From Asterochloris sp. CNOR1 (Eukaryota > Chlorophyta > Trebouxiophyceae > Trebouxiales > Trebouxiaceae): DNA of 64,000 nt. Location of the stretch: positions 2,170,001-2,234,000 of the forward strand of contig OZ017758.1 in assembly GCA_963969365.1 (NCBI GenBank). The letters run 5' to 3'. Positions 1 to 64,000 of this stretch are shown here, in pieces. The translations under genes and the position numbers were made by a program. Position 1 is the stretch's first letter; each line of letters opens with the position of its first letter. Below the pieces are notes generated by a model, which was not told the DNA's origin, ran no database searches, and saw only the letters and a program-made list of their open reading frames with translations.

Positions 1-3000
1 TGACAGCTGCCAAGCTCACCCTGTAGGGTCCGTCCACCTCAAACTCTATGGACATCTCGCTGCTGGTCTTGTAGATGCGCCGCTCCGCATCCACCAGGGT
101 CTCGTACTGGTCATTGGTGTTGTGCTCGGCCACCATCACGTTCAGCATCACGCAGGGGTAAGAGATCTTGAGGGGCTTGCCGTCTTTCTTGGTGAACTGC
201 AGGGCCATTTGCACTGGATCTGCCTTTTTCCACGAACAATATGTTGAGGGACAAGGGCAGTCTTGGCTGATGTGCTTTTGTGGCCTGCGTGTGTGAGCCA
301 CAGTTTGAGGATGAGCGCTGTGCAATGATGGCTGCCTGCCATGCAAAAAAGGCCTGATGGACCAAAACATGTAACAAGAGCCCTTCAGGGGCGGCCGTGC
401 CTCCTGAGACAGGAAGCACAGCATTGTCTCTCAGCTAATGATGCAAGCAGCACTTGCAGCACGCAGGGTAGCAAAGAGGAGCAGCTGAGCAGGTTTGCCT
501 GGGGTACAGCCATCTTTGTGGAGCTTTGCCTGCAAGGCAATGATGGGCACCACGTGCTGCAGGTAATCATTCAAGTCTGCTGCATGCCTTGAAGTTCTCC
601 GGGAAGCTGCCAGGCAGGGCACACCAGATGCCATCCGTGTCCAGCTCCAGGGGCATGCCCAGCTGCTCCACCAGCTTGTTGGCACGCTGCACATCAGGGC
701 AGGTGATCGTTAACTGCCAGGATCTGGCTGTGCTGCAGGGTGCAGCCCATCACAGGCGCTGGGATTTGGCCATTTGGTGACCCACTGTACAGTATGTTCA
801 TGTGGTGAGCCTCTGCCGCATGCAGTGTAGGCTGCAGTGCACATGCAACATTGAAAGCCCAAGCAGCTGCATGAGGTCATGCTCAGCAGGAGTGTTGAAT
901 TTCTTGGCCGCAGACCGCTCACCCTTCAGTCACATGTAAGGACCATTTGCAAGTCTGAACCCCCCTGACATAGGCACCTGTGAGGGTGACCATACATGCT
1001 TCAGGAGCATACAGGTACCAAAAGATGCAACCTTGCCATGCATCCCTGCTTTACCTGTATAATCTGGGCCCCAGTGTAGGTGACAACCCCAGCCATCTCC
1101 ATGCTGTACCAGCGCGCACCCCTGCGCATGACGTACCCATAGAAGCTATTCAGGATGCACTTGTGGGCCAGCTGCAAGCTGTCGTACAGGACCACCATGT
1201 CAGCTGCCTCCTGCACTGCCAATGGGTTGGCTGCGGCCTGCAGCAGAGAAGCAGGGAAGCTCTAGTTGCTCAAGATGATCGAGAGCTGCTGGCATGTAGG
1301 CTGCCTGCTGAAGACCCAGCATCAGTTGCAGGCTGCGCTACTTGATGGGCTGAATAGAAGCTGGGGAAGCGCGGGGATGGCACGGGCAGACACCCAGATC
1401 AATTTGCATGTTCACAGGACCTTGTCAAAGCCAGCCTAGGGTTGCTGGCTCACGTCAATGCCATGCCCAGCGCACGTACAACCTGCAGGTTGGCCTCGCA
1501 TCAGACCACGCCGACAATGTGCAGGTGGGCCTTGTAATTGTGCGATAGAATGCCAGGCACGGCAGCATAGAACTTCAAATCACCCCTCGCCAAGCCCAGG
1601 TCCTCCGACCTGCCCTACATGTCTTGATCATCTGCAGAACTTCTCTGGGCTGCTACCAGGCCTCGCCGTGTGACACAGCCATGCCAATAGGGCTGCTCAG
1701 CCCTTCACCAGGTCCTGATGCTTTGCCAAAACGCCTTTGAGCCGGCAGCTGCATGATGCACCTGCCCCCTGACACATCCACTACCCCTGCCAGTCTGCCC
1801 CCAGCCCTTGCTACGTCGCGCACTCACCCGTGCTTCATCCAGCTTTCCCTTCCACTTCTTGTTGAGCCCCTTGTACTCGTAGCGCCGGTCTCTGAAGGCC
1901 CGCACTGTGCCCACATAGAAGTCATTTTCCCGCATGCAGATGCCTGCCTCCCGTGTCTCACACACAGGCTTGTCCAGCACCCGCTTGTACACCTACAGGC
2001 AGTGAGGTGTGTACAGGTCAGATTTCTGCAGATCAAGGCACCTGAATCTTTCCAACACCCAATATTGCACCTGCGGTTTTTGAGGTAGCACAATGTCAGA
2101 GGTGTGCCGAGCATTGCACTTGAGACAGTCTGACACCCATCTGTGCACACAAGCTTGATGCAGCGTGCGATGCTACCACCACAGAACAAGAAGTTGCAAG
2201 CAAAGCCGCTGCTTGCCTTCTGGGTGTATTTCTTCAGCCTCTCCTTCAGCATCTTGGCCTGCTCCTCAGCTGGCAGGTCCGTGAAGAATCTGCAGAAGGA
2301 TATAAGAATTCTGCAAACGACAAATCGAATGGCAGCTGAGCAGTTACTGCTGTGCAGCAGGCTCAAACATTCCAATTCAGGTAAAGAGACGCCATGATGA
2401 AAATCCGCTCTGACCTTGCCACAGTCAAAGGGGCCAGCACGAACATGTCACCTGGCTGACGGACCAGGTCCAGTGTTAGTTTGCGGCCTGAGTGAACCCA
2501 GGCATGTCACCTGGCAGGCTCTTCGGGCCAAGACCCCACGCAAGGAGAAGTGCTTCAGGGCACAAAGACCCAGAGCAAGTTTAGCACCTCACCTGCCAGC
2601 CTGTCCAGGAGCAGCTGTCTGCCCGGACCATGCATGCAATCAGCAGCAAACAGAACAATTAAGCAAAATAGCGTACCTTGCACCTGGTCAGGGCCGGCAG
2701 AGGCCACTGAGTCCTTGGAGAGCTGGTGCTTGGCGATGCAGTGTGGTTGGCAGTACAGCGCCTCACCTGGCTGGCTGGTCAGGGGCAGCAGGTGCCACCA
2801 CCTCGCTAGCCAGCTGGTTCTTGATGCTGTTATACTCAGCCACATTGGAGGCGAAGTGCTCCCCCCGCCAGACCCAGTCCATCTTGCGCAGGCACGTCTT
2901 GCCCGGCCTGTTGAAGTCGCAGGCTGCACAATTCTCATCTGTGACAATGGCTGACGGCTGCAGCCTGCAAGTGCGCACTAACCCATTTGGAGGCTGCTGG

Positions 3001-6000
3001 GGCTAAGCTGTGCCTGAGATGTCATTTGGGGACACCAGCGAATCTGCTTTTTCATACGCAGATAGGTCAGGCAAGATTTCAGGCTGCAGGCTCACTGCCA
3101 CAAGATATGCAATCTGTCCATGACCTGGCATCCTCTGCAGCTGCTGCATGAACTGGAAGCCAGTGCATGGCACCAGCAGTGTGCAGCCGCAGTGGCACCA
3201 GAGCTGCCTAAGGTGATGAAATGGATGCCGAGGCTGCAGCATGGAGCGAACTGCTTGCTTGACCTAGCCCTGCACACTTGCAGATGCAGCAGGATGAGAC
3301 CAGTCCAGCACCGGCTTGTGCTCTACCTGTTTGTCAGGATGATGTTGGGGTACATGGCGGCCACATCCAGGTGATAGATCAGGGGGCACTCCTCCCGATT
3401 TGGGGTGTCCCGCAAAGCCTGCAGCTGTGTCCTGATCTCTTCTCTCACCTGCAGCATGGCAGTGCCTTGCCAAGGCATGTCACTTACGCACATGCATGCA
3501 TCGACAATAGACACAGTATGCTCTGGCTGCCTGGCTATGCTGCATGTTGCACAGCAGCACGTGCAGTCATCAACTGACTGCATAAAGAGCAGGCCATGAA
3601 AGCTGCAGCTGGTCCTTGTCAGAAGCAGCTAGGCCGGGCTTTTCTTCCCGGCTCCAAGCACCTAATGATTTCCATCTTGCACATTTCTGACATGATGGTG
3701 CTTCAGACAAATGCCTACAGGTTTCCAGAAGCTGTCCCCAGGGTGGATATGCAGTAAGCAGCCAGCCCACCTCTTGGCCGATGCCAGCATCGGTCTGCAG
3801 AAGCCTGAGCTCACCTGTTCGTAGTCAGCCACGTCCTCCAGCGGCGTCTTGCACTCCACAGAGATGGCATACTCCAAGTCACGGTCCAGCTTGTCCATCA
3901 GGGCCTGCAGAGCATGAACAGAGGCTTGCCAGTGCTGCTTGTCATGCATAGCCGTTTGTGTATGGAGCATGAATTGGTGATGTGTGGAGGGTAACACGCC
4001 GTGGCAAGGCATTGGTGCTGTGAGGGTGCGCGAGTGGCTTCTGCTACACAGCATTGGGAGGGCTGCACAGTTCGGCGCGAATCAGCTTGAAAAAGCTGCA
4101 GTAACGTCACACCTCTGCTCCGGGCTGCTCAGCGCGTCAATGGCGCGACAATAAAGAGGTCACCTGGCTTTGACAAGGAGTGCTTGCTCTGAGGCTGTCA
4201 GGCCTGCTGTGCTGTAAGATGTGGGCCCAGATCAAGAGGGCAGGCAGATAAGCGCAGACTGCGCAGCATAGCAAGCACTGATATGTGCTCAGAGCATGCT
4301 TGTACTGGGGCGTGTGGCCAAGATTGCCACAAGCACACAGGATACATTGCTGGCATTGATCTCTGCCAATCCACATGCAGCGCACCTGATAGGCAGCCGG
4401 CTTGCACTTGAAGCGCGTGGGCAGGTCTGCCCTGAACACCCCTGACTCAATGGCCTCCACTTTGCCCCCGATGTAGGTCTCGCTCTCCAACAGGTGGCCC
4501 TTGTATACGCTCTCTGTCAAGCTGGTGTGCTTGTTGGGGCACACGATGTTGGCCTGTAGAGCAAGGGTGGCTCTTGGGCAGGTAATGCTGACAAAGTGAA
4601 GGCAATGCAGGTTCACCCTACACAGCCGTGTAGGCAGGCTTGCAAGGTTCCTAGCAGGCAACTCTGGCCTGTAGAGTCAACAGGTTGTTCTCTGCTGAGG
4701 CTGGCTGTACCTCACTCACTCTCATCTATCTGGGCAGCTGGCACCCAGGGTTCAGGGCTATGGTCAGCACTTGTGCCCAGGGTCCAACCCTTGCTGTCTC
4801 CCCAACGTCTGGAAGTGTTGTCACTCTGGGAACCTCCTCTGCTAGGGTGGCAACGGCGCTGGCAGATGCATATCATGACCAACGAGGCTGAGGAGTGTCT
4901 CCTCCAGACACCTCTCAAAAATGCTGTGGTGTGGCTTGGGCCACTGTGCAGCAGACCTGGGCTGCAGATGCTGTGGGCCGAGCAGGCACTCGCGCCAGCA
5001 AGCGGCCCACCTGGAAGGCCTGCACCATCAGCAGCACCTCGCACAGCGTGCCGGACCCCTTGCGGAGCACCTCGTCGGGCGGCATGGGGATGATGGTGGA
5101 CAGGGAGAAGATGAAGGGGTGGATGTAGGTCATGTACAGGTAGTAGGTCGACACTGCACCAGGTGAGCATGGTCGAGGAAGGGTGTGGAACATGCAGGGG
5201 ACGGTGCTGCCAGATGGACACTGCATGGCCGGCAAGTGTCAACAAAGCAGCGCAAGCCCCTCAGCACCGGTCTCGCGGGCGCGCTGCATGATGGAGGTGA
5301 GGTGGCAAGGCTGTGCTGCATATGTCTGCCAGCTTTTTGTGATAAGGCAGGGGAAGGGCCAGCTGCCGTGGGCGGGCCACACACAACAGCCTCAGCTTAG
5401 CAGCAGGCGATGACTGCAGGGCCAGCAGAAGCTTGATGTGCGAGGCTGTGACTTTGTGGTGCTTCACATGTGAAGCCCCAGCAGGAGAAGCTGCAGTGTC
5501 CAGGGAGAAGCAGGCCGCCTTCAAAGGATGGCCCTGACTTTGGAATGGAAGTGCAGGCTGAGTAGCCCATGCACAGAGTCTGCCTTGCTGCTGTAGGTCA
5601 GCTCGCTACCAAGCAACTGTGGCAGGGCTTCAGCAATATTGCAGCCAGTGTGCCCATGCAGGGGGGGGGGGGGGGGGGGAGGAGGCAAGGCAGCATGCAG
5701 CAGCTTGCCTGCATCTGAGACTGAGTAGGAGGCCATGTGCTGGGGCTGCTCAGCTGCAAAGCGTAGCATGTCCTCAGGGTGCACCTCCACAGGGTCATAG
5801 CCCAGTTTGGCCTTGGTCACAGCCTGCAGCAAGACTGGCAGCCACCTGAGCAAGGGCACAGCTTGCGACAACAGGCACTGGGAAGGCAGGACGGCTGCAA
5901 TGGCCAGGAGCCCCAGCTGAGGCTGGGCGCGATCCTCACAACCGCATGCTGCTCAGGCATGCAGTACCTGGCACACCATGCTGGGTACCAGGCTGTGTCT

Positions 6001-9000
6001 CCTGTCCCCCGAAAACTTGTTGGCATGCTCACCTTCAGGCCTCTGCTGCCCTGGGGAAGGTATGAGTCACGGTTGACCCAGTGCATACAGTCCATGTGCA
6101 CAGCAAACCTGCAGCAGCAGCGGCTTGTTCAGCTGCAGCGACCCCAGCATGCAGGCAGGCAAAGGCCTGACGGGGGATGCACCTCACTCTGCCTGGAAGC
6201 ACCTCATCACTTTGCTGCCGTCCGGCCCATCGGCTCAGCACGACCCCCTGCTCAAGCCAGCTTGGTCTAGCCAGCTTGGTCTAGCCAGCCACCTAAAGCA
6301 GGACAGCACCCACCTGCTGAGGCAGCTGTTGTCCTTGGTCATGGCAAAGCCAATCTCCCGTGCCATGTCCATCCCGTGCTTGCTGGCACGCGTCTCTATG
6401 AAGGGCCAATCGAAGAAGTCGCCATTGTAAGTCACGTACAGTGCAGGCTTTGCCTGCAGGGAGGAAATCCTGGCTGAGCTGATCATAAGGACAGAGTCTT
6501 ATGTGAGTGTTGGTGGACAGAGCATCACGAAGCTACCAGCTGACCATGCTGCAGGGGCACTCTTGCCACACGCATGCTGATGCTGATTGAGCTGTGCAGC
6601 AGCCTAGATGAGAAGGACTTACTGCAAGAGGCAATCACTCTGCCTTTGGCTTGCAGTCACTGGATGAGGACGTGCACTTAACACGGCTGCCAAGCTCTGG
6701 CTCTGCCACAACGCCTCCCCAGCACAATGTCATGCTGAGACAGCAGCTGAAGGTCGAGCAGCTAAAAGGTAGTAAGGTGCTGCTGTGTAGCCCACCTCAC
6801 GCATGTGGTCAAACCAGCGACGCAGGACTGCCACCTCATTGGCCTCATTCCACACAATGAATGGCCCTGCACAGGACAGAGGCCTGTTTACCAGCATCCA
6901 CCACTATCACTGAGCCTCATATCAATCTTATGCTCTGCCACGGGCCCAGGACACCTACATGCTCCAAAACAGATTCACACAACCATAGAGGTGCATGAGG
7001 AGCCTTGCCAAACCCTCTATCATCAGCCTCTATCATCAACCTCAGACAGGCAGTGTCCACTGGATAGCAGGCCAGGCCCACCCTCGAATTCTGGCTTGGG
7101 CGTGTACTCAAAGTCCTCAATATCCAGCGAGACTACCTCCCTGTTGACGATGAGGTAGCCCTGCTTGTCCAGCATATATGAAATCATGAACACCTGTGGC
7201 CGCAGGGGGAGCCCTTTGATGTCAACACCAGGACATGCATGCAGCTTCTCTGGTGTGCAAGCCAGGCGCCGGCCAGGCAAACAACTGGCAGCAGGTGAGG
7301 TGGAGCTGTGTTGGCCTCAGTTTCGCTTGATGTGCGCTGCTGGAATGTACTCATGTTGCAGGCTAGGTGGAGGTCTAGCGAGCAGCTGGTGGCACTCCAG
7401 GCCGTCTTGCACTTGTAAAAGTCCATTTGTACATCTGAACGGTGCTTGTGAGGTAGACTGTGTATTGACCCCTGGGTGACAGAGCAATGCTACTGGGCAG
7501 GTGCTGAAAGTCAAGAGAGAGCACAGCAGCTCGGCACTGGCAAGACTGGCACTGGAAGGGAGCCGTGAGGAGCAGGTTGTGCTGCACTGGTTCCCACCTG
7601 ATCAAACTCTGCGTTGGGGAACTGCAGGGGCAGCTTGGTGGTCTCGATATCAAACGCGCAGATGCGGGGCTCAGCGCGCTGCAACAGATCTGTCCTCTGC
7701 TCCAGAGACACCTTGCCTCCCTTCAGGAAGCAAAGTGCACCTCAGCGAGCGCTAGCAGTCATTGTGTCTGACAATTTCTCACCATCCAGGATGAACCTCG
7801 CCCGGCTGGGAGCCAGGCAAGTTGTCAATGGCTGAGCGCATGCCTGGCAGAGCACTGCACATAGCAAGCCACCCCACTTTGACATGATGGCCAGCAGCAG
7901 CAGCCTGAGCATGATGTATTGCTGGCTGTCTGCTGGTTGTGCTGGACTTGGACTTGGGCCAAGCTCAGCTGTGCTCTGCAGAGGTCATGGTCTGGACTGT
8001 GACGGCGCAACAAGGGATGCAGTGTGTATGGTAATACCATATAAGCACTTGTCATGCAGCTGTGACTCACCAGGGCCTTCACTGTGAACCAGTGCCCGCA
8101 GCGGATGTTACAGTCTATGCAGAAGCGGATGTGGTAGGGCACATCGTACTCCCTCATGTCGACTATTGCCTCAACCGCATCCTGTACCGCAAGAGTCCCA
8201 GCGGCCTTGCAGCTACAGACAGGTTGGTCAGCAGCGATAGCACCTTGCACAGCGCAAAGGCATGGCCAGTCTTCCAGCTGTGGTGGGTGTCACAGGCTGG
8301 GGTGGCTGTGACAGGCTGCTCATTTGCCAAGAAGTGCATGGCCTGGACATGCTTGAGACAAAGACGAATGGCTGCTGTGCTCAGAGCACCGCGATGCAGG
8401 TGTGTTCCCCATGAGCTGGACGTCCTTCTGTGTGCAGGACTGCAGCATATGCCCACATGCCCTCAGTTCTGCAACGTCACACTGCTGAATACGCAGTGAC
8501 AGGCCTGCTGACCTGCATCCTGACTGTGCTGCTCAGCTCCTGCCGGGCAAAGGCAGCGTAGGCGTCAGTGGCGCTGCCCTTCCCCTTGTTGCGCTGCACA
8601 AGGGGCTGCACCTCCCGCTTCACATCCATCAGCTGCTGCACATTCCAGAAGCTGACACGTAGCAGCTTGCGCTTCAGGCCTGCCAGGTGGTTCTTCTGTA
8701 GGGCAGTGGACGGACTGGACTAAGAAGGCAGTGAAAGCCAGTCCCAGGCATCATCATCTGAACCATATTCCCCTGTGAGTGGCAGCAGCATGTGCTTTGG
8801 GCAAGCCAGGTTGGTGCCCTGCAGGGCATGACAGGGAGTGGTGGAAGAAGTGACATGGCCCCTGACAGCACTGCATCCCATGCCAGGAGGACCTTGTCTG
8901 CTGAGATGCTTCTTCAAGAGGCTCCCGACAGCTCTGCTGCACTTGAGCGGCTGCTACCATGTCCCCTGTGGCGGCGTACTTGTAGGCTATACGCTTGCTG

Positions 9001-11175
9001 GGCAAAGTGCTGTGCTTCTTCCCAGTCAGCACAGCAGCACACCAGGTGCAGCCACGTGCCCACAGAGGTTCACAGCGCCCATTTTGCTGGGCCCAGTGCT
9101 GTGCCGCTTCCTGGAAGCAGTGCAGCAGCAGACCAGGCGCAGCATCATGCACAACCTGAGGTGCCCATAACCACATCCAGGTTCATCACCAACCACTGCT
9201 CATATTCTGGCAACACACTGACAAAGGCTTGCCAGACAGCTGTGGATATCGTGTCGCCTGGCCACACTGGCACCAAGCATTTCCATTCTCACACCCAATA
9301 CCAAACATATGCTGCTGACTTGCAGCAATTTGCAAGGCTCCTGCACGGCCATGCTTCGCCACGGTGTACGGCCATTCCTGCAGAGCTTGACAGAGCCCGC
9401 TGTCCAGCTTCACCCACAGAGCTTCAAACAGCTCCTTACGAGTTCAAGGTTCTCCACCAGACCACCTCCATGTTGTGCAGATGCTGCTCACATTTTGTGC
9501 AAAAGCAGCCCAGGCACAGCAGCATAACACTTGAAGCTTCACAGCCTCCCTCGCCAGGTCCGGGTCCTCCACCAGACCTCCTCCATGTTCTGCAGATGGG
9601 CTTTGTAGTAGGCACAGCAGCATGCTTCACACAAACCCTTACCAGGTCCAGGTCCTCCCGCCAAACCACCTCAACATCCTGAAGGTTGGCCTCATACTTG
9701 CGCCGCAGGTACCCCTCCACCTCGCGCTCCATTTCGTCCTGCAGCAGCGCCGAAGCAGCAAACTGAGGGACCGAGGTCCAGCAAGGGAGCCACGTCTTTG
9801 CTGAGTCGCCCATGTATGCTGCACAGTGCCTGAAAAGGAGCTGACCTTGGCTGGCAATCAAACGCTCTCTCCATGTTGCCTTGCAGCGGCACCCAAGTCA
9901 TTTGTGATGTACAACGGCTATTACAATGTTAGCCTGGGGGCACACGCTGTCCAGCATTGCCCCTGAGCAGACAAACAGGGCAGACAGGGGTAGCAGCCGC
10001 TGTTGACCCTGTACCTAAACGACGGTCCTGTACAGCTGCAGAAGCCAACAGCCCCTGCAGCAGTCCGCTAATTCTTTGCCTTTTGGCTCCGTGCTGCCTT
10101 GTGCACCTGTACTGCAACCTGCGGGTAGCCCATGTGTTGCAGCCCACCTTGACTTGGAGGTAGAAGTAGGGGGCATAGGGGATCTGCGCCTTGAACATGG
10201 TCCCATCCTGCAGGCCAGGAGAGGGGTTGAGTGCAGCGCAGCTGCAGGTCCCTGACGCTGTGCACTGGCTGGCCGCACACGTGCACCTCAGACCTCCAAC
10301 AGGATGGGCTGGGAAGGTTTGTTAGCACAGGCAGTGCATGCCGGCAGCACCAACACAGCTGCTTGAGCCCCACCTGGCACATGAAGTAGCAGCTGACTGC
10401 ACTGAGCACCTGCCCGGACTCCTTGTCATCCAGTGAGGTCTGCAGAGGGCAACATCTCAAGCATGTTCTTATCCAGCTTCCCAGAGTAGCTTGACCACAG
10501 TGGAGCCAGGCAAGCTTGCTTCCAGGAAGGAGAGGGCAATGGCAAACAAGACCCAGAAGCAGGAACAGGAGGATGCCATTGGTATTTTAGCAGCAGGCCT
10601 CTTCTAGCTGGCTGGTTCCAGGTCTTGTGGGCATGCCAGCTGAGGCAGCGCTCCTGTCCAAACACACTTATAAGCATTGGTCCCTGCATTTCCCCTGCGG
10701 CTGTGTCTGGGGGGGCGACCCTCACTGTGACAACATTCATGAGCCACCCCAGCCGGTCCTCCCCCTCCTTGAACAGAGGGAAGCCCAGCTCAGCCTCCAG
10801 TGCATGGTCGTCTTCCTTGGCAGCCTGCAGAGCGCGTGACACAGTCTGCTCCTGTCTGGCCAGTGCTCAGCTTTGCCCACATGGGCACTGGCAGTGGGGC
10901 TAGAGACGAGCACCCAACAGCACAGGTGGCAGCTTAGGGCCTCTGCAGGCAGCATGCAGGTGGCACATGCTGTATCTGCCAGGTTTCTTTTGAAGCCCAC
11001 AAGCGGCTTCGCGCTGGCAGCATCCTGCTCTGTGACAGACCATTCAGTGCAGTGCTGGCAAACCTTGGTGAAGGAGCTGCTGCCACCATCTCCCCCATTC
11101 TCGCTTTTGTGCCCAAAGTAGTTGGCATTGAGGGGCTTCCGGCCACGGCCTCTGCCCCTGCCTCTTCCCCTGCAC
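1..11175 (-). CDS. POLE: DNA polymerase epsilon catalytic subunit, N-terminal two-fifths (3' end off window)
   Basis: Leading-strand replicative polymerase with 3'-5' proofreading, acting in the nucleus. About 23 exons read right to left. A Gly/Arg-rich N-terminal exon (about 11060-11175) is followed by [20 protein letters not shown] (about 10780), the B-family N-terminal domain ([10 protein letters not shown], about 10160) and [17 protein letters not shown] (about 8130). The exonuclease motifs are all present: Exo [11 protein letters not shown] (about 7660), Exo [14 protein letters not shown] (about 6420) and Exo III YSVSDA (about 5720). Polymerase motifs follow: [15 protein letters not shown] (about 3340); [15 protein letters not shown] (about 1150); [15 protein letters not shown] (about 630). 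The window edge cuts the gene just after [10 protein letters not shown], so thumb and C-terminal Zn/Fe-S region lie outside. All catalytic acidic residues I can check are intact. Two introns use GC donors (1993-2216 and 5154-5708). The initiator Met lies in an unresolved upstream exon. Plant and animal POLE give the same motif order, so family assignment is secure; exon edges are approximate. Confidence 0.97.
5661..5679. repeat. Poly-G tract of 19 bases in a POLE intron
   Basis: An uninterrupted G run (C on the coding strand) within the GC-AG intron 5154-5708, about 30 bp from its donor. Likely unstable and prone to assembly error; a shorter 11-base G run sits at about 23384-23394. Confidence 0.9.
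9430..9660 (-). repeat. Donor echoes of a POLE exon (about 98- and 115-bp spacing)
   Basis: A POLE exon ([15 protein letters not shown]) ends at 9653, GGACCTGGACCTG|GTAAGG. Copies continue downstream on the minus strand: CATCTGCAGAACATGGAGGA through GACCCGGACCTG|GCGAGG (boundary 9555), and CATCTGCACAACATGGAGGT through ACCTTGAACTC|GTAAGG (boundary 9440). The last copy keeps a perfect GTAAGG donor. Flanking tracts such as GCATGCTGCTGTGCCTACTA / GTTATGCTGCTGTGCCTGGG are also shared. Confidence 0.85.
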
Positions 11176-12331
11176 AGCGCAGCATAGCATGCTGCTGTGA
11201 GGCCATGCTAGACAACTGGGTGGCTGTCTGCACAGCACATCTGACACAACATCGAGCTCAGCACAAGGCTACCATGCCACACTCCCTCTCAAAGCCCAGA
11301 AAGGGCTTCAGGCATCACCTGGCCGCTCCTTCATGGCCAGTCGGTCCTCCACGGCCCACACGGCCTAGGAACCTATCTCTGGCCATCGCTCAGTGGAAGA
11401 GGAATGCAGATCTCATGTCTCGATTTCTCCTTATCGTAGCTGTGGGCCCACAGCTGGAGCAGCCCATTGTAGTAACCTCTGTCCTCCTACGGATGATGGG
11501 CTTGAAGACAGGTGAAGCACCTCCCAGCTGATGTCACCCTTTGTCTGCACTCTCTCATGTTCATGACACCTTGCTAGACAACCGTCTGATCTGGTTTGGT
11601 CTGCACATGTTGCAGGTGATGAGCTGGCAGGGCAGGCAGTCAATAACACCAACTGATTTGAAGCAAAGTAGGTGACAGCTGCAGCCCAGATAGGACTTGC
11701 GCAGGGACTGTTGAGAAGTCCTCAGTTCAGGTAGATGTGCCAAGCTTGTGGCAGCCCGTCTCCGCACCCCACATGTGTGAGAGTTAATGGCCCATGCAAG
11801 GCCATGTGCAAATGCCAAACCTGCAGCAGGCTGGCGCCCAGTTGGCTGCAAAGCTGCTTTCATTGGAGTTTCTGAATTAAGGCATTGTTGTTTACAGCAC
11901 ATGACCATCATGCTGTTAGACTGCCCCTGTGCATCATGCTGAAGCTCTGTCCAGCCTGCTGGCAGCTGCGGGCACTGCCATTGCGGGGTACTGCCATTCC
12001 TTGCACAGACACGCCTTCAACAGGCATAGAGGCATAGCAACAACCACCCAATCATACTTCACAAGAGCGGCAGCCATCATCAGGCATCTTCCTGGCCCAG
12101 CTCGTGGCAACAAGGTGCCTACTTTAGAGCCTGCTGAGGGCAGCATTGCACCGCCTGCTGCTGAGGAGCTGCTGCTGTCAGGTTGGCTGCAATTGATTAG
12201 GTCAAAGCGATTTCATGTCATGCTTGTCGCAAACATGAAGATCTCTGCAGCATGTCCATCGATGCTGGGCGCCCATCAACTGCCTCACCTGCAGCTGCCG
12301 GCACAGGCACGGCGATTCAGGCGCTCCGACA
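11176..12331. other. Divergent intergenic region plus unresolved POLE 5' exon(s)
   Basis: This stretch separates the POLE 5' end (leftward) from lumazine synthase (rightward). The first coding POLE exon I can place needs an upstream exon with an ATG, because its frame meets a stop shortly upstream without a Met. One candidate is the minus-strand ATG near 11336 followed by a GT donor, but this is not proven. The rest has no convincing coding signal or motif. It should carry the promoters of both genes. Confidence 0.4.
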
Positions 12332-13371
12332 ATGGCATGCACCATGCTGGTGAGGCAGCTGCAGCCTGAACTCGTTCTCCTGCCAGCATACCACCCAAGC
12401 ATCTGTGCTGCCGCAGCGCAGCAGGCAAACTCCCTTGACAGGACAGGCTGCAGAATGTGCCGGGCACAGCGGGGGCTGGTGGCGACTGCAGCCCTAATGA
12501 ATGGCCAGTATGTTGGCGATCTGACAGCAACTGGCATGAAGATTGGCATTGTGATTGGGCGCTTCAATGAGATTGTGACGCGTTCACTCCTAGATGGAGC
12601 CTTGGAGGCCTTCCAGCGGCATGGCTGCTCCAGAGATGACATTGAGGTGAGCAGCAGCATGTGCAGCTTGAACAGGCAAGCTGGGCGGCAGAGGAATTGG
12701 TGAGTTACGAACACTACATATATGGAGTGGCTGGTGAGATATGACCGCTTGATCCATCGAGTAGCTGAAGCACCTAGACTGCTGCAGGTCGCCTGGGTGC
12801 CTGGGAGCTTTGAGATTCCCCTCATAGCCAAGGCCATGGCTCGCAGCCAAAAGTACGATGCAATCTTGACCCTAGGAGCTGTGGTGAGGCCTGCTGCTGC
12901 TTCATGGTCACCCCTGCTGGGCAGCAGCCTGCAGGGCAGCCCACCGTGAGTGCTGCCATGCAGGTGCGGGGCTCAACCACCCACTATGAGGCTGTGGCCA
13001 ATGCTGCGGCTGGCGGGACGCTGTCAGCCAGCCAGGACTGCGGGGTCCCCATCATCTTTGGTGTGCTGACCACTGAGACCATGGAGCAGGCAAGCAGCCA
13101 GCATAAACTGTGTCCCGTGCACATCCCTGGCAGAGCGCCCAGCATGCTGTTCACCTGTGCATGCACTCCCCGACTGGCAGGACGCCCAGCACAAACAGAG
13201 GCGCTTTCCTGTGCCTGGTCTGCCAACACACCTTGCGAGCTGCAGGCTATGGACAGGGCAGGGGGCAAGCTGGGGAACAAGGGCGCAGAAACTGCCATCA
13301 CTGCCTTAGAGACAGCCAATGTACTGCGGGAGCTTCGAGATGCTGGCAAAGCGGCAGAGGCATGGTTTTGA
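12332..13371 (+). CDS. RIBH: 6,7-dimethyl-8-ribityllumazine synthase, chloroplast-targeted
   Basis: Penultimate enzyme of riboflavin synthesis: it condenses 5-amino-6-ribitylamino-uracil with 3,4-dihydroxy-2-butanone 4-phosphate to form lumazine. Four exons (12332-12646, 12788-12883, 12964-13089, 13246-13371) join in frame to 220 aa, the usual size for a plastid precursor. The first 50 or so residues are Ala/Arg/Ser-rich without acidic clusters, as in a transit peptide. Mature motifs follow in order: [37 protein letters not shown], a LTLGAVV loop, [30 protein letters not shown] and the C-terminal [12 protein letters not shown]. The ATG at 12332 gives a full transit peptide. Intron 3 has a GC donor (CAG|GCAAGC) and is exactly 52 codons long with no in-frame stop, so its retention would add an insert rather than truncate. 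The gene is head-to-head with POLE and tail-to-tail with the OSCA gene. Confidence 0.97.
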
Positions 13372-13550
13372 CCCAGTAGGGCTTTGATATCCATGTTTGC
13401 ACAACAGCTTGGGATCACTAAATGGGACAGTGTGAAATCTTCAAATGCATCTTCATGGAATTATGGTGGGCAGTCCAGTGCTGAGCAGCAGCCTCACTGA
13501 ACTCAAGCAGAACACTTGTATGAAATCAACAATCAGCAGACGGTGGGCAG

Positions 13551-16500
13551 CTACACTGTGAAACGGGCCTGCTGTTTCTGTCTCTGCTTCCTGTGGGCCT
13601 TGGCTGCCAGCTCAACTGCCATGTGAGATGGTGACTCAGGACGCAGACTTCTCTCCATAATCAGCTCTCCAGCCTGCTGCATGCTGGCCTCGCTTGACTC
13701 CTGTGTCGAACGCGTGGGACGCCCTAGCAGCCCGAGGATGCTGCTCAGCCTGGAGGGGGAGTCCTCAGGCAGTGCCTGGCTTGAGGCAGGATAAAACATC
13801 TCAGGCTGGCAGGGGCCACTGGCTGCCCCGTCATCCCCTGCTGTGGTGCTGGGCAGCGAGGCCAGGCTGGCAGCATCATCGTCGTCCTGCAAGCCCCCTT
13901 CGAGGTCGTCGTTTGGAGGAGGCAGGCCTTTCAGAAGGTGATCCATGCGCCGCGCCTGCAGGTCACACTTGAGCAGGAGGTGGGGAGGCACTGTGGGTGT
14001 TTGTTTGACTTGCAGCGCCCTCGAGTAGCAGAGCAGCCAGAAAGGAAACCCTTGTCACTGAAGTGGTGAGGGAGGTCATGTCTGAAACTCCTTTGGGCGA
14101 GTGCACCATGTGCAGGCCATTTCAGCAGGCTGACGCTGTGCTGCAGAGCAGAGCGGCCAAGAAGGGGAGCTGCAAATGCTGCAGCGGGGCAGGAGATCCT
14201 GATTTCAGGAGGTCATAGTTTCTGTCGGTTCTAACTGCAGAGGATGCAGCCTATCTAACATGTAAGCCTGTCCAATCTGTAGAGGGTTGCACCTATGTAT
14301 GCAAAGAGAAAGCCATGCAAGAACAGCAGCAGTGTGTGAGCAGGGCACTGTGGCTAAGAGAGGCATCATGGCAACTTCTGCAAAAGCAGCAGTGCTTCAG
14401 CAAGGGTGGCTGCTTGCAAATGCAGCTTGCGGTCCACCTCTCACCTCTGAAAGGAGCTCTGGCAGCTCATCTACATTCAGCAGCAGGGAAGGGGACTCGT
14501 ACAGCCCCTCTGCCTCCTCCTCTGCCTCGGCTGCCTGCTGCACAGGGGCCATGGCCTGCACCAGCAATGTGCATCTCTCACAGCCACCGGCGGGATGAGC
14601 CTCTCTGCACTATATAACATGGTGAACTACCGGCTGGGTGGACCTCACTCGGCCATCTGCGCGGTAGATCTCTCTGAGCCATCAGGAGCGGTGACTCTCA
14701 GAGGGATGAACCTTTCTCAGTCACCAGCTTGGGCAAACCCTTGTCAGCTATTCAGCAGGCTGGACTCTGTGCAAAGCATCAGTGGAGCAAGTTTTGTCTG
14801 GCACCAACACCGTGAACTGGTCTCAGCCACTACCAGGGGCTACATCTTTTAGCCACCAATGGAGCAGATGAATGTAAGCCACCAGCAGGGCATATATGCT
14901 CCAGCCACGACCATTGAGCTCTATTGAGTTGCTGCTGGACGATGCACTCAGGTCTGCCACACGTCTCCAAAATTGCAATATGGCCATGGCCAGCAGCATA
15001 GTGCAAGACTCTTGGAAGATGGCAAATGTGAAGCACACCACTCTTTCACACTGCGAGATACCAGTTAAAGCAGGGGGTGCTGCCACCAGGCCAGGCAGAG
15101 TGGTCCCTCAGGCAAGCATCAGGGCTGCAGGACAGGCGACCCTGTACCTTGTCGTGCTTGTCCAGGTCAGCAGCCCCGCGTAGCGAGAGGACCTTCTGCG
15201 GCTTATCAAAGATGCCAACGGCTGCCTGCCGGAACAGCACTGTCAGGAAGAGCAGCGGCACCAGCAGTCCAGCCTGAACAGCGCACAGGCACAGATAGTT
15301 CGCTGCAGGACAACGCTAGAGCAGCGGGCCAGTGTGGTAAAGGCAGGATGAAAGCCTGCCGTGGTGCCTGACATACCACTGAGCACATCTCTGGGGCAGA
15401 TGCAGGGATGCTGCCCCCTTTGAGTCATTTGCTAGCAAACTCAAGTGAATTGTACCCACATAGCTGACCTGAATGGGAGCAGTCTTCAGGCTACAGAGTC
15501 CAATCATCAAGAGCTGGAAGATGAGCATGGACACAATGACCTGCTCAAAGACCTGGCGCCACACCTGCACAGCAAAGCCCACCCAGCGTTGGTGCCAATG
15601 TAGGGTGGGGCTTTGCCACGGCAAATATGTGCATGGAGCAGCACAGGCTTGAACAAGTGGCATGTACGTCTGGGCAAGAGACGCTGCAAAGGGCAATCAA
15701 GCACACATCTGCACACTGCGCACACCTTGCCACCCGTCTGATACTTCTCTGAGAAGACGTACACGAGCTGGTACTTGCCGATTAATGTGCTGCAGAAACA
15801 ACACAAGTGCGACTGATTTCACCAATCAGCTTCGGATGCATCACCTGCCCAGTGGGCAGTGCTGGGCGTCAGCACCATCACAGGTGATGCATCTATGCTG
15901 TGTGGGCGTTCCCAGGTGTTGCATGAGCCAGGTTCTCACCAGACGAGGAAGTAGAGGAGGCAGATGGGAGTGATGAGAGGCGCCACAATGCAGAATGCAA
16001 GGCCCAGCAGGATGGTGAAGGTGTGGTCGGGGATCTGCAGGGCAGCACAGCTGCAATGTCAGCATGCAGGACATGCAGTGCAGGCAGTCTGTTGAGACAG
16101 CAGCGCAGCCTGCATCCAGCCTGCTGCAGTCATATGTGAGTACACTGCTTCACATCCGGCAATGCCACATAGAGCTCTGCATGCAATGAGAGCAGACGCA
16201 CCTAAGGAGATGCACTGGCCCTAAACAGTCTGCTCCAAGTGCTGTCTGTTGGTGCTGAGCTTGCTGCTCCAGGAGTGCCCTCTTGCAGATAGTGCACCCG
16301 CCTCTGTGTTGCAAGGCACGAACTACTCCACCGACAGGCTCTGCTTGGCCCTGCTGCTGCAGCTGGTGACTGCTCAGGCTCGGCACATGCGCATCCCCTT
16401 GCACGCTTCTTGATCACCTCTGTTCGGCAGACCATGTCCTGCTCCCCCAACAGGCACTGCCTGGCCCTGTTGCTGAAAGCTCACAAGCCTGAAAACAACT

Positions 16501-19500
16501 TCATCTCCTTCCCTACCTCTGTGCCGTAGTCCATGTCCTGCTCCTCCCACAGGCGCTGCTTGGCACGGGCAGTGGTCGCGATGGCGCTGCGGAAGTAGTA
16601 GATGGCCAGGCCAACCAGGCGCAGGAATGCCCAGGGCTTAGTGGACAGGGCCTGCACAGCAGGCACACAGAGTGAGGCATGTGGGGGTATGAATCCCAAA
16701 CCCTTGATCCGGGGTGCTTCCACCCATCAACTTCCAGGTTGAGCCCTGAGAATCCCAGGCTTGGGACACCCAGGCCTGAATAAAACCCTGAGGCATGTGT
16801 GAGTGCGCAACTGGCTTGGTTTCCTGCGAACTTAGTGCTGACCCCAGCATCAGGCAGCTGTCATGGAGCAGCGTAGATGCTGTCTGTCAAACATCAGGTG
16901 TTGAGTCGCATTGCATGATGGCAGAGGTCGAGGGTCTTCTGCCAGGGCAAGGAACATGGCGTCTTGTGATGTCGTGGGGAGCTTGCAGCTCCTGCATGGT
17001 GCTCACCAGGAGGAGGACATATGTCATGAAGAAGACTGCAGGCACAAGCACAACGTGGTCAGCTTGCTTGAAAAGCTGAGTTTGCAGATGAGCCAGGTGA
17101 CATAGCTGTGCAGTGGCATTGGGATGTCCACATGGCTCTTGAGTGGTGCCGCTGCAACTTCTCTTGGGGCTCACCTGCTGTCTGCGGAGCGGCGTTACCC
17201 AGCACCTGGACAATGCTGCTGGGGTCCTGGATGATCTGCTGCACCTGGTTGAGCAGGCTGCCGGCAATGAAGTTGCCGAAAAAGCAGACCAGAACCTGAA
17301 AAATGAAGAACTTTCTGACCTGCATCAGCATGCAGCACTTGCTGAGAGTCCACCTGGTAAAGCAGTGGCTCAGCGGCTGTGCCCCTGTTTGCAAGCACTC
17401 TGCACGGTGCTTATCAGGTATGTGGGCCATGTCCATACGAGCCGCTTGCCTTGCCCCTAGATAAGACGCCCAGGGGGCCCAAAGTAACGCTGCAGGAGCT
17501 AGTGGCCCTCCCTGATGTGCTGACATGCACAATGTCCTGTGCCAAGCCCATGATATGCAGCGGCACCTTGTGACCGGCACCCTGCCTTGAAGCTGATCAT
17601 GCTTCTGGACCACCACAAGGAACTTACTTGGAATTGCAGCACCCCAAGTACAACCTCATCACCCCACATGCAAGCTGCCACGGTGTTGACTGCCCAGTTG
17701 CAACCCAGGAGTTGATGCTGCCACACTTGGTGAGATGAGACGCTGCCAGATTGCTTGCAGCTGCCACTTCACAGGCCCACAGCCCATACAATCAAGCACG
17801 ACCCAGCTGCCCAACTGCTGTGGGCTCCCAGTCTCAGGTGCATTGGTGCTGCGCCACTGCCAGGCGCTCACCAATTTGCCGAAGCAGAAACGACCCAAAC
17901 CCAGTGCGGCCCCTATAACAGCCTCACTCACCACGCCAAACTCAATGCTGCTGGTGCTGACCATACCCTGGACCTTGTTCATGAAGGTCAGCAGCGTGGG
18001 GAGGAGGGCCAGGAAGACACGCAGAATCAGAGAGGGCAGGAAGGAGGTCAGCAGCCCATTGATGACGGGGAGGTTGATGATGCTGCGGATGAAGGGGACG
18101 TGCTCCAGCTTGTTGACCTGCACGGAGGGCAGTGCACCAGGGTGTGCACTGCGCTGGCGGAGTATGGACTACACGCAAGCATGTGTTGCAAAACAGTGGC
18201 CTGCAGCTACTTCATGGGAGCATGCCCCAGCTTGGGGACCTGCAGAAGCCAGCATGCCGGAACTGAACAGGATGCCTGAACAGGACGCCTGTGAGGTGGC
18301 ATCCTGGGGGGTTATGGGCAGCAGCAAGCGTGCCGCACGTTCTGCAGAGTTTATCCCTTAGCTGCAGCTGGTCTCCTAGCAGCATGTTGTTTCAATCAAA
18401 TATCACTTGCCAACAGATACTTTTGAAGTTTGAGCTCCAGCCTGGGAATCAGGAGCAGCAGGTCAAAAACACGCTACAGTGGAGGTTTGCCAAAGACTGG
18501 ACCTCAGGGCCAGTGCAGAGGCAGCACATCTGGGGTCATTTCCTGTGTGACCAGAGTCGACCTCACCGTATCTGTCTGCAGGCCTTGGGTGCAGCAAGCC
18601 ACATGCTGCTGCGTTCTGTGCTCACAAAGAGAACTTCTGTGATGCAGCTTGAAGCCTGGCAGGAAAGACAGCAAGTCACTCTGCCCCGTGGACAGGCAGC
18701 GACCAAGGGGGAGCAATCCCTGGGCAGCTTGCCTGTATGAGGGACTGCACGGCTGAGATGGGAATGAGGTAGAACAGCGCCAGGGTGAAAAACGCCCCCC
18801 AGACTGCAAAGGACCGCAGCTTCCGCTCCCACCGCCGCCAGCTGCAGCAGGCACGGCCTCAGCAAAGGCTGCCAAGGAACAGCACTGGCTAGTACATGGG
18901 AGCACAATGCACTGCATCTCACATCTGGCAGCCCTGAACTGGATGAACACATAGGAGTGGGCCAAGGACAGAGGCTTCTAAAAGGGCCACGACAGCTGCA
19001 AGCACCAGTATGGAGCACTTCAGCAGGGGTGTCAGCCCGCCTGCCCAGCTGCATCTGGGGCAAACAGCTTGCAACGGCCTCCATGCAGAGAGCATACCTG
19101 ACATTGGGCCAGAACACCTCCTCATACTGAGGCGCTTCGCGGACAGTCCAGGCCTGGAGATCATGGTGCAGCATGGAGGTGGCTGCAATCACCTGCGACC
19201 GCCGCGACCTGCAGGCGAGGCACCTGGCTTTCAGGGCACTCACATCCCCTGAGCCATTGGGAACCTGTCCTGATGCTGAGGCTGCAACTCCTTGTTCCCA
19301 GGCCCCTGTCTGCTGCATGTTACACATCCAGAGTTGGCCTGCATGGTGGAGGCTGCAGGCACATGCCAGCACAGGCCCTGGCGCTCTGGGACATACGACG
19401 TAGGCGCATGTCTGGCACAGCAGCAGACGTGCGCAGCTACTGCACCCTGACATGCTGGACAGCATGCTGCACCAGAGTGCAGGCCTTGCCATCCTGGGCA

Positions 19501-22500
19501 GCACCATGCAGATGCGAAGCGGAGTCAAGGGCGAGCAGCACTCTACAGCAGCCAAGTCTGTGCTGGATGACATTGAGCCAGGCTGCGCTGCTTTGCATGT
19601 CTGGCATGGGCACAGCTGCTGAGATGCAACAACAAACTCAAGCCTGCTTGCACCCAAAGCAGGGCCCCTATCTCACCCAGGTTCGACCCTGGGCGGTGCT
19701 TCTGCTGTTCAGCTCAGAACGAACCTTTGCATGAAGTCCAAGTACACATGCATATTGCTCTCACTTGAACGTCACAAAGGCAGCCGGTGTTGGACGGGTC
19801 TGGGCCACTCTCTGCTGCTCACGGATCTGCTCTGCCAAGAACATGAGGCGCTGGGGCCAGAAGTCGAGGCAGTCCAACTGCACTGGCTTGGGGCCGAAGC
19901 GACGGAGGCCCCACATGCCATACTTGGCTCCCACCACATTCACCTGCAGGGCAGTGACGTGATGTGACAGCCGGTACTGCGGGGACATGGGCTGGCCCCG
20001 GGCGGCGCACAATGCAGACTGCCTGTCGCAACAGCCTTGTGCTGCCGCACAGCAAAAGCATGCAGTCAGGCTGCTCAGCAACTGATGGGGCAACAGAGCC
20101 CATCTCAATCAACACCTTCCAGCTCACCAGCGCGCATTGCCGCCCGCTGTACTCTGCAATGCAGCTGGGTCCTTGCCACAGTGAAATGAGAGAATGAAAA
20201 GCAGTGGCAGACAGATGTGGTCTGCCCTATTGACAACACCCCTGCTGCCTCATGATAGGCTTTCTGTTGGAAGTTATCACCATTCCTTTGCACATGCCGG
20301 CGCTTGATGTTTACCAGGGAGCCCCTGCTCCTGCAGCAGCCTTTCTCGTAATAGCGCTGAAACAGCACAGCTCGCCCATGAGCAGGCAGGTGCAGCAGGA
20401 CTGCCCAGCCTCCAGCATGCGGACCCATCATGATGCCTGCGCCCTCCGCGCCTGAGCATTGGCACAGACAGCAGTGCTTCAGCAGCAGGCTGACCAGTTT
20501 GGCTTACCGCTTGTCACGTGATTCTAAGCATGTCCTTGAGCATGTGCAATTCCACAGCCCACAGAGAGACCACAGCGCACAGGGCGGCTGCCCCACCATT
20601 CCATGCCTGACCCTGTACATGTGGACCAGCAGGGAGAATATGTATGGTTGAACACCCTCATCCTCACCGTGCGCCTCTTGACCTTCAGCAAGCGCTTGCG
20701 GCGCCCCTGATACTCATCAACCAAGTCCTCCAGCTGGCGCTTGACCTTGGTGTACTCCCCCACTAGGCTGTCCAGGGTGGTGGTGTCCTTGACCAGGCGC
20801 ACCTGCTCAACCTCCCCTGGGAACAGGGCTTCAAACTCCTGCTGCACCACCTGGAAGCAGGGGAGTGTGGTGTTGAACCGTGCAGAGGCTGCACGTGGTG
20901 TCTAGCGAGGCACATGCAGTGCACCTCCTGGCCCAGAAACAGGTGTCGGATGTGCTGCTGCACGACCTGTGCAGCAAGAGCATCTGTGTATCCAGATCTG
21001 GCTGAGCCAAGGACCCCCAAACCAGCTTCCAGCAGCCCAGCACTGAATTTGGGCGTGAAGCATGTGGTGTGTTCAAGGAAAAGTCTACTCTGAAAGAAGC
21101 AATTGCGACGGCCACCACCAATGCAGTGGGTATCATGGGTATGAGGCAGAACATCACCTCCACCACAGGAGCGATCCAGGAGGCAGCGAGAGGCTGCCAA
21201 AGCAGCTTCCAGCAGCCTTGACAGGCCAGGGCAGCAGGAAAACAGATGTTGAAGATGACTCAGACGACAGAAGTGGCAGCCTGGCACACCTCCTGGGGTG
21301 TCAGCCCTGACTGCAGAAGGAGCTGGCACTTCAGCCAGGCATTCATCTCTGTGACCTCCTGCTCATGTGCCTTGGCTGTCCCTGGGTGTACGACCTCGAT
21401 TTGATGCTCCTGCAGCCACATGGGGCATCTTTATAGCTTCGTCGGTTGCAGTGTCACCAGCCAGTGGCCACAAGCCACAGATCATAAGCAGAAGACAGCG
21501 CGCAGGGAAGCTGTGCAACCACCCGTCTGCAGCAGTCTCTGCTGTCCGCTTGCTTGAGCCCCATGCCTGCATAGACGTGCATTGGTTGCGTACATCTATG
21601 TGCCGCTGGCTCATCACCCAAAGCAGCAGGAGAGGCTGCAGGCTCCTTAAAACTCTGACATCTTCTGCATGATATTCCTCAGTTGGTCCCACAGCTTTGC
21701 TGCCTGTACCATCTCACCTTACCATCTCAAATCACCCTCTCAGTACCTTGCCTTGCTAGCACAGCATCATCTCAGCTTCATCTGAGTATATTCTGCAATC
21801 CTATCACCAGATTGTGCAGAAGTTCTGATCAAATGCCTCACCAGAGGCTCTGCTGGCTCAGGCCCAGCCAGCTGAGGGGCGTTCCTGGGCAAGATGTTGC
21901 CATACACAGGCAGGGCAGTCTCCTTTGCATCCCAGAAGACCTCCTGGCCGCTGCTGCTCTTGCGCTGCATGGCGGCGCCTGCAACAAGACCTCTCTTTAT
22001 CAAATGCGTCAGACATTGCTGCTTTGGCTTTGCAGCAAGGTCTGTCCTTGAGATGGTGATGCAGTGCAGGATGGCACACTGGTGCTGACGGCAGTTTGCC
22101 TGATGGAATTGCTTGTGCAAGGCTGCTCTTGTCAAGGCTGGTGCTGGCTGGCAGGCCCTGCGCTCAAGTAGAGCAGGGGGAACAAAAGCTGTACTCCAGG
22201 GCTACACAATGACTGCACTCTAACTCAGCAAATTGACGGCTCGTGAGGCTTGTATATCGCAGGGAGCAACTGACCTGCTGATGCGCCAATCTCTACAGCT
22301 TTGGAAGGCCCAGCTTCAGGATTGGGCACAGACTGCATTTTGGCAACCCTGCAGCATTGGCAGTCTTGCATCAATGGGTGAAGCATGCAGAGCATTCATC
22401 AAGTTTCCAAGGGCACTACACCACAAGGCCTCAAGCTCAAGCGGCTGCAACAGTCCGCCGCCAAACACGTGGCGCAATCAGAAGCCCACCTGAGGTCACT

Positions 22501-25500
22501 GTGGCAGAGAGCAGGCATGCATGTGTTCAGCAGCCAGTGCACAAGACGCGTCAAAGCATGCAGGGTGTGTGCGACCGTCACACGTATCATCAGCATGCAG
22601 AGCGAGGCTACCAACACGCATCTGATCTTGCCTGGCAGCACTTGGACTGTCCAGCCCCATGGCCAGCAGAGTCTGCTTGGACAGATTCACAGGCAGGGCT
22701 GACAGGGTTTTGGGCAGGTTGGCCAGCCCGGGAGGGAGCTGCATGGACTGCAGGCGGCCAGGAGGCATTTAGTGAGAGCTTGTAGCATGTCAGCTGGCAG
22801 AGCGTGTGGCTGCTGCTGGCAGAACCATGCTGAGGCCTCTTCAGGCATGAGTTTGTCACCAGCACGTCAAGAACAGAGGGCAGCAGTCCAAAACATCAGA
22901 CAGACAAAGTCATCTACATCACACCCACTCAGGCAGCATGCACCTGCAGCACCTCCAGACACCAAAACCTACTGCACACCAACTGCACACCAGCGCTTAG
23001 GGTCTGATGCCCACCTCTCCATGGATGATGAGCCTTCCAACACCCCCCACTGTGGCATCCATTGCCTTGTTGGCACTATCCAGACCAAACTTGGCCAGCT
23101 TCCGCACCTTCTCCTGCAGCAAGATGAGGATTGGGGACAGCACACAGGCAGCCGTGCATTTTTAGCAAGCAGATGCATGGGCAGGCGTACATCTGACACA
23201 GTCTGTGTGCAACTGCAGCTCCCAAAACCCTGCAGCTGACCCCCTGAGCAGCAAGACATGAGCAGTGACAGCATGTCAGCCACCAAAACCTTGATTCTGA
23301 CAAGCGCAGCAACACGCCACATCCAGCAGAACCAGGCCAAGGCGGTCCAGTAAAGCAGCAGCCCAGCTTAAGCCATGGACGATGGGGGGGGGGGAGGCTG
23401 CAGGAAAGCTGTGTCCAATGAAGATGGCTGGTGACGGCTGCTTGTGGGCTGTTCGGCAGAGGCATTCACTTGCAGCACCCACCTTGAGCCAATCTGGGGC
23501 ATACTTGAAGAAAGTGGTGTCGATTCTGTGGTCGATGGTGCCAAACACAATGGCTGGAATGTCGCGCACCTGCACCCATGGGTGCAGTGTCAGAAAGGAC
23601 CAGCAGAAGCTGCCACACTGCCTGGCCAGCACACATGCTGGACACAAGCAACTCTGGGGGTGAGCAGGAGCCACTACTGGCCATTCAAGGGCAGTTTGCA
23701 GACAGCCTGGCGTTGCCAGAGCCTGATGGTTGATGTTTGCAGTCTCAGCATGGGTGGCGACCCCAGATCAGACACCATCCTCACCAGCACGGTGTGGCTC
23801 TCCTGGCCCATCTTGGCAGTCATCAGGTACTGGATGCGCAAGGCCACAGCCTCTCGATTGTACCGCCACAGCAGCTGCAGCACATGATCATCAAAATCGT
23901 CCACCAGACTTGAGCCTCCTTGTTAACCTTCCCTGGATGGGGACTAGTCAATTCACAGCTTACCAACAGGAGGATGCACAGGAGCGCCATGCAGGCCGGC
24001 AGCTCAGCACAGGCTATGGAGACACAAAGACAAGCAAGGCAGTGTCCTGCAGGCTGTGCTTGCCTTGTACGTGTAGATTGACACGACATACGCTGAAATG
24101 AGGTGGACCCACAACCTCCAGCTGTCGTCAGCGATGTTCGTCATTGTGCTGCGATCCAGGTTGCTGAACTGGTAGGTGGACTGCATGCAAAACCAAGAAT
24201 GGTTGCATGCACAGACTGAAAAGCATCATCTCTTGTGCACAGTATCATCTGATCACGTCTGCCGTTGCCCCAGCGCACAACAACCTTGCTGGACACCAAC
24301 AATACGCAGTTGGTAGTCTGTCAGCAGGCAGCGACCTGCCAATTGCCAACTGCATGAGCTGCAGACTCACTTGCTGGAACTTATCATTGTAGCGCCACCC
24401 CCAGCTGGACCAGCTGGAGTTCTGGTAGTACTCCTCAGGGTTCGGCAGCGGGGGCACGCCAGGAGCATAGTGCCACCACAGCAGGCCAGCGGGCGCAGGC
24501 GGCACATTTTCATATATTTTGGGCGGCTGCACAGCACAGCAATGGAGCAGGGCATGACCTCTAACTGTGGGACGAGTCGTGCCTTCTGAGATCCCCAGTG
24601 TCTGGCTGCACAGCAGCGTGACGTGCCCAGCTCGAGCTGCATCTTGCTGGGCATGCTCAAGGCTGCCAGATTCAGATAGCTGCAGAGGGCACCGCGCTGC
24701 AGGTGGCAGAGCCTGAGCAGCTTGGCGCATCCCACGGGCTGCTGCCGGCTTGTCAGCGACCCCTGCTGCTTTACAGCTTGGCCAAATCAGGTGGGGCATG
24801 CAGCTGTATATGGGACGCGCACCAGGTCAGCCTTAAAGGTATTGTGATGGAGAAGTCTTGCTGGCTGAGCAGAGCATGCAGCTGTCTGTGGAATGATCAG
24901 CCTCAGCACTGGGAGGCAAACCTTTATAGGAGAGCTGGCTGCTTCGGTGCTGCCCGGCGCAGCTGTTGTGGGCGGGGGCACCCAGTACACAAAGGGACTG
25001 TCTGCCGACACGCTGTTCATGGCCAAGAGGCGGTCCACCTCAGTCCCCTGCAGATCGCAGAAGGCCGTGGTCTTGTGGCAGTACAGCGGTGGTGGGGGCT
25101 GGGGTTCCCACTGTTCTGGCACAGCTGGTCGCTGTCACGCCTGCATGTCACCGGCAACATTGGCCAGGCCTGTAGCGGCCGTCTGCATCAGGAGCTACTG
25201 GGGCATGATGGCGCCCACACACTGGGCAACAACAGCCTGGCCCCAACTTGGGCAGGCACAACAACGCAGGAGTGTCAGCCAGCCGTTGCAGGGCTGACTG
25301 AATGCCAGCCATGCAGAGCACCTGCAGGGTGGCCGGGGGCAGCAGGCTGCCCAGTCACAGCGGCTGCCTGTTGCCGTCCTGAACCAGGGGTGTTTGTCCT
25401 GCTCTGTTGCAGCCACTGGTCACGCAGGTCACATCTTTGCACCCCATGCACAGCAACGCCACATCCAGGCAGCAGCTGCCTGGACTCACGGAGTAGTTGG

Positions 25501-26322
25501 TGGGCAGCACCACAATGAGGCACCAGAGGGTGAGGAAAAAGAAGAGCTCTGAGCCTGCAGGGCACAACCTCTGAGTCAGCACCCCAGGGCAGCTGCAGGG
25601 AGAGAAGATGCCCAATGCATTTGTGGCAGTGCCACAAGCCCTTATGTAGGTTTTGATTTGTGTTTTCCTGGGTCAGCTCTACACCTGTAAAGCCCCACTT
25701 ACCAAAACTCAGGATCTTCAGGTACATTGCAGCATCGGAGCCAGCCAGCTGGATGATATCTGCCTGAGTGTAGCGATATCTGCAGAATGAGAAGTGTCAG
25801 CAATGAGCTACAGCCCTGTGTCCTTCTTCACTGCTGTGCAGTCTTTTGCGGCTGCTGGCCAATGGCTGGGTGGCCGCAACGTGGCTGGCACAGGGCTTCA
25901 GTGGACCTCTGCAGGACACAGATGCAGACCAAGTAAGGCGGCAACTCACGATATGGTGATCCAGCGCCAGAAGGAGAAAGGCAGCCGCTGAGGCCTCTTC
26001 CTCACGCCGCGAATGTACCTGCCAGGTTGCAGTGCTGGGGCTAAGCAGAGCAGAGATTGCAGATACCCAGCACAACACATGACATTGTAGCAACTTCGTC
26101 CTCATTGCGTAACAGCTACCTCCGCGGAGCATAGAATTTGGCAGTGAATCGCGTCTTTCTGCAGATTGACCACGAGGTATTTGTCATGTGTCTGCATGCT
26201 CTCAGGCATCATCTCACACACATCAGCTCAAACCTGAACAGGCCAAAGGCAAACAGTAGTCCGGCAGCAATGGCGCAGTTGATGCCGACCGACACTGCAA
26301 ACTCCTTCGAGCTCTGTCCCAT
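13551..26322 (-). CDS. OSCA/CSC1-type (DUF221) mechanosensitive cation channel
   Basis: Member of the calcium-permeable stress-gated (hyperosmolality-gated) channel family, related to TMEM63 and TMC. One long gene of roughly 20-25 short exons. N-terminal TM0 helix begins at the ATG near 26322 (KEFAVSVGINCAIAAGLLF), then FYAPRR (about 26125). TM1/TM2 segments follow (SDAAMYLKILSFG about 25710; LFFFLTLWCLIVVLPTNYS about 25500), then SWRLWVHLISAYVVSIYTY (about 24090) and HTVLVRDIPAIVFGTIDHR (23780-23530, split by an intron). A charged cytosolic domain spans about 23100-19700 (VKRQLEDLVDEYQGRRKRLL near 20720). WTVREAPQYEEVFWPNV (about 19120) leads to the pore region: GAFFTLALFYLIPISAVQSL (about 18760), FLPSLILRVFLALLPTLLTF (about 18010), FFGNFIAGSLLNQVQQ (about 17260) and FCIVAPLITPICLLYFLVW (about 15960). 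An acidic/Ser-rich C-terminal tail ends at 13551. The intron 18118-18732 has a GC donor. A single gene fits better than two, because each domain occurs once and in family order. Small exons around 22800-21000 are uncertain. Confidence 0.92.
16265..16575 (-). repeat. Donor echoes of an OSCA exon (99- and 115-bp spacing)
   Basis: The OSCA exon ending at 16517 reads GAGGAGCAGGACATGGACTA, then CGGCACAGAG|GTAGGG. A copy with boundary at 16418 reads GGGGAGCAGGACATGGTCTG, then CCGAACAGAG|GTGATC. A third at 16302 reads GTGGAGTAGTTCGTGCCTTG, then CAACACAGAG|GCGGGT. Upstream GCCAAGCAGCGCCTGT, GCCAGGCAGTGCCTGT and GCCAAGCAGAGCCTGT align too. Confidence 0.87.
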
Positions 26323-26502
26323 TCGAAAGGGTGTAGCTCAACCAGCTAGAGCTGAGGTTGCATTACGCAGAAAATTCAAGAGCAAATCGAGAGCAGTGGC
26401 TCGATTACCAGTGTGCGTGTGCCTGTCCTCAGGCTGTGGCTGGAACGGAAGCAGCACGCAGCTGTGGCTTGACCTAGTTCTGATTCTGAGCTGTTATCAG
26501 CA
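26323..26502. promoter_or_regulatory. Short divergent intergenic region between OSCA gene and unknown gene
   Basis: About 180 bp separate the two opposed start codons (26322 minus, 26503 plus), so both promoters must lie here or overlap the first exons. I see no clear TATA box. Bidirectional use is inferred from layout only. Confidence 0.4.
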
Positions 26503-29500
26503 ATGAACGCTGCACATGGTGGCATTAAAGCCTGTGGTTCTGATGCCATGCCTGAGCAAGTGCCTGACAGTGCAGATGATGGTGATCCAGTTGCAGAGGC
26601 CTCTTCTGCTGCACAGGCGCCCTCTGCAGCAGCAATGGCGATTAACAGCTCATACATTGTGGGAGGATCTCCTGTGTACAGCATGCTGCGGCGACAGCGC
26701 AGACATGCATCTCTGCCAGTGTGTCGTCGCAAGGAGTCCCCCAGCGACAGGGCGCGGCGCCTGTGGCAGCAACTTGTGGAGCGCATGGAGGCTGAGTGGG
26801 CGCTGATCACCCTCAGGCAAGTTTCAAGCAGCCTGCTATTTTGTTTGCAAGGCAGAGTGCATGGTTGGGCAGCACAGCAGCCTGCCATGTCTGCGCCACT
26901 GCCGCAAAAGGAGCTACCATGAAGACTGCCAGTCTACAACCTGCTTGCCTTGGCTTGCACAAAGTAGTTCCACGGTGTCTATTGACGATATGCTAGTCCT
27001 GTCATATGGTGACTTTCCACAGCCCATCCATCCCTAAGTCTCAATGTCCATATGTATTTTTAATGCAATCAGTCCTGAAGTTGCACACCGTCCAACATTG
27101 AATATCGATGCCTATGCTTGGGACACGTGATGCACCTATTGACCATGTTCTCAGTGCCAACATCAGGATGTCCCCCATGCCTGTGCTCTCCAATCCCCAT
27201 GCTGTCTCAGGTGCTGCGTGCAGTGAGCGTCTGGCACGGCGAGCAACCCCAACCTCCCTGGCAGCAGCTGCAGCTGTGGCAGAGGCCGCAGACCACGCTG
27301 CTGAGCGCAGAGCCGCTCTCACAGCCCTGGCCCTCAAGGTGTGCGTGCCTGTCGGAGGGCATCGAAAGCAACTGCTTGCCGTCATGGCCACTACCCTTCA
27401 AGCTGGCCTCCATGGCAACAGCTCCAGCTTCTGGTCCAGCTCCTGCATAGCAACTCTGCTTAGTCCACTTCCCAACTGCTGCCTGAGAATATAAGCATTG
27501 ATGTCTTGATTGCTGGGCATGACGCACCTGCTACTCACAGGTGCATGCGCTTGTGGTGGCTTCCGAGTTCACTGCGGAGGCTGTGGCCCAGCAGGCTGCC
27601 AAGCTCACCTTCCAGCAGGTGGAGCAGATGCAGGTCAGCTTGCAAAGGCTGCGTGATGCTCAGCTGCTCCTGAGCGCGATTTGTTGCACTGTGGAACATG
27701 CAGCTGAAGTCCCACACCAGCAGATGCCTGCAAGTGCCTACCCAGAGCTGTGCCACCCAAGGGAGGGTGGTCTGACTGCACCTAGGGCTTGGGCCCTGTT
27801 GCACTGAGGCTCACGTGGGCCATGCCCCTGCTGGGACACCCAGGGCCTGAGCTCAGTTTCGAGGGTGCTCCCAAACAGGTGGCCAACACTGCTGCCGCAG
27901 TAAGCAACCCTCCCTACCACAACCAGCTCCGACCCTGCTGCTGCAGAGCATGCTGGACAGCATGCAGAACTTTGCGCTGGCAGACTGGGTGCGTCTCAAC
28001 GTGTACAACACCATGAACACCTCAGTGGCAGTCCCTGTGGGGTGGGACTCTGGGCAGGCGCCAGAGTCCTGGCGCCACATCGACTTTGACCAGCTGGTCT
28101 ACGGTGTGGGCCCTGACGCCTCGCCCCAGCAGAGGCTGCACAAGGGGTCTGTGGTTTTCCTCATCCAGCAAGCTGAGGCCAAGGCGGCTTGTGCTGGTGC
28201 GGGGCAGGCTGCAGGCAGTGCTGCAGGCGGTGCTGCAAAGGCAGCTCCTGCCGTGGAGGCTGCAGGCAAGCAGCCTGCTCAGGCGCCGGAGGGAGCCAAG
28301 TCAGAGGTAAGGGCACCAGTCCCAGCTGCTGATTGGCTTATGCAAGACAACTTGATTTCTGTGAACAGAAGACTGAGGCTGTTGTATCGGTAGATGACTG
28401 CAATGCTCCCTGCCACAGCTGCTGTGTGTCTTAACTCTAAAGTTGAAATGTTTGTGCCGGTCGATGTGCAGTTGAAATGCACTTTGCAGCGCATGATGCT
28501 GCAGGGGACAGCTTTCCAGATGTGATGTTGATGATCCTGTCCATCTTTTGCAGGCTGCGGCTGCAGGATCAGCCTCAGAGGGCAGCAGGTTACTGCGCTG
28601 GGACTTGAGCAAGGGCAGCCCGGAGCAGGAGGGTGCTGCCAAGCAACTTAAGAAGGGGAGACCTGCTGTTGCAGCTGTGCCTAATGGCAGATGTCATGGC
28701 GGAAGGCCAGCTTCAGGTAAACAAAGCTCGCTTTGTCTGGCTCGGCAAGCAAAGCTTTTCCTGTCTTAGTTCAGACAGGTGCTGTCTCAGGCAGGCACCT
28801 GCTGCTAGAAGGTGCCTTGTAAGGCCCTTCAATGACATCCATGACAGCCCTGAAAGGCTGACGATTGTTTAAGCAGTCTTTGGCTTGCAGATTGGCAGCT
28901 TTGCGGCCATGACGATCCCTAACGGCTGCTGCAGGGGCTAGAAGGGCTGCAGCACCTGAGTCCAAGGCGGGACCCGATCGTGGGCAGGCTCTGAATAGCG
29001 CTGTACGGCAGCGGCCCCATGCAGCTGCAAGGGCCACCAGCTCAGACTCTGCAGGCCCCCTTGTGCAGCCGGATGACGCCAGTGCTGCCGCTGATGCAGC
29101 CAGCCCTGACAATGCCGCAGGCATCGCTGAGTCTGCTGCTGCAGATGCTCTGCAAGCCTCAGCGCAAGCCATCAGCGGCAGCTCAGCTGTCCCTGCACCC
29201 CCTGCCATCTCTGAGTCAGAGGGAGCAGAGCCTGCCAGCAAGGCAGAAACCCCCAGAGAAACCCTAGTCTCCACCGTGTCCAGCAGTCAGCGGCAGGGGC
29301 AGGCCGTGGAGGAAGGTGCAGGGGCAGGGTGGTTGCGAGGCATGTTTGCCTTCCAGCGCAGGGAGGCGGAGCGGGCTGAACCTGAGAAGCCGCCTGACTG
29401 GGATCGCTTTGTGGACAGAGAGCGCAGCTGGACAGGTCAGGTGGCTGAAGCTACTTCTCTGAATGTCCGCTGATCATGTATGCAGAGACACAGGAGGGCA

Positions 29501-32448
29501 AGCATAAACACAGCATGCCCGAAGGACTGCACCTGCAGGCACCACCCTTGCGCACCACTGCTGTGCTGCCATGTACACCGCAGTGGTAGACCCGCACAAG
29601 CACACAACAATCATCTTAGTGGAGGAGGGCGCTTGGCAGCACGTCTGGTGTCACCTTGATGTTCAGCCTTCCGGTCGACAGCACAGGTCATCAGGGTGCT
29701 CTGGGTCTTGTGTCTCTCTGCCGCTGCTGCAAGCCCCAGGGCAATACTTCGAGCTTGCCTGGCCTGCTGTCAACGTCCCCCTGGCCCTGCAGGTCTGAGC
29801 ACGGGCGGCAGCTTCACAGCACAAGCAGCTGCAGCAGGCTTGACCAGCGGGCACGTGCCCTCCGTCCCTGGCAAGGGGCGTGCCTCCCCCCCGCGGTGGC
29901 ACTTTTGGAGGATGCCTGAACACCTGGTGAACCCAGGGGCCAAGCGATCTCGCTCAGTCAAGCGCCCACAGAGCGGCACTGGGGTTTCGCAAGCGGCCCA
30001 GCCCCAGATGCAGGTCAGCTGTCTTTGCTGCCTGCTTGTGGTTCAAGCTTGGTCTGGCAGCTGACCCAACAGTTGCCAAACAGTCTGCCACGCAGCAGCC
30101 GGTCCTTGCCAGCTGCCTGCAGACTCAGGTCACTACTGTCACGACTGCGATGCTAGGGGCAGCAACAGTCTGGTCTGAAACAAGGTGCCTATGGCTGTAT
30201 GGCCTGCCAGGCAGCAGCAGCTTGTTGCAGGCCAGCTGTTGTTTTGTGGCTGCCTCGAGGGGTTCAGCAACTGGCATGAGTCAGGAGCGGACCTTCAGGG
30301 AATGGCAAAGGTCATAAGGCGCAGCAGGCTTTGACCTTCTTCCAAGCTTCCAACTGCCGATGCTGGTGACCATAAACTTTGAGGGCACAGCACACTACCT
30401 GCCAAGAAATCACGCCATCTGGAGGCAGGATTGCCTGCGCAGACCTAGCCAGACAATCCTTGACTTGCTCATTCCCCCTGCAGCCCAGCCATGGAGGTTC
30501 TCAGCTGCCTTCCACTGAGGCTGACCTCCCTGCGGCAGGTCAGCAGCCGCCGTCACAGCTTCAGCATAGCAGACCCAGCTTGGGGCAGGAAGCAGGCAGC
30601 CTGGCAGGCAGCGGCCAGGAGCAGCTGCCGGACAGGAGCCTACCAGCGGTCAAGCCTGGGCCCAAGCTGTATGCTGTGTATCCCATGCTTGACCCGGTCA
30701 TGCTGTTTAATCCTGGGGGGCCCTACTCAGAGAAGAGCGCGCGCCATGCGGCCCTGCAGGCAGCGCTGGCAGCCCAGATGGCGGCCGAGGCGGACCGCCT
30801 GCAGACGCAGCAGTCAGCGGGTGAGCTGCACACGCTGACCTCGCGCAGGCCATGCTGAAAGCGCAATGTGCAGTAGACCTCTCTCCCTGTGCGGTCTGGT
30901 GGTGTGCTAGGCTCTGTGCAAAGCACACCCTGCAGTGCTAGGCTTTGTGCCAAGCACGCCCTGCGGTGCTAAGAGCGATACTGTGCAGAAGCAACCTTGT
31001 GCGTTGCACCAAAAAGAGCTTGCATGGCAGATATTCAGGTTGGTAGGATGCGTTGGCTGGCAGCAGGGGCAGCTTATACAGAACAGCAGGATCTGCACAC
31101 ATTAGAGCCAAGCCTATGGAGCTGACACTGAGTGTTGGCTGATGGTCACAGCCTTTCAACCTTGGGTGTGCATGCAGCCTTGCGCTGCAAGCGAGCCTCA
31201 GACATCAGCCTGGTCAGTCTTTGTGCTGCATCAGACAGCAAATCATGGTGCCTTTGTCTTCCTGCGCCTGTCAGCCATGTTTGAGTGCGACAGGGCCGTC
31301 ACTGTGTGCGATCAGGTCTTGGAGGCAGTCAGGCCGTACTCCATTGCTTCAAGTGGCTAGTGGCTGTTGCCAGGCTGCCTCAGTGCCATGTGCAGGCGCC
31401 TCCTTCCTGCCGGAGCTGCAGGCCATGCATCACGCCAGACCCCTGCAGTCAAGCAGCAGCAGCCTGTCAGTCAGGAGCCCGCTGCAGGCAGTGATGAGGA
31501 GGTCCATGGCTTCAAGTGAGTCTGCCTGCCAGACCATGTCAAGGTGGTCCTTGTCTGGGCTGTAGTGGGTGCCGCATGTGTGCGCGCCAAATCTTGCAGT
31601 GCTGCATGACCTGACTGGGCAGCAAGCCAGCCCTGATGCGGCCTACATGTTCAATGTGCCGCTGCGTGGCATCATCCAGCTGTGCTCATGCAAAACCTGC
31701 TGAAGCCCCCCAGCAGCAGCTTTGCAGCCCCACTCTTAGACGCTTGCTGTTCCGCCAGAGGGTCCAGCCCAGCTGCTGACTGACTGCCGGGTCTGCAGGG
31801 TCAGTATCGCCTCTGGGCTTTGCGCCGCCCACAACCCACCGGGCAGCGTCCCCTCTGAGCTTTGAGTCGCAGGCAAGCGAGAGCATCCCATCTCTGGCAG
31901 ATGCTTCAGCCATGCAGGGCTCCAACAGCCCTCATGACCAGCATGCAGCGCCAGCAACTTTCAGCAGGAGCAGCCATGCCAAAACGTCTTGGGCAGCTGG
32001 ACCAGCCCCTCCTCCGCAGGCCTCACCTCGAAGGGCCGCCATTGCCATGCATCACCGCAAGATGGTGGCGGCCCAGGCAGGCAGTGCAGAGGCCAGCAAG
32101 GAGGCAGATGTGCAGCAGCAGCAGTCGGGCGCTGCCCCTCCTGCGCTGAACAGTGCAGCAGGCAGCATGGCCATGACATGGGGGCGAGCTTCAAGCTCCT
32201 GGCCAAGCGCACGCTCTGCGCAGCGGCAAGCCTCGCTGGCGGTGGCAGGAGAGCAAGGAGACCAGGCTCCTGAGGGTGGGGAGTCTGCAGAGAGAGCAGA
32301 GGAGCGCAGGCGGCTGCGGCATGTGGAGTTGACTCCTGACGAGCTGGCTGCCAGCGGTGACTTTCAGAGGCGCCTGAGCACCACTTACAGGGCCACCTTG
32401 ATCCGCCAATATCTTGGCGATGGACAATCTGACGCCATGGTGCACTAG
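26503..32448 (+). CDS. Unrecognised multi-exon protein, Ala/Gln/Ser-rich
   Basis: I do not recognise this protein. The ATG at 26503 opens an acidic/Ala-rich leader followed by a basic patch (LRRQRRHASLPVCRRK) and a charged helix (RARRLWQQLVERMEAEWALI). Likely further exons: about 27190-27345 (Ala-rich helix, AAAAAVAEAADHAAERRAAL), 27541-27632 (coiled-coil-like), about 27950-28305 (the most protein-like part, ADWVRLNVYNTMNTSVAVPV then WRHIDFDQLVYGVGPDASP), about 28555-28715, about 28900-29435 (Pro/Ser/Glu-rich, ending PPDWDRFVDRERSW), about 29800-30015 (basic), 30481-30830 (LYAVYPMLDPVMLFNPGGPY) and about 31870-32448. The last exon ends in a charged segment, LRHVELTPDELAASGDFQ, followed by RRLSTTYRATLIRQYLGDG. 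The exon chain is not phase-proven, and two genes are possible. The low-complexity composition suggests a largely disordered protein with two or three short folded segments. A donor of the AG|GCAAG type may end the first exon near 26818. Confidence 0.5.
30904..30972. repeat. 31-bp tandem repeat, two full copies plus a partial
   Basis: Units start at 30904, 30935 and 30966 (GTGCTAGGCTCTGTGC... then GTGCTAGGCTTTGTGC...), with exact 31-bp spacing. It lies in a presumed intron of the unknown plus-strand gene, shortly after the exon ending near 30830. Confidence 0.85.
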
Positions 32449-32735
32449 CTCTGCCAGCATTCTGGCGAAGGACAATCTGACACAGAGCACACTTGCTATG
32501 ACTCTGCGCTCAGCTTCTCCTAAAGTATTGTGTACTTTATTCAAAGCATTCACGTTCCTTTGTTTAACACAACTCAGGACACTCTCTCACACTCAGTGGG
32601 CTCCTGTTCGACGCTGATGTTCATGACCAGGCAATCACAGTGAACAACGACATCGCTTACAGGTAATTACAAAGCATTGCAAAGCTAGAGGTTTGATCAA
32701 ATGAAAAGCAGACCCCCCGCAGGAGCTGTGAGCAG

Positions 32736-35700
32736 TCATCCGCCGGGGTTGTTCCTGCCACGAGCTGACGCTGGGCTGCCATTCCTGCCACGCTCCTCAA
32801 TGATCTTCATGATGCGCCCCTTGCGATCTGCAGGCAGCCAGCTGCACATGACCACAAAACAGGACCCGTCATTGCAATGATGCTGTGCTGACTAGTATAA
32901 GGTGTGAGCTGCACAGCACCCAATTCCCCTTCCCACAATGGCAGTGTTCACTGAGCAGTGCTACTGCAGCATTGTTGTGCAGCAAGTGCCAAAGCTGGGG
33001 CTGCGAAGCTCAAAGAGCATGGCACTGTCATATGACTTGCACACAGCAGCGGCAGAGCATGCTGCCAGCAACAGCTGACCCACCTGCAAGCGCTGCATCC
33101 ATCCTGGCCCCCAGCAGGGAGCGTGCTGAGTCTAGCTCTGGGAAAACAGCTGCCTGAAAGCTATGCTGTAGGGCTGTGACTGCCCGGTTCATGGTGCCTG
33201 CAGCAGGCCCTCACAACTGCTGATGTGTGTGGGACATCTGTACAAGCAGGTGGTCAAGCAAGGGCAGGTAAGCCTGCATCAGCCCAGCCTCACGCCACTG
33301 CCACACAGAAGCCTGGTGCCACCTGTGGAAGTTATGGTCCTGGCCCAGTGCAACTCCTGGCATAGGTGGTGCCGTGACCTGCTCCACCCTGTCTTGCAGC
33401 AGGACTGCTGGCCTTGCGCTGAGCCTGCTTACCTTTTGCGCTGGTGCCAATCACGTTCTTGGCAAGCAAGAAGTGCTTGTAGTAGAAGCCGCCCAGCAGA
33501 GCCGACTCCACGCTCTCCAGCGCCTTGGCATAGTTGTACAGGCCAGCATGCCTGTCTGGCTGCTGGTACACGGCCAGTATGGCGGACTGCTGGGCTGCTG
33601 CTGCATCAGAGGTGGCAGTGCCTTGACAGGCAGCCGCGCAGCCACTGCCAGGCCCCGCTGGCTGGACGCTGATGGACACTGTCACCCCTGCTGGGCATGG
33701 GGAGGCTGCCGCCTCTGGTGCTGCTGACAGGAAGGGGCCAAACAGGCCCCTGATCTTGTCCCTGCAGGACAGCAGACATGCTAAGTGCTGGCCCGCATGC
33801 ATCATTGCAGTCCAAGAAGTAGGGAGCTGCAGCATGTTGTAGCCGATCGTTCAGCTCTGCATGACAGCCATGGGGTCCCAGCCCGTGCAAGCTGCCAATG
33901 CTTAAGAGGGGGGCCAGTGCCACTGAGGAGCGCCATGTCCAGGGCGGGTCGCAGAGACTTGCCTGAATGATTTGACTGCCATGCTGCCTTCACCGGAAGT
34001 GCCCTCAATCTCGACCTTGAGCAGGAGGTAATCTCGCAGGTTCATACTGCAAGGACACAGAGTTCTTGCTGTGAAAGGGCCCATGTCACAGGGCAGCTCC
34101 CAGCACACTCAGGGAAGGCGCACAGCCTGTGCTGGTCTGAGGTTCATGCATTGATGACGGCGATAAAGAGTTGAAAATGCCTGCAGAGTGCGCGGACATG
34201 CTATGCAGTGATGCAAAGGCAATCGAATCAGGCCATCAAGTGAGGAGAAGGTCATGCCTCGGTGGCATGCACCCTGCAGGGTGGTGCTGTGCTTCATCAC
34301 ATGAGCAAAAAGTCAGGTCTCCCAAGTATGCAGGTGTGTGCTGAGTTGAATGCAGGGGCGTCGACACTCGGCGAGGGAGATGATGTGGAGAGACACACCT
34401 TGCTGCACAGCGGGGTCATACTGCACAGCTACCAGATACCTGCTGATCTTCTGCCAAAGTGCAGAGGCACAGCTATCTGCCCAAACGTAGTGACAGCAAG
34501 AGGCAGAGGCACAGCTACCTGGTGAGCAGAAGGATGTGGTCCCCCAGATAGTGCAGCAGCCTACTGGTTTGCATGATGCGGGCCGCTGCCACATGCCAGT
34601 GCCCGGCAGCAGCCAGATCCAGGGCAGCCTCCACACGATTGTGCGCAATGAAGGCCCAGCACTCTGCAGGCAGGGGTGCATCTGCACCTCACATGGAGGT
34701 CACTTGGAGCCGTGTACAACACCGCTGAGCTGTCAGCTTAGCAACCCAGCTGCCTGAAACAGCTGTGTGCCAGCTGCTTCAGGTGCTTCCCTTGACAATG
34801 CTCTGCGACAGACTGCAGCCCTATCTCTGGCTCACCTACTCCAAGGTGGACTGTCCTGAAGAAGAAGTCTTCACTGTGCACATATTCCTCCGCCGTCAAA
34901 GTGCTCTCCACAATCTGCAACGCCATGACCGCTCCACATCAGTATGTGCAAACATGAGGTGGACTCATCCAGCGCTTCACGTCAGGTTGCTGTCCATGGT
35001 TAGCAGCGCCGTCAGTTCTTCACGTAAGCAAGGGCAGATATGAGCTGCCCCAACAGCACTGTACGTCAGTGTGAGCAGACAACAGCACTTTACGCCAGTG
35101 TGAGCAGACAGCAGGCCACCCCTCTCAGAGCTGCTTGTACAGTGCAGGTTGTTGACCCTGCTGTTGACGCAGGGCACCCAGGCTGCCCTGCACCTTGCAC
35201 CAGCTGGATTCTCAGCTCTGCTGCAGATGCATAAGCTGGCAGGCAGCCTCTTGCTTCACAAGCTGGGCTGTCCAGTCCAGAGCCCCTCTTCCCTCTGGAC
35301 GCACCAGCTGTGTGTAGAACAGGTTCTGGGAACTGCTGCAGGAACAGCCCTTCTCAAGCAGCTCCACTCATGGCAAGCTGGGCCACTGGAATGGGCGCCC
35401 TGCTGCCTCCAGCTGCTTCAGCTGGGAATGGGAAGCATTCACGTCTTCGGCTTCTCGGTCTACCGGGATGAGTGCCCACCCCTGGCAGCCCAAGCTGCGC
35501 ATACTCCAGGTTCTGAGCCCTGCTCTCAACTCTGGACGCATTGACTGCACATAGTGCAGGTTTCTGGCCCTGCTCTCACCTCTGGGCGAACCAGCTGTGA
35601 GTAGTCCAGGTTCTGAGCCCTGCTGCGGAAGCGAGGCTCCTCAGGCAGCCCCGCAGCCACGCGCAGCTCATTCAGCTGGTGCTCAATGCCCAGGCCCACC

Positions 35701-37990
35701 GTCCACCGCCCAAAGGAGCTGTCAAAGGTGTTGGTGATATTCAGCACCACCTGGACCAGGCAGGGGCAGCAGCATCAGCAGCACGAGGTTGGCACAGGCA
35801 ATGCTCAGCACGATCTGTGAAGCAGAGGATCAGCTGCATTCTGCTTGGGATGCGGCTCAAAGCGGCTGTGATGGCCACCGACAGTGGACAGCCTGCACGA
35901 CCCTTGCAGTGTTTCGCAGCAAACAGGCACACAATGTCAAGGCTGCCAGGCATATCAGGCAGCTTCCTGCAGTGATGGCCGGTCCCTGCCCTTGAATCCT
36001 AGAGGCTGCAGCTGTCAGGGCCACCCTGGCAGAACCCAAGCCACAGCAGGCGGCACCTTGATCAGCGAGTTGCGCTCAGCGACAGTCATGCCCCCCCGGC
36101 CGTGCTCCACAGCGTCGGCCAGGCGCTGCAGCCCCGGCGAGTGGGAGGTCTGCCGCGTCGTGGGCGGGCAGGCCTCAAAGGGGAACGCCTGCGTCAGCGT
36201 GGCCCGCGACTGGCGCTCAGTCTCGTCCTCCAACTCCCCATCAATGATCTGCACACGGGTCACCACATCTACAGGACAACCTGCTTTCAGCACATGCACA
36301 CTGTCAGCTGTGCAGGTGGCCAGCAGCTGGCGCTCAGTCTTGTCCTCCAGACCCTCATCGATGATCTGCGCATAAAGCGCCAAAATCGATGTGGACAAAG
36401 GACTCCCTGCAATAAAGTGGTTAGCGTGCAGAGCTGAGCACCCCATCTTTGATCTGCAAACAGAGCATCTGCAGTATTACATGATTGCTAGGCGCTGGTG
36501 CAATTGAGTTTGTGGCAGAGCCATAAGTCTATTGTTGTGCTTCAACTCACCCTCCAGCTCCCCGTCAATGATCTGTGTACGAGACAGCAGAAGCACTGGA
36601 CATCCTGCTCCCAGCACATTTGTGATGTTGCGCACACAGCACACGGAACAGCCTGCTGATATTTGCACCTCCTTGCTGCAGATGGTTTGCTTGGTGCCTC
36701 GCTGCACACTAGGGCCAGTGCCCTGCCGCACACCAGGGCCAGCCCTGCCTGCCATGTGTGACTCCTGTGGATTGAGCAGGCGTTCTGGTGCTGATGTTGG
36801 AACGAGAGGGTCCAGCATGCAGGTGGGCAGCACTGACACTGACAGAGACAGCTGCTCTGAAGCATGCTGTGCCATGCCACAGAGGATTTGGCACAACCTC
36901 AGTGCACAGGTGTGTGGCTGCTGTGCAGTGAACAGACGCGCACATGCAGCACTGGCGAGGATCAGCCAAGGGTCTGCAGGATGGCTTACCTCAGTGAGCA
37001 GCATGCACTGCTCCTGTATGTCTGTCGCCACCATGTCAATGCGCGGACGCTTGGCCACATACTGCACGGCAGGTATTGGATGGCTCAACCCCAGCAGCTG
37101 ACAGGGGTGGCGGGGAGGAGCAGCTCCAGGATGTCAAGTGGCATCACAGTTGAAAAAATTAGAGGTTTATGAAAGTCAGAGGTCCGCGGGATGCGACGAT
37201 GCCAGAGCCAGTGGGTGATCAGTTCGTTCACCTTCCGCTTGTCTGCCACAAACTCTGCCAGCAGGAGGAAGCATAGCTCAATACCGTGGAAGGCTGCTGC
37301 AAAGCAGGGCTCCAGCAGTGGCTTTTCTGTCAGAGGGCTGGTCCACACCTGCAAGCCCAAAGCTTCTACGACCCTGAAAGCATCCTCATGTAACAATCTG
37401 AGTGCAGCAGTCAATTGGTATGTCAACCATGTATGGGGCTGCCACATCTGCTCAGTAGCGCTGACCTCTTGAAGCCAGTTCAGGTGGACATACTCAGCGT
37501 AGAGATAGATGACATGCTGTTTCCGGGCCTGCCAGCCTGTCGCTGTGGGCTTCACCTGCAGACGAGGCGCCTTGATGCATCACAAGATTCTCTCCGCACA
37601 TCATGTGATGCATGCAAGCAGGGACAGCAGTGACTTGCGGTCCTAGTCAGCAGGCTGACAATGTCAGCCACTCCTCCTGATGCACCAAGCTCACCTCGGG
37701 ACTTACACCAGGACTTTGCCCAAATGGACACGCCATGGCTCTGCTTGCGAATCAACAGCCGTTAAGCCGAGATCCCAGGTTCAGGAAAACTGGCGGGTAG
37801 TCACAAGCCAGTCCAGGCTTTGCCAGTGATCTGGCACCGAGTAGGGGTCAAGTCTCAAAGTCAGAGACTCTCTGCAGTGACAGTCTGACTAACGCTGCCA
37901 GGGACCCATAGAAGATCAAGTGGTACTCAGCTGCGTAGCTCAGCCATGCTTGCTCTGGCCCGCAAGCCAGCAGGGCAACAGCCTCCAAAA
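32736..37990 (-). CDS. Unrecognised multi-exon protein with N-terminal hydrophobic segments
   Basis: I do not recognise this protein. Reading right to left, the first plausible exon (about 37990-37870) holds LEAVALLACGPEQAWLSYAA and then a hydrophobic run (HLIFYGSLAALVRLSL). Next come 37560-37380 (VIYLYAEYVHLNWLQEV) and about 37380-37095 (CFAAAFHGIELCFLLLAEFV, then PLIFSTVMPLDILELLLP). Others are about 37075-36985 (KRPRIDMVATDIQEQCMLL), 36248-36055 (IIDGELEDETERQSRATLTQ), 35755-35580 (NITNTFDSSFGRWTVGLGIE), 34926-34810 (EEYVHSEDFFFRTVHLGVGE) and 34045-33960 (LRDYLLLKVEIEGTSGEG). Further exons lie at about 33760-33440 (ALLGGFYYKHFLLAKNVIG) and 32835-32736 (KGRIMKIIEERGRN, then stop). Two exon junctions carry tandem echoes (see repeats). 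The start is unresolved, but it must lie within about 50 bp of the EFL1 start. Exon edges are approximate and only partly phase-checked. Confidence 0.5.
35051..35115. repeat. 29-bp tandem repeat, two copies plus a partial
   Basis: Units starting at 35051 and 35080 share CAACAGCACT(G/T)TACG(T/C)CAG followed by TGTGAGCAGA, with a partial third copy from 35109. Intronic in the unknown minus-strand gene. Confidence 0.85.
35280..35640 (-). repeat. 50-bp repeat spanning exon end plus 5' splice site (donor echo)
   Basis: The exon ending at 35580 (minus) reads ...RSRAQNLDYSQLVRPE and then GTGAGAGCAGGG. A second copy of the exon tail and donor region follows 50 bp downstream, with its boundary at 35530 and GT changed to TT, and runs directly into a partial third copy (to about 35480). 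A further diverged copy ends near 35293. The echoed segment covers both exon and intron sequence, so the duplication unit straddled the junction. Confidence 0.8.
36230..36620 (-). repeat. Triplicated 3' splice site plus exon start (acceptor echo)
   Basis: Three minus-strand copies of an acceptor followed by a start encoding IID(G/E)(E/G)LE begin at 36572, 36365 and 36248, spaced 207 and 117 bp. Each is preceded by CAG, and two share an upstream tract encoding AGCPV. The middle and last copies are continuously open in one frame, so the duplication could also be coding (a repeated peptide) rather than decoy. Which copy is spliced in is not decidable from sequence alone. Confidence 0.75.
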
Positions 37991-38035
37991 GCTGTATTTT
38001 GCTTGCTGTGAGGAGTCAACCAGCAAGCAGCCATC
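37991..38035. promoter_or_regulatory. Very short divergent gap between the unknown minus gene and EFL1
   Basis: The EFL1 ATG is at 38036, and the first plausible exon of the minus-strand gene extends to about 37990. Either the promoters overlap the first exons or the minus gene begins further left than I placed it. Confidence 0.3.
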
Positions 38036-41000
38036 ATGCAGGTCGCCATCGATCAGCTGAGCAACCTGCAGCAGCACACAGTGAGTCCCTGAAAGTCACC
38101 TTTGAGGCCTTTGGCTTGAGAAGCCTCTCACCCCGCATTGCCTGCCACCAGCGCTGCTTCAAAGGCTTGACAGTTTCTGTCACTCTACTGGGCACCTCTG
38201 CAGGCACGCATCAGGAATATCTGCATCCTGGCTCATGTCGACCATGGCAAGACAACACTGAGCGACCACCTGATAGCTGCTAATGGCCTCATCCACCCCA
38301 GGCTGGTTGGGGAGATGCGATACCTGGACAGCCGTGATGATGAGCAGGTCAGCCTGCATCTCTGTGGTGGCTGGAAGCAACTGCAGAGCACCAAAACATG
38401 TCAGCTGCTGTGAGAGCGAAGAGCCTGCCAGCCCTCAACCCTCTTCAGCGCAATCCAAATCCTCCTCTGCTCGCACCTGCTTGCACAACCTGACTTCAGC
38501 ACCTGCTTGCTGGCTGGCAAGGACTGGCCTGATAACATTATCAGCACCCAGGCCAGACATTTGGCCAGTACAGCACAGAGCTGAGGCGTGGCCGCCTGCA
38601 GGCGCGGGGCATCACCATGAAGAGCAGCTCCATCTCGCTGCTTCACGTGCCGGGGGCTGCCCTGAGGCCAGGGGGCATGCGAAGCTGCACAGACGATGAG
38701 AAAGCTGCAAAGGGCAAGTGAGGCGCAGCCAACTGGGCCACATCCCAGTTGCCGGCCAGCCTGCTTCAGTTGCCAGTCTGCCGTGCTCTCTGGATGCTCT
38801 GACCGGACACAGCCTGTCAACCCCTGCTAAACATACCTGATAAATCTCATCAACTCCCCAGAATTCTCGCACAGCCATGTGACCGCAACCAGCCTGCCGC
38901 TCCAACTCGACACAGCCTGTTCCCCTCCTGCTGCAGGGTACCTGATCAACCTGATCGATTCCCCTGGCCATGTAGACTTCTGCAGCGAGGTGTCGACGGC
39001 TGCACGGCTGAGCGATGGGGCTATGGTGCTGGTTGATGCAGTGGAGGGCGTCTGCATCCAGACCCACGCTGTGCTCAGGCAGGCTTGGGAGGAGAAGGTA
39101 TGCCTGGGCACACTTTGCTGTGCTGTCTGTCTTGCCTGAGCCAGCGCTGCAAGGAGGAAGTGCATGCTGGGGCACGCTGCACTCCTGCAAACATAGGGTC
39201 AGGAGATGCTCTGCTTGCATGCAATTGCGCTTGCTCCTCAGTGGACACGCTGAAACACAGAGCTGCCAGCAAGCAACTGACACATGATGACACATGGTTG
39301 ATGTCAGAGGCTGCATGATCGATGTGCCTCACCCCCTCCGCTGCCACCCTGCCCACCTCTGCTGCACCTGGAGGAGGGTGTGGGGCTTTCTGCTTTCAGA
39401 CCCCTGCTGTGCTGAGTAAAGCCAGGAGGCAGACGTGCTTGCTGGGGCACACTTCGATTTGCTGTTGTAATGGCTGGCGATGCCAGATGTTTGGCCGTAT
39501 GCTGTGCATGCCTCTCGCATCTAAGACAAACCTGCCGCCAGGGACTGATGGCCAGCAAAGCGGGCCTCAGCTGCTGCTGTTGCACAGGTGTGCTTCTTCT
39601 GCCAGTCTTGGTTGGCTGCTCTAGCTTCTTTTCCGTGACTGCAGGTGCAGCTCTGCCTGGTGATCAACAAGATCGACAGGCTCATCCAAGAGTGGCGCAT
39701 GCAGCCCCAGGAGGCCTATGACAGGATTCGGGCGATTGTGGCTCACGTCAACATGATAGTCAGCGCCTTCCAATCTGAGCGCTTCATCTCTGACGCTGAT
39801 GCTGTGCTGGCCTATGAAGACGCCAGGGCCAGCGCAGGTCAGGCCCCCAGGTACAACCCTGTGCGTGCTTAAGTTGGCGTGTTGTCAGTACTCGACTGGG
39901 CATGTGCTGAGGATTGGGGTCCTGGGATAGGGCCCCTCATGGTCAGAGCAAAGGCACTTCCCCCCCAGCTGAGGTGACATGCAGCAGAGGGCACTCAGAA
40001 GCTGTCAGCTTCATATGAACTATTTAGTTCTGAACATGCATTGCTTGCCTGTGCAGGGAAGGTGGCTTGTCAGAGTCAGATCTTGAGGACGAGGAGGACT
40101 ACTTTCAGCCTCCCTTGGGCAACGTCATGTTTGCATCCGCCCATGATGGATGGGGCTTCAGGACCCAGCAGTTTGCAGATGTGTATGCGACCAAGCTGGG
40201 CTGCAGGGCGGAGGTGCTTCAGGTGGGCCTGTGGTCAAGGTGTACTTGCAGACTGGCAAGGAAGCCTGGTCCTTCCACTCCATCTGGCAGCTAGATTTGT
40301 TGCTGGACCTGCATGCCTGGCAGCAGAGAGGAATGGTGCCAGTCTGCTATTCATTACTAGACTACTTAGAGGCTAGCGAAGGGTAGCAAGGTGCACCCTC
40401 AGCAAGTACTTTGTGCATACAAGTGGACGTCCACGGCTTGCGTTATCAAGCGTCCCGCCTGTACTGTGCAGAAAGCGCTGTGGGGCAACTACGCCTTCAA
40501 CCCCAAGACCAAGCGCATTGTGGCACTGAAGCCGGACCAGCCCAACAAGCTGAAGCCTCTGTTTGTCCAGGCAAGAGGCCGCACTTCTATGTGTACCACA
40601 AGGGGAAGGCACCCCATTTCATCACTGCCTGGCCTGTTCCTGTCATCCTTCCTGACGGGTTTGAAGATGCTGCACACAGCCAGTGCATGCAATGCTGAAG
40701 GGCTGGCAGTTGCTTGCCACATTGACTTTAGTGGGTGGCCCTGCAGTTTGCGCTGGAGCCACTTTGGAAGCTTTATGAGGTCTGTGATCCTGGTGCAGAC
40801 GTCAAAGGCGTGCTGGGCAGAGCAGTCAAGACACTCAAACTTGAACAGGTGTGCTGCTGCTTTGGTACACCTGGCAAGCACAGCTGCACAATTGCTCCTG
40901 CCTGAGCACGCTGCAAGTGGCTAGTCAGGGCTGCCACATGTTGACACCTTGCCGTGTGGGCAGAAGTCGTGGTGGGTCTGTGCAGGTGTCTGATGCAGTC

Positions 41001-44000
41001 ATTGCACACCCCGAGACCCGCACAGCGCTGCGCGCAGTGCTGAAGGCGTGGCTCCCGCTGTCCGAGGCAGTGCTGGGGATGGCAGTGGAGCACCTGCCCA
41101 GCCCGGCGGCTGCTGCCCCGCTTCGCCTGCAGCGCCTGCTGCCGCCGCAGCAGATCCACCTGGCGGGCGCAGAGCTGCCCGCAGATGTGCAGCAGGTTGG
41201 CCCTGCCTGCGGAGCTGCCCGCAGATGTGCAGCGGGTTGGCCCTGCATGCGGAGCTGCCCGCAGATGTGCAGCAGGCTGGCTCTGCATGCGGTGCTGCAC
41301 ATGATGGGCGTTGACAGGCAGACTTGCAACTTGAACAGCAGCCTGTTGCGGGGCGTGTCTGCTGGACAAGTGGGCACTGTAGAAGCCACGGCGTCTTGGG
41401 CCAATGCTGAGAGCTGTGCAGTGGGGGGCCTTACATGGTTGGAGGCATGGCTGCAGGGTCTGGACGCATGTCAGGAGGGCCTGGGCAGCTGCAACATCAG
41501 CCCTGAAGCGCCTGTGGTGGTTTACGTGTCCAAGATGGTGGCTGTGCCTGCCGTGGCTCTCCCAAGGTGAGTGCAGGGTGGTGTTGCCTGCCGAGGCTTT
41601 CCCAAGGTGGCGTAGTCCACTTCCCGTGACATTGCCCAGTCTACTGCTCAAAGGTCAGGAATGCCAATGCAGCTGTGTCCAGGCAGCCTGCAAAGAGTCT
41701 CTGACATCCGCAGCCATCCCCTCTGTTGTTGTGAACCCAGTTGTTTCCAGCTCACCTGCCAGTGGCGGGCCAAAGCCTTCTCACCTGGCAGCAAACAGTA
41801 TCATCCTCACCTTGTTTGCTGTGCAGGCTGCCTGGGCAACCTGGCCCCTCAAACCCGTCTGAGGAGGTGTTCCTTGCCTTCGGGCGCGTGTTCAGCGGTG
41901 TTCTGCACGACCAGCAGGAGGTTCACGTCCTGTCTGCAGCCTACCACCCGGGAATGCCGGCTCAGCATCGCCAAGTCCTCAAGGTGGGCAGGAACGCCGC
42001 ACCCGCCATCTTCAACATGTTACCCTGACAGAGGGTCGGGCTGTGAATGCTCTGGGCAAGGCAGGCCTGCGTGCATATGGTTACTTCCGTCCCGTGTTGC
42101 TATACCGGCAGCTCCAGCCTGTACCAGCTCACAGCTCAGATGCCAGCTCAAAGGAGACTTGTGCACGTCCTGCTGCAGATTGAGGGGCTGTACTTGATGA
42201 TGGGACGGGGGCTGGAGCGGCTGGCCAAGGTGCCAGCCGGCAATGTGGCCGCCTTTGGAGGCCTGGGCACTGCAATCCTGAAGTCTGCTACCCTGTCTTC
42301 GACACCCTGCTGCCGCCCTCTGGCCCCCATGATGTTCCAGGTAGGCTTGCTCTTGAGTGGCAACCACTTTGCAGCAAAGGGAGGCTTGACTCGCTCATCA
42401 ACTCTGACGTGCCACCAGAGACTGGTGACAGCCACCCATGTGCATCAAGTTGGAGTGCGGTCTGCCTGGCAATCCCTGCGGCAGGCAGTGCCTTGCCGAG
42501 CTGTGCGCTGTGGTGAGGCAGCACGTGCGCAGAAGTGAGTGCTGCTGCCGTGCAGGCTGCTCCCATTGTGAAGGTTGCCGTGGAGCCGGCCAACCCTGGA
42601 CAGATGCCCCAGCTGATGGAAGGGCTGCGCCTGCTGAACATGGCAGACCCGTTTGTGGAGATTGTGCTGCAGGAGTCAGGGGAGCACGTCCTTGGGGCTG
42701 CAGGTCAGTCAGATGTCCTTTGGGCTGCCTTCCTTAGATTTGAAAGAGGGGCTGCACACCTGCATTGCATCTGACACAACCGTCATGGGTGCGGTGTCTG
42801 TGCTGTTGGGCTTTGATTGTTTGCATCTTTTTCTTGTTGCTTAAGGTTCTACCAGGCTCTCAGAGCAACAAGGCGTGATGGGAGGCAGGGCCCCTGGCGG
42901 CGCTGGTTGAGCCAAGAAAGTGTCAAATTTGCTGGCAAGCTGCACTCAGATTGGCTTGAACTGCAGCCAAAGTGGCACATGATGTGCTCAAAGAGAGGCG
43001 GCTGGCAATGGTACCTCAAAGAAGGCAGTTCGACTGCCTGCAGGGGAAGTGCACCTTGAGACAATCATCAAGGACCTGCGCGAGCGCTTTGCACGCATCG
43101 AGCTGCAGGTCTCCCCTCCGCTGGTGGCCTTCAGGGAGTCAGTGTTCCACCAGGCCGAGCTCCCAGAGGCAATCAATAAGCCCCCCAAGGTATGCACCCG
43201 TCGATCCAGACGGACGCATTGCTTCAGCTGCTGACCAGATGTCAACTGTGATTCAGCCAGCCATGGAGAGCCCTCGCATCTGCAGTCTGAAGTCAACTCC
43301 ACACATGCAGCAAGCATCTTGGACACTGCCTGCACAGGCCCTGTTGCAGGATCCTACATGAGAAGGCCTGAGGCCTCTTGTATCCCTGCTGTGCTTGGCT
43401 GCAGGTGGTGGAGGCAACCACAGCCAACGGGCTGTGTACGCTGCGCATCAGGGCAGCGGCCCTGCCAGGGGCAGTGGCCATAGCCCTGGACGAGAACATG
43501 GACATCCTGCGCCAGACCCTTCTAGGTGCAGAGGCTGCTGATGACAGCGGTGGTGCGGGTGACGACTCACCCAACGGCCAGGCTGACGCCACCGCTCCCA
43601 GCAGCAATGGCCCTGGGGAGCAGCGTGCCCCAGCAGCCACCAGCAACGGCGGAGCTGCAGACAGCGGGGCTGCTCCAGTCAGCCAAGCTGCCGCAGAGGG
43701 CCAGGCTGCTACAGAGGGGCAGGCGGCTGAGCCGGCCGCCCAGCCTGCAGAGGCTTGCTCTTCGAGTCAGGACACGGAGCGTGCTCTGCGCTCTCTGGCG
43801 CTGGACGCCGCCTCCACCAGCGGCCTGGACGCAGATCAGGCTTTCCGGAAGGCTGGCAAGCTGGGGGCCCTGCACGAGCGGTTGGAGGCAGCTGCCGTAG
43901 AGGCTGGTGGGCAGGCCCTCCACCACCTGCAGCGCGTGTGGGCACTGGGGCCCAAACGTGTGGGCCCAGCACTGCTGCTGTGCAGGCAGCAGGCGCAGCC

Positions 44001-47000
44001 TGCGCAGCCCAGCTCACGAGCTGGCAGCAACAGGGAAAACGGCACTGCTGCGGGGCGGCCGCAGAGCCCCTCAGTGCCGCCGCTCGGCGCGGGGCCAGAC
44101 CCTGGAGGGTTGTTCAGTGTGGCGGACAAGCTGGTGGTGCGTCTGGCCAAGCAACTGGACAGGGGAGCGGTGCCTGCAGCTGTCGGCGCTGGGGAGCACC
44201 CCGGGCAGGGCAGCGGGGAGCTGGAGAGAGGGTCTGAAGCTGGCGTCGCTGCCGACACGGTGCAGGTGAGTCTGTGCCTGCTCAAGGATTGCCTGCGGAC
44301 ATAAACGGCAGCAGGCCTCCCTTGCTGTTGGGCAGCTGCCGTCATGGTAGCTGCAGCCTTGTGTGTTGCATTCAGTGCACCTGTGCAGTCGGCACTACCG
44401 GGAGGAGCCGCCGTCTCTGTTGGTCCCCTGCGGCAGCTTGCGACTGCTTTTGCACTGTAGTTAGACTACGCACTGTCAATTATTTGGCATCTGATTTTTA
44501 TAGTCTGGTGTTGCGGTGGAACAGACCACACTCCTCATTCTGGCTGTGCAGGTGCCGCTCACCGTTGGCTCGCCCCTCATGTCGGCTGTGCTAGGATTCT
44601 TGACCCCAGAGGGAGAGCAGGATGCTTGCAATGCTCAGACCTCACGGAGTGCCTGGGGCCACCTCCAGCACAGCATTGAAGCTGGCACCATGACTGGCTT
44701 CCAGCTGGCAGCAGCTGCGGGGCCGCTGTGTGACGAGCCCCTGTGGGGTGCTGCCTTTGAGGTATGAGTCCCCCAGCAGGCTAGAAAATGATCTCTGTTT
44801 TGCAGTGGATGAGCACAATGGGGCGTTGCCCCTGAGGTGTGGATGGGACAACAGGCTGGGAGATGATTCCTGTGTCACTGATGTTTGAGCCTCTATGGGG
44901 TGTTGCCTTTGAGATGTGAATCCTCCAAAAGGCTGGAGGGAACGTTTTCGCTTGCTGTGAGGCAAAGCCCTGTGGGTCACATGTTAGCTATGGTTCAGGA
45001 TAGCTCACAGGCTCAGGGCTGCTGCCGGCATGAGGCACAGCTCTATGCAACAGGCCAACAAGCTCCAAAATAAGGAGGCAGTTGCTGTCTGATGCTGCTC
45101 TCTGCAGTGAATGGCGCAGGTGGTGCCTTTCTGTGCAGCCCGCACAGGCTGACAGCATGCACAGGCCAGACTTGGATTGAGCCTGCTCATGCACCTGGCT
45201 CAACAACATGCTGTCCTTGCAGCTGTGCAGAGTGGCAACTGTCTGACACTCCTGCCCTGCAGGTGGAGGCCTGCCTGAACCTACAAGAGGGCTACCAGCC
45301 TGGCGCAGTGTCAGCGACTGCCCTGGCTGAGGATGTGTATGGCCCCTTCTCAGGGCAGGTCACCTCTGCAGCGCGGCAGGCCTTCAGGCGAGCCATCCTG
45401 GAAGCCGGGCCCCGCCTGGTGGAGGCCATGTTCCTGTGCGAGATCGCGACGGCCTCTGAAGCACTGTCAGGTGGGCACTTATCTGCTTACTTCGACGCTG
45501 ATGCAGAGGCCGTCTGCAAAACGGGCTGCCTTCGCTGCCTTCATGCTGGGGCAAGGACCGGGTGTAAGGCAGGCTGCCTGTCTGCCTTCATGTTGGGGCA
45601 AGGACCGTGTAAGGCAGGCTGCAGAAACTGCAGTCCCATGTGTGGGCATGCGGACCTATCAGCATTCTGCAAGGCAAGCGCGGGTTCAGAGGGACTGCGG
45701 GTGTACTTGGCTTGCTTGTGGGGTCGACCTGCTGCACTCACCATGCTTGACAGTGGGGAGGAGGTAGCGGCATTTTAGTCCTGTGGCAAAAAGACTTTGA
45801 CCACGGCAGTCGTCTTGTCCGAGGAATATGAAAGTGCTGTCAAATGGAGTGCCGGCATGTGCTTCCAGTCTGCGTCTGCTGAGATTCAAAGGCACAACTG
45901 CTGAACCTTGAAAGGGCTGGCTGCAGGGGTGTACGCGACGCTGAGCAAGCGGCGGGCACGGGTGCTGCGGGAGGAGATGCGGGAGGGCAGCGACCTCTTC
46001 AGCATCCACGCCTACCTTCCCGCACAGGTCAGCTGTCATCCATTGCTGGTTGGCTGCTTGAGAGTGCATCCACCTTCTTGCAATATGCACTGCTTGCGCA
46101 GTCACCCTTATCGCTTCTGCGCGGCGCTGGCAAAGTCAGCTTGCTGGCACACTTATGACCCTTTCTGCTGTCATCCACATTCCATGCATGACATCCCATG
46201 GCAACAGTGCCTTCCTCGTATGCCTGACATTGCATGCCTACTTGCGCTGCCTATACCACACACACATGCCTAACATTGTATGCCTACAGTTGCTGCCTGA
46301 CATAGCACCTGCCTGCCAGCAGCAGCAAGCTGCACCTACTCATTGACTCAGGGCCGCTTGCCTGTAGCTGTGCCACATCAGGTGCAGAAGAGGTGCAGGC
46401 AGAGGCTGCGACAGCACCTGTCTGACCATGCAGGCCTCCTTCGGTTTTGCCACCGACCTGCGGCGGCAGTCCGCTGGAGCAGCGTCCGCATCCCTGATGC
46501 TGTCCCACTGGGAGCGCCTGCAGGTGGGTGCAGCACCAGCCACCGCTTACAGGCTGGCCTCAGTGCCGGGCATCCTGCCATCCAGCCCCGACGTCACAGC
46601 TGCACTCAGCCCAGCCTGTGCCTCATTCGTGCTTCAATGTGGCCCTTGAGCGCATTGGTGCAGGGCTGGCGGGGGCAGGTGATCCTCCTGTGGGCCCGCC
46701 CCCCCTTGGCCCAGCTGCAGGCAGCCAGCACTGTCTTACATGCTGCTCAAGTGCTGCAGCTATAAGACTTTCAGCTGCCCCCACTGGCCCAAGAGTGTTC
46801 CTCACTGCCCAGCTGCTTGGCTGCAGGTGGACCCCTTCTTTGTGCCGACCACGGAGGAGGAGCGCGAAGAGTTCGGGGAGGAGGGACAGGGGGTGGGCAC
46901 TCGCAACCTCGCCCGCGCCCTCATTGACGAGGTCCGGCAGCGCAAGGGCCTCAGCACTGAGCGCAAGGTGGGTCTTGCCCACCAAGAACAAAGCCATGGG

Positions 47001-47678
47001 GAAGGGGGAGGAGGGGGGTCAGCACAGAGCGCGAGGTGGATGCTGCCTGTGAGGACTGACATACAGGACCTTAGGTGGAACGTTCTAAGCGCGGACCTTG
47101 ACGATGCGGGCTCAGCACCGAGTGCAGGGTGGGGCCCTGTCTGGGAAGGGCCCAGCACCCTGCACTGGGGTCTTGCCCACGTGGGCCTCAGCACCAAGTA
47201 CAAGATGACTCTTGCCTGTGAGGGCTCCAGCATGCGGCGCAACATGGGATTTTGTCCCAAGAGGCCGTACGGCGTTGCATGTGTGGCCCCTGCGATGCCA
47301 TCAAACAGCGACGGCAGGCAAGGCCGGTTCTTGCCGGACATATGAGTGCACCCCCACAGGGCTGCGTTGCAGTGACGGCTGCGGCAGCTCGCTTCCTGTG
47401 GAATCTGGCAGTGTATGGAGCGGTGTACTGTGCCATGTGCTGAAGGAAGCCCCTGAAGTGGTCCTGCTGCTGTGGCATCAGCGTCCTCACCTGGGAGCAG
47501 TGCTTGGTGCAGATGCAGGGTCATCAGCATTGCATTCCCTGCAGCTCTGCTTGACTCTGCATGCACAGCAGCGTGCCTTGCCGCAGGGCTGCAGGGGATC
47601 ATTGTGAGCCTGCTGGATTGCTGCCTGCAGGTTGTGGAGGCTGCAACCAAGCAGAGAACACGGGCCAGAAAGGTGTAG
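38036..47678 (+). CDS. EFL1: Elongation factor-like GTPase 1 (60S subunit maturation)
   Basis: Cytoplasmic EF-2-like GTPase that, with SBDS, releases the anti-association factor eIF6 from nascent 60S subunits. Twenty-one exons (38036-38080, 38204-38347, 38602-38713, 38937-39097, 39645-39850, 40057-40222, 40472-40570, 40747-40848, 40986-41195, 41457-41566, 41827-41983, 42179-42340, 42556-42703, 43044-43189, 43405-44265, 44552-44761, 45263-45470, 45927-46027, 46434-46523, 46827-46967, 47631-47678) sum to 3,627 nt, an exact 1,208 aa frame. G domain: [39 protein letters not shown] and LVINKIDRL. Then [20 protein letters not shown] (domain II), [75 protein letters not shown] and [17 protein letters not shown] near the C-terminus. 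Exon 15 carries long Ala/Gly/Gln/Ser-rich insertions (within 43525-43850 and about 44000-44220). Introns 3 and 7 have GC donors. At least six splice junctions have tandem echoes. Confidence 0.98.
38806..38990 (+). repeat. Acceptor echo upstream of EFL1 exon 4
   Basis: The segment from 38909 (GACACAGCCTGTTCCCCTCC, acceptor, then exon encoding YLINLIDSP) has a diverged copy starting at 38806, 103 bp upstream: GACACAGCCTGTCAACCCCT, then ACCTGATAAATCTCATCAAC and TCCCC. The copy has lost its AG at the splice point and contains in-frame stops, so it is a relic, but exon sequence is plainly included. Confidence 0.8.
39075..39460 (+). repeat. Donor echoes downstream of EFL1 exon 4
   Basis: Exon 4 ends at 39097 (TGGGAGGAGAAG|GTATGCCTGGGCACAC). 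A copy with boundary at 39159 reads CAAGGAGGAA|GTGCATGCTGGGGCACGC. A third near 39432 reads GCCAGGAGGCAG followed by ACGTGCTTGCTGGGGCACAC. The first copy keeps a GT. Confidence 0.75.
41172..41291 (+). repeat. 40-bp triplicate across EFL1 exon 9 donor
   Basis: Three near-identical 40-bp units start at 41172, 41212 and 41252: GAGCTGCCCGCAGATGTGCA, then GCAG/GCGG/GCAG, then GTTGGCCCTG or GCTGGCTCTG. Exon 9 ends within the first unit at 41195 (VQQ|GTTGGC). The second unit repeats exon tail and donor (AGCGG|GTTGGC), and the third has GC in place of GT. Confidence 0.92.
41530..41615 (+). repeat. 40-bp duplicate across EFL1 exon 10 donor
   Basis: Exon 10 ends CTGCCGTGGCTCTCCCAAG|GTGAGT at 41566. 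Exactly 40 bp later the sequence reads CTGCCGAGGCTTTCCCAAG|GTGGCG (boundary 41606). The copy retains a GT donor and could act as an alternative 5' splice site. Confidence 0.88.
44730..44945 (+). repeat. About 75-bp triplicate across EFL1 exon 16 donor
   Basis: Exon 16 ends CTGTGGGGTGCTGCCTTTGAG|GTATGAGTCC at 44761. Copies with boundaries at 44836 (GGGGCGTTGCCCCTGAG|GTGTGG) and 44913 (TATGGGGTGTTGCCTTTGAG|ATGTGAATCC) follow. Downstream AGGCTAGAAAATGAT, AGGCTGGGAGATGAT and AGGCTGGAGGG also align, so both exon and intron sequence are repeated. Confidence 0.88.
45505..45625 (+). repeat. Intronic minisatellite in EFL1 intron 17
   Basis: Units of about 45-48 bp contain GGGCTGCCTTCGCTGCCTTC / AGGCTGCCTGTCTGCCTTCA, then TG(C/T)TGGGGCAAGGACCG and GTGTAAGGCAGGCTGC. 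There are two full copies and one partial. I see no clear relation to a splice site. Confidence 0.75.
46945..47250 (+). repeat. Multiple echoes of EFL1 exon 20 end and donor
   Basis: Exon 20 ends CTCAGCACTGAGCGCAAG|GTGGGTCTTGCC at 46967. Related strings recur with boundaries near 47035 (GTCAGCACAGAGCGCGAG|GT), 47127 (CTCAGCACCGAGTGCAG|GGTGGG), 47204 (CTCAGCACCAAGTACAAG|AT) and 47243 (TCCAGCATGCGGCGCAAC|AT). The post-boundary CTTGCCTGTGAG-like tract recurs too. Two copies keep GT at or next to the boundary. Confidence 0.8.
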
Positions 47679-49652
47679 ATGTTGCACCACAACCTTTGGG
47701 CAGTTCAGCAAGCTGTTCCTCTGAGGGCCTGCGTGTAGCACCAAGCCCATCTGAACAAAGGCAGGCATTGAGGTGAAGCCAGCACAAGCTAAGCTGCCCC
47801 TGGACATTGCCGTGCCTAGTGAAACAGTGGTGAAGTTCAAATGAATAGTCATGGCCTGAGGTTGCCTGAACACAGATTTAATAACAGTGACTTCCTTCAG
47901 CAGACATTGAGGACCTGACACAGCTCAGCCCATCCAAGTGTACAGGTGCAAAGGCTGCTGCTGACAGTCGTGCCTCAGACATCTTCATGCTGAGCTTGAA
48001 ACAAGCAGCTTGCTGATACAAAGTCAACAACAGGCAGGCCTGAACAGCACTGCGTGACTTGCCCAATTAGCTCTCTATGTCGGAGCTGCCTCTTTAGCTG
48101 CCACTGGCAGAGAAAATGCAATCATCAACTAATGTAGAAGGGGCTGCCGTACTCTGAGGTTGCATATTGAGCCAGCCTGCAGCTGTTACTCTGCCTTGGC
48201 TGAGGGTGCCCTGCCACTTATACTTTTGCTGATGTGACAAGAGCTGACATGTGGCTGTCAGTACCTGAAAGCACAGCAGAACGAGATGCTGTGATGAGCA
48301 TGCGCAACCCAATAAACAAAGACTTTGTGGTTTGCCTGGTGCTTCTGACAATGCGTCTGCGATGATGACTGGGTCCCCCACCCCTGTCGGACCTGGAACG
48401 AGGCAGGGCTCTCAGATTGCAGCTGTTGTTGACAGCAGCATTCTGCACCAGCTCAGCGCCTGCGGTCCATCATGTAGCAACAGCAGCACAGCGCCATCAG
48501 CTTGCCCCACATTTGGCTCAGACTTCTGGATTGACAATCCTGGTGATTGTCAGGTGTCCCAGTCCTTTTGGGATGTTGACCTGATCACTTTGCATGTGGC
48601 AAGCAATTCTCAATATGCTTCAGTGTTGCAACACTCAGGTGCGGCATATGGCTTGCAATCAGGGTCTGCTGCAATTAGTAGTACTGCCATCCAGTCTGAG
48701 AGTCATGGAGAGCACATGCACTGGTGCACAGATGACTTCAATCATTGTGGCCTGGGTGACAACTCCAGTGCAGCCCCATCTTTTTGCTTGAAGTAGCTAC
48801 CATAGTACCAGATCAAGTCTGGCCCTCGCCAGCTGTCTCTGTTGCCTGCCTGCAAAGAGGCCGCCCCATGGCAACATTCCCCTCGTCTGCAGTGCATCCC
48901 CAGCAGCTAGCCCTGCAGAAAGACTGTGGGGGAGGTGCAGCAGCTGCAGGTGTGCTCCACCCTGCTCTTCCCGCCTAGAGGGCTGCAAGATGCCCAGTGA
49001 CACAGTCTGGCTGAAAGCTGTAGCACAATCACACCCTCAGAGCTCCCCCAGTTCGGTACCTTGTTGTGGACATGCTGGCCTGTGGCAGGAGTGTGTACCT
49101 GCCAGGTCATCAAAGACGTCTGCACTCACGTCGACTTCCAGATTATGCAGGCAAGGCGGAAATCTTTGCTTCCATGAGGTCAGAGCCCAGTTGCCTGGCA
49201 TGGTGCTGACCAGGAGGCGGTAGAGGCAGTTCAAGCAGAGTCTGTTGCTCCTCATAGCTCCTTGCCCTGGAAGATGCAGGCCGTTGCGTTGCCAAAGTCA
49301 CAGAGAGAGCGACGTGTTAGCCTTGGGAACAAAATGTGCAACACTGTCCGTAGCTCAGCAACCATGACAATATCAGCTCAGTTGCTCACTCTTCCCTCTG
49401 TTGACCGCATCGAATGCCCTGCCTGCTACAAGATCCGGCAGCCTGAGAAGCCGAGATGGCACGGTGGAAGAAGCTGACCACGCTCCCAACAGAGCTGAGC
49501 GAGATATTATCACTGCCTCTGTGACAACCTCTACAGTCTCTGCCAGCATTTCTGTGAGCTAAGGAGGCTGTAAACCTGTCAAGGCCAGCTTGCCCCTAGA
49601 GGACACACAGGGGCAGCGCCAGCCGGTCAGGCGTTTTGCTGGCAGATTATCC
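47679..49652 (+). other. Gap between EFL1 and the U-box gene; possible upstream exons
   Basis: About 2 kb. It contains one open stretch (48332-48796, 154 codons, non-ATG opening) rich in Ser, Ala, Gln and His, with no recognisable domain. Two further short open pieces lie near 49107-49180 (IKDVCTHVDFQIMQARRK) and 49370-49480 (IECPACYKIRQPEK). Any of these could be 5' exons of the U-box/WD40 gene or a small separate gene. I cannot connect them by phase. The EFL1 terminator and a promoter for the next gene should also lie here. Confidence 0.3.
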
Positions 49653-52600
49653 ATGAAACACATCAAGCAGCTGCTGCAGAACAGGAGCAACAGTGAGACT
49701 CAGCAGCGCGGGGCCCCTGAACCTGCTGCTCAGCCTCAGGTACAGCAGCAGGTCCAGGCGCAGCCCCAGCAGCAGCCTCAGCTGCAGGAGGACAGCCCAG
49801 GCGTGTCTGCAGCATGCGTGCCTGTGGATGCAGTTCCGTAAGTGTGCTACCACCTGCTGAGGCTGCCTGCGTACCCGCAGTCTCCACACTTTGTGATTGC
49901 TGAAGACTGCCAAGCATGCTGGTGCAGATTGCATTGCTGCATGGCTCTTACATGCAGCACACTTGTGGTGCAGGCCTTTCGCTGCAGACAACCGAGGGGG
50001 CAGCATGAAGGGCCCAGTCGCATCCAATAGTTTCTACTGCCCGATCTCAATGGAGCTCATGGCGGACCCGGTAAGCTGGAAGCTGTGTGCACACCCCATC
50101 AGGCGTGAAGGCCCGCTTGTGATGAGGGAGACAGCAGGGCATCCAGCCTGGGAGGCTGTGAGAGATCTGGCTGGCCACAAGTATGGGCTGCCTGCGTCCC
50201 TGACCTCAGTCTCTCCCATGTTGGGGTGCGGAGGCAATATTGCAGGGAGAGCAAACCTCACATAGGTCGCCAGCTGGCCTGCATAACAGCTGGATGGGGA
50301 GTCCATCTTGATGCAGCCCAGGCCCATGCCAGCAGCGCGGCAGCAGCCTGCCTGCTGCAGGAGGCCGGGTGGCACTTGCTCTGCTACCAGAGTTTGCAGC
50401 CGCCTTTAAAAAGCGCTGAACAGGGCTTGGGGGCCCAGAAAGCTGCGGTCACACTGAGCAGCAGCCTGCCTGCACAGCTGCGCCCCTGTGCCATCATTTG
50501 CCGCGCTCCCTACAACGACCCTGCCCTCTGCAGGTCATGGTTGCAACCGGGCATACCTATGACCGGGTCTGCATCGAGCGGTGGCTTCAGCAGGGGAACC
50601 GGACGTGTCCAGTGACAGGCATGCGGTTACGGCACCTGGAGCTGACCCCCAACTTTGCCCTCAGAAACGCTATCCAGGTAAGGCTGCAATCTTCATGTGC
50701 CAGACGCTTTTGGGACAGGAGCTGCAGGCAAGCACACTGGAATTATTTTGCATGGCAGCCATGGCTCTCATGCACGATGACATGCCAGCAGTGCCAATCT
50801 CAGCTTCACATTGCCGCAGCATAACATTGCCTGCTGCTGGGTCTCAGACTGTGCCCCAAGCGGCCCAGAGGCCATTGGTCTGCCTGTGCGCCCCCTTTGC
50901 ATGGATGCCCAGCAGTGCTCCAATGCCCAACACCAAATGCGATCGCCCCTGCTTTGCAATGCTGTTGCGCAATGTCGCCGCTGTGGCAACTGCCTTACTC
51001 TCATGCCAGTGCCCCTTTTGCTGGACAGTCATGCCAGCACCTCTTGTGCAGCAGCTGCTGGATGCCGCTGCACTCCTATAACCCTTCTGCAGCGCGCTCA
51101 AGCAAAAGCCTCGGTTGCAGCAGATGTCAGAAATCATCCTAGTGCCTCATCTGAACGACAGGGCTGCGGTCAGCGCAGTGCCCATGCCCCAGCAGTCCCA
51201 TGACTTGCCACATGTGTCCTTGCTCTGCAGAAGTAGGCTGTAACAAGTATGGTGTCTACAATGTAGCATGTTTTTGGCAGACTCACACACTGATGGTGCT
51301 GCAACCCCTTTCCTGCAGGAGTGGGCTGCAAACAATGCAGTGTCCATGCCTCAGCGAGAGGCTGCCAAGCCCCCCGCGCCGCTGCTGTACAAGTGGGAGG
51401 AGGAGGCTGCCGTGTCGGCAGGCCCCACCAACATTCTAGTGGTAGGTGCCTGCCCCTTTTGAATGTGACAAGGCAGGACTGGGCAACGAGTGTCATGCGG
51501 CAGGGCAGCCCTTTGTGTGGTGCCTGCACAGAGCAGGCTGTGTTTGCCTGGAGGTCAGGCTGGCTTTATCACCGGCTGCTTGCACTGAACAGAGGCAAAG
51601 CTGATGACGGGTGTCCCACTACAGCTGACACCTTTTTCCAGGCTGGGCCATGCTCACATGCTGCAATGAGCAGGGCAATGCTGCCGGGGGGGAACAATGT
51701 TCAAGTTTGATATGTTGTAATTTGCAGCGCTGGGAAGAGCAATGCTGTGACTTCTGAATGATGGAAATTTTCAAGTTTCATGTATCTAAGGTGCACACTC
51801 AACAGTGGCCTGCAGCAGGCCTGCACCTGAGGTGGCAGAAGCTGGTCACGTGCACAGCCAGACCGCAAGCATGCCTCTGTCTTGGGGGGTTCGTTAAAGG
51901 CATTTGCATGTGCACACCTGCCTGAAGGGTGTTCTGGCCCTACAAGCATTGAGGCAGGAACACCAGCAGCCCCACTGTGCCTGGATCAAAATCTTAAGCA
52001 TGGCGGGCTCGAGACGTGCTCATACCAATTTCATTGGGTTGTAAGGCCTTTTATCATGTGCTCACGCCTGCCTGTCAATGTGTTCACAAGCCCCTGCAGG
52101 GAGGAGCAGCAGCAGGACCATGTTGCTGGCCATCCCTTCGCTAAGGCCTCCTACCTTCGCCTGCTATTGAGCCGAGCCACCTACCTTGGCTGCAGGGCCA
52201 TGATGAGATAGTGTGGTCGGTCGAGGTCTCTGGCCCCCGTCTCTTCTCTGCCTCTGCGGACAAGACCATCCGCGTCTGGGATATCAATACACGGCGCTGC
52301 GAGCAGGTAGGGGGACACAAGCACTGACCTGCCTGCACTCTTCAACTGAGGGGTATGTCATTGCGAGATTCTCAGCAGGGCAATGCAGCTGCTTCAGCCC
52401 AGCACAGCTGCTGCCTGGCAGTGTGAACCAATGGGCGCTGTTCTCATCAGCGGCTAGCTGCCCAGCCAAATGGCTGATGTCGGCCCTGCACTCACGATAC
52501 TTTGGCCCAATCTTGCAGGTGCTGGAGGACCATGCCCGCCCAGTCCTCTCCCTGGCTGTGTCTGGAACCAAGCTCTTCTCTGGCTCATACGATTACACCA

Positions 52601-54235
52601 TCAAGGTGGGGTGTGCACTTTGCCTGAGATGCTACCTCGCACTCAGCGTGGACTATCATGTCGACTCTGCCAGCAGAAGCTTCAGCTCTGGACGCATTTC
52701 AAGGCGTCGCAAGGTGCTCGGCCCGCAGCGTTGTATGTTCGGAGGCACAATATTGAACCAGTGTGCAGAGCCCCTGGCGTGGGCTGCCCAGCGTCCAGAT
52801 GCCCCAGCAAGCAGGACAAAAGCATGCAGCAGTATGTCTGGCAATACCAAGATTGTGAGACGGGTGCCTGCCAGGCAGACTGAGGTATGAAGCTCCTATG
52901 AAGCTCCTACTGCTCAGGCCCTGCCTTCTCAAGCTGCTGGATGCCACGGTGCAGGTGTGGAATCTGGAGACCCTGCAGCGCATGAAGACGCTCACAGGCC
53001 ACACCGACGCTGTGCGTGCCCTGGCAGTGGCAGATAACCGCCTATTCAGCGGGAGCTATGATGGGACAGTCAAGGTCTGGGACACAGACGAGCTGACCTG
53101 CCTCCAAACCCTCTCAGGGCACACTGGTCCCGTCAGGACGCTGGTTTACTCAGGTGAACACTGACCAGGGGTGGCAGCAGCAGCGCTGGCTTGCAGGCTT
53201 GTAGGAGCGCCCTGGGGAACAGGGTTCCCTCAGAGGGTAGGGACAGTTAGCATGTCCCTGCACGTGGTGTCCTGGAGGCCTTCAATAGCAAAAAGCTTCT
53301 TCATGGTTGCTGCATCCTGCTTGCCTGCAGCAAGGGCTCTGACATTGCTGAAGGCCTTTGCCGGGACCATTTGCATGTGCTTCTACGGCACCTGCCACTG
53401 TGCACTCCTTCACAGAAGAGCGTGAAAGCTGCCCTGGGCGTCAAGTCAGGCCTAATCACCACAGCAGATTGTGATTGCTGCTGTCCTGGGTGCCCCTGTC
53501 CCCTCTCTGTGAGTGGTTGTGCACAGGACAGCTGCTCTCTGCCTCGTTCTCTTGGCATCTGAAATGGGCTGTCACAACTGCTATTGCTTGCAGGCGGCCA
53601 CATGTTCAGCGGCAGCTATGACAAGTCGGTGCGGGTGTGGGATGTGCACAGCCTGCAGTGCCTCAGCACGCTGCAGGGCCACAGCGGCGCTGTGCGGGCC
53701 CTGGCTGCCAGCAGCAAGCGCGTCTTTAGCGGCTCTGATGACACCACCATCAAGGTGGGCCTGCTTGATGATGCACATGGGGGCATGTCTAGCGGAAGCT
53801 GCAGGACAGCGTGTGTGGGGAACCCTCTGAGCATGATCCTGGAGTGTTGCTGTTCCTGGCCTGCAGGTGTGGGACTCAGAAAACTTGCAGTGCCTCAAGA
53901 CACTGGAGGGGCATGAGGACAACGTGCGCGTGCTGGCCGTCGGGGAGCGCTATGTGTTCAGCGGCAGCTGGGACAAGACCATTCGGGTGTGGGACATAGA
54001 CACCCTTGAGTGCGTGAAGGTGCTGGAGGGGCATGGGGAGGCGGTGCTGGCCCTGGCTGTAGGCGATGGGTTTCTGGTCTCAGGCTCGTACGACACAACC
54101 GTCCGCTTCTGGGACCTCACCACGCTACGCTGTGTCCGCAAGTGTGAGGGGCACGATGACGCTGTCAGGGTTCTGGCGGTGGCAGCTGGCAAGGTCTTCT
54201 CAGGGTCCTATGATGGCACCATAGGCGTGTGGTGA
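49653..54235 (+). CDS. U-box and WD40-repeat protein, probable E3 ubiquitin ligase
   Basis: Nine exons (49653-49837, 49974-50070, 50534-50677, 51319-51441, 52196-52306, 52519-52605, 52955-53153, 53594-53754, 53867-54235) join in phase to 491 aa from the first in-frame Met. The frame is open a little further upstream, so an earlier exon may exist. N-terminal part: MKHIKQLLQNRSN then a Gln-rich linker. The U-box (about residues 75-142) shows FYCPISMELMADP, VMVATGHTYDRVCIERWLQ and NRTCPVTGMRL, and is split by an intron inside its first loop. A short spacer (EWAANNAVSMPQ, LLYKWEEE) leads to eight WD40 repeats, ADKTIRVWD through SYDGTIGVW, ending at the stop. U-boxes recruit E2 enzymes and WD40 propellers bind substrate. 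The domain order resembles PRP19, but the spacer is far too short for the PRP19 coiled coil, so this is probably not the splicing factor. Substrate unknown. Confidence 0.95.
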
Positions 54236-54479
54236 TACTTGTGAGACAAGCTCAGACCCCCACCGTACCCCTGCCAACCAACTGGAATGATGAACCATGC
54301 AGCAGAGGCACCTTGACAGTAACTGTGTACAATTCATGCTCTAAAGTCTCTAAGCCAGGCACCACATTGATGCTGCCTTTTGTCAATGCGTCTGTGGCCC
54401 AAATTTAGTGGCATGGTTGGCTTGCTTCTGAACTGTAAGTTGATATCTCAATACTGTGCAGCAATTTATGTAGTACTGC

Positions 54480-55128
54480 TCAACTAGGATCCTTTGACTG
54501 TAAGCCTTGATCTGCAACCCACAAGCTGGCGCCCTTCTGCAGCAGCTTCTGTGTGTCCTCATCAGCTTGTGATACTTTGGCCTCAAAGTTGCGCAGCTGG
54601 GAGTCAAGGCTGCAGTAGGCACACATTCATGCTAAAGAAATTCGGGACTGATTGCACATGAATGCATGTGTGCAAGAAAGGGGCATCATGCAGACAAGGC
54701 ACCTGTCCAGATTATGGGCCAGCTGCAGCTCGTCCTGTGCCTGCCCACTTGGTGTGCTGCGGCCTAGCTGAGCCTGTCTCTGCTGTTCAGTCACTTGTGC
54801 AAGGGCAGCAATCTGTTGACGCAGAACGTCAACCTGAGCGCGGGCTGCCTCATCTGTGCCACCTTGCTGGGACTCCAGCTGCAGCATATGGTAGGACTGG
54901 GCTGGGCACTGAAGAGCTTGAGAGCTGCTGCCAGCACTCACCTCTTGGCAGCACTCCTCCAGCCATTGCAGTAGTTGGCTCGAGTCTCCCAGGCCTTCCA
55001 TCAGCGCAGAGCACCCCAGCTGCCTCTGCTCTGATGGCAATGGTGTGGTTTAGTCCAAAGTTGCATTGAGATATCCAAAAGCCTGGGTCAACAACCCCGA
55101 GGGCTTCTGCCAGGCGTCCCAGCCTCAT
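54480..55128 (-). CDS. Small coiled-coil protein, possibly augmin subunit 3-like
   Basis: Short gene in the opposite direction between two plus-strand genes. From the ATG at 55128 it reads MRLGRLAEALGVVDPGF, then (after an unresolved splice) CSALMEGLGDSSQLLQWLEE ending at a GTGAGT donor near 54940. Next come a coiled-coil exon (about 54900-54700: AQVDVLRQQIAALAQVTEQQ) and a last exon (54615-54480: LDSQLRNFEAKVSQADEDTQ). The pattern of an N-terminal LxxxLG helix, a LLxWLxxxC helix and then coiled coil resembles the start of HAUS3/AUG3, a subunit of the augmin complex that nucleates microtubules from microtubules. The match is short and the protein (under 200 aa) is much smaller than HAUS3, so either the family call is wrong or this is a reduced form. 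An open frame upstream to 55296 overlaps the first flavodoxin exon antisense and is probably not used. Confidence 0.4.
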
Positions 55129-55212
55129 GGTCTCCACACACAGCAATGCAGTTGTGCCATTTACCTCTACTCCGCCCCTCACTGAGCTCGTCACAGCTCT
55201 GCAATGGCGATC
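55129..55212. promoter_or_regulatory. 84-bp divergent promoter region, coiled-coil gene / flavodoxin
   Basis: Only 84 bp lie between the two opposed start codons. If both starts are right, core promoter elements must overlap the 5' ends of the genes. No TATA box is evident. Confidence 0.35.
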
Positions 55213-56608
<1,396 letters not shown>

Positions 56609-56795
56609 ATTGCTACTGAACTAATGTAGCGATGGCGAAGCCCACTCCCGGACTGTACACAAGCATGGCCCAAATGGCGACCAGTCAACAGGATGCATCT
56701 TTGACCCCCAACGGTATACTAGCCGCTGCGCAGCAAGCTTGCATGTCAGGCACCATCAGGAGCTGCTCCGGGCTGTGATCGGTCATTGCATTGCC

Positions 56796-59700
56796 ATGAA
56801 GCGTGCCTACAAGCTGCAGGAGTTTGTTGCTCACACCAGCAATGTCAACTGCCTCAAGATTGGTAGGAAGTCCTCAGGGGTCCTGGTCACGGGCGGAGAG
56901 GACAAAAAGGTCAACGTGTGGGCCATTGGCAAGCCCACTGCCATCCTGGTGAGGCCTGTCACGATGGTTTCATGTCTTTGTCTTCTCTGCACACGCCAGC
57001 ACCGAGTGCAGCAAATGCACGCTGAAGGCCTGCACATGTCTGCATGGCCTGGCAATGTTTGTAGTCGAGTTTTGCTGCGCTGCCATCGCAAAGACTGGCC
57101 AGTGTTGTGACACCTGCAGAGACCTGCCATACCTGGCACTGTCAGCTCCTGCAGCTACACAGGGCAAAGTAGTCTTGAAGACATGCTTAGAGCTGTTGCT
57201 CGAAACATCTCTCTGGGATGCTGCAGAGCCTGTCTGGACACCAGAGCCCCGTGGAGTGCGTGACTTTTGACAATGCAGAGGAGGTGGTGGTAGCTGGTGC
57301 AGCAGGGGGCACAATCAAGCTGTGGGATTTGGAGGAGGCAAAAGGTGTGCACGCCTGCAACCCCCAACACCATGATGTGAGGGCACCCAAGGGTGGCACC
57401 GCTGCGCTGCATTGCATGGCCATCAAGGATGCTGAAGGTGGCCACAGTCTGTTGCAAAGCGCCGACTGCAGATGTGGGGCGTGACTGGGGGCTTAAGAAG
57501 CTGTGGGATCTTTGAGGAGGGGACACCTGTGCTGCGCAGCTCTGCGGCATGGTGCTGCACAGCCCGCGCCGCAAGACAATCTGAGTTGTCCTAGGCTCCT
57601 ACCTGCTGCTTGGCCCTGCTTTGCTGCCCCGTCTGGCTTGGTGCTGCTTGACGCCCATCTGAGGGTCTGAACATGAGTCCCCTGCTGGTTTCCCCTTTGC
57701 AGTGGTACGCACGCTGACAGGGCACCGCTCCAACTGCCTGAGTGTGGACTTCCACCCCTTTGGCGACTTCTTTGCCAGCGGGTCCCTGGACACTAACCTC
57801 AAGGTGCGGGACGCTTCTCAAACCTTGACGCACATACAAGCTTTGCCAGCGGCGCACCAGCATGTATTGCTAGCATCTCCCCAATTGTGGTGCAGGACAA
57901 TGTCACAAAACAAATCCCCTCTTACCTTTGACAGGAGCGCCTGCATGCACTTCCGGCAGTGCTTCATCTCTTTGGCTGCCAGGTGGACGCAAAGCACGTA
58001 TGCGCTCCCACTACATGGCAGACCAAACCGGTTTTGCACACTCATGACACGCCACTCAGGCACAGCACGTCACGGCAGAAGCACCAAGAACCTGACAGCA
58101 ATTCCTGCAGAGGCCAGCCTGACTCCCCCCTCTTGCCATGCAGGTGTGGGACATCCGGCGACGCGCATGCATCCACACCTATAAGGGCCACACCAAAGGG
58201 GTCACCCACATTCGCTTCAGCCCAGACGGGCGCCTCATGGCCTCGGGCAGCCAGGGCGGGGATGTGCGGGTGAGCCACAGTGAAAACAGATGTTCCTGCT
58301 CTGTGTGCTTGGGGTTCTTGTTTGGCTCCGACGGCATCGCCCAGCCAGAATTGGGACATGCAATAACGGGACATGCTTACCAGCAGGTTCCTCTGCGCTC
58401 AGAGGCCCTGTCTGGGGTGCATACAGCACAAGGGCATGCAGCTGCGCCCGGACATGGCCTGTCATGGGCCCTTCCAGACGCAAGGTCAGAGGTGGGGCTC
58501 ATAGCCTCAACCAGCCAGCAAAATTGGCCCCCAGCTTTGCAGCTAATGCCTGACAGGCAAACAATGTGACGAGCCAGAAGTAGAGTGGCAGAGTCTGGCC
58601 TGTCGAGCCCCTGTACTCTACTCGACAGGCCCTTTTAGGCCCTTCACCTTGCAAGCCAAATTCAGGGTGCGGGGCCTCCAGCCTCCCTGCAGCAGGCTAT
58701 TCAGAGGACATGATTGCCATCAGGCCTCAAGCTTGTGCCGCCCCTGTGCAGGTGTGGGACCTGACGGCCGGCAAGCTGCTGCAAGACATCAAGCAGCACG
58801 AGCACGCCATAAGCGGCCTGGAGTACCACCCCTCAGAGTTTATGTTGGCCACTAGCTCTGCAGACAGGACCGTTAAGTTTTGGGACTTGGAGACCTTTGA
58901 GCTTGTGGACACCGCTGGGCCTGAGGCTACAGGTGTGAGGACGTTGGTAGTCTGCTGCAATTGAGCTGGCTGAGGCAAACAGGCTTACGGGTCTGCTGCA
59001 GGCAGAGCAGCAGCAGCAGCAGTGCAGGCTCTGGGCCTGCAGCATCTTGTGTCAGCCCAGCAAGTTGGCGGTGGCTGCTGTCCGGGTGACTCGAATCATA
59101 CTTTGATATGCAGGGCAAGCCTGCAGCATCTTGCATCTGCTGATCAGCACAGACCTGCCCTTGATCTGCTGCTGAACCTGGCTCTGCGGCTCAGACCCCA
59201 GACTCTGCCTGCTGCGGTGCAGGTGTGCGGGGCATTGCCTTCCCTGCCAGCGGGGAGTGCCTGCTGTCTGCGGTGCAGGACGGCCTTCGGGTGTGGACCT
59301 GGGAGCCTGTCAAGCAGCACGACATGGTTGAGGTGCCCTGGACCAAGGCAAGCGCATGGCTGCTATCATGTGCTGCCCTGCCCGCTGGCATCTCAGAGGC
59401 TGTTGTGCCTTCTGCCTGCCTGCTGAGCCATCAGGCACGTCCATACAGCGTCACCAGCCTGTCTGCTGAGCTGCCTGAGGGTTTGTCAAGGCATGCCATC
59501 TGCAGTTGTGTCCTTTCCAAGGCAGCCAAGTAGTATCGAGGTGTCGAGAAGCAGGGTTGCTCAAGGCATCAGGGCTGCTCATCAAAAATTATTCTGGCAA
59601 GGGTCAGAGTTACTAGCCCTGCCCCTTGGCAAGTAGCATTGCAGCGGGGCTGCACTAGTGGGATGCTCATTCACACCGTTCCTGCGCTCCCCCTGCAGGT

Positions 59701-62700
59701 GCATGACCTCAGCCTCCACAACGACAAGCTGATCGGGTGCTCGTTCAACAACAGCTTTGTGGGGGTGTGGGTGGTGGACCTGTTGCGGGTGAAGCCCTTT
59801 TCGGCCAGAGCAGCAGACAAGGGTGGGCAGGGCGGGCCAGGTGGGTTGCCAGGAACTGCATGGCGACAGAGGATCAGTCTCTGGCTGTGTTTCGCAGTCC
59901 TTTGGTGTTGGGCAGAGCTGCGGCCAGCTTCCTGCAACTGTCGGCCTGCCCTGCACATGCTCTGCTGGAGTGGCCAGGCTGCCACTTTGGAGGGGTGCTG
60001 CTGGACTCATGCTGACGGGCTGGCCTGACCTGCAGACTCACTGTCCAAGCAGCTGGGTGCAGCAGGTGTGGGTCCCCTGCAGCCCAGCATCCCCCCACCA
60101 GATGATGGGGCAGTGCAGCTGTACCAGGCAGGTGAGCTCAGGCAGGAGACCCTTCCAGCCCCTTGTTTGACAAGCTTGTGAGCTGCATCTGTTGTTTGAC
60201 AAGCTTGTGAACAGCATCGGTTCGACCTTGATAGGTCTGGGCAGATGCAACATGACAGGCGGCAAGCCAGTCCCTCCCGTAGGAAAACACTCAGCATTGG
60301 CCTTGATAGCATTTGGGACAAGCATGCTGAAGCCTTTCAGGGTCTCCTGAGCACCTGTCATCTGATGCAAGGCAGGCCCTGCTGCTTCCGCAGTTCTGCA
60401 TCTGCCAACCGTCCTGCACAGCACAGCAGGCCCTCAGACCCTTGATGGTGCATGGGCTGGTTGTGAGAGCCTTTGAAGGCTGCTGCACTTTTTTTAGTCA
60501 AACACAGCTGCCACCTGCAGGCCAAGACACGCCCCAGGCTGCTGCACTCAGCTCAATGAGCCCTGCAGTGGTCCGTGCGACCAGGGCGCCCATGGTGTCA
60601 GCAGGCACAGCTGTGGGGGACTCCCTGGCACAGGGCGTGCTTCGCTCTGGAGCTGGCAGCGCCCGCAGGACGGCTGGCTGGCAGCATGAGCCGGCAGCTG
60701 AGGCGTCTGGTGAGCCAAGAACACAACGTGTCCCCTGCCAGAAGCTGCCTTCCAGCATGTGGCATTCAGGTACTCTGAGTGTGGTTCCAGGACTTGTGTA
60801 CTGGCGGAGACCATGCCTTCTGCTGAAGTCCTGGCATCGCCAGGCAAGCTCAACCCTGACAAGCAGCATTCTGCAGATGCTGGCCGCCCATCTGCCATCC
60901 ACCTGAAGGATGGGCCTCAAAGAGCGCCAGTCCGCCACCAATGAACTCAACAGGCAGCCTGCGCAGTAGCCCAGCACTCTGCGCATGCCTGCGACTGCTT
61001 ATGCGCTCACCTGCAGGCACAGGCTCTGAGGCAGCCAGCCCCTGGCAGCAAGACTCGGGCAGCCTGCGCAGCAGCCGGGAGTCTGCAGATGGCAGGAGCC
61101 GGCGCAGTAGCCGTGCGCCCTCCCCCATCATCACCACACAGTTCTCCGCTGCAGCGGTGGCCATGGCCAGTGGGCCCCAGGGTGCTCAGGAGCCCGCCTC
61201 CCTGGCACCAGCTGCAGCTGTGGGCACCAGCAGCAGTGGCGTCCAGACCCAGCGTGTGGGCAGTCAGCAGGAGTCCCTGCGCCAGCACGGCTCCACTCAG
61301 AGGCCAAGCCACGTGCTGGTGCAGCCGGCAGAGCAGCATGGGGCCCCGGTCCCCAGGCTGGAGGCATGTGGCTCTGGCAGCGGCAGTGGGGCTCTAGGTC
61401 AAATGCTTGCGGGATCTGACTCACTGCTGCCGGCAGCCTCCACGCTGGTGCCGCTTTCCTTCCCCGCAGCGTCTGCAGCCCCTGGTAAACTAGGCACACC
61501 CTCAGCAGGCAGGGCAGGGACCAGACCCTTGGCAGGTGCAGCCCACACTCCCACACCTCAGCAGACGCCGCCCGGGCAGCCCTTGTTGCCCCAGGGTGTG
61601 CAGCAGCGGACGCCTGCACCAAGCCCCTGGGGCCAGCGGCAGCAGCAGCAGATCACGCCAGCCTCAGGGCCGATTGCGGCAGCATGGCAGCGCAGGCAGC
61701 TCAGCGCCAGCACCCCTGGGAGCAGCGCGGCTGCCACACCGTGAGCACTGCACGCAACATGTCAAGCCGCCCAGCAGGTTGCAGCGACATGATGTGCACT
61801 GAGTCGCGGGGCTGCGGTTTCCACTTGCTGCCTGCAGCAGGATCACCGGTGGCGGCTGTGGCCTGGCCACCTACTCCTTCTTGGAATGTCGCTGCGCCTC
61901 CGCTGCCTGCACAATCGCGCAGGCCTGGGCCGCAACCTGCAGCCGCCGCTTCTGCTCAGCGCCTGTAGACTCCCACATCTCTGCCTCTGTGTTCCCAGCT
62001 GCATAACACGGCAGCATGGTTGCTGCACCGAGGCCCTGCTGAAGGACACAGCATAATGATTGTTATTGCACCAAGTCTGGTGGTTGCACCATCCCAAGCA
62101 GAACGAGCACCAGCTTGACAGCATCAGCCATTGATGCAGACGAGCGGTAGCGCCGAGGCCGCATCATGGAAGTTGAGCTGCTGTGCAGAGTGCCATCATT
62201 GGCGGACTAATCTGATTGAAACCACTTGGCTGTGTGCAGCAGGGGTCAGCCTGAGCCTGAGGCAGTTCGCAGACAGGTCTGGGGGAGCAGTGAGCTCAGC
62301 CCTCAGCCCAGTGGCACACCTGTGGGGCTGAACGTGGCCTCCTTCCTGCCCCAACAGGCTGTGCTGGTGAGCCAGACAAGGCAGTGCAGCGCCCTGATGG
62401 CAGCCTCAACATGACAAGGTGTCATCAACCAAGGAGTCGCAGGCTCCAGGCGGCATGCTGGAGTTTCTCCTGCATCAGCACCGTTGCAGTTTTGGACTCC
62501 CTCCAGACAGACGTTGACGTGCGTGCCAGACTCCTGCTTGGAAAAGTCTCTGCATGACCATAGCACCGCAAGGGCTCCACACCCGGCTCTGAGCACGCCT
62601 CCTCTGGGCGGGCTGTGAGCAGCCGTCCTCGCACAGACTGGTCTTCTGCCGTCAGATGGTGTCCATGCATGCAGCAGCACAGCGGAGAGGCCAGTGCTGA

Positions 62701-64000
62701 CGCTGAGGACGAGGGCGCAGCTGTGGCAGCGCTGCTGGAGCAGCACAGCGCTCTGCGCAGCATCCTGGGGGCGCGCCTGTCGCACCTGCAGGTGGTGCGG
62801 GGCTTCTGGGCCAGGGGGGACCTGCGGGGGGCCTGCGCAGCCCTGCAGCGGGCCTCAGGTGAGAGCACAGCAAGGGTCATGCAGAGTTGACAGGATACAT
62901 GCCCAGGTAAGTTGCTGCAGGGGGGTAAGATGACAGGGGGGAGGGGGGCAGGGACTGGATGCAGCCCTGCTAACGTTGAGACACAATGCCAGCAGCTGCC
63001 ACTGCAGGCTGCCAGGCATCACTGCTCAGGCTGTTGTCATGCCAGCATGCCTCCCACACACAGTACAATGTATGCAGCAATGCTTTATTCGATGTCGAGC
63101 GCATCTCTGAGCAGCAAGGATCTTTGTCTGGGCACAGCAGCCTGCTCAGGCTGACAAGCAGGATGTCAGACCAGTCCCACTTTGTCCGAAGGAATTGCAG
63201 AGCGCCAGCCGGGGAGGACTTGCTGCTGCAAGATGCGCTGCGTGGACGTGGGATGCGAGTGGAGCAGTTGCTTGCTGCGCCACGCACAGCCGATGCGCCT
63301 CCAGTGGCTGTGCAAACGTCTTTTTGACTGTAAAGTGCCAGAGCATGGCCTGCTGCTGACATTTGATGGCTGTGCAGATGTGTTGGTAACTGTGCACTGA
63401 CTCAACGTGACCTTCTGCTGACATGCAATGGCTGTGCAGATGCGTCGGTGCCTGAGGATTGGCCGAGCATGGCCTACTGCTGACACGCAATGGCTGTGCA
63501 GATGTGTCTATGACTGTGGACTGGCTCAGCATGGCCTGCTGCTGACATGCGACAGCTGTGCAGATGCATCAGTGACTGTGGACTGGCTCAGCGTGGCCTG
63601 CCGGCGGCCAGAGGCCTTCAAGCTGGAGGCCTGCTCAGAGGTGGTGCCTCTTCTGGAGCCCCTGTTGGGCAGCCCGCACGACAAGTATGTCCTCGTGGCT
63701 CTAGGGGCGCTGCAGATGTTGCTGCAGGCGTTTGGTCAGGTAGGCTGCCTCCTGCACCGCAGTCCATTGCTTAGCTTTGGGCGGCTGGCGCTATCGGCTG
63801 TCGGGCAGGCAGTGATGCCTGTGCTCAGCTGGCCTTGTGTCTTTGGTGGCTTGTCGCCATGTTTTAGGCTGCTCCTGACAGATTAATGTGCTCATTGTGG
63901 CCATGGGCTGATGCAGCTAGCAGCTGTATGTCTGGGCAGGGGGCCAGCAGGCTAGATTGTGAGAGCATGGTAGCATGCTTGGTGCTCTGCCAATGTCAGC
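56796..64000 (+). CDS. KTN80: Katanin p80 regulatory subunit (3' end off window)
   Basis: WD40 subunit that targets the p60 AAA ATPase to microtubules for severing. The ATG at 56796 opens [20 protein letters not shown], matching the plant N-terminus. WD40 exons: 56796-56948, 57227-57344, 57703-57803, 58144-58269, 58752-58932, 59223-59347 and 59699-59840. Signatures include [89 protein letters not shown] and [13 protein letters not shown] long Ser/Pro/Gln-rich linker follows (about 60036-61740, several exons). The C-terminal con80 domain that binds p60 begins near 62680 ([20 protein letters not shown]) and continues in the exon 63564-63739 ([32 protein letters not shown]). The remaining exons are beyond the edge. 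The intron 59348-59698 has a GC donor. The junction 62858/63564 is phase-consistent and falls inside a 62-bp tandem repeat. Confidence 0.97.
58597..58631. repeat. Perfect 11-bp inverted repeat with 13-base loop
   Basis: GGCCTGTCGAG (58597-58607) pairs exactly with CTCGACAGGCC (58621-58631). It lies in a katanin p80 intron and could form a hairpin in the transcript. No gene or transposon boundary is evident around it. Confidence 0.85.
63305..63614 (+). repeat. 62-bp tandem repeat carrying the katanin p80 3' splice site
   Basis: Five units with exact 62-bp spacing. The splice-site trinucleotide sits at 63313-63315 (CAA), 63375-63377, 63437-63439, 63499-63501 and 63561-63563 (all CAG). Each unit has GGCTGTGCAG or a near variant, then a tract like ATGTGTCTATGACTGTGGAC, then GGCCTGCTGCTGACA or a near variant. 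The fifth unit is the one used: its exon start gives [12 protein letters not shown], continuing the con80 domain. At least the unit immediately upstream hits an in-frame TGA at its GCCTGCTGCTGA. Confidence 0.93.

Follow-up and report, generated by a model that had tools for sequence, protein, structure and literature searches.

Echoes of exon edges in the introns of a green alga look mostly like ordinary small duplications

In several genes of the green alga Asterochloris sp. CNOR1, introns contain diverged copies of the edge of the adjoining exon. These junction echoes raise the question of whether duplication in this genome favours splice junctions, lengthening introns and supplying spare splice sites or even new introns, or whether the echoes are copying errors that accumulate where they are harmless. 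We address this question in the window, that is, the whole stretch of 64,000 nucleotides that was analysed, and in a wider survey of the genome.

An earlier note had named a set of junctions with such echoes, and self-alignment bears it out, with all 11 junctions carrying at least one diverged exon-edge copy in the adjoining intron and copies crossing the boundary as one aligned unit at every one of them. A further case, beyond the named 11, is an acceptor echo (~8783-8850) in POLE intron 8696-9642. The POLE boundary, previously placed at 9653, has to be moved, the last exon base being 9643. Matches to solved structures support the identities of EFL1, POLE and OSCA; the katanin-like gene takes its name from the earlier note. 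The features are as follows.

9405..9643, minus strand: POLE exon end (last base 9643) with donor echoes at ~9620-9512 and 9483-9405 in intron 9642-8696, from self-alignments
8695..8850, minus strand: acceptor at the other end of that POLE intron (exon starting at 8695) with an echo at ~8850-8783, score 25-27
16301..16564, minus strand: OSCA exon end (last base 16517) with two donor echoes, ~16465-16416 and 16346-16301, from self-alignment
35141..35652, minus strand: exon end 35580 of an unnamed gene with donor echoes at ~35524-35477, 35337-35286 and 35181-35141, the last weaker than the other two (score 18)
36199..36619, minus strand: acceptor of the same unnamed gene (first exon base 36248) with upstream echoes at ~36326-36372, 36440-36461 (weak) and 36545-36617
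38833..38990, plus strand: acceptor of EFL1 exon 4 (exon starting at 38937) with an echo ~103 bp upstream, AG lost
39029..39476, plus strand: EFL1 exon 4 donor (39097/39098) with an echo at 39368-39476, 76/111 columns, p 0.007 and 0.002
41169..41298, plus strand: EFL1 exon 9 donor (41195/41196), a 40-bp unit in ~3.2 copies over the junction, from TRF, self-match 92%
41537..41609, plus strand: EFL1 exon 10 donor (41566/41567) with an echo at 41577-41609, period 40
44735..44937, plus strand: EFL1 exon 16 donor (44761/44762) with echoes at ~44819-44873 and 44887-44937
46946..47262, plus strand: EFL1 exon 20 donor (46967/46968) with up to 5 diverged echoes, scores 20, 20, 18, 15 and 14
63302..63601, plus strand: acceptor of the katanin-like gene (first exon base 63564), a 62-bp unit in ~4 copies, the final copy reaching into the exon at 63564

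Each named junction was compared, in two window types, with 400 segments picked at random from the full set of predicted introns, the own gene included; 10 of the 11 outscore them with p <= 0.01 in one or both window types. At the EFL1 exon 10 donor, where the alignment extends only 3 bases into the intron, p is 0.0025 for the exon-part window and 0.70 for the full window. For the EFL1 exon 4 acceptor, the ab initio model placed the boundary at 38986, which is wrong; the correct first base is 38937, from which 14 coded residues match human EFL1. The p values of 0.015 and 0.97 from the random-segment control belong to the wrong boundary; at the correct one, an alignment spans the junction with a score of 26.

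The survey covered 314 kb of the genome on C13 and C1 with ab initio gene models, produced after a first version of the gene finder, which gave many tiny exons, had been replaced. Introns longer than 1500 bp (1 of 728) were left out, and coding score, site score and length defined a well-supported set of 358 of the 728. For the survey, ungapped self-matching gave way to gapped self-alignment because it misses diverged copies.

Small side-by-side duplication in the genes of this alga is real. Local direct duplication was detected in 135 of 727 predicted introns with their flanks, against 5 of 727 in simulated sequence; these 135 introns hold 211 self-matches with a score of at least 18. At a score of at least 17, 18 of 329 donors and 16 of 329 acceptors match their own intron, compared with 1 of 329 in each case for other introns. 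At an equal score threshold, direct local repeats outnumber inverted ones 228 to 25, and the two copies abut or overlap (gap of at most 10) in 93 of the 228 pairs overall and in 12 of 17 at an identity of at least 0.85. Introns with duplication make up 123 of 612 on C13 and 12 of 115 on C1, a lower share that makes the whole-genome rate uncertain.

Duplications are also found wholly within introns (in the well-supported set they supply the top match for 20 of 51 introns, the top match of the other 31 crossing the boundary as one unit) and within exons. Their period is divisible by 3 in 14 of 18 exon-contained pairs, against 66 of 210 others (Fisher p 1.5e-4). Introns that carry a duplication become more common with length, from 0.08 at 120-200 bp to 0.46 at 450-1500 bp, but longer introns offer more room, and we draw nothing from this rise; the high share at 45-120 bp (0.15) perhaps reflects false introns called in repeats.

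We consider the most probable explanation to be a general process of small tandem duplication that introns and junctions tolerate, with selection holding the exonic copy. Small direct duplications with a period of ~20-400 bp are frequent and fall anywhere in a gene; those within exons persist mainly when the period is divisible by three, and those that are intronic or cross a boundary would be harmless because the intron-edge splice site, still in its original place, would yield an unchanged mRNA. Once a boundary has been crossed, exon function would constrain one copy while the intronic one would decay freely and so remain visible as an echo of the edge. The echoes are presumably neutral, with splicing still taking place at the original site. 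The underlying mutations would come from replication slippage or from short-range template switching. As a general mechanism, an inverted piece lying between the two copies was considered and rejected: it is present in 4 of 101 spaced pairs (score of at least 16) against 0.3 expected, and two of the 4 lie in one cluster, so it is not general. On the whole, the echoes look mostly like ordinary copying error accumulating where it does no harm.

The copies have decayed to different degrees, as had been proposed, and identities from ~62% to 100%, with a perfectly matching pair at C13:2120536-2120748, indicate different ages. The exon side decays more slowly, with an identity of 0.77 versus 0.68 on the intron side (20 paired junctions, Wilcoxon p 0.019). 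Overall, pairs straddling a junction (0.719, 46 matches) are no more alike than internal ones (0.745, 32 matches), which is unlike the prediction of exon protection alone and counts against the explanation that we favour.

The rival that survives best, although we regard it as unlikely, is that duplication is intrinsically biased towards splice junctions, for instance through CAG/TGCAG-rich sequence or through DNA damage linked to transcription or splicing. If such a preference were true, which is improbable to the same degree, a mechanism tied to transcription, splicing or CAG-rich sequence would make small duplications at junctions a main route of intron lengthening and of the gain of spare splice sites in this algal lineage. 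In the refuting comparison set beforehand, a matched-window test that requires long introns and used 133-389 of them, junction windows match their own intron more than interior windows do, with a ratio of 1.65-3.44 over 28 settings, for instance 2.6 (CI 1.54-4.53; half-width 40, target 120, score 16) and 2.2 (CI 1.26-3.68; half-width 30, target 100, score 15). The CI, calculated per single setting, excludes 1 in 23 of the 28 settings and includes it in 5. Simulated uniform duplication with a protected exonic copy gives a ratio of 0.75-1.46 when pooled, and genes re-predicted on sequence with planted uniform duplications show no such pooled excess (0.75-1.30), but single replicates, which have about the real sample size, span 0.54-1.75, and planting capped the exon part at 60 bp, which lowered the simulated ratio. 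The 31 straddling pairs in the 51 introns compare with 17.8 expected, and pooled simulations of uniform duplication with exon protection give 0.86-1.06 for this second comparison. Both the window ratio and the straddlers lie above the pooled simulations and speak against general duplication, as does a shift test over all 228 pairs (90 versus 74.8, p 0.037). However, with one pair per cluster, the excess vanishes over all predicted junctions, where one copy straddles in 44 pairs versus 42.1 expected, and straddles with the other copy noncoding in 35 versus 37.2. Over better-supported junctions the excess is 1.4-2.1x, the corresponding declustered counts being 19 versus 13.6 (p 0.07, in the 358-intron set) and 16 versus 7.6 (p 0.008), and 29 versus 13.5 (p 0.002) on the stricter junctions when all pairs are counted; at the strictest coding cut (score 20), the count is 6 of 11 versus 4.3 (p 0.23). 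The gene models behind these tests come from ab initio prediction and contain errors at some echoes. The claim in the earlier note that duplication favours splice junctions is weak: junction windows do exceed interior ones, but uniform duplication with a protected exonic copy by itself already gives the pooled ratio of 0.75-1.46, and over all predicted junctions the declustered excess vanishes. There may be a mild true junction bias.

Recurrent local duplication does add intron sequence and extra GT and AG sites, as had been anticipated. That these sites are retained and used, in alternative or recursive splicing or as decoys, is nevertheless very improbable. The junction dinucleotide is kept in 22 of 35 best echoes (GT in 8 of 14, AG in 14 of 21), against a background of 0.495 (1355/2735) for other dinucleotides in the same matches, but this excess is small and the matches were chosen so as to include the junction. 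Moreover, the intron side of the echoes decays, and the site is lost in several of them, including the second OSCA copy, which has GC, and the EFL1 exon 4 acceptor.

Echoes do interfere with gene prediction. Between 9643 and 8695 the gene finder called two false exons, one of them an echo; the 36 residues predicted there are skipped in the alignment with human POLE, and the gene finder apparently called a second POLE echo as an exon at the 3' end of the gene. Since echoes are called as exons in POLE, false exons may also be present in automatically annotated genomes of this kind.

These false exons bear on the possibility that echoes mark stages in the birth of introns by tandem duplication, donor and acceptor both deriving from an exonic AGGT that has been duplicated. 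A boundary-crossing duplication created a new intron in a potato gene (PMC4974935), and here a donor-side copy matches an acceptor-side copy in 13 of 727 introns if register is not required. Yet of 702 introns, a single one shows in-register similarity between donor and acceptor at a score of at least 14, where controls average 0.15; the counts are 1 versus 1.1 at 12 or more and 8 versus 5.9 at 10 or more. In the 4 of the 13 donor-acceptor matches that were inspected (POLE 9590, POLE -12801, OSCA 16357 and the gene at 35336), the intervening "exon" resembles an echo, a reading that has strong protein support at POLE 9590. The single in-register hit was considered as a recent intron gain and rejected, because the weak but collinear human POLE alignment leaves no room for the "exon"; this alignment, together with the sequence inspected by eye, identifies the upstream "exon" as an echo array, apparently mistaken for an exon. 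The suggestion that duplication seeded new introns is therefore largely refuted and has very little chance of being correct.

Equally remote is an origin of the copies from a dispersed element (introners or other mobile DNA) or from assembly or gene-model artefacts: although a region outside the window (~-45500 to -44600) is rich in direct and inverted repeats, each of the 4 echo regions queried against the 56-Mb genome hits, among the matches listed, its own place and shows no introner-like similarity to introns of unrelated genes, which argues against mobile introns. The copies differ among themselves and are therefore not assembly duplicates, and protein homology supports the EFL1, POLE and OSCA genes.

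Junction echoes are real, and able to mislead gene annotation. They form a gene-by-gene record of intron growth in a compact algal genome, in which the exon copy, being under constraint, provides the reference for reading the freely decaying one.

Among the matches listed in a search of open-licence literature by titles and abstract openings, no description of recurrent junction echoes across a genome was found. Intronic minisatellites and other tandem repeats consist of head-to-tail copies, and the echoes are likewise head-to-tail and in some cases multi-unit (41169-41298, 63302-63601); they differ in that there are often just two to four diverged copies and that the unit is partly common to a coding exon. 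Short-range template switching (PMC7954356) resembles one locus outside the window, with direct-inverted-direct copies between palindromes, but inverted pieces are rare here, as the repeat counts above indicate. In the potato RdRp gene (PMC4974935), a tandem duplicate crosses an intron-exon boundary and, as here, exonic sequence ends up within an intron; that is a single case with a new intron, whereas the echoes affect many junctions in many genes, with varied divergence and no new intron found. The Drosophila cases (PMC2891723) share with the echoes small tandem duplication within genes involving AG/GT sites, but imply donor and acceptor junctions alike in register, a likeness seen here in 1 of 702 introns, apparently through a miscalled echo. 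Finally, Gao and Lynch 2009, as cited in PMC4974935, described frequent within-gene duplications, some with whole introns, and in this alga, too, duplications are frequent within genes.

The 56.38-Mb genome comprises 21 contigs, and the 314 kb sampled here consist of the window, the 200 kb immediately upstream on the same contig (C13; negative positions) and 50 kb of a second contig (C1). Gene models were obtained ab initio with a purpose-written, trained gene finder, which predicted 728 introns (median 230 bp) in the 314 kb; 358 of these, including 85 in the window and 66 on C1, have better-supported flanking exons and splice sites and are denoted good introns. The identities of EFL1, POLE and OSCA were confirmed via matches to solved structures. 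The window and neighbouring sequence have a GC content of 58%, a predicted intron median of about 230 bp, a strong acceptor consensus, TGCAG/G, and donors resembling AG/GTGAG.

Gapped self-alignment of introns with 80-bp flanks (distance 20-400, score at least 18) detects a duplication in 135 of 727 introns versus 5 of 727 in composition-matched simulated sequence. The share is 28/154 introns in the window, 95/458 in upstream C13 and 12/115 on C1, so that the rate is unequal between contigs. At a score of at least 17, donor windows match their own intron in 18 of 329 cases and other introns in 1 of 329; the corresponding counts for acceptor windows are 16 and 1.

An earlier note had listed 11 donor and acceptor sites, in five genes, as accompanied by echoes, that is, diverged copies of the exon edge inside the adjoining intron. 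All 11 carry them, with the POLE boundary, which had been placed at 9653, corrected to 9643. In a genome search, each of the 4 echo regions queried matches only itself. Individual features within the window are the following.

8696-9642: POLE intron with donor echoes and an acceptor echo together.
32736-37736, minus strand: gene with echoes at donor 35580 and acceptor 36248; a QIIDGELEDETER-like peptide is repeated in its predicted protein because echoes are read as exons.
38937: EFL1 exon 4 acceptor; echo about 103 bp upstream, in an alignment that crosses the junction (score 26).
53603-53707 and 53955-54059: 105-bp pair, 73% alike and 352 bp apart, absent from the listed junctions; possibly coding repeats of a gene that would, from the look of its predicted protein, be of WD40 type.

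At the EFL1 exon 4 acceptor, the ab initio boundary is misplaced, and the random-segment test failed at that wrong position (p 0.015 and 0.97); at EFL1 exon 10, support is limited to the exon part (p 0.0025; full window, p 0.70).

The gene finder mistakes echoes for exons. Predicted POLE contains 36 residues without a counterpart in human POLE, which derive from two false exons, one of them an echo, and the 4 introns inspected among the 13 with donor-acceptor matches all look like cases of this kind. The suggestion that duplication seeds new introns found no example: in-register donor/acceptor similarity occurs in only 1 of 702 introns. This sole case, in the POLE 3' region (-12801 to -12420, C13), was rejected as a gained intron: the upstream "exon" reads as echoes of the acceptor of a conserved POLE exon, from which the gene finder apparently made an exon plus a seemingly new intron, and the protein alignment to human POLE, weak but collinear, leaves no room for this "exon". 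The splice dinucleotide is kept in 8/14 donor and 14/21 acceptor echoes, and other dinucleotides in the same alignments are kept at 0.495; splice-site retention is compatible with neutrality.

A process that duplicates short stretches generally, with selection filtering the outcome, is suggested by three results. The period is a multiple of three in 14 of 18 exon-contained pairs versus 66 of the 210 other pairs; echo identity at 20 paired junctions is 0.77 in the exon half versus 0.68 in the intron half; and the 314 kb contain 228 direct versus 25 inverted local repeats (7 and 0 in a random control, counted before duplicate removal). The least diverged pairs mostly abut (12/17 at identity of at least 0.85). 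Counter to such a process, pairs straddling an exon-intron boundary are overall 0.719 alike and internal pairs 0.745. Of the 25 inverted repeats, 11 lie together upstream of the window (-45600 to -44600, C13), in a cluster where direct and inverted copies overlap.

The earlier note had further proposed that local duplication favours splice junctions and lengthens introns. Junction windows do yield more matches than interior windows of the same introns, windows and targets being equal in size, with ratios of 1.65-2.74, or 1.65-3.44 when junction spanning is demanded; the confidence interval excludes 1 in 23 of 28 settings, each judged singly. When the best duplication of each good intron was moved along its own intron, straddling was observed in 31/51 cases versus 17.8 expected (p 1e-4), in 23/34 versus 12.1 with a stricter coding cut and in 9/15 versus 5.0 with the strictest (p 0.03). 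At score 20, the respective values are 23/40 versus 14.8, 17/26 versus 10.1 and 6/11 versus 4.3 (p 0.23). Displacing all duplications along the contigs gave the following.

Shift test: junction hits observed versus expected, for all 228 pairs and for one pair per cluster (130 pairs)
All predicted junctions: 90 versus 74.8, p 0.037; 44 versus 42.1, p 0.42
Junctions of the 358 good introns: 35 versus 24.2, p 0.054; 19 versus 13.6, p 0.07
Junctions of 194 stricter introns: 29 versus 13.5, p 0.002; 16 versus 7.6, p 0.008

Simulated uniform duplication yields junction/interior ratios of 0.89-0.92 without exon protection (selection holding the exonic copy) and 1.19-1.32 with it, and 0.99-1.46 with large deletions. 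When units with an exon part of at most 60 bp were planted and gene prediction was repeated on the resulting sequence, the pooled ratio is 0.75-1.30 (single replicates, 0.54-1.75). The sliding test under uniform duplication gave 0.91-1.00 and 0.86-1.06. Thus, there is a near two-fold excess at better-supported junctions, for part of which exon protection accounts; the remainder may reflect imperfect gene models, chance or a real bias. The preference is not established; a true preference for junctions is the more interesting possibility, and a testable one.

Outside the window, locus L017 (C13:2120536-2120748; -49464 to -49252, in a minus-strand gene) contains a direct duplication, 89/89 identical, that includes a predicted acceptor. 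Between the direct copies lies a 38-base inverted copy of the duplication's end, and palindromes were identified by eye at both turning points. This arrangement is a signature of template switching, so that replication is the probable origin of at least one recent duplication; elsewhere, inverted spacers of this kind are rare.

Boundary-crossing duplication itself is already known. Tandem duplication has been discussed as a source of new introns in Drosophila (PMC2891723), and the potato RdRp gene provides a boundary-crossing case (PMC4974935). Judging by titles and the opening of abstracts, recurrent junction echoes in a genome have no description among the open-licence papers searched; the known boundary-crossing duplications, such as that in potato, are single cases, in contrast to the recurrent echoes of this genome. 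The introns here are similarly long to those of six Chlamydomonas relatives, whose medians are 198-343 bp and whose length is unexplained (PMC8226300).
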